A stretch of DNA of 21,942 nucleotides. It comes from a virus. Below, piece after piece: positions 1-21,942 of the stretch; the stretch's first letter is position 1; every line of letters starts with the position of its first letter. The DNA is taken from the IMG/VR virus record IMGVR_UViG_3300046170_000005, positions 1-21,942 of that record; one strand, written 5' to 3'. A program made the translations under genes and the position numbers. The notes below the pieces were generated by a model. That model worked only from the letters and a program-made list of their open reading frames with translations. It did no database searches and was not told the DNA's origin.

Positions 1-15
1 TATTTCTTCACTCAT
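1..15 (-). CDS. 5' end of an unidentified gene (partial)
   Basis: Only the first five codons (MSEEI) lie in the window. The ATG at 15-13 overlaps the helicase stop TGA (14-12) as ATGA. A strong Shine-Dalgarno, AAGGAG, lies about 8 bases upstream, inside the end of the helicase gene. The overlap and ribosome site make a real start likely. It would be the next gene of the leftward replication operon. Nothing can be said about function. Confidence 0.6.
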
Positions 16-1506
16 ATTGATAACTCCTTCATGTTGTATGATTTGGCTCTTGCTATATTACAATGAATAATAAAACCCATTGTTTCTTTTGATGTAGCAA
101 TTGGAAATACTTTTTTACTGTGCGGAAAATGGCCAAATTTTCTTTTGAAAGTATGACTGGCCCAACCTTCTTTAAAACCTTTTTGTTTAGCATAATACAA
201 TAGTTCAGCATAAAACTTTTGTTTATCATCTGTCTTAACTTTCATTTTAGGAAGTTCAATTAATCTACCTTGTTGTATCAATATAGCCTGTTCTTTTTTG
301 GTAGGTATAAAACTACAGTTAGGACATTCTGGTTGTTCTTTAGAAGGTTTATAAACTGTATCACATTGAACACACGTAAATGGTTGTTTCTCAATTGGTT
401 CAATTTTCTTTTTTTCTTTTTCTTTAATTTTAGATACGGTCAATTGCCAATCTGGTACATCTTCTGGAAACCCATGCTCATATACACATCCAGAATGATC
501 TATGATAAGTGTATCTTTTTTATTTTCAGCAGGTCTTAATGCTCTACCAACCATTTGCAGATACATAGAATAAGATTTAGTGGGCCTTGCTATAATTACA
601 CATGATATTTTAGGTTGATCCCAACCTTCTGTTAGTACCATGCAATTAGATAAAACTTTAATTTTATCATCTTGTAAATCTTGTAATACTTTTTCACGTT
701 CTATTTCTGGCATCTCACCATCTATGTGACCCGCAGGAATACCATTTTGTTTAAATATATTTGTAATGTATTTAGAATGTTTGATAGACGTACCAAACAC
801 AACAGTAGGTCTATTCTCACCATATTTGATCCAATGAGTTACAATATCACCAACTAATTTAGGTGTATTCATTCTAGTGTCTAATGCTTTTTTTTCATAG
901 TCACCTGCCATGATACGAATGTTTTGTAAGTCTGGTATTGATGGGGCAACTATTCTATTAGGTACTAAGTAACCTTTTTCAGTTAGTTCTTTAATCGTAC
1001 CACAATTGACTAATTCCTGATAAATATTACCAAGACCACGCCCATCATTTCTACATGGTGTTGCAGTTAAACCAATTACCCATGCTTCTGGATATGTATT
1101 AATTAAATCTTGGAATGATTTAGATGTACTTCTGTGGGCCTCATCCAATATAATTACATCAGCTTGTGGTTTAACAAAATCATCATTGTCTTTTCTTGCT
1201 GAAAATGTTTGAACACTTGCTACCTGTACATCAGAATAAATACTACCAGACTTACCTGCCATAATAACTCCATGTTTAATTTCAAAGTCAGCAAGTTTTC
1301 TACTACATTGCATAACAAGTTCACGTCTGTGCGCCACAAACATTCCAAATCTATTATTTTTAACCAAGCCTTCCATCATAGAACAAGCAATAACTGTTTT
1401 ACCGCTACCTGTAGGGGCAACTAATAATATTCTTTTTTTACCTTCTCTAAAATGTTGTCGTATATCTTCAATTGCTTTTTTTTTGATAATCTCTCAATAA
1501 GTTCAT
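12..1506 (-). CDS. SF2 DNA helicase (DEAH-type, SSL2/type III restriction-like), frameshifted near its start
   Basis: ATP-dependent superfamily 2 helicase, probably acting with the primase encoded just upstream at the phage replication fork. The start is the ATG at 1506-1504, overlapping the primase stop as TAATG, with GGAGAAG about 6 bases upstream. It begins MNLLRDYQKK, a typical Q-motif. The frame then breaks in a run of nine A (minus strand, 1484-1476). With one A removed the protein is 497 aa: Walker A TGSGKT at 32-37, DEAH at 121-124, the motif VI arginine finger QMVGRALR in the second RecA domain, and a C-terminal zinc ribbon of two Cys pairs (378/381 and 394/397). Without the correction the longest open frame starts at 1379 and lacks the Q-motif and Walker A, so it could not be active. 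The break is either a sequencing or assembly insertion, transcriptional slippage on A9, or a real mutation. The fold assignment is secure; the exact substrate is not. Confidence 0.88.
1476..1484 (-). other. Homopolymer A9 at the helicase frameshift
   Basis: Nine A in the coding strand follow TAT-C. Eight would give Q-K-K-A-I-E-D in one frame with the Walker A region. Nine throws translation to TGA a few codons later. Runs like this are both slippage-prone and the commonest place for sequencing indels. Confidence 0.75.
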
Positions 1507-2324
1507 TAGTATCTTCTCCATATATCGTTTAGTTGAAACATAACTTCGTTTAAATTTTCTGGTGGTACACATGAGTTTGCAAATTCAATAGCTTCACCTT
1601 TTGCATAGTCGTAACTTTCACCACGTTTTTTTATAGCTATTAAAATTTTAACTAACTGTGCATGACGTTCACCTGCATTGATACCGTAACGAAGTGTGCC
1701 TGTGTATTTACCTTTATAAGTTGATGGTGTGTAATCCATCTTAATAGTTTTTTGCTCTGGCCTTTTTAATTCCAAACCTTCTTTAATTTCTTTCATAGTG
1801 TAAGGCATATCAGTTGTACATTGAATTATTTTTACAGGATATGGATTTTTTTTATGGTGATAAAAACCTGCAACTCTCATAATTCTAGGCAAATCTTTTA
1901 CAACAGGGTCAGAATTAAATTTAGATGCCAATGCTTGTTGATACAAAGTAAAACTTTCTAAAGGCATATCTTTTACTAACCAATAACAATGGTATTTTTT
2001 TGGCGAAGTATTTACAATTAGATTAGGTGGAATATTAAAACTATCTGGTAATGGTGTACCATCTAAATCTATAAACACAGCCCTAATCTTTTGTATGTTT
2101 TTAGTTGTACGACCAAGACCATTAGTTTCATTTACTGTAAAATATATACCCGCACCTTTACTGTTAAGTTCAGCCAATTCGTGAAAGTGTACTTTTATAC
2201 TTCCGTGCAATTGTTTTATTAATCTTTTGTTTAGGCCCTTATCATCAAATGTTTGGAATGAATGATGTTTACCAAAATAATCAAGAAACATACTGTAATG
2301 AGAATTTTCGTTAAAACTACTCAC
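1506..2324 (-). CDS. RepB-type (archaeo-eukaryotic-like) DNA primase
   Basis: 272-aa protein resembling the RepB-like AEP primases of phages and plasmids, which make primers at an origin. What is visible: a D-x-D metal pair in FIDLDG (D86, D88), the second catalytic patch SPKKYHCYW with S107 and H112, and the conserved DLPRIMRVAGFYHHK segment (144-158), which corresponds to the family's D-x-x-R-x-x-R-x-P-G region. It starts with GTG at 2324, overlapping the preceding stop TAG by eight bases, and its own stop overlaps the helicase ATG as TAATG. Primase and helicase are therefore probably translated together. No helicase domain is fused to it, unlike large D5-type primase-helicases; the neighbour supplies that. 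Naming beyond 'AEP/RepB-like primase' is inference. Confidence 0.82.
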   Translation of the reverse strand: MSSFNENSHYSMFLDYFGKHHSFQTFDDKGLNKRLIKQLHGSIKVHFHELAELNSKGAGIYFTVNETNGLGRTTKNIQKIRAVFIDLDGTPLPDSFNIPPNLIVNTSPKKYHCYWLVKDMPLESFTLYQQALASKFNSDPVVKDLPRIMRVAGFYHHKKNPYPVKIIQCTTDMPYTMKEIKEGLELKRPEQKTIKMDYTPSTYKGKYTGTLRYGINAGERHAQLVKILIAIKKRGESYDYAKGEAIEFANSCVPPENLNEVMFQLNDIWRRY

Positions 2325-2520
2325 AACGATAACCCAAAACTAAATAACCCAGTTTAGTATAATGACCTGCTCTCATATCATCAGTTTCTTCTCTGTATTC
2401 TAATTTTTTTAAAATAGCATTGCCATATTTAAAACAATCTACGTTTTCTTTTTTAGGCATTGTTATTTCAGTTAGATTGCAAGTAGCGCAAGTTAAAATA
2501 AAAAATATTATTTTTGTCAC
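2317..2520 (-). CDS. Small hypothetical protein with hydrophobic N-terminus
   Basis: 67-aa protein of unknown function. The start is placed at the GTG at 2520-2518 because it forms a GTGA overlap with the DUF1376 stop and has AGGAG 5 bases upstream. An upstream ATG in the same frame at 2550 would overlap the neighbour by 34 bases and is less likely. The N-terminus (KIIFFILTCATCN) is a short hydrophobic stretch with two Cys, like a signal peptide or lipoprotein-type leader. The rest is charged and ends GYLVLGYRCE. It sits between replication genes, where a secreted or membrane-anchored mini-protein is unexpected; a superinfection-exclusion or membrane-tethering role is possible but untested. 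Confidence 0.6.
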   Translation of the reverse strand: MTKIIFFILTCATCNLTEITMPKKENVDCFKYGNAILKKLEYREETDDMRAGHYTKLGYLVLGYRCE

Positions 2521-2912
2521 TTGCTCTCCTCTAAACTTTCTTCCCCCCATCTAATTTTAGCACCTAACTTACCTGCTACTACTTTTTTTTTTCTATTTTT
2601 AATTTGTTCCTTACGTTCAGCTTCAGCTTGAATACATATTAAATATTTTTTATTATCTTTACCTTTTACTTCTTCAAATAAATGTTTAATTTTTGGTAAA
2701 ATTTTTTCAATTTTTTGTAATCTACATCCACACATTTTAGCAATTGTTTCATTATCAAAAGGTATTTGATATCCCCTCCATGCATGGCAAAATAATAAAA
2801 TATATGCACCTTGTTCTTCTAAAGATAGTTTCAATCTATTTGGATCACTTATCCAATCACTTGCATAAAATTGAAACGCAGGTGATTGTTCGTCTGTCAT
2901 TGATTTTCTCAT
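2517..2912 (-). CDS. DUF1376 (YdaU-like) replication-associated protein
   Basis: 131-aa protein with the DUF1376 signature at its N-terminus: PAFQFYASDWISDPN, followed by a helical segment SLEEQGAYILLFCHAW. DUF1376 proteins are found beside phage and prophage replication genes and are thought to help replication initiation, though biochemistry is thin. The C-terminus is a highly basic helix (ERKEQIKNRKKKVVAGKLGAK) that could bind DNA. The ATG at 2912 has AAGGA 8-9 bases upstream and a promoter with a perfect -35 box about 55 bp upstream. It is the first gene of the DUF1376, small protein, primase, helicase operon. The tandem dyad repeats upstream (3044-3097) make it a candidate initiator or origin-linked protein; that link is inference. 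Confidence 0.75.
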   Translation of the reverse strand: MRKSMTDEQSPAFQFYASDWISDPNRLKLSLEEQGAYILLFCHAWRGYQIPFDNETIAKMCGCRLQKIEKILPKIKHLFEEVKGKDNKKYLICIQAEAERKEQIKNRKKKVVAGKLGAKIRWGEESLEESK

Positions 2913-2942
2913 ACTATAAATTCCTTGAGTTTAGTTAATTTT

Positions 2943-2971
2943 GTTTTAAACCAAAAAGAAATGGGTGTCAA
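2943..2971 (-). promoter_or_regulatory. Sigma70-type promoter for the replication operon
   Basis: On the minus strand a perfect -35 TTGACA (2971-2966) is followed after 17 bases by TAAAAC (2948-2943) as -10. The predicted start near 2936 leaves a leader of about 24 bases carrying AAGGA before the DUF1376 ATG. The 11-bp dyad repeats begin about 75 bp upstream, a position suited to activation or to origin function. Confidence 0.6.
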
Positions 2972-2993
2972 TAGGGGTATCTTGTGTGCAGTT

Positions 2994-3029
2994 GAAAGTG
3001 AAGATGAAGATGAAGGTGAAGGTGAAGGG
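2994..3029 (+). repeat. Six tandem purine-rich hexamers
   Basis: Six consecutive 6-bp units: GAAAGT, GAAGAT twice, GAAGGT twice, GAAGGG. The plus strand is almost all purine with a T at each unit end; the minus strand is pyrimidine-rich. It lies between the dyad repeats and the replication promoter, in DNA with no convincing gene. It may be part of an origin or simply a slippage-derived microsatellite. Confidence 0.8.
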
Positions 3030-3043
3030 CTATTTTTTGCCAT

Positions 3044-3097
3044 TAGCAAAACGATAGCACTTTTTAGCAGAACTATAGCGGTGCTATAGCGGTGCTA
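3044..3097. repeat. Iteron-like array of 11-bp dyad units (candidate origin or operators)
   Basis: Five units starting at 3044, 3055, 3065, 3076 and 3087, each beginning TAGC. The last two are identical, TAGCGGTGCTA, an imperfect-centre palindrome (TAGC-3-GCTA). The third is TAGCAGAACTA; the first two are more diverged. The spacing of 10-11 bp is one helical turn, so bound proteins would sit on one face. An A+T-rich stretch follows (3096-3120). Tandem iterons beside initiator and primase genes are the classic layout of an origin; operators for the neighbouring Cro-like protein are the main alternative. Confidence 0.65.
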
Positions 3098-3122
3098 TAA
3101 AAAATTGTTGAAAAATAAAGGG

Positions 3123-3174
3123 GTATGAGGCGGAAAACTAAACTTAGAGAGAGAAAGAAAAAACCGCCCCATAC
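3123..3174 (-). terminator. Long hairpin, possible terminator of the regulator operon
   Basis: Arms 3123-3133 and 3164-3174 are complementary over 11 bp. The single mismatch in plus-strand RNA becomes a G-U pair in minus-strand RNA, so the full stem forms only in the leftward transcript. The loop is about 30 bases and polypyrimidine in that RNA. After the stem the transcript reads CCCCTTTATTTTT, a weak U-rich tail. It fits a terminator or attenuator between the regulator gene and the replication operon. The long loop makes this uncertain. Confidence 0.45.
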
Positions 3175-3209
3175 AAAAGGTATATTTTTACGCTAAATTG
3201 TGGATGCGC

Positions 3210-3230
3210 TACGCCTACCTTACAGGCGCA
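3210..3230 (-). other. Hairpin spanning the regulator gene's stop codon
   Basis: Arms 3210-3217 and 3223-3230 form an 8-bp stem with a 5-base loop in minus-strand RNA, with two G-U pairs that do not form in plus-strand RNA. The TAG stop of the helix-turn-helix gene lies in the 3' arm. No U-tract follows, so an RNA-stability or processing element is more likely than a terminator. Confidence 0.45.
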
Positions 3231-3424
3231 ATTTGTAAATCTGGTCTAATATATTCTATATCAAAATCACCAAGTTTTGCAATCTGATATGCTCTAAAAG
3301 GTGGTATTACTTTCCATTTAGATACAGCAGGATGTGAAATACCCAACATTCTAGCTAAATTTTTACCACCGTATTGATTAACGATTTCTTTTTTTCGTTC
3401 CATTGCTATTTTAAGATTGCTCAT
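3215..3424 (-). CDS. Cro/YdaS-like helix-turn-helix regulator
   Basis: 69-aa DNA-binding protein. Residues 19-38 (GGKNLARMLGISHPAVSKWK) form a helix-turn-helix of the Cro/YdaS type, with the typical 'GI-S-AVSKW' recognition helix and a following IPPFRAYQIAKL helix, as in Cro-like repressors where the Trp is followed by a Pro-containing turn. Such small proteins act as dimers on palindromic operators. The start at 3424 overlaps the upstream gene by 14 bases and has no clear ribosome site, so translation is likely coupled; an alternative ATG is seven codons in. Palindromic 11-bp repeats downstream (3044-3097) and the dyad at the divergent promoter are its natural candidate targets. Whether it controls lysogeny is unknown, since no integrase is in the window. 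Confidence 0.78.
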   Translation of the reverse strand: MSNLKIAMERKKEIVNQYGGKNLARMLGISHPAVSKWKVIPPFRAYQIAKLGDFDIEYIRPDLQIAPVR

Positions 3425-3623
3425 AATACATATTTTTTATTCTCAATAGATATTTCATTTGTTCTTCAGTATCTATTAATTCTTTTGTGGTTGATAATAT
3501 AGCTTCAGCTTTGTTAGTGTGTTGAGGAATTACAGATGATTTATCTATATTCACAACATCTTTTTCTAATCTTTTAGCTTTAGCCTCAAGTTCATTTATT
3601 AGTTCTGGTAGTATTGTAGCCAT
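3411..3623 (-). CDS. Small coiled-coil protein, first gene of the leftward regulator operon
   Basis: 70-aa protein of unknown function, mostly charged helix with heptad-like hydrophobics (LPELINELEAKAKRLEKDV), so probably a coiled coil that oligomerises. The ATG at 3623 has no Shine-Dalgarno. The -10 box of the promoter ends only 7 bases upstream, so the mRNA is probably leaderless, as for lambda cI made from PRM. Its 3' end overlaps the helix-turn-helix gene by 14 bases, suggesting the two products work together, for example as a regulator and its partner. No domain is recognised. Confidence 0.65.
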   Translation of the reverse strand: MATILPELINELEAKAKRLEKDVVNIDKSSVIPQHTNKAEAILSTTKELIDTEEQMKYLLRIKNMYYEQS

Positions 3624-3630
3624 GCATAAA

Positions 3631-3658
3631 CTTATACATTTTTATTAACATATGTCAA
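3631..3658 (-). promoter_or_regulatory. Leftward sigma70 promoter, probably giving a leaderless mRNA
   Basis: Minus strand: perfect -35 TTGACA (3658-3653), 16-base spacer, -10 TATAAG (3636-3631). The expected start is at about 3624, directly at the ATG (3623-3621). This is the best-scoring promoter by eye in the window. Confidence 0.7.
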
Positions 3659-3663
3659 TTTAT

Positions 3664-3692
3664 TTGACTTTGGTTAATTACTGTGAAATAAC
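3664..3692 (+). promoter_or_regulatory. Rightward promoter, back-to-back with the leftward one
   Basis: TTGACT at 3664-3669 is a good -35 for the plus-strand operon. The -10 is weaker (AATAAC or AAATAA at 3686-3692, preceded by TGTG). This -35 and the leftward one form an inverted repeat, GTCAA-5-TTGAC (3654-3668), so two polymerases could not bind together and a repressor dimer on the dyad would affect both. The rest of the 110-bp gap holds only the AAGGAC ribosome site of the next gene. Confidence 0.5.
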
Positions 3693-3733
3693 CACATCCA
3701 ATCAATAATAAATATACAAAAAAGGACAAAAAT

Positions 3734-4336
3734 ATGACAAGTATAATAGCAGGTAGTGGAGATGCACCACGTTATCCAAGTGTATCAGTTGGCGTACATA
3801 AAGCCAGATGTGTAAAGATCATTGATCTAGGTACACAAAAATCAGATTTTAACGGTGAGATTAGTTGGAAACGTCAAGTTCTAATTATCTTTGAAACACC
3901 AGAAGAACTGAATAGTGAAGGACAACCATTAACAATCAGTAAATTCTATACGTTATCATTACATGAGAAATCTAATCTTGGTAATGATTTAACATCATGG
4001 AGAGGTAGAGCATTTAGTGAAGCAGAAAAACAATCATTTGATATTTCTAAATTACTTGGTGTACCTTGTTTATTGAATGTTATGGATAAGAATGGGAAAC
4101 CAAGAATATCATCTATAATGCCAATGAAAAAAGGTGATCCAATTGCTGAACAAATTACTCAAGGAGTAGTGTTTAGTTTAGAGGATTTTCAAAATGGTAA
4201 AAAAGAAGTTTTTAATAATCTATCTGAAGGTATTAGAAACATTATTTTAAGATCAAAAGAGTTGGAAGGCATGAACCAAGATCAAGGTGATGAGGGTAAT
4301 GGTGCAAGTGTCGGTGATAGTCCAATCCCATTTTAA
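3734..4336 (+). CDS. Putative phage single-stranded DNA-binding protein
   Basis: 200-aa protein. It resembles a conserved phage family beginning 'M-T-x-I-x-x-G' followed by a beta-rich OB-like region; here GVHKARCVKIIDLGTQKS, KRQVLIIFETPEEL and SKFYTLSLHEKSNL are recognisable blocks. The C-terminus is acidic and Gly-rich and ends GDSPIPF, very like the acidic Pro-Phe tip by which SSB proteins recruit replication partners. It would coat single strands during replication or recombination. It is first in the rightward operon, with AAGGAC upstream, and its stop overlaps the nuclease ATG as TAATG. An SSB beside a RecB-like nuclease suggests a recombination or replication-repair pair. Family identity is by recall; the SSB role is inference from the tail and context. 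Confidence 0.65.
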   Translation: MTSIIAGSGDAPRYPSVSVGVHKARCVKIIDLGTQKSDFNGEISWKRQVLIIFETPEELNSEGQPLTISKFYTLSLHEKSNLGNDLTSWRGRAFSEAEKQSFDISKLLGVPCLLNVMDKNGKPRISSIMPMKKGDPIAEQITQGVVFSLEDFQNGKKEVFNNLSEGIRNIILRSKELEGMNQDQGDEGNGASVGDSPIPF

Positions 4337-5241
4337 TGATTATAACTAATAACTCAAACTTACCAAAAGTAATTGAACGGGCTGTAAAAAATGACCCCTA
4401 TGATAGTAGTGGGTCAGACATCTCTACTACCCGTTTGATTGCACCCCCTAGAATTAGGGTCTTGCAAATGAGAAATAATGATTTGATTAAAGAAGATGTG
4501 TCTGATCGTATATTTTCTTTATTGGGCCAATCAGTTCACCACATTATAGAACGAGCAAAAGTTGCTAGTGATATAGCTGAACGTAGATTGTACTATAAAG
4601 ATGATAACATCACTAACGGTTGGACATTATCGGGTGCTTTTGATTTGCTTACAGGTGACGGTAAACTTATAGATTTTAAAGTTACTTCAGCTTGGTCAGC
4701 ATTAGATGCTTTAACAAATGGTAAAATTGAATGGGAACAACAATTAAATGTTCTTGATTTCTTATGTCGTAAAAACCAAAAAGATTTAACTAAATACAAA
4801 AAAGAATTAAAAGTTAAATCATTGTCTATCATGGCTATACTACGAGATTGGTCTAAATTAAGAGTAATGCAATCAGACAACTATCCTAGAAAACAAGTTG
4901 TTATGATACCTATACGTAGGTGGTCAGATCAACAACAGGAAGACTATGTTAAAGCTAGAATAAAACTACACCAAGACGCAGAAAAGATGAAAGAACTACC
5001 TTTGTGTACAGCTAAAGAAAGATGGCGTAAAGAAGATCAGTTTGCTGTTATGAAGGATGGTAGAAAATCTGCTTGGCGTTTATTTCCTACAAAAGAACAA
5101 GCTAAACAATTTATCGTTGGTGAAAAAATGGTAGAAGGTAAAGGCTGTGCAATTGTAGAACGTAAAGGTGAAGATGTAAGATGTCAGCACTATTGTAGTG
5201 TCAATGAATTTTGCTCTCACTACATGGATGTATCATTTTAA
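4336..5241 (+). CDS. PD-(D/E)XK nuclease, RecB/Cas4-like, with Cys cluster
   Basis: 301-aa exonuclease-type protein. Motifs in order: H68/H69 with E72 (motif I, QSVHHIIERA), D103 (GAFDLL), D113-x-K115 in LIDFKVTSAW, and Q135/Q136 in WEQQLNVL (the Q motif). Near the C-terminus C224, C283, C287 and C293 are arranged like the 4Fe-4S cysteines of AddB/Cas4-type nucleases, although here all four lie C-terminal to the nuclease core. It likely processes DNA ends for recombination or degrades DNA, acting with the SSB-like protein. The ATG is coupled by TAATG to that gene and has no Shine-Dalgarno of its own. The nuclease fold is well supported; the iron-sulphur cluster is inferred from spacing only. 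Confidence 0.82.
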   Translation: MIITNNSNLPKVIERAVKNDPYDSSGSDISTTRLIAPPRIRVLQMRNNDLIKEDVSDRIFSLLGQSVHHIIERAKVASDIAERRLYYKDDNITNGWTLSGAFDLLTGDGKLIDFKVTSAWSALDALTNGKIEWEQQLNVLDFLCRKNQKDLTKYKKELKVKSLSIMAILRDWSKLRVMQSDNYPRKQVVMIPIRRWSDQQQEDYVKARIKLHQDAEKMKELPLCTAKERWRKEDQFAVMKDGRKSAWRLFPTKEQAKQFIVGEKMVEGKGCAIVERKGEDVRCQHYCSVNEFCSHYMDVSF

Positions 5242-5459
5242 TGAGTGTATATAAAAAACAAGTAGGCGGTGACCATTACAAAAAAATGGTCATCCAACCT
5301 GCTAAATTTATTAATGCTAATAAACTTCTTTACGCAGAAGGTGCGGCCATCAAATACATATGTAGGCATGGCTCAAAAGGGGGTCTAGAAGACATAAAGA
5401 AGGCCATACAGTACCTTGAAATGATTAAGGCTAGGGATTACTCCAAAAAGAAAAAATAA
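5241..5459 (+). CDS. DUF3310 protein (T7 gp1.7-related family)
   Basis: 72-aa protein with the DUF3310 pattern: VGGDHYKKMVIQPAKF near the start, then EGAAIKYICRHGSKGG and EDIKKAIQYLEMI. The family includes or overlaps phage T7 gene 1.7, reported as a nucleotide kinase, so a role in nucleotide metabolism is plausible but not certain for this short form. The start is set at the ATG at 5241 because it overlaps the nuclease stop as TAATG and the DUF3310 homology begins just after it. An in-frame upstream start at 5211 would add residues unlike the family. The C-terminus is lysine-rich. Confidence 0.78.
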   Translation: MSVYKKQVGGDHYKKMVIQPAKFINANKLLYAEGAAIKYICRHGSKGGLEDIKKAIQYLEMIKARDYSKKKK

Positions 5460-5496
5460 TACCAATTAACCTGTTATTCTGATAAAATAGGAGGTT

Positions 5497-5571
5497 ATGG
5501 ATTACAGATTTACAGCAATATTAATAATACTTATGTGTTTATTGGCTTTTTTAGGAGGCCCAGCGACATGA
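5497..5571 (+). CDS. 24-aa single-span membrane mini-protein
   Basis: Tiny frame encoding MDYRFTAILIILMCLLAFLG followed by GPAT: a short polar start and one hydrophobic span. A perfect AGGAGG lies at 5489-5494, only two bases from the ATG, closer than usual, which is the main doubt. The stop overlaps the next ATG as ATGA, and the stretch GGAGGC inside its last codons serves as ribosome site for that next gene. No homologue recognised. The 5460-5496 gap otherwise holds only an A+T-rich GATAAAAT that could be a weak -10. Confidence 0.5.
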   Translation: MDYRFTAILIILMCLLAFLGGPAT

Positions 5572-5708
5572 TTGATAGGTTTTTATTAAAATTTTTTGGT
5601 GGTCTGGATAATATATTTTCATTTTTAGAAACATACTCAATTAAATTTTCTGTTTGGTTATGGCAATCAAGAGTAAAGATATTAAGAAGAAAGAGAAAAA
5701 AGAAATGA
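5568..5708 (+). CDS. 46-aa conserved-type mini-protein
   Basis: Encodes a 46-aa protein starting MIDRFLLKFFGGLDNIFSFL and ending in a strongly basic tail (ILRRKRKKK). An amphipathic or membrane-associated helix followed by a positive tail suggests membrane-surface or nucleic-acid contact. AGGAGG is 9 bases upstream of the ATG, a good site. It overlaps its neighbours by ATGA at both ends. It resembles the small 'FGGLDN' proteins I recall from marine phages, whose function is unknown. Confidence 0.65.
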   Translation: MIDRFLLKFFGGLDNIFSFLETYSIKFSVWLWQSRVKILRRKRKKK

Positions 5709-5869
5709 GAGATACAAAAGTATTAGAGCAATTTAAAAAGCATACAGAAAAAAAACTTAAAGAGATGAATGTATTTAAACTTTTAAAAAAAGAAGTAAAT
5801 CATGGTGCTAATGGTACACAAAATTATGTAATTAAAAAAGGTATTAATAAAGGTAAAATTGCTAAATGA
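5705..5869 (+). CDS. 54-aa basic hypothetical protein
   Basis: Lysine-rich protein (MRDTKVLEQFKKHTEKKLKE at the start). The ATG at 5705 is chosen because it makes an ATGA overlap with the previous stop and follows a purine-rich AGAGAA stretch. In-frame starts further upstream (5654 TTG, 5660 ATG) would overlap the previous gene by about 50 bases. The C-terminus, NYVIKKGINKGKIAK, is also basic. Function unknown; nucleic-acid binding is possible from charge alone. Confidence 0.55.
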   Translation: MRDTKVLEQFKKHTEKKLKEMNVFKLLKKEVNHGANGTQNYVIKKGINKGKIAK

Positions 5870-6054
5870 AACGACAACACAACACAGCTATGATTGCTTT
5901 ACTTGGTACAATTCTTTTAGGTTTATCTACTTATGTATTGATAACTATTGTAGAATTACAAGTTCATGTTGGTATGCTTACTGAAGAAATAATGTCTGTA
6001 GATAAACAAATAGGTAGAATTTATAATCATATGGATAGGTTAGCTAATGACTAA
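5866..6054 (+). CDS. 62-aa membrane protein with cytoplasmic or periplasmic coiled coil
   Basis: Short basic N-terminus (MKRQHNTA), one transmembrane segment (MIALLGTILLGLSTYVLITI, residues 9-28), then an amphipathic helix with repeated I/M/L (ELQVHVGMLTEEIMSVDKQI). This is a common shape for phage lysis-associated or virion-associated small proteins. ATGA overlap with the previous gene; 8-base overlap with the next. It may be part of the lysis cassette that ends with the endolysin, but no family was recognised. Confidence 0.7.
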   Translation: MKRQHNTAMIALLGTILLGLSTYVLITIVELQVHVGMLTEEIMSVDKQIGRIYNHMDRLAND

Positions 6055-6262
6055 ATTTTTACTTATATTACAAATGTGTTCTGGCATAAATGGTGAATGT
6101 ACACAACCAATTCAATACCAAAAATTATTTAATAATTATGCAGAATGTGCTATATACGGTTATTCAGCAAGTGTTGAATATTTAGGAAAGACAGATTTTA
6201 TTATGATTAATGAACATAAATTACACGTTAGATTTTGGTGCAAAGAGGGTAAAGATGCGTAA
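6047..6262 (+). CDS. 71-aa Cys-containing small protein, possibly exported
   Basis: Begins MTKFLLILQMCSGINGEC, a short hydrophobic leader with little basic charge, followed by a small domain with further Cys (AECAIYGY and VRFWCKEG). Four Cys in total could form two disulphides if exported. Similar 'LQMCSG' and 'FWC-E' mini-proteins occur in other marine phages as far as I recall, with no known function. It overlaps the preceding gene by 8 bases and the next by 8 bases. Confidence 0.65.
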   Translation: MTKFLLILQMCSGINGECTQPIQYQKLFNNYAECAIYGYSASVEYLGKTDFIMINEHKLHVRFWCKEGKDA

Positions 6263-6482
6263 GAAAAAAATAGTAAAAAAAACTCCTGTATCTGCATCAC
6301 ATAAAATGATTGCTTTCAAACTAGATGAAGTAAAAGAATTAGTATTAAAAAACTCAAAAGACATAGAAGATTTAAAGGCCCAAGTAAATATGGGTAAAGG
6401 TGGCATAAAAGCTATATTTGCAATTGGTTCATTAGTTGCTATTATATTAGGAACAGGAAAATTTTTTAAATTTTGGGGATAA
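6255..6482 (+). CDS. 75-aa XhlA-like membrane protein, holin-system candidate
   Basis: Basic N-terminus (MRKKKIVKKT), a helical coiled-coil part (KLDEVKELVLKNSKDIEDLK) and one C-terminal transmembrane segment (IKAIFAIGSLVAIILGTG). This order, coiled coil then C-terminal span, is that of XhlA/holin-associated proteins. The start is placed at the ATG at 6255, with GAGGG just upstream; an ATG at 6210 in the same frame lies deep in the previous gene. Its place three genes before the endolysin supports a lysis role. The assignment rests on shape and context. Confidence 0.6.
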   Translation: MRKKKIVKKTPVSASHKMIAFKLDEVKELVLKNSKDIEDLKAQVNMGKGGIKAIFAIGSLVAIILGTGKFFKFWG

Positions 6483-6485
6483 TTT

Positions 6486-6866
6486 ATGTGGTTAAATGCA
6501 ATATCATTAGCACTAAAAGCTGGTACTCACATATACAAAAATAAACAACAAACTAAAATGCTTATGTCAGATGCTCAAATGCGTCATGCAGAAGCTATGG
6601 CAAAAGGTGAAAAACAATACGAAGGCAAATTGTTAGAGGCTCGTCAATCGGACTGGAAAGATGAGGCGGTTCTTATAATTTTAAGTTTGCCCGTGTTGGT
6701 ACTTGCGTGGGCCGTGATATCGGATGATCCTACAGCAATGGATAAAGTTCAATTGTTTTTTGATATGTTCTCACAGCTTCCATCGTGGTTTACAAATTTA
6801 TGGATACTTGTCGTTGCAAGTATTTATGGTATAAAAGGTACACAAATCTTTAGAAACAAAAAATAG
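6486..6866 (+). CDS. 126-aa two-span membrane protein, holin candidate
   Basis: N-terminal 60 residues are helical and charged. Two hydrophobic segments follow: VLIILSLPVLVLAWAVI (about 62-78) and LWILVVASIYGI (about 105-116), the second after an amphipathic PSWFTNL. The layout 'cytoplasmic helix, W-K-D-E, span, DDP, loop, span' resembles three-TM holin-like phage proteins such as those of gene-transfer agents. The C-terminus is basic (FRNKK). It lies two genes ahead of the endolysin. I recognise it as a common podovirus small membrane protein; holin function is inference. Confidence 0.6.
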   Translation: MWLNAISLALKAGTHIYKNKQQTKMLMSDAQMRHAEAMAKGEKQYEGKLLEARQSDWKDEAVLIILSLPVLVLAWAVISDDPTAMDKVQLFFDMFSQLPSWFTNLWILVVASIYGIKGTQIFRNKK

Positions 6867-6874
6867 GAGATACA

Positions 6875-7009
6875 ATGGCTAAAAAAGGTTTATACGCAAA
6901 CATCAATGCTAGAAAAAAAGCAGGTACATCTAGACCAAAATCTAAAAGTACAATTACTGCTAAAGCATACAGTAACATGAAGTCTGGGTTTAAGAAAAAA
7001 TCATCATAA
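6875..7009 (+). CDS. 44-aa basic conserved phage mini-protein
   Basis: Starts MAKKGLYANINARKKAGTSR and ends GFKKKSS; about a third of the residues are Lys or Arg. AGGAGA lies 5 bases ahead of the ATG (6866-6871), an excellent ribosome site. The stop overlaps the endolysin ATG as TAATG. Proteins beginning 'MAKKGLYANI' are widespread in marine phages. Their function is unknown; the charge suggests DNA or RNA binding or packaging. Confidence 0.75.
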   Translation: MAKKGLYANINARKKAGTSRPKSKSTITAKAYSNMKSGFKKKSS

Positions 7010-7440
7010 TGTATGAAGAACTAAAAGACCGTATTAAAGAACATGAGGGTTTTAGAAATGTTGTTTACAAAGATAGTCTAGGTTTTGCCACAATTGGGTA
7101 CGGTCATTTAGTCAAGGAAAATGATCCTTTTGTAGAAGGACATACATACTCACAAAAATTATTAAACGATTACTTTGAAATAGATTTTACTAATGCTGTA
7201 GTTGGTGCTGAAAAATTACTAGGTAATCAAGATATGAATTACAAAGCTAAATGTGTCATAATTGAGATGGTATTTCAATTGGGTATGACAGGTGTATCTA
7301 AATTTAAAAATACATTAAAAGCTGTTAAAAAAGAAGATTGGGATACTGCCGCAGATGAAATGTTAGATAGTGTTTGGGCCAAACAAACTCCAGAACGTGC
7401 TAACGAACTTTCCTCAACAATGAGAAGTTGCAAATATTAA
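7009..7440 (+). CDS. Endolysin, T4-type lysozyme (GH24)
   Basis: 143-aa muramidase that cuts the glycan backbone of peptidoglycan at lysis. The catalytic triad of T4 lysozyme is present with exact spacing: E13 (in EHEGFR), D22 (in YKDSLG) and T28 (in FATIGYGH); T4 has E11, D20, T26. The C-terminal lobe is recognisable (MVFQLGMTGVSKFKNTL). No signal peptide or signal-anchor is seen, so export needs a holin, fitting the membrane proteins just upstream. TAATG-coupled to the preceding gene. Confidence 0.92.
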   Translation: MYEELKDRIKEHEGFRNVVYKDSLGFATIGYGHLVKENDPFVEGHTYSQKLLNDYFEIDFTNAVVGAEKLLGNQDMNYKAKCVIIEMVFQLGMTGVSKFKNTLKAVKKEDWDTAADEMLDSVWAKQTPERANELSSTMRSCKY

Positions 7441-7444
7441 AAAT

Positions 7445-7459
7445 TAAACTATAAGTTTA
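7445..7459 (+). other. Small A+T dyad after the endolysin gene
   Basis: TAAACT-ATA-AGTTTA, a perfect 6-bp inverted repeat with a 3-base loop, fills most of the 22-base gap before the next ATG. It could weakly occlude initiation there, as no Shine-Dalgarno is visible. The stem has only one G-C pair per arm and no U-tract, so it is not a convincing terminator. Confidence 0.35.
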
Positions 7460-7462
7460 GTT

Positions 7463-7648
7463 ATGTTAATCATAGAAGACGTAATTGTTAATTACGGAAA
7501 AAATGAAACTGTTGAAATAATTAATGATGTTCATATTTCAAATGGCATTGTTAAATTTATTGATCCTAAAGAACAACTTAAACAATTAGAAGAACAGATT
7601 GATGGTTCTCCTGCGGAGTTATATGAACAAAAGAATATTAGTGATTAG
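7463..7648 (+). CDS. 61-aa hypothetical protein
   Basis: Acidic small protein (MLIIEDVIVNYGKNETVEII at the start, later KEQLKQLEEQIDG). The first 35 residues look beta-rich, the rest helical. No family recognised. The start codon lacks a clear ribosome site and the gene overlaps the phosphoesterase by 26 bases, which lowers confidence. Position just after the endolysin and before an enzyme gene gives no further clue. Confidence 0.5.
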   Translation: MLIIEDVIVNYGKNETVEIINDVHISNGIVKFIDPKEQLKQLEEQIDGSPAELYEQKNISD

Positions 7649-8321
7649 TGATATGCACGTTCCTTACCATCATAAGGATAGCATAGAATTTTTAAGAGAA
7701 ATAAAAAAAGAATATAAACCAGACATGATTGTTAATATAGGTGATCTATTAGATTTCCATGCCATATCTATGCATGAACATAATCCAGATTTATTTAGCG
7801 CAGGGCATGAATTAAAAGAAGCTAGAAAATACATTAAAGAACTAGAAGATATATTTCCTAAAATGGTAGAAGTAGATAGTAACCACTCTAGTCTTGTTTA
7901 TAGACGTGCATTAAAGTTTGGTATGTCAAAAGAATTTCTAAAAGATTATGGTGATTTTCTTGGTACTAAAAAATGGGAATGGATTGATGATTTAACTTTA
8001 ACATTATCTAATGGTAAAAGATGTTTTTTTACTCATGGAAGATCAGCAGATGTATTAAAGGTATCACAAGCAATGGGTATGAGTTGTGTACAGGGCCATT
8101 ATCATACTAAGTTTCTTATCTCTTATTGGGCCAATCCAGATAATATATTTTTTGGTATGAATGTTGGTTGTATGATAGACCAGAAGAATATGGCTTTTGC
8201 TTATGCCAAAAATTTTAAAACTAGATTTATAATAGGTTGCGGAATGATTATAGATGGTATTCCAAGATTAATGCCTATGATCCTAGATGATAAAGGTAAT
8301 TGGATTAAGAAGTTGGTTTAA
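7623..8321 (+). CDS. Calcineurin-like metallophosphoesterase
   Basis: 232-aa two-metal phosphoesterase. All five motifs are visible: D10-x-H12 (SDMHVP), GDLLDF with D41, N87-H88 (VDSNHSS; the usual G-N-H-E is changed to S-N-H-S), H138 in THG, and GHYH 158-161. The substrate may be a phosphodiester in nucleic acid or a nucleotide; phage members are of unknown role. The start is set at the ATG at 7623, where the motif I strand begins and GGAG lies about 6 bases upstream; an earlier in-frame start at 7599 is possible. The loss of Glu in motif III is common in the superfamily. The stop codon overlaps that of the convergent fibre gene. Confidence 0.85.
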   Translation: MNKRILVISDMHVPYHHKDSIEFLREIKKEYKPDMIVNIGDLLDFHAISMHEHNPDLFSAGHELKEARKYIKELEDIFPKMVEVDSNHSSLVYRRALKFGMSKEFLKDYGDFLGTKKWEWIDDLTLTLSNGKRCFFTHGRSADVLKVSQAMGMSCVQGHYHTKFLISYWANPDNIFFGMNVGCMIDQKNMAFAYAKNFKTRFIIGCGMIIDGIPRLMPMILDDKGNWIKKLV

Positions 8322-9323
8322 CGAGCCGTACATGGTACGTTGTTAGTTCCAACTAGGGGTGCTGATGCAAATGCCATGTAGATGTATGTTGCACCACTTT
8401 CATTAATTATACTCCAATCATATCTAGGTTTAAAACCATTAGAAAGAATATCCATTCTATCCACATCAGTTTCAGCATTACTTAAATCTGCTTGAAAGAA
8501 TATTGATTTAGGATTGTAGGTATTAGTTTTAGTGTCCATTAAAAACCAACCATTACCTGAAGCACTAGATTTTTTAATTAAAAGCCAAGCAGGTTTAAAC
8601 CCTGTATAAACAAATGTTCCATCAGCATTTCCATTACCAACATAAGAACCAAACTTGCTATAACCAGTTTTCTCTGCGAAGCAGTAGGCAATTTGTGTTT
8701 CACCATTTGTATCATCTTTAGAAAAAACTGTAGATGTAGGAGCAGAATTACCACTATCTCCTTTAGTAGCAGTTGTATTTAAAAATAAATAATCCATACT
8801 TCCATCAATAGCTGTTGTGTAATACACCCAATCTGCAGCAGCAGTATATCTTTTAACTATTACCACTTTTGGTGCAACCCCTAAACCATGTCCAATAGTT
8901 CCTGACGAACCTGTTCCTGTCCATTTAACAATACTAAATCCACTTGTAGTATTAGCACTAACAGTTGAGGTTATGCTTCCATCTGTGTTTGATGAACCTG
9001 CACCATTTGCTTTCCAGTTCCATGATGCGTAAGTTCTAGTGTTTTCATTAATACTTCCATTTCCTAAAGCAAAGCCATCTGAGTTCCAACTTGTAATATT
9101 GTTTGAATTTGTTCCTTCAGCATCTGTACCATTAGGAAAAATATATTTTGTATATCCTCTAACTGCATCTGCAAGTCTATGACCTCCTGTTTCACTACGA
9201 ACTTTTACCCATGTCATATCTGGTTGATGACCTACTCCAGAGATAGTTTGTGTAGAACCATTACCTGTGTAAAGTTTAGTAGTCAAAATAATCTGTAGAT
9301 TTGTTGATAGTTGTGTATGCCAT
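8318..9323 (-). CDS. Fibre/adhesin protein (marine-phage DUF7483-like), frameshifted near its start
   Basis: Predicted receptor-binding or decoration protein. The true start appears to be the ATG at 9323-9321 (MAYTTINKSTDYFD), overlapping the preceding stop as TAATG. After GAT TAT TTT GAC an extra T near 9281 puts TAC then TAA (9278-9276) in frame. Removing it continues as D-T-K-L-Y-T-G-N-G, as in homologues I recall, giving 334 aa. Recognisable blocks: SGVGHQPDMTWVKVRS, HRLADAVRGYTKYIF, SITSTVSANTTSGFSIVKW and GHGLGVAPKVVIVK, repeated in a second half (YTGFKPAWLLIKKS). These beta-rich modules are typical of the fibre region of marine phages. It contains the only GCAGC sites of the window (8835-8842). 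Confidence 0.72.
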
Positions 9324-10697
9324 TATAAGTTTAATCCTTTTGTTGATAAAGCAGTATAGCCTGTTGGTACATCATATTCGAAAATTCCATTTCCACTTGC
9401 GTTAGTTCCTGCACTAGATACTGCTGTTGTTCCGAAGTAACCATTGCCATAATTAACAGACCATTTAGAATTTTCTGAACCTACTCCTATGTAGTAAAAT
9501 CTATCTGCATCTATATTTGTACTGTCTGGGTATGAAGCATTAAATGTTGTACTTTGAGAAGCAGAACCATTATTCCATACACCATTTTTAGCATACCAAA
9601 CTTTTTGGTTGTCTAAATCAACTGCCATTGCATAAATATCATCTGCACTTGGAGCTGAAAATATATTTGAAATTGAAATATTGCCACCACCATCTCTTAA
9701 ATTAACATCATAAATAGCTTGTGACCTTTGATTTACTGCATTAGTAGTTGCATCATATCCCCAAATATAGTTAGCTGTACTACCTACAGTTCCTTGATTA
9801 TTAGTGTCATATTCAGTATCACATAAACCTATCCACCATTTAGAAGCTGTACCAGATAATGCTTTAGCTTCAAAATACCATTTACCTTTATTAACAGCTA
9901 ATGTCGGTGGTGATGGTCTATGATACGCAATACCTGTTGTTGTGTTATTACCTTCACTTAAAGCATTTTGATTAGTTCCATAAGTAACTAATGGGTTCAT
10001 TGTAGCAAAAACATTGCTTGGATTATCTTCTGTTTTTGTAAGTGTACCTGCACCAACTGTAAAGTTATTACCTATTACCAGATTGGTCTGTAACACTATT
10101 ACCATCTTTTAAAATAAAGAAACCATTAGTTCCATAAGTACACTATGGAGAAGTTTTTATTTTCCATTCTCCAGTTGTGCTATCTGTTTCTCCAAAGTCT
10201 GATGCTGAATAAGAGTAACCATCACAAAAATGTATATGCGACATTAACCCATTAAAAATACCAGATGAGTTCCAAGTTTGTCTGCCTATGTTATGTTCAA
10301 CATTATGATTTAATTGAGCATCATAATTTAGTGATGGATTAGTTCTTGAATTAAAAACAGTTTCCTCTACTCCATTTATCCAAATTTTCATTCTGTCATT
10401 TGCTGTTGCGTTTGTACTATCCCAAGCAAAAACTAAATGATACCAAGCATTAAAATCTCTAAAAAGTCTTGAAGGTGTTAAATTTCCAACTGTTCCAGAA
10501 CTTGGTTTGTATTCTGTCCAAGATAATCTATAGTCACTTCCAAAAGTTATAGTACCTTCATTATCTCCAGATGTACCAGAAACTAACAAAGCATTATTAT
10601 TTCCTGTTCCTCTTTCAGAAAGTTTTACCCACATAGATAATGTAAATTTTTTTCTATTACCACTACCAAAAGTTCTTGTTAAATATGTACTAGGCAT
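9323..10697 (-). CDS. LamG/SPRY-like tail-fibre adhesin, broken by a stop and a frameshift
   Basis: Reads as one 457-aa protein in two open pieces. The N-terminal part (10697-10143) is a concanavalin A/LamG-type lectin domain: KFTLSMWVKL, WYHLVFAWDST, KIWINGVEE, HNIGRQ. The C-terminal part (10105-9323) is SPRY-like: GKWYFEAKAL, WWIGLCD, AVDLDNQKVWYAKNGVW, NYGNGYFGTT. Between them, TSP is followed by TAG (10145-10143) where homologues read S-V-T-Y-G-T-N-G; the DNA fits an inserted T followed soon by a lost A. Then YGTNGFFILKDGNSVTDQSG is open, and an extra G (10072-10071) gives AGG-TAA-TAA instead of AGT-AAT-AAC. Correcting it joins the halves exactly in frame. Probably a cell-surface glycan-binding fibre. 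Either sequence error or a decayed gene. Confidence 0.7.
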
Positions 10698-11422
10698 TAG
10701 TTAAATTGTCCCCCACCTGTTGCACCGAAGCTAGAAGTTAAACTAAAGCTACGATCAGTTGTTTGGTTTTCAGCATCCGTAATTCGGAGTGTGAAATTAT
10801 AGGTTGTTGCAGTTGTGCTTGAACCACCAAAGTCTGTAGTTGTTATCACACCTGTAGATGAATTTAAAGAACAATTTGCTTGAGAAGCATTTGTTAATAC
10901 ATTGGTTACTTCAGAATAAGTAACTGCACTATCTGAAGTTCCAGCAACTGTAGCTACAGTTCCAGAGAAGTTTCCTGCAATAGTTCCTAGTGTTCCAGAA
11001 GCAGTTGTCCAAGTAGGAGCATCTGAAACAGTTAAAATATTTGTAGATGATAGTACGGCTAAACCATTAGGATTTTCTATTCTAATTTTATATTGAGCAT
11101 CAACAGTTAGTGTTGCTTGAACTGTTAAAGAAGTTGAGTTGTTAAATGTAACTGTGTCTGCAACATACCAAATACCAGTAGAAGGATTTAAAAATTCTAC
11201 TTGAGGTACTGAAACATAATTAGTTCCTGTAATTGTAATTGAAGTTTGATTGTTAGTAATAACATCTGGAGTTATAGAAGTTATTGTAGGTTTTGTTTCT
11301 GCAACACCTGTTAATTGAGAACCATCTAAAGCAGGAAGTCTAGAAGAACCATCTAATTTTACAAACTCATCTGCTGTGTTAGCATTTGTATATATTGTAG
11401 CAATGTCTTTAGCTTTAGTCAT
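10697..11422 (-). CDS. Virion protein with IPT/TIG-like and cadherin-like domains
   Basis: 241-aa predicted structural protein. The N-terminal linker (VKLDGSSRLPALDGSQLTGV) is of the kind seen in phage fibre proteins. Residues about 45-130 form an IPT/TIG immunoglobulin-like domain (PTITSITPDVITNNQTSITI, then YKIRIENPNGLAVLS). Residues about 130-235 are a cadherin/putative-Ig-like repeat (TYNFTLRITDAENQTTDRSF). Such Ig-like domains decorate tails and heads and bind carbohydrate weakly. The stop overlaps the ATG of the lectin fibre gene as TAATG, so the two are co-translated. Confidence 0.7.
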   Translation of the reverse strand: MTKAKDIATIYTNANTADEFVKLDGSSRLPALDGSQLTGVAETKPTITSITPDVITNNQTSITITGTNYVSVPQVEFLNPSTGIWYVADTVTFNNSTSLTVQATLTVDAQYKIRIENPNGLAVLSSTNILTVSDAPTWTTASGTLGTIAGNFSGTVATVAGTSDSAVTYSEVTNVLTNASQANCSLNSSTGVITTTDFGGSSTTATTYNFTLRITDAENQTTDRSFSLTSSFGATGGGQFN

Positions 11423-11432
11423 AGGATTTTAC

Positions 11433-11660
11433 CTATAACACTATTGTGTTAGCTTCATCTTCAGTTAATGCTTCTCCTGCAATTAACTTTGCTTTAGCAC
11501 TAGCTTTTAAATCTGCTTTTGCTTGTCTATCTGTTTCTTCTGCTTGTCGTCTAGCTTCAGAATTAGTTTCGTCTGTTTGTCTTTGAGTTTCTTCTTCAGC
11601 AGTTAAATCAAGTTCTTGTATTTCTCCTGTTTGAAGATTGTGTATTATTTTTTTAGTCAT
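11433..11660 (-). CDS. 75-aa helical fibre-associated protein
   Basis: Begins MTKKIIHNLQTGEIQELDLT, then a long Ala/Glu/Arg-rich helix with Q-T-D-E and R-Q-A-E repeats, and an ending of ALTEDEANTIVL. Small proteins of this shape sit between fibre genes in many marine podoviruses and may be chaperones or fibre-assembly proteins; the role is unproven. The ATG is coupled by TAATG to the preceding gene and has GGAG 8 bases upstream. Confidence 0.65.
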   Translation of the reverse strand: MTKKIIHNLQTGEIQELDLTAEEETQRQTDETNSEARRQAEETDRQAKADLKASAKAKLIAGEALTEDEANTIVL

Positions 11661-12526
11661 TATTTTTTTACTCCATATAGTGTAAATACTGAATTATGTA
11701 ATGCACCACTAGTCAAATAAAATTGAACTCCATCAACATTACCAGTATTGTCAAGGTGTCCTGCATTTTCATCATAAAATATATAATCTCCTGATGTCCC
11801 ACCTGAATTATCTCTACCCCAACTATGATTTTGAAAACCCATATATGAGTTTGTCCCCATTATAGTCATTTCAAAATAAGCCCAATATCCACTACGAACT
11901 CCCCATGAGTGCATAAGAGCATAATCTCTACCATCTGCATCACTATTTGCACTTTGTGTATTTTCACCGTTATCTCCTGCTCGTCTGTATAGGTGTGAAC
12001 CTGCATGTCTATAGTCACTAGAACCATTATAAGCAGAAGTGTTATTTAAAAATCTCATTCTTATTTGAGTATTTTCTGTATTTGGTTTTAACATAATAAT
12101 AAATTTGTATGCTCTATAAGTGCTATGGTCTATAAATTGAGCAAAATTATAAGAAGTTGCATTACTAGAAGATAAATCTACTCCTGCAATTTTTACAAAG
12201 TCAGATGATACTGTTCCCCAAGATGGATTTGCACCAGTACCACCAGTTTGTAATACTTGACCAGAAGTTCCTGCACCAAGTCTTTGTAATCCACTTCCAT
12301 CTCTGTAAAGTATATCGCCTTGTGTTGTTAATGTTGTTGCAATATCACCACCTTCTGCCATTACATTCCAGTAAGTAGCATTAGTTGGTAAATTACCAGT
12401 TGAAGCTAAAATACAAACATAAGATGATCCATTGTATGAAACAACGTCATCTACTGCATAAGCAGTACCACCTGCATAAGCACCTTGCCAATTGAATTTT
12501 ATTGAACCTAAATTTATTGTTGCCAT
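11660..12526 (-). CDS. Tail-fibre protein with N-terminal carbohydrate-binding module
   Basis: 288-aa protein. Residues 13-50 form a chitin-binding-type (CBM5/12-like) module: WQGAYAGGTAYAVDDVVSY followed by NGSSYVCILAST. A linker with QGDILYRDGSGLQRL and GTSGQVLQTGG is the common 'trimeric fibre tip connector' of phage fibres. The C-terminal 190 residues are Asn/Tyr/Gly-rich beta structure with no recognised family, presumably the receptor-binding head. The start has AAGGAGA 4-5 bases upstream. Confidence 0.75.
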   Translation of the reverse strand: MATINLGSIKFNWQGAYAGGTAYAVDDVVSYNGSSYVCILASTGNLPTNATYWNVMAEGGDIATTLTTQGDILYRDGSGLQRLGAGTSGQVLQTGGTGANPSWGTVSSDFVKIAGVDLSSSNATSYNFAQFIDHSTYRAYKFIIMLKPNTENTQIRMRFLNNTSAYNGSSDYRHAGSHLYRRAGDNGENTQSANSDADGRDYALMHSWGVRSGYWAYFEMTIMGTNSYMGFQNHSWGRDNSGGTSGDYIFYDENAGHLDNTGNVDGVQFYLTSGALHNSVFTLYGVKK

Positions 12527-12563
12527 ATGTTCTCCTTTTACCCTATTTTTATTCTATTATCAA

Positions 12564-14624
12564 TTATATTGTTGAAATTAAATTACCATTATTATCAATG
12601 CTAAAAACAAAACCAGATGCCGCAAATAATACATCATCAAATGAAGCATAAGTAGCCGCATCTATATTATCAGAACCACCATCTGTAGTAGTTACTATTA
12701 ACTCACCATTACTATTAACACTAAATCCATAAACTTCTGCACTACTAGCATTTCCTGCTACAAATGAACTGCCAGATGCGTTCCAAGTTAATACTTGACC
12801 ATCTGTAATACCAGCAGTTGATACATCAGTAGCATCATTAATACTAAAATTAGCTAAATTAAATGTTCCATATGCAATAACATCTACAATGTCAGTTCCA
12901 ACTGTACCAATTGCACTAGCAAAAACTATTGAATTACCAGATGTAACTGTAACATCAACAGCATTTACTTGTTTTACACCATTTAAATATACGTCAATGT
13001 AACCAGCATCATATGCCATAGTTTGACCATAATCATCAGCACCTGTTACAGTAGTAGTTGATGATGATATTGAATACGTATATCTACTAGCAGTACCATT
13101 TACACTTGACCCTGCCGCAGTCCACCCACTTGATGAGTAAACTTTCATAGTTTGTGATGTAGTATCAAAATAAAGATCACCAATATCTAATGCTGAACCA
13201 TCTGGGTCTTGTGTAGGTGCTGTAGCACTTGGGCCAAGATAGATATTTGCAAAAGCATTAATCTCTGCAAGGTTGTTTGCCGCAGTTGTAATTGAAGATA
13301 TATTAGTTCCAACATTTGTTACGTTAGTATCATTTGCCGCTACTAAATTTATATTTGTACTGTTTGCATTAACTGCATTTATATTTGTTGAATTTGAATT
13401 AACTGCACTAATTGCCGCACTTATTCCAGATACATTTGTAATTTCTGTGTCTATTCCAGCAGTTGTGTTTATATTCGCTATGTTAGTTGCAGTTGTGTTT
13501 ACATTAGCTATTGATCCAGCAACAGTTCCTATTGTGTTTGAACCAGATAAATCAGCCGCAACTGTATTTACATTTGCTTGGTCTGATGTTGATAATTGTA
13601 TTTGCCTCCAAGTAGTATTACCTAGATCATAAACTTTCATTACATCATCAGTAGTATTGAAATATAATGCACCGTCTGTTAGTGCATCACCGTCATTATC
13701 TACCGTAGGGTCAGATGCTTTAGCACCTAAAAATCTGTCATCAAAATTATCTAATGCCGCTTCAGCCGCCGCTTGAGCATTTTGGGCCGCAGTAGCACTA
13801 GCCGCAGATGCTGTAGCTTGTGTAGTTGAAATTCCTGCTTGAGTAGTTGCAGTAGTTGCAGATGTAGCCGCATTTGTTTCTGAAGTTGCCGCATTAGTTT
13901 CAGATGTAGCCGCCGCAGTTGCACTTGCCGCCGCCGCAGTAGCTGATTGTGTTGCAGAATAGGCATCTACTAATAAATCCCATTTAGCAACATCTGTATT
14001 AGATGAAATAGGTTGTGCGCCAGATGATGTGTGAGCAGTATTACATAAATAAATGTTATTGTTTGATGTGTCTTTTACAATATCTCTAGCAGAATAACTT
14101 GTAGCTGTAGCCCAATCTCCTTGATATGACCCTAATTCCTGCGATACAACTAACTCACCAGCACTATCAAATCCTAAAATTTTACCTGCTCTAGTATTTG
14201 CATCAACCGTAAATTCAGTTGAGGCCATAGTGTTTGTTCTTGATAGTTTAATTGCTCTATCTGCTTCTTCTTGAATTTCTTGTACTAATGATACTGATTT
14301 ATCAAATGCACCTTCTACTGTTTCTGCACTAAAAGGATCATTTTCTACTAAGTCTAATTCTTGAGTTTGTGTAGTTGAACGTCTAATAACTAATGTTTCA
14401 CTAGATAAAGGCGCAACAACCATAGTTACATTTCCACCACCTGCATCACCTGCACCGCTAACTGTGTAATCAGTTGATAAACTTTTTAATGTTTCAGTTC
14501 CAAGCGCTGATCTAACAAGAACTTGTATGTCAGCATCAGCATTTATTTTAAAAGTATATGGAAATACTGTTTGTGAATTATCACCAGAATAACTGTTTTT
14601 TATAATAGTAGTAGTAATTGTCAT
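12564..14624 (-). CDS. T7-like tail-fibre protein
   Basis: 686-aa fibre that likely attaches to the tail and carries host-binding segments. The N-terminus (about 1-130) matches the T7 gp17-type tail-attachment domain: NSYSGDNSQTVFPYTFKINA, LSTDYTVSGAGDAGG, LVIRRSTTQTQ, EGAFDKSVSLVQEI. A CBM-like module follows at 167-202 (WATATSYSARDIVKD). Residues 222-293 are Ala/Ser/Thr repeats, a predicted long trimeric coiled coil. Two related modules at 298-341 and 461-501 share 'LG-x-x-PT-D-DG-AL-GALYF-TT-MKVY'. Between them is an Asn/Thr heptad stretch (NINTTA-, NSTNIN-type repeats). The Ala-Ala codons are almost all GCG-GCN, unlike single Ala codons. Confidence 0.85.
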   Translation of the reverse strand: MTITTTIIKNSYSGDNSQTVFPYTFKINADADIQVLVRSALGTETLKSLSTDYTVSGAGDAGGGNVTMVVAPLSSETLVIRRSTTQTQELDLVENDPFSAETVEGAFDKSVSLVQEIQEEADRAIKLSRTNTMASTEFTVDANTRAGKILGFDSAGELVVSQELGSYQGDWATATSYSARDIVKDTSNNNIYLCNTAHTSSGAQPISSNTDVAKWDLLVDAYSATQSATAAAASATAAATSETNAATSETNAATSATTATTQAGISTTQATASAASATAAQNAQAAAEAALDNFDDRFLGAKASDPTVDNDGDALTDGALYFNTTDDVMKVYDLGNTTWRQIQLSTSDQANVNTVAADLSGSNTIGTVAGSIANVNTTATNIANINTTAGIDTEITNVSGISAAISAVNSNSTNINAVNANSTNINLVAANDTNVTNVGTNISSITTAANNLAEINAFANIYLGPSATAPTQDPDGSALDIGDLYFDTTSQTMKVYSSSGWTAAGSSVNGTASRYTYSISSSTTTVTGADDYGQTMAYDAGYIDVYLNGVKQVNAVDVTVTSGNSIVFASAIGTVGTDIVDVIAYGTFNLANFSINDATDVSTAGITDGQVLTWNASGSSFVAGNASSAEVYGFSVNSNGELIVTTTDGGSDNIDAATYASFDDVLFAASGFVFSIDNNGNLISTI

Positions 14625-14626
14625 AA

Positions 14627-17600
14627 TTATTCTTCTATTTTATCAGAATTTTCTTCTTTAATAAAGTTAATAGGATATGTATTATCAGTTTTTTCTATAA
14701 ACTCAACTAACTTCATAATCATAATTGCTTGTTTTTTACTGTCTGTTTCAGTTAAAAAATCTTGTAACAATACAGTTCCACCAGCCATTTGAGATAATCT
14801 GTCAATTAATAATTTATTAGTTTTTAAACTTTCACTTCTTGCTAATAATGCCATTTTATGTTTATTTGTTAATGGTTCACCTGTAGTTAAATTTACAATA
14901 GCTTCTTTAAAATCAAGTGTAACTTGAGCATTTTCTTTTTCGTATTGTTGTAATCCACCTTCAGAATTTTCCATATATCCTACTATTGGATTATTACCAA
15001 TTTTTACAAATCTATTAAGTATTCTACCTACTACTGGCATATCAAGCATTTCTTCTAATTCTGAAGATATTTCTTCAAAGTTATTGCTTTTAAATTTATA
15101 TAAACCTTGACCAGAATAAGTATTAAAGAACCATTTTAATAATTCTTTGTTTTTTCTAGCATCATCTGCTTTATCAGTTGTTTTATCAATTGCAGTTGTA
15201 CCTCTAAAATCATCATATGGAGTAGTACCATTCATCCAACCAATAACATCACCAAATAAACTAAATACTGGGTTCATAGAAGGTAAACCAGAACTACCTA
15301 AATAACCAAACAAATCAGCAGGTGTTTCAAATGTACCTGTCTTTCCATCATCACCAATACTCATTGCTTTGTATAAAAATCCATTAATTAATCTAGATGT
15401 TTCGTCTTGTGGTATTCTTAAATATACTGGTCTTCCATCTTGTGTTTCACCTAAAACAATTGGAATGTAATTTATTTTATCCCAATCAGATATACCGTAT
15501 TTATAAACCATACCTAACGAAGCACCAAATAATCCTACTTCCATCATTTTTTGTAAAATTTTAGGCATTACGTTATAAGCTATAAACTTACCACCAACTG
15601 ATGCAGGGTCTTCTCTAAACCTAGTTATATCTGCTCTCCAACCTTCTTTAAATGCATTAGAATATAAATATAAATTATTAGTAAATGCATTTAATCTACC
15701 TTGTCTTAAAAAGTTTGGTGATCCTACTTCCGATTGTATTCTTAACATCATTTCTTTATCATTCATTTTTAAATCACCTCTTTTTATTGCATCTCTTAAA
15801 TACATAGTTCCTGCAATTTTAGGTGTTCTTTCAAACATTCTAGCAAAGTTACCTAGTGTAGAAAATAAATGACCAAACGTATCATTCCAAAATTTATCAA
15901 ATCCTTTTTTCTTTTGCATATCACCAAGTAATCTTTCAAGCATATATGTGTCTGGATCAAGACCCTTCATTAATGCTTTACTACCTGCTTGTCCTCTATA
16001 TCCTTCATTCATAGAGATTAAAAAACCTTCACTTTCCATCCATCTAGTAAGTTCAGTACCATCTTTAAAAATAGATTGGTATGCAGGTTTAACTGCTTTA
16101 AAATAATATTTAAACAATGAGTTTTTACCCTTTACCAGCAATATCAATATATCTAGCATTAGGTAGTAGTTTAACTGATCTGTTTAAATCTCTAGCTAAG
16201 TTGATTGGCCAGAAAGCAGGATTATATTCTGTAAACATTTTTCTAAATACATCACCTGTTCCTGTCATAATTTTGTACATCATCATTGTACCGTTTGGAT
16301 TTTCTTTAAATGATTGTGCTACAAATTTATTAACGTGCCAATGTTGCATCTTACCATCTTTCATGTAACTAAATTGTTCCATGCCTTTAGCTGGTTTTTC
16401 TAATTTACCTTCTCCAATAAATTTAGGTTTGTAAATAACTCTATCTGGTCTATATGCTTCTCCAGATTTTTTACCATATGTTTCCATCCAATTTTTGTTT
16501 TCTTTTAACCATTTAACAGTTAAAGCCATTGTTCTATGTCTTTTGGCTTCAACCATTAACAACATATCTTTTTCAAGTGTTGCATTAAATACATTCATAA
16601 TGTCATCAAATGTACCTTTTGATCCTTTTAAAAATCTTGTAGCGCTTGAGTTTGGCCCGTATTTTTCTATACGTTCTAACAAATATTTTCTTACGTTAAA
16701 TGTAACGTATTCTTTATTGTTTTCTAATTTAGCAATTAGTTCTTTGTCATACATTCCACTTTCTTTTAATTCTGGAATAACCATTTCTTGTCTAACTTTA
16801 TAAAATTCATTTGTTAGTTCAAATAGTTGTGGATGTAATTTTACATAATAATCATATATTTCTTTTGCAGTTCTATTACCTAATACTTTTGCTAAGTCTG
16901 GATTGACTTTCATAATACCTAGTGAATTAACTAATTTGTTTCTTTGTGAACTTTCAGCTATGTTTCTTAAAAATAACATAGTACCAATATCAATACTGTT
17001 GTATCCCAATTCTTCTGCTGGTTTTACAACTTTACGCATCATATCATCTGTGTATCTTTTTAATTTAGCATGACGGTATCTGTAGTTTTCAATTGACCAG
17101 TTTAATTCTTTTGCTAATGGACTATGCCATCTATCACTACCAGTTCCTCTAAATCTTCTATATATCCAGAAAAAGTTATCAATTGCTTCAGTACCAAGAA
17201 CATCAGCTAAATCTGGTTTGTAATCTTTTTCTATTCTTTTAATTGTAGCTTCATTAGTTTCTCTAAACATATTACCAATGTCAGATACTACTTTACTTAA
17301 TCTTTTATCTGTTCCAGATTTTAAATCTATTTGTATTCTTTCCCAGTTTGCTCTTACTTCTGGTCTAGCATCCATATAATGCATCCACATTTCCCATGTT
17401 CTAGGTGCATTGTTTTTAACCCATTGTGGTCTTAGCATAAATGCCATCATAAAATCTGCCATTAGTTCTCTAGGGCCATCTCTATATTCTGTGTATTTTT
17501 GAGATGCGGCTCTATCAAAAGGTTTCCATTTTGCAGATAAATTTTTAAGTTCTGTAGTAATCCATTCTTTATTAACTAATCCTCTTTCTTTAATTATTCT

Positions 17601-20600
17601 TTCAAATTTATCTTTAAAGATTTTGTATGCTTCATTAGTCAATCTGCTGTCACTAGGTTTACCATTAATTTTATCTGCAATAGCTTTCATATGATGTGAC
17701 ATTAGACCCTTCATTGCATCTTTAACTACTAATTTTTTAACTTCAGCAGGTAGTTTTACAAATGCATTATAAAAGTCTGGATTAATCTTTTCTCTAGCAG
17801 ATGCATCATTAAATATTTTAAGTATAGTATCTGGTGTAATTTCTAACTGTTTAATTTCTGCGTTAGTTTCTTTTTCTTTAGCTTTTGCTTCTTTTATAGC
17901 GGCACTTTTTATAGCTTCTATTTCTTTAGCACTTAATGGTTTTGCACCTTCATTTTTACCATCAATCCATTTATTCATATAACCTTTTAAAGCGGCTATA
18001 GAACCTAATATATTACCTCTTGATAATGTAGCATTTGGTAAATAATCAATTAAATGTCCTAATTCATGTGCAAACGTCATTAAAAATTGTTCTGGGTTTT
18101 TTTGTAATGCTTCGTTGATAACTATTCTAGGTGATTTCTTTCCTTTAAATTGGAAATAACCATTTAGACCTGTTGGTAAGTTATTTAGTTCTGGTGATTT
18201 TTTAACAAATGCTTTGTATAATTCTACAAGATCAATCATATCTAAACCTCTTGATGAATTAAATAGACCCTTCCATTGAGCCGCATTATTTGCGTAGTCT
18301 GCTGGTAAATTCTTTTCTTGTGTAAATATATCTCTAGGTATTCCCCAATTATCACCATCTTTACTACTGTTTACTCTATCAAAATACACACCATCTTTTG
18401 TTTTAAAAGTATCAAAATAATTAGTAGCTTGTGCATCTATTTCACCATTAATTTTTTCACCTTTTATAGTTGCAAGTATTTTACCGCTTTCTGGATGCAA
18501 CATCATAATTACTTGTTTTGCATCACTACCCATCATATCAGCAGTTTTTATTGTTCCTTTATCATTAAATCTAATTAATTGTTCATAAGCTGATCTTGGT
18601 ATAGCAACATTTTCATTACCTACTCTAACAATTAATTGTTCAACATTACCTTTTAAACCAAAAATTACTTCAACTTTTTTAGCAGTAGAAGATAATCCAT
18701 TACGTTCTTTGTTAATTAATTCTTTAGCATTTTGGTATTCTGTTTTTAATTCTTTATTTTCTTTTAATCGTTTTGTTATTTCTGGATAAAATTTAGATTG
18801 AACAGTAATTGTTTCATTAGCAATTGTTTTACCATCTTTTGTAATAATTTTTATAGCACTACCTGTATCTCTAACAGCTAAGTCAGCATTGCTTTTAAAT
18901 GTACTTTCTGTATAAATATTTTGTTTATTTTTTGTAACCTCAACAACATTAACATTAAATTCACCATTAGATTTTCTTTCAACAAATGATGTATCTTTAG
19001 CAAAATTTATATTAATTTTGTCACCTTCTATTTTTATTTCAACAAGTTTGTTTGGTGCTTTTCTAACTTCACTTTCTAATACTGGTATTTTAACACCATT
19101 TGTTTTTTCAATTATAACAACTTTTTCATTACCAATTGTTTCTTTACCAATTACTCTACCAACTTCTGTAGAAGATGTAGATACATTAACAATTTCATTG
19201 TTTTTAAATTTTGGTGGAGGTAGTAATTTAATATTAGATTGTTTTTCTAATCCTTCTACAACTGTTTTAGCACCTTGTTCATAAAGAGTTGGCATTTGAC
19301 CATTTTCTATTTGATGTCTAACAGTTACATCTTTTTCCATGTCTTTAATTACATCTCTAGGATGTCTGCCGTATTCAGTATAAATGTCTTTAAACATCTT
19401 CATACCTCGTATTGATCCATGTATTCCAAAAACCAAGACCGTAGCATGAGCAAAATCTCTCATTGTAGGTACATGACCTTCTAATGCCGCACCTAATGTA
19501 GTCATCACAGCTATTTCTGATGAAAGTCTAGCTGTTGTACTACCTGTTAATGCTTTAACTTTTGCACCAACACCAAATGTAGCACCACCAATTACTGCTG
19601 TTTTACCAGCAACTATTGCTGTTTTTTTATCCATGTAATGACTTAAAAATTCTGGAAATGATCCTACAAAATTATCTTCTATTGCTCTCATATAAGATGA
19701 TCTAATTACTTCTGGTAATGCAAAACCACCAGCACCACATATAATAGGTAACGCAGGTGCGGCTGTACCTGCACTTCCAACTAAAGCTGTACCACCTGCC
19801 GCAAAACAACCTGCCGCCATAAATGGTAAATCATTTACTAACGTAACAGCAGATGCAACAATATCTTTATCAAATCTTTGTTCTTGATACATAAATATTC
19901 TTTGTATTGCTTCTTTAGGATCAGCGTTAGGATCATCAATAAATACTTGATAATATCTATCTAGCATACCATTTACAGATTGCTCGTAACCATTTGTAAA
20001 TACGTTGTAATAACCTTTACCACCAAAAGCATTTAATACTTTATCACCAACATTTGCAGGTAATTTTTCTAATGCTTTAGTTACAATATTATCATTACCC
20101 CAATAAGCTAGTTGTGCAGTTTCATAATCATATTGATCTGTACCAAATTTATCAAAATATTTATCAGTTCTGTCTTTTAATTCTTGATTATCAACAAGTC
20201 TGTATTCTTGCCCTACACCTGCTTCTATGTCTTCTACTTTTTCATAATCAGCATGATGATATTCAATGTATAATTTTTTCATTGCATCAACATCACCATT
20301 AGCAATTGCTTTAATTAATTGATCTGAACCAGCACGATTAAACTTTTCACTTTTAGGTATTTCTAAAAAATTAGCTAATGCTAATGCTTTTTGTTCATCT
20401 GGTGATAATCTTGTAGGGTCTTCATGTTTAAATGCTTCTGTTACCCAATAAGGTAATTCATAATCTTTATTTACTTTTCTATTTACGTTTATAAATCTAT
20501 TTAAAGCAGTTCTAAAACCGCTTTTTCTAAATTGAAATAAACCACCAGCACTACCATCTGCATTATAAATATTTCTATTATTACTTTCTAAGGCTGAAAC

Positions 20601-21380
20601 AAATGACATGAACTCATTAAGATACATAATTTGTAAATCATTAAATTCATAATTTTGTTTAGCATATTCTAACATTGTTTTTGAATTTGCACCTGTAGAA
20701 AAAGCTGTATGTAATACATTAACAGGTTCGTTAGCTTTTCTTTCATCTTCAGCTTGTTCGTAATTTGTATCAAAAAGATATCTACCTGTTTCTTTGTTAA
20801 AACCAAAATTACCTGCAATAGCATCTTTAGCTTGTGCGTTTTCTAGTAATTTAACTTGCTCATCATTTAATGCACTTTCTGCTAAAGTTAAATCAACACC
20901 ACCTTTAAATTTTTCTTTTTCATATGCTATGTTTGGATAATATTTTTCCATCCAATTATCTATAAATCCTACTCTACCATTATCATCTTCTTTAAATAAT
21001 TTATATGCTTCATCTATTTTATTAAGAATTTTAGCTTGATCTTTATTTTTTAATAAATCAAATGTAGTATTTTTAAGATTATATTTACCGTCAGATGTTT
21101 TGTTAGATTTAATAGTGTCAGCATTTTCATCATCTTGTAATTTCATTAATGATGTTTTTTTACCTAAAGGCATTTGATTTTCTGTAATAGCAGTTGTATC
21201 TTCCTGCATATCAGTATCTAATAATGAATTAGATTTAATAGGTACTATACCGTAACTATTGTATATTTCTTTTTTATTAAATCCTGCTTTTTCTAAAAGA
21301 GGTACTTGGGTATCAACATACGATTTTATTGTGTCTGTATCAAACCCAGCTTGTGATAATTGTAAAGCTGTAATTTTCAT
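14627..21380 (-). CDS. Giant ejected internal virion protein: transglycosylase, zinc peptidase, polyvalent-type C-terminus (frameshifted)
   Basis: Predicted 2250-aa protein that would be injected with the DNA. As read it is two frames: 21380-16125 (1751 aa) and a continuation to 14627. The first ends AGKG then TAA; with one G removed from GGG (16130-16128) it continues A-G-K-G-K-N-S-L-F-K without a break, and the total is in frame. Domains: lytic-transglycosylase-like region about 255-350 with catalytic candidate E265 (SALESNN) and ADGSAGGLFQF; hydrophobic stretch about 510-580 (FMAAGCFAAGG onward) for membrane channel formation; charged middle; HELGH zinc-binding motif at 1105-1109 (gluzincin-like peptidase); then large helical parts including 'FTEYNPAFWPINLARDLNRS', which resembles a polyvalent-protein associated domain (LPD38-type). 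T7 gp16 is the functional analogue. Domain names beyond the two enzyme motifs are by recall. Confidence 0.78.
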
Positions 21381-21382
21381 AG

Positions 21383-21942
21383 TTATTCAAAGTCTGGCAT
21401 TATAAACAAATCAGATATATCTAATGTTTCAACATTTTGTCCAGTAATAACACTAGGTAATCCATCTGTTCTCTTTATTAATTTTTTAGCTCGTTTTAAA
21501 TAAGTAATAACATCTTCACCTTCATTTCTTGGAGGCATAACAAGATTAGCATTACTTGGTGTTTTACCTACAAAATATTCGTTAGGCATAATATAAAAAG
21601 ATTGATCTGTAGCTGTTGGGCCAACAATACCTTTAATTTTGTTTTGTAGTTCATTTAATCTTTCATCACTTATAGTACCTTTATAAGTTTCAATTAAATC
21701 ACCTAAAATATAATTTGGATGTCTTCTATTGACTAGCATATTTTCATATGTAAATCCTTTACGTTCACCTTCAGCAAGTAATCTATACATATTATTCATA
21801 GCATTATATGCTTCTTGGGTCATTTTTCCACTATCTAATGCACTTAATAAAGCACCTGTTCTTTCTTCTGGTGGTAATTGTTGTAAACTATTTAACATTC
21901 CTAACACACCTTCATCAGCACCTATTTCTTTCATCAACATAG
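21383..21942 (-). CDS. Virion protein, C-terminal part (5' end outside window)
   Basis: At least 185 aa, open to the edge, so the first ATG visible (21940) need not be the start. Mostly helical and charged with LNSLQQLPPEERTGALLSAL and a YKGTISDERLNELQNKIKG segment, ending LDISDLFIMPDFE. No family recognised. Its position just upstream of the giant ejected protein, with only a 2-base gap, is where podoviruses encode another internal core or ejection protein. That role is inference from order. Confidence 0.6.
   Translation of the reverse strand, partial: MLMKEIGADEGVLGMLNSLQQLPPEERTGALLSALDSGKMTQEAYNAMNNMYRLLAEGERKGFTYENMLVNRRHPNYILGDLIETYKGTISDERLNELQNKIKGIVGPTATDQSFYIMPNEYFVGKTPSNANLVMPPRNEGEDVITYLKRAKKLIKRTDGLPSVITGQNVETLDISDLFIMPDFE

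Follow-up and report, generated by a model that had tools for sequence, protein, structure and literature searches.

The 21,942-base window, which spans the whole of IMG/VR virus fragment IMGVR_UViG_3300046170_000005 (G000; positions 1–21942) and derives from a pelagiphage, a virus of SAR11, carries no GANTC on either strand, an absence that probably reflects avoidance of a type II restriction site. The loss is total, specific to this word and also evident from codon choice. Exact counts on the plus strand were 0 for each of GAATC, GATTC, GACTC and GAGTC; because the GANTC set is its own reverse complement, these counts cover both strands, and they bear out the total absence claimed in a sequence-only reading of this DNA. 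Base composition predicts 63 sites, a dinucleotide model 47 and a maximal-order Markov model 26.4. Codon-preserving shuffles (1000, on 27 ORFs comprising 21,150 CDS bases) gave 30.8 ± 3.8 sites with a minimum of 19, and none reached 0, so that the observed count is not near the shuffled expectation. Serine following a GAN codon (Asp or Glu) is encoded by AGY in 30 of 30 cases and never by TCN, as the same reading had proposed, against 295 TCN and 125 AGY codons elsewhere. Words differing from GANTC by one letter are kept, with observed/expected ratios of 0.68–1.52 across the window and one 35.2-kb sister contig.

Among the ORFs of the fragment, a DNA helicase (12–1379, minus strand), the source of the tree discussed below, shares 69% identity with the helicase of pelagiphage Baldr, and is followed by a primase-like ORF (1506–2324, minus strand; phrog_10514, E 7.6e-19). 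On the plus strand lie an exonuclease-like ORF (4336–5241; phrog_2139, E 3.4e-43), an endolysin-like ORF (7009–7440; phrog_7, E 6.2e-21, and the tail lysozyme family phrog_13211, E 1.6e-24) and a metallophosphoesterase (7599–8321; phrog_221, E 5e-66). The minus-strand ORFs of the tail-fibre region (8318–14624) match many pelagiphages at the DNA level. The adjoining ORF (14627–16159, minus strand) belongs to no PHROG family and, judging from its position, probably encodes a virion protein; its relative in Baldr (20915–22366) is part of one long CDS annotated as hypothetical. The longest GANTC-free ORF (16125–21380, minus strand) encodes 1751 amino acids.

Close kin share the loss: contigs of 38.2, 37.1 and 35.2 kb contain 4, 1 and 0 GANTC, respectively. 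GANTC was counted at 53 of 80 helicase loci, excluding loci with a partial helicase (L228, L267, L268, L270, L271 and L285) and those below 59% identity; L215 and L217 repeat the contigs of L007 and L008 and are not separate samples. Seven of the eight counted loci with 97–100% helicase identity to the window have 0 GANTC, and the remaining locus has 1. Six changes were counted on the helicase tree, a figure that includes threshold noise, as L230 and L231 encode identical helicases and fall on opposite sides of the cut. When the GANTC sites of L226 and L227 (4 and 8 sites) were mapped onto the window lineage, only two could be placed, in poorly matching stretches; because both are non-synonymous, they lend no direct support to site-by-site synonymous loss. 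CTNAG was considered as a clean swap for GANTC and rejected: it is partly reduced in the window's subclade, and the sisters L223–L225 are without, or nearly without, both words.

Among 14 named pelagiphages, eight retain GANTC, at 0.49–0.88 of expectation, while the cultured isolates HTVC028P, HTVC031P, HTVC011P and HTVC121P contain 1–3 sites against 90–130 expected. HTCC1062 is the listed host of both GANTC-bearing and GANTC-free phages. A phage GANTC methylase was rejected as the reason for retention, since PF01555 was matched in none of 17 records (13 pelagiphages, MEP301 and three window-like contigs, with HTVC019P left out); genes annotated as methylases in Greip and Skadi-5, and an HTVC024P gene at a like place, matched no Pfam methylase family. 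Two phages have lost only half of the word by the codon null: GASTC is gone from Baldr (0 observed, 13 expected) and Skadi-5 (0, 12), where GAWTC persists (48, 54 and 33, 47, respectively).

GANTC is one among many purged words in pelagiphages. The window has also lost or nearly lost, by a codon null on 19,155 CDS bases, CASTG (0 observed, 11 expected), TCGA (1, 13), AAGCTT (0, 7) and GCWGC (2, 27). The 14 named pelagiphages, a sample picked mainly by sequence matches to the window, have each lost or nearly lost 4–25 words of 4–6 bp (median 16), mostly known type II sites, and the sets differ from phage to phage; each of the six Autographiviridae pelagiphages examined has been purged of GATC. 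Purged 5-mers listed and not listed as type II specificities numbered 4 and 0 in the window (P = 1e-4), 11 and 2 in Baldr (P = 4e-9), and 9 and 1 in HTVC121P (P = 3e-8), against 0 and 0 in the OM43 phage MEP301, which has two listed 6-mers. These P values come from an analysis with all 6-mers; those from the codon null were not used because only palindromic 6-mers entered it, most of them listed sites, although its window 5-mers (4 listed, 1 not) repeat the enrichment. Four controls, picked by hand, had lost 0 (MEP301), 4 (a cyanophage), 8 (T7) and 9 words (roseophage CRP-1). The extent of purging is therefore not unique, as CRP-1 and T7 fall within the pelagiphage range, and this counts against restriction.

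We propose that some SAR11 hosts of this lineage would encode a type II enzyme recognizing GANTC, or two enzymes that together recognize GAWTC and GASTC; over many infections, GANTC-bearing phages of the lineage would have been cut, and changes, largely of synonymous codons, would have removed every site. Support comes from the completeness and word-specificity of the purge, its presence in codon choice, its sharing by close kin, its place among words matching restriction specificities, the separate loss of GASTC in two phages, and the fact that the purged words are not missing from SAR11 chromosomes; from these we infer both that a GANTC-cutting enzyme exists in the lineage's hosts and that cutting was the selective agent. 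Genes predicted to encode type II R-M systems exist in the SAR11 family, here taken at large as the host. Matches to m5C methyltransferases at E 1e-38 or better occur in 50 of 297 SAR11-family genomes, and at several loci they adjoin nucleases of the Eco47II, Bsp6I, TdeIII, HNH and PADLOC REase_II types; a BstXI-type nuclease lies beside another methylase, and two contigs bearing R-M genes (G030:C1 and G170:C1) also carry ccrM. Many methylase neighbours remained nameless: NCBIfam named one of ten, an alanine dehydrogenase, and PADLOC three of ten in one set and five of ten in another, the window phosphoesterase being among those it left unnamed. Other neighbours proved to be different genes, namely an ADP-ribosylglycohydrolase (L160), an alanine dehydrogenase (L163), an AIPR protein (L172), an MrfA-type Zn-binding domain (L178), an N6/N4 methylase (L182), a glutamyl-tRNA synthetase type (L181) and elongation-factor types (L301 and L304).

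Several observations weigh against restriction. No GANTC-cutting enzyme was identified in the SAR11 genomes, a search that had neither a reference sequence nor an REase model for one, and a cognate restriction enzyme was likewise not found in a Pelagibacter isolate, as far as the available text of that study goes (PMC12570018). A DpnII-type REase, the candidate behind the GATC purge, was over the cut-off in 0 of 297 SAR11-family genomes, with one weak match, and its absence despite that purge counts against the reading. The Bsp6I and Eco47II types recognize GCNGC and GGNCC, respectively; of these words the window lacks the W-centred forms only. No sporadic gene adjoins ccrM in 20 retrieved loci (19 genomes), whose neighbours are the same conserved genes except at one contig end and one locus without one gene. 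In addition, phage DNA synthesized in SAR11 would be expected to acquire CcrM methylation, at least in part, and protection with it. One version of cutting accommodates CcrM, although we regard it as rather unlikely: solitary GANTC cutters (HinfI-, TfiI- or PleI-like) in SAR11 and other alphaproteobacteria might lack a methylase of their own and use CcrM as their shield, with fast-replicating phage DNA outrunning CcrM and being cut, and phages either losing GANTC or bringing a GANTC methylase. In that case, one reason for retaining CcrM would be its action as an antidote.

The sequence-only reading had offered two interpretations. Its restriction half is supported by the word-specific purge and the listed specificities; the other half, in which phages escape CcrM/GcrA by carrying no GANTC because methylated or hemimethylated copies on their DNA would titrate the cell-cycle machinery of the host or draw it in, is not supported and appears improbable. 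The machinery itself is in place: ccrM is near-universal in SAR11 (methylase family over the cut-off in 269 of 297 SAR11-family genomes; RAMA domain in 136 of 157, with one match in 135, two in 1 and none in 21), GcrA was found in 15 of 15 SAR11 genomes searched, and Pelagibacter GANTC is methylated according to the available text of PMC9516812. A second, R-M-type CcrM-like methylase was suggested by G042 only (1 of 157, two RAMA matches) and dropped; G042 is probably a mixed assembly, because its two matches share one core gene order. Despite near-universal ccrM, eight of the 14 pelagiphages keep GANTC, and HTCC1062 is listed for phages of both kinds; moreover, escape leaves the other purged words unexplained. 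It also fails for Baldr and Skadi-5, since CcrM is blind to N and cannot explain a GASTC-only purge; in the window, all four centres are lost.

Still less probable is a phage-borne nuclease that would degrade the DNA of the host or of rivals at GANTC, with site absence as self-protection. Genes of Baldr and Greip are annotated as HNH or PD-(D/E)XK nucleases, and the lack of PF01555 in the 17 phage records fits; however, the many purged words per phage would demand many nucleases, and the sole nuclease-like ORF named in the window, itself a part of a genome, matches exonucleases. Slightly less credible again is that low G+C and codon usage common to SAR11 alone make GANTC rare. Two SAR11 genomes contain GANTC at 0.51 and 0.44 of dinucleotide expectation (GAWTC at 0.32 and 0.28), and since SAR11 itself under-represents the word, part of the depletion may be a host-like bias. 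As a full explanation this is refuted by the shuffles and by the 16–38 GANTC per 20 kb in those genomes; Baldr, of similar G+C, retains 50 GANTC. An artefact of library preparation or assembly, conceivable in that the window is a metagenome contig, as are its nearest kin, is refuted by the same depletion in the four cultured isolates.

Viruses of SAR11 rank among the most abundant on Earth. The purge pattern suggests that a diverse pool of type II enzymes exerts pressure on pelagiphages, and the methylase half of R-M systems appears in about a sixth of SAR11-family genomes. If so, a phage's purged-word set could be read as a record of its hosts' restriction enzymes, which makes the pelagiphage GANTC question testable.

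GANTC loss is not special to the window and is already published for other pelagiphages: in the available text of Seong et al. 2022 (PMC9516812), GANTC-depleted phages make up about half of 33 pelagiphages and cluster by phylogeny, the NP1 provirus is depleted as well, and restriction is named as one possibility. That work and ours concern the same word and host group; as far as its text was available, it treats phage GANTC alone and states that R-M systems had not been reported in SAR11 so far, whereas here many words are purged and SAR11-family R-M genes are described. Rusinov et al. 2018 (PMC6286503), in the text available, likewise describe dsDNA phages from which orthodox type II sites have vanished entirely or almost so, but for sites of host-encoded R-M systems, whereas here the GANTC enzyme is missing; neither "Pelagibacter" nor "GANTC" occurs in the available main text. 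T7 is similar in having few GATC (5 observed, 120 expected) and few CCWGG-type words (CCAGG: 2, 51); it differs in that 8 tested words are lost, against 4 to 25 (median 16) in the 14 pelagiphages, each with its own set.

GANTC is absent from the window, and the absence is real and strong. An exact count gave no site in any of the four forms, as the sequence-only reading had claimed, against expectations of 63 from base composition, 47 from dinucleotides and 26.4 from a maximal-order Markov model; 1000 codon-preserving shuffles of 27 ORFs yielded 30.8 ± 3.8 sites and never fewer than 19. The serine codon choice remarked on in that reading was borne out, with AGY following a GAN codon in 30 of 30 cases versus 125 of 420 elsewhere. 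One-letter neighbors of GANTC are retained at 0.68–1.52 of expectation in the window and one sister contig.

Pelagibacter phages account for 32 of the 33 phage-collection records that this 21.9-kb IMG/VR virus fragment matches at the DNA level. Judged by protein, the closest isolate is EXVC032P Baldr, which was cultured on HTCC1062 (69% identity in the helicase, 35% in ORF 14627–16159). Eight contigs that are 98–99% identical in ORF 14627–16159 hold 0 to 3 GANTC each in the stretches examined; the three long ones, taken whole, hold 4, 1 and 0 where about 83, 82 and 76 are expected. This ORF overlaps ORF 16125–21380, the Baldr equivalent is a single long CDS (15422–22411), and the contig relatives align to the shorter ORF starting at residue 10 or 11; either the gene is split here or the overlap contains a frameshift. 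In the records of Baldr (L010, OQ414636) and Hodr (L022, OQ414635), the names in the locus tags are interchanged.

Among 14 named pelagiphages (13 counted whole, HTVC019P over 40 of 42 kb), GANTC is nearly gone from five: HTVC028P (3 of 130 expected), HTVC031P (3 of 90), HTVC011P (1 of 99), HTVC121P (3 of 110) and HTVC019P (6 against 73, coding part). These five provide no frequency estimate, the phages having been picked mainly for matching the window. Loss is partial in Eyrgjafa (14 of 102), and Baldr, HTVC024P, Greip, Skadi-5, HTVC010P, Bylgja, HTVC202P and Hodr keep GANTC (0.49–0.88). Mapped at a cut-off of 0.15 onto a tree of 55 helicase sequences, purging requires at least six changes, some of them threshold noise, which agrees with the excerpted text of PMC9516812, where about half of 33 pelagiphages are GANTC-depleted and depletion tracks their phylogeny. 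Two helicase relatives apart from the window clade (L247 and L269; G+C 0.48 and 0.44) carry 1 of 20 and 2 of 36 expected sites.

Turning to other words, the test covered, in each phage, every 4-, 5- and 6-mer expected 8 times or more, and those at 6% of expectation or less were scored as purged, excluding words that hold a shorter purged word; listed words are recognition sites in Biopython's REBASE table. Only 69 of 512 5-mer classes are listed, and the purged 5-mers (listed/unlisted) number 4/0 in the window, 11/2 in Baldr, 9/1 in HTVC121P, 9/3 in HTVC202P, 7/0 in Hodr, 6/2 in HTVC011P, 5/1 in Skadi-5 and Eyrgjafa, 4/1 in HTVC031P and HTVC028P, and 3/1 in HTVC024P and HTVC010P. The pattern is weak in Greip (1/2) and Bylgja (1/1), and MEP301 gave 0/0 plus two listed 6-mers. 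At the 4-mer level, five phages had in addition lost unlisted words (GCCC, ACGG, AGGG).

The codon-null test admits only palindromic 6-mers, a bias towards listed sites from which the all-word test is free. It returned 4/1 for the window, 10/2, 11/1 and 5/0 for the three window-like contigs, 16/4 for Baldr, 9/4 for HTVC024P, 5/4 for Greip, 12/4 for Skadi-5, 10/6 for HTVC010P, 16/5 for HTVC028P, 6/1 for HTVC031P, 14/4 for HTVC011P and HTVC202P, 22/3 for HTVC121P, 15/1 for HTVC019P, 9/2 for Eyrgjafa, 3/1 for Bylgja and 10/1 for Hodr. The pelagiphage median of 16 words exceeds each of four controls, namely OM43 phage MEP301 (0/0), cyanophage P-SSP7 (3/1), roseophage CRP-1 (8/1; 40 of 54 kb) and T7 (7/1); the lowest pelagiphages (4, 7 and 9 words) overlap the controls, with T7 and the roseophage reaching that low end.

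Unlisted purged words recur among the 15 records (14 pelagiphages and the window), namely CAGTC (5), ACGG (5), CCTCC (4), GCCC (4), CAGCC (3) and CCAGC (3), and are candidate unlisted restriction specificities. Where GCWGC is purged, GCSGC is in large excess, with 44 sites against 6 expected in Baldr and 29 against 3 in the window, as if alanine codons at that place were pushed to S. GATC is zero in all six Autographiviridae pelagiphages examined (L013, L017–L020, L327); despite this purge, no DpnII-type endonuclease exceeded the cut-off in 297 SAR11-family genomes. GGATG/CATCC is purged under the codon null in five pelagiphages (L017, L018, L019, L021, L327), and PMC12570018 describes a Pelagibacter prophage that is rich in GGATG sites and encodes a methylase of GGATG type; the purge and the methylase may be alternative responses to one enzyme. 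HTVC011P, strongly purged, nonetheless encodes an ArdC-type anti-restriction protein (L017:559–1545).

The sequence-only reading had also offered a need to stay outside CcrM/GcrA control. Genes for this machinery are widespread in the SAR11 family: PF01555, the CcrM methylase family, is over the cut-off in 269 of 297 genomes, the RAMA domain of CcrM occurs in 136 of 157, the ccrM neighborhood is the same in 20 loci examined (19 genomes), and GcrA is present in 15 of 15. CcrM recognizes GANTC with any center base, yet Baldr has lost GASTC (0 against 13; lowest shuffle 5) while GAWTC stays (48 against 54), as has Skadi-5 (0 against 12, lowest shuffle 4; GAWTC 33 against 47). If selection came from CcrM or GcrA, GANTC avoidance would be expected in the majority of pelagiphages, and CcrM has no connection with the wide range of other words lost. 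We conclude that neither is likely to be the agent. Bylgja shows a partial reverse (GAWTC 19 against 61, GASTC 39 against 26), a bias that SAR11 itself shows. In two SAR11 chromosomes (200 kb each) all 16 tested words and classes are retained, with observed-to-expected ratios between 0.28 and 2.25; GAWTC ranks lowest (0.32, 0.28), followed by GANTC (0.51, 0.44). The known GANTC shortage of SAR11 is, in these genomes (G016, G030; L332–L351), one of GAWTC only, GASTC being normal (1.13, 0.94).

Restriction, the other pressure proposed from the sequence, is supported by the broad purge and by R-M genes in the SAR11 family, and CcrM/GcrA is weakened by the eight of 14 phages that keep GANTC. The 297 genomes searched are the family of Pelagibacteraceae bacterium AG-349-L17 (G002), in which 67 genomes match the m5C methylase family at E ≤ 0.001, 55 of them over the cut-off and 50 at E ≤ 1e-38. 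Thirty m5C loci were examined, and one neighbor each from 20 was compared with Pfam, some also with PADLOC. These neighbors include Eco47II-type (L170), Bsp6I-type (L175; found in 5 of 297 genomes) and TdeIII-type (L179) nucleases, HNH nucleases (L181, L185 and L187, the last 58% identical to L185) and PADLOC REase_II (L162, L164 and, weakly, L166); a BstXI-type enzyme (L153) adjoins another methylase. Seven of the 297 genomes carry a strong D12 methylase match (E ≤ 1e-30); among six neighbors from four of these seven loci no restriction endonuclease was recognized, one neighbor being a second methylase. Mixed assemblies could import foreign genes into this tally; the R-M genes of G030 and G170 share contigs with ccrM.

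No GANTC-cutting enzyme was recognized in SAR11, a search made without a sequence model for one and therefore no evidence of absence. Such an enzyme in a CcrM host is a puzzle, since host methylation should shield the phage genome as well, except where replication is too fast for it; a hypothetical solitary GANTC enzyme using CcrM as its shield would be a solution. According to PMC7139368, genes for GANTC methylases are frequent in viruses that infect Alphaproteobacteria, in keeping with unmethylated GANTC being costly; PF01555 had no match in the 17 phage records searched. PMC12570018 reports a single orphan GANTC methylase from a Pelagibacter genome and, for a Pelagibacter isolate, no cognate restriction enzyme, observations that count against a general SAR11 restriction defense.

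GANTC avoidance in pelagiphages has already been published (PMC9516812), and the available sections of that paper describe CRISPR and R-M genes as absent from eight Pelagibacterales genomes, with no R-M reported for SAR11. The literature covered, as titles and abstract openings with few subscription journals or preprints, held neither multi-word pelagiphage purging nor SAR11 R-M systems. To this we add that type II R-M genes, predicted from sequence, do occur in SAR11-family genomes, and that GANTC is one among many type II restriction sites purged in a broad pattern particular to each lineage.

Follow-up and report, generated by a model that had tools for sequence, protein, structure and literature searches.

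A probable replication origin in a SAR11-type phage, composed of 11-bp iterons and a CTNCAN hexamer tract associated with a DUF1376 gene

The window, i.e. the whole stretch of 21,942 nucleotides that was analysed, harbors between a cro-like gene and a DUF1376 gene an interval which is probably a theta-type replication origin. In our reading, the DUF1376 protein would bind the iterons of this interval, probably capture a single strand of the adjacent CTNCAN tract and open the duplex, whereupon the replisome would be loaded. An iteron origin beside initiator and primase genes had been proposed in the initial annotation of this DNA. The comparative data supported this core idea, while the palindromic repeat unit, the minor role given to the hexamers and the GC-skew test that it proposed did not stand. 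What was found are tandem, phased direct repeats, kept in relatives and located beside a candidate initiator gene, as expected of an iteron origin. No replication origin seems to be on record for the SAR11 phages of this group, and DUF1376 formally has no function assigned to it.

The window is a piece of the genome of a marine SAR11-type phage; almost all of its distant DNA matches were Pelagibacter (SAR11) phages. Among isolates, the nearest is Pelagibacter phage EXVC032P Baldr (39,463 bp), the only cultured phage and only record of the phage collection in which tblastn disclosed the same DUF1376 protein. The annotation of Baldr lists a primase and a helicase and no DNA polymerase, so that use of the host DNA polymerase is likely. 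On the minus strand of the window, the elements are arranged in the order cro, hairpin, 11-bp repeats, dyad, seven CTNCAN hexamers, CAAGATA, promoter, TTAAC element and DUF1376, whose start lies at 2912; primase and helicase follow on the same strand. The features are:

3215..3424, minus strand: gene of a Cro-like repressor, preceding the array (P22_Cro, 44.7 bits, cut-off 30.2)
3125..3172, minus strand: conserved hairpin separating cro from the iterons, its loop rich in pyrimidines (compensatory change)
3046..3099, minus strand: five tandem 11-bp iterons, TATAGCACCGC, TATAGCACCGC, TATAGTTCTGC, TAAAAAGTGC (10 bp) and TATCGTTTTGC (TRF, chain test)
3035..3051, no strand assigned: TTTTGCTAATGGCAAAA, a 17-bp dyad where the iterons adjoin the hexamers, overlapping the last iteron (comparison of 48 relatives)
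2986..3027, minus strand: hexamer tract CTTCAC CTTCAC CTTCAT CTTCAT CTTCAC TTTCAA CTGCAC (TRF, shuffles, relatives)
2978..2984, minus strand: CAAGATA, the conserved end of the hexamer tract (relatives)
2943..2971, minus strand: sigma-70-type promoter TTGACA-17-TAAAAC of the DUF1376-primase-helicase operon (48/49 relatives)
2925..2938, minus strand: TTAACTAAACTCAA, operator-like and a candidate site for Cro, next to the promoter on its downstream side (related elements in 33/49 relatives)
2517..2912, minus strand: DUF1376 protein, 131 aa, candidate winged-helix initiator (Pfam PF07120, 32.3 bits, cut-off 30.1; PHROG primosomal protein)
1506..2324, minus strand: RepB-type primase (PF16793, 38.2 bits, cut-off 24.3; PHROG DNA primase)
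12..1499, minus strand: SF2 DNA helicase, frameshifted near 1476-1484 (PHROG DNA helicase, 4.5e-89)

At the frameshift site (minus strand) the window reads A9, while the near-identical loci L005, L006 and L007 have A8 and other relatives read AAAAGAAAG. The frameshift is likely an assembly or sequencing error in the window contig.

The five TAGC units reported initially do exist on the plus strand, beginning at 3044, 3055, 3065, 3076 and 3087 with spacings of 11, 10, 11 and 11 bp. When the window was shuffled 200 times with dinucleotides preserved, chains of TAGC at 10-11 bp reached three units at most, versus the five observed. The palindrome TAGCGGTGCTA is likewise present in two exact copies (3076-3086 and 3087-3097). 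As the repeat unit, however, TAGC-3-GCTA had to be given up, since relatives retain the 11-bp spacing and not the palindrome. By this comparison, the conserved iteron is best described as an 11-bp direct repeat, reading TATAGCACCGC on the minus strand. Among 49 dereplicated relatives (representatives less than 85% identical), unit spacings of 11, 22 and 33 bp occurred 53, 21 and 10 times, respectively, compared to about zero in shuffles. Of 48 relatives, 24 have a dyad of the GGCAAA type and 16 one of the GCGATTT type (e.g., AAATCGCATATGCGATTT); its arms co-vary in some relatives and are asymmetric in others. DnaA boxes were rejected as an alternative type of site, as the window contains no perfect TTWTNCACA and its one-mismatch sites numbered below the shuffle mean.

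The purine hexamer repeat was also recovered, with six copies at 2993-3028 according to TRF and seven in-register YTNCAN units on the minus strand from 3027 to 2986. It had been treated as a minor component, yet no other element of the interval proved as conserved or as widespread. Its consensus C-T-n-C-A-n can be read as trinucleotides with a C at each third base. The longest run in 200 dinucleotide-preserving shuffles was four hexamers, against seven in the window. In 39 of 46 relatives the tract measures 31, 37, 43 or 49 nt, i.e. its length changes by whole hexamers. A search of bacterial genomes for the array together with CAAGATA gave no match, and thus this exact form was encountered only in the phage lineage.

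The array proved to be linked to DUF1376 almost exclusively. It is conserved in approximately 110 distinct relatives, and a primase search yielded 78 viral loci, of which those spanning the interval retained the whole order of elements. Using DNA only (three hexamers plus CAAGATA), 100 loci were fetched from the viral collection; the Cro-like gene lay upstream in 99 and DUF1376 downstream in 98 of them. Of the exceptions, L132 ends before the expected DUF1376 start and L103 is a chance match. Near-complete relatives possess a single multi-hexamer array beside DUF1376 in 15 of 16 cases. The array accompanies DUF1376 through gene insertion, inversion and loss: insertions separate the two by up to about 660 bp; in one genome (G280) cro, array and DUF1376 are jointly inverted with respect to the primase, the array staying next to DUF1376; in another (G279, locus L041) cro and primase are present, while DUF1376 and the array are both absent. 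From the inversion and the joint loss we concluded that the array belongs to DUF1376 rather than to the primase. The genome lacking both must use another initiator and origin.

To the DUF1376 protein itself a winged-helix fold with a long C-terminal helix was assigned by prediction. The AlphaFold2 model, based on an alignment of 34 loci, reached a mean pLDDT of 84.9. The top Foldseek matches were the PDB entries 4pql, 4pta, 4pt7 and 5kbj (E 1.8e-3, probability 1.00, TM about 0.45), which we take to be staphylococcal plasmid RepA; the titles of the matched entries name an initiator and a Rep-DNA complex. The N-terminal domain of RepA was also the top match by VIA-align (Z 8.1), although a Z near 8 can reflect the common winged-helix arrangement and the RepA match scores are modest. 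By sequence alone no relative of DUF1376 was found in the PDB, and PF04492 (Phage_rep_O) was absent among the Pfam matches of the window protein. The SAR11-phage and prophage groups of DUF1376 proteins were aligned to each other by hhalign with 100% probability (1e-49).

The main competitor of an origin is an array with a purely transcriptional role, in which Cro or DUF1376 would use the iterons as operators and the hexamers would act as an upstream element of the replication operon's promoter. The promoter postulated in the initial annotation is indeed located there, on the minus strand, with TTGACA at 2971-2966, a 17-bp spacer and TAAAAC at 2948-2943. Downstream of the array, TTGAC and a -10-like hexamer separated by 16-18 bp were found in 48 of 49 dereplicated relatives. 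This conserved promoter, the operator-like TTAAC elements following it and the Cro-like gene upstream of the array all fit regulation. Palindromic elements of the TTAAC/GTTAA type reside at 3642-3680, a divergent promoter region, as well as at 2925-2938, and recur in relatives. They are possible Cro operators, and the Cro-like protein more probably uses these separate sites than the iterons. Against a purely transcriptional array speak the insertions of up to about 660 bp mentioned above, and the distance from CAAGATA to the promoter, which varies while the tract length is quantised. Furthermore, in unrelated phages and prophages iterons and tract are situated well inside the DUF1376 gene rather than at a promoter. 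We therefore regard this explanation as unlikely, though it is the best of the alternatives to an origin. The hairpin at 3125-3172, for which both-sided, pair-keeping changes affected four of nine predicted pairs (11 sequences), is a candidate terminator or priming site.

An A+T-rich tract had been counted among the origin elements as well. An easily melted stretch does exist, yet it corresponds to the promoter and leader (2901-2960) and not to the hexamer tract, whose stability is above the genome average (z about -1.2). Not being A+T-rich, the hexamer tract is no classical unwinding element. A stable tract with an easily melted stretch beyond it would rather suit opening driven by a protein than passive melting. 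The proposed GC-skew check was carried out and cannot discriminate the position of an origin. Almost all genes of Baldr, a complete relative, show a positive skew on their own coding strand; since skew thus follows gene direction, it was rejected as evidence on the origin.

A looser hexamer pattern without CAAGATA revealed at least 69 new loci in the viral collection. Among those listed were further SAR11-type relatives, and most were unrelated phages carrying the tract in the DUF1376 gene. In these phages and in prophages the tract lies just past the DUF1376 N-terminal domain and encodes a Ser-rich linker. Because a hexamer search selects on the motif, DUF1376 was also sampled by protein only, using an FQFYP-type motif, so that this sample represents one branch of DUF1376. 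Runs of at least three CTNCAN hexamers were present in 25 of the 80 genome loci, against one with the reversed and none with the reverse-complement control, and in 53 of 80 viral loci (0 in both controls). In an HMM-based sample of 274 genomes, both strong DUF1376 matches carried the tract, which was absent at the four Phage_rep_O loci of this sample; the whole-genome search with Pfam PF07120 was too insensitive and missed genomes known to carry DUF1376. As tract carriers, ydaU of the E. coli Rac prophage, Pseudanabaena phage Pam1 and pSK41 rep were rejected, none of the three having a CTNCAN tract; the tract is thus not common to all DUF1376 genes. In the DUF1376 gene of Pam1 (L416), iteron-like repeats of 12-13 bp, CACCTAATAGG, precede a short repeat of another kind, AGAAGCC, at the same linker position.

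These coding tracts raise the question of whether the motif is nothing but a Ser/Pro-rich low-complexity linker or a short leader peptide devoid of function at the DNA level. In the window too, an open frame spans the tract. ATG-started frames through the arrays of 48 SAR11-phage relatives fell, however, into SP (15), LH (14) and TNC (10) frames, none common to the relatives, and the SP frame changes at first codon positions. Peptide coding of the tract in the SAR11 phages was rejected on these grounds, and the CTNCAN motif consequently exists as both non-coding and coding DNA. Where it is coding, we kept the protein and resampled synonymous codons from the same locus. The tract exceeded this null in 34 of 49 dereplicated genes at p<0.01 and in 42 at p<0.05, over a GC range of 0.35-0.69; the remaining 15 genes, about a third of those sampled, were not significant at p<0.01. 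Codon choice in the tract hence departs from synonymous usage. Moreover, amino acids vary while the DNA pattern persists, for instance as TPSFSSSTSITSS in Hymenobacter. In view of these data, a mere peptide-coding role of the tract is very improbable. According to record titles, the carriers significant at p<0.01 include Proteobacteria, Acidobacteria, Bacteroidota (Hymenobacter, Pontibacter), Verrucomicrobia, Planctomycetes and Omnitrophota, i.e. at least six bacterial phyla, and some have a GC content of 60-69%. Upstream of 60 non-redundant tracts, autocorrelation peaked at 12, 24 and 36 bp (z 15.2, 17.5 and 8.9, respectively). The 12-bp iterons differ among groups (GGTTAASC, CACCAAAG, ATCGATAAC, C-runs), the tract being unchanged.

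For the origin that we favor, the following course is conceivable. The winged-helix DUF1376 protein would be produced from the adjacent promoter and would bind the phased 11-bp iterons in their double-stranded state. The resulting complex would engage the neighboring CTNCAN tract, one strand of which would most likely be captured three bases at a time, with an invariant C or G in every step. The duplex would then open towards the A+T-rich promoter side, allowing primase, helicase and host DNA polymerase to load.

Known systems share parts of this layout. In lambda and Stx phages, the lambdoid origin sits in gene O (PMC7466680). Similar to it, the array would combine tandem iterons for a phage initiator with a distinct tract where unwinding starts, and in prophage DUF1376 cases the tract resides inside the initiator gene. 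Unlike it, there is no Phage_rep_O match, the iterons of 11-12 bp are not of the O type, and the tract, which in the window is located outside the gene, consists of CTNCAN units instead of A+T-rich DNA. RepA of plasmid pSK41, a DnaD-like protein, binds Rep boxes in the center of its own rep gene (PMC5703833). The N-terminal domain of RepA is the best fold match of DUF1376 and the central Rep boxes resemble the position of the tract-bearing region in prophages, but RepA_N plasmids disclose no sequence match. RK2-type origins, in which plasmid Rep binds one strand of repeated 13-mers in the DUE (PMC4081077), also combine iterons, a repeated tract and a winged-helix Rep protein, the latter being predicted here; the RK2 13-mers, however, lie in an A+T-rich DUE. 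With RSF1010-type replicons the window has the RepB-family primase in common. Those replicons employ a hexameric RepA helicase, the initiator RepC and ssi hairpins; found here are an SF2 helicase, DUF1376 as candidate initiator and the conserved hairpin.

A parallel in layout is provided by DnaA-boxes with DnaA-trios (PMC8287927) and by the DnaD recognition element (PMC10201434), where double-strand sites adjoin a tract with three-base periodicity, as predicted here for the iterons and hexamers. The motif differs from the DnaA-trio and the candidate initiator is not DnaA. We tentatively suggest, with somewhat less than even confidence, that in the CTNCAN tract phages have a widespread equivalent of the DnaA-trio: an opening code read in three-base steps by DUF1376 initiators, with iterons that give specificity and vary freely, usually located inside the initiator gene and outside it in SAR11 phages. 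The recurrence of the tract beside related candidate initiator genes in viruses and prophages of many phyla hints at a common mode of DNA opening that has apparently not been described; in the open-access literature no published description of the tract was found. It also suggests that unrelated winged-helix initiators may have converged on a DnaA-trio-like, strand-specific opening. Since the conserved tract can be separated from the iterons, it allows origins of phages and prophages with DUF1376 to be tested for directly by sequence.

A partition site or a packaging site (pac) is the least probable explanation of all, for although tandem 11-bp direct repeats near a promoter recall parC-type centromeres, no partition genes were detected among the examined window neighbors or in the Baldr annotation, the Baldr terminase gene is far from the array, and the linkage is to DUF1376.

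No tRNA or Rfam element was found in the window. Outside the replication region, a short stretch of small genes at 5571-6000 is shared, at a DNA identity of 70-83%, with many pelagiphages that differ elsewhere, which suggests a mobile cassette. On the minus strand, an ORF of 1751 aa (16125-21380) with a weak metalloprotease PHROG match probably encodes an ejection or virion protein.
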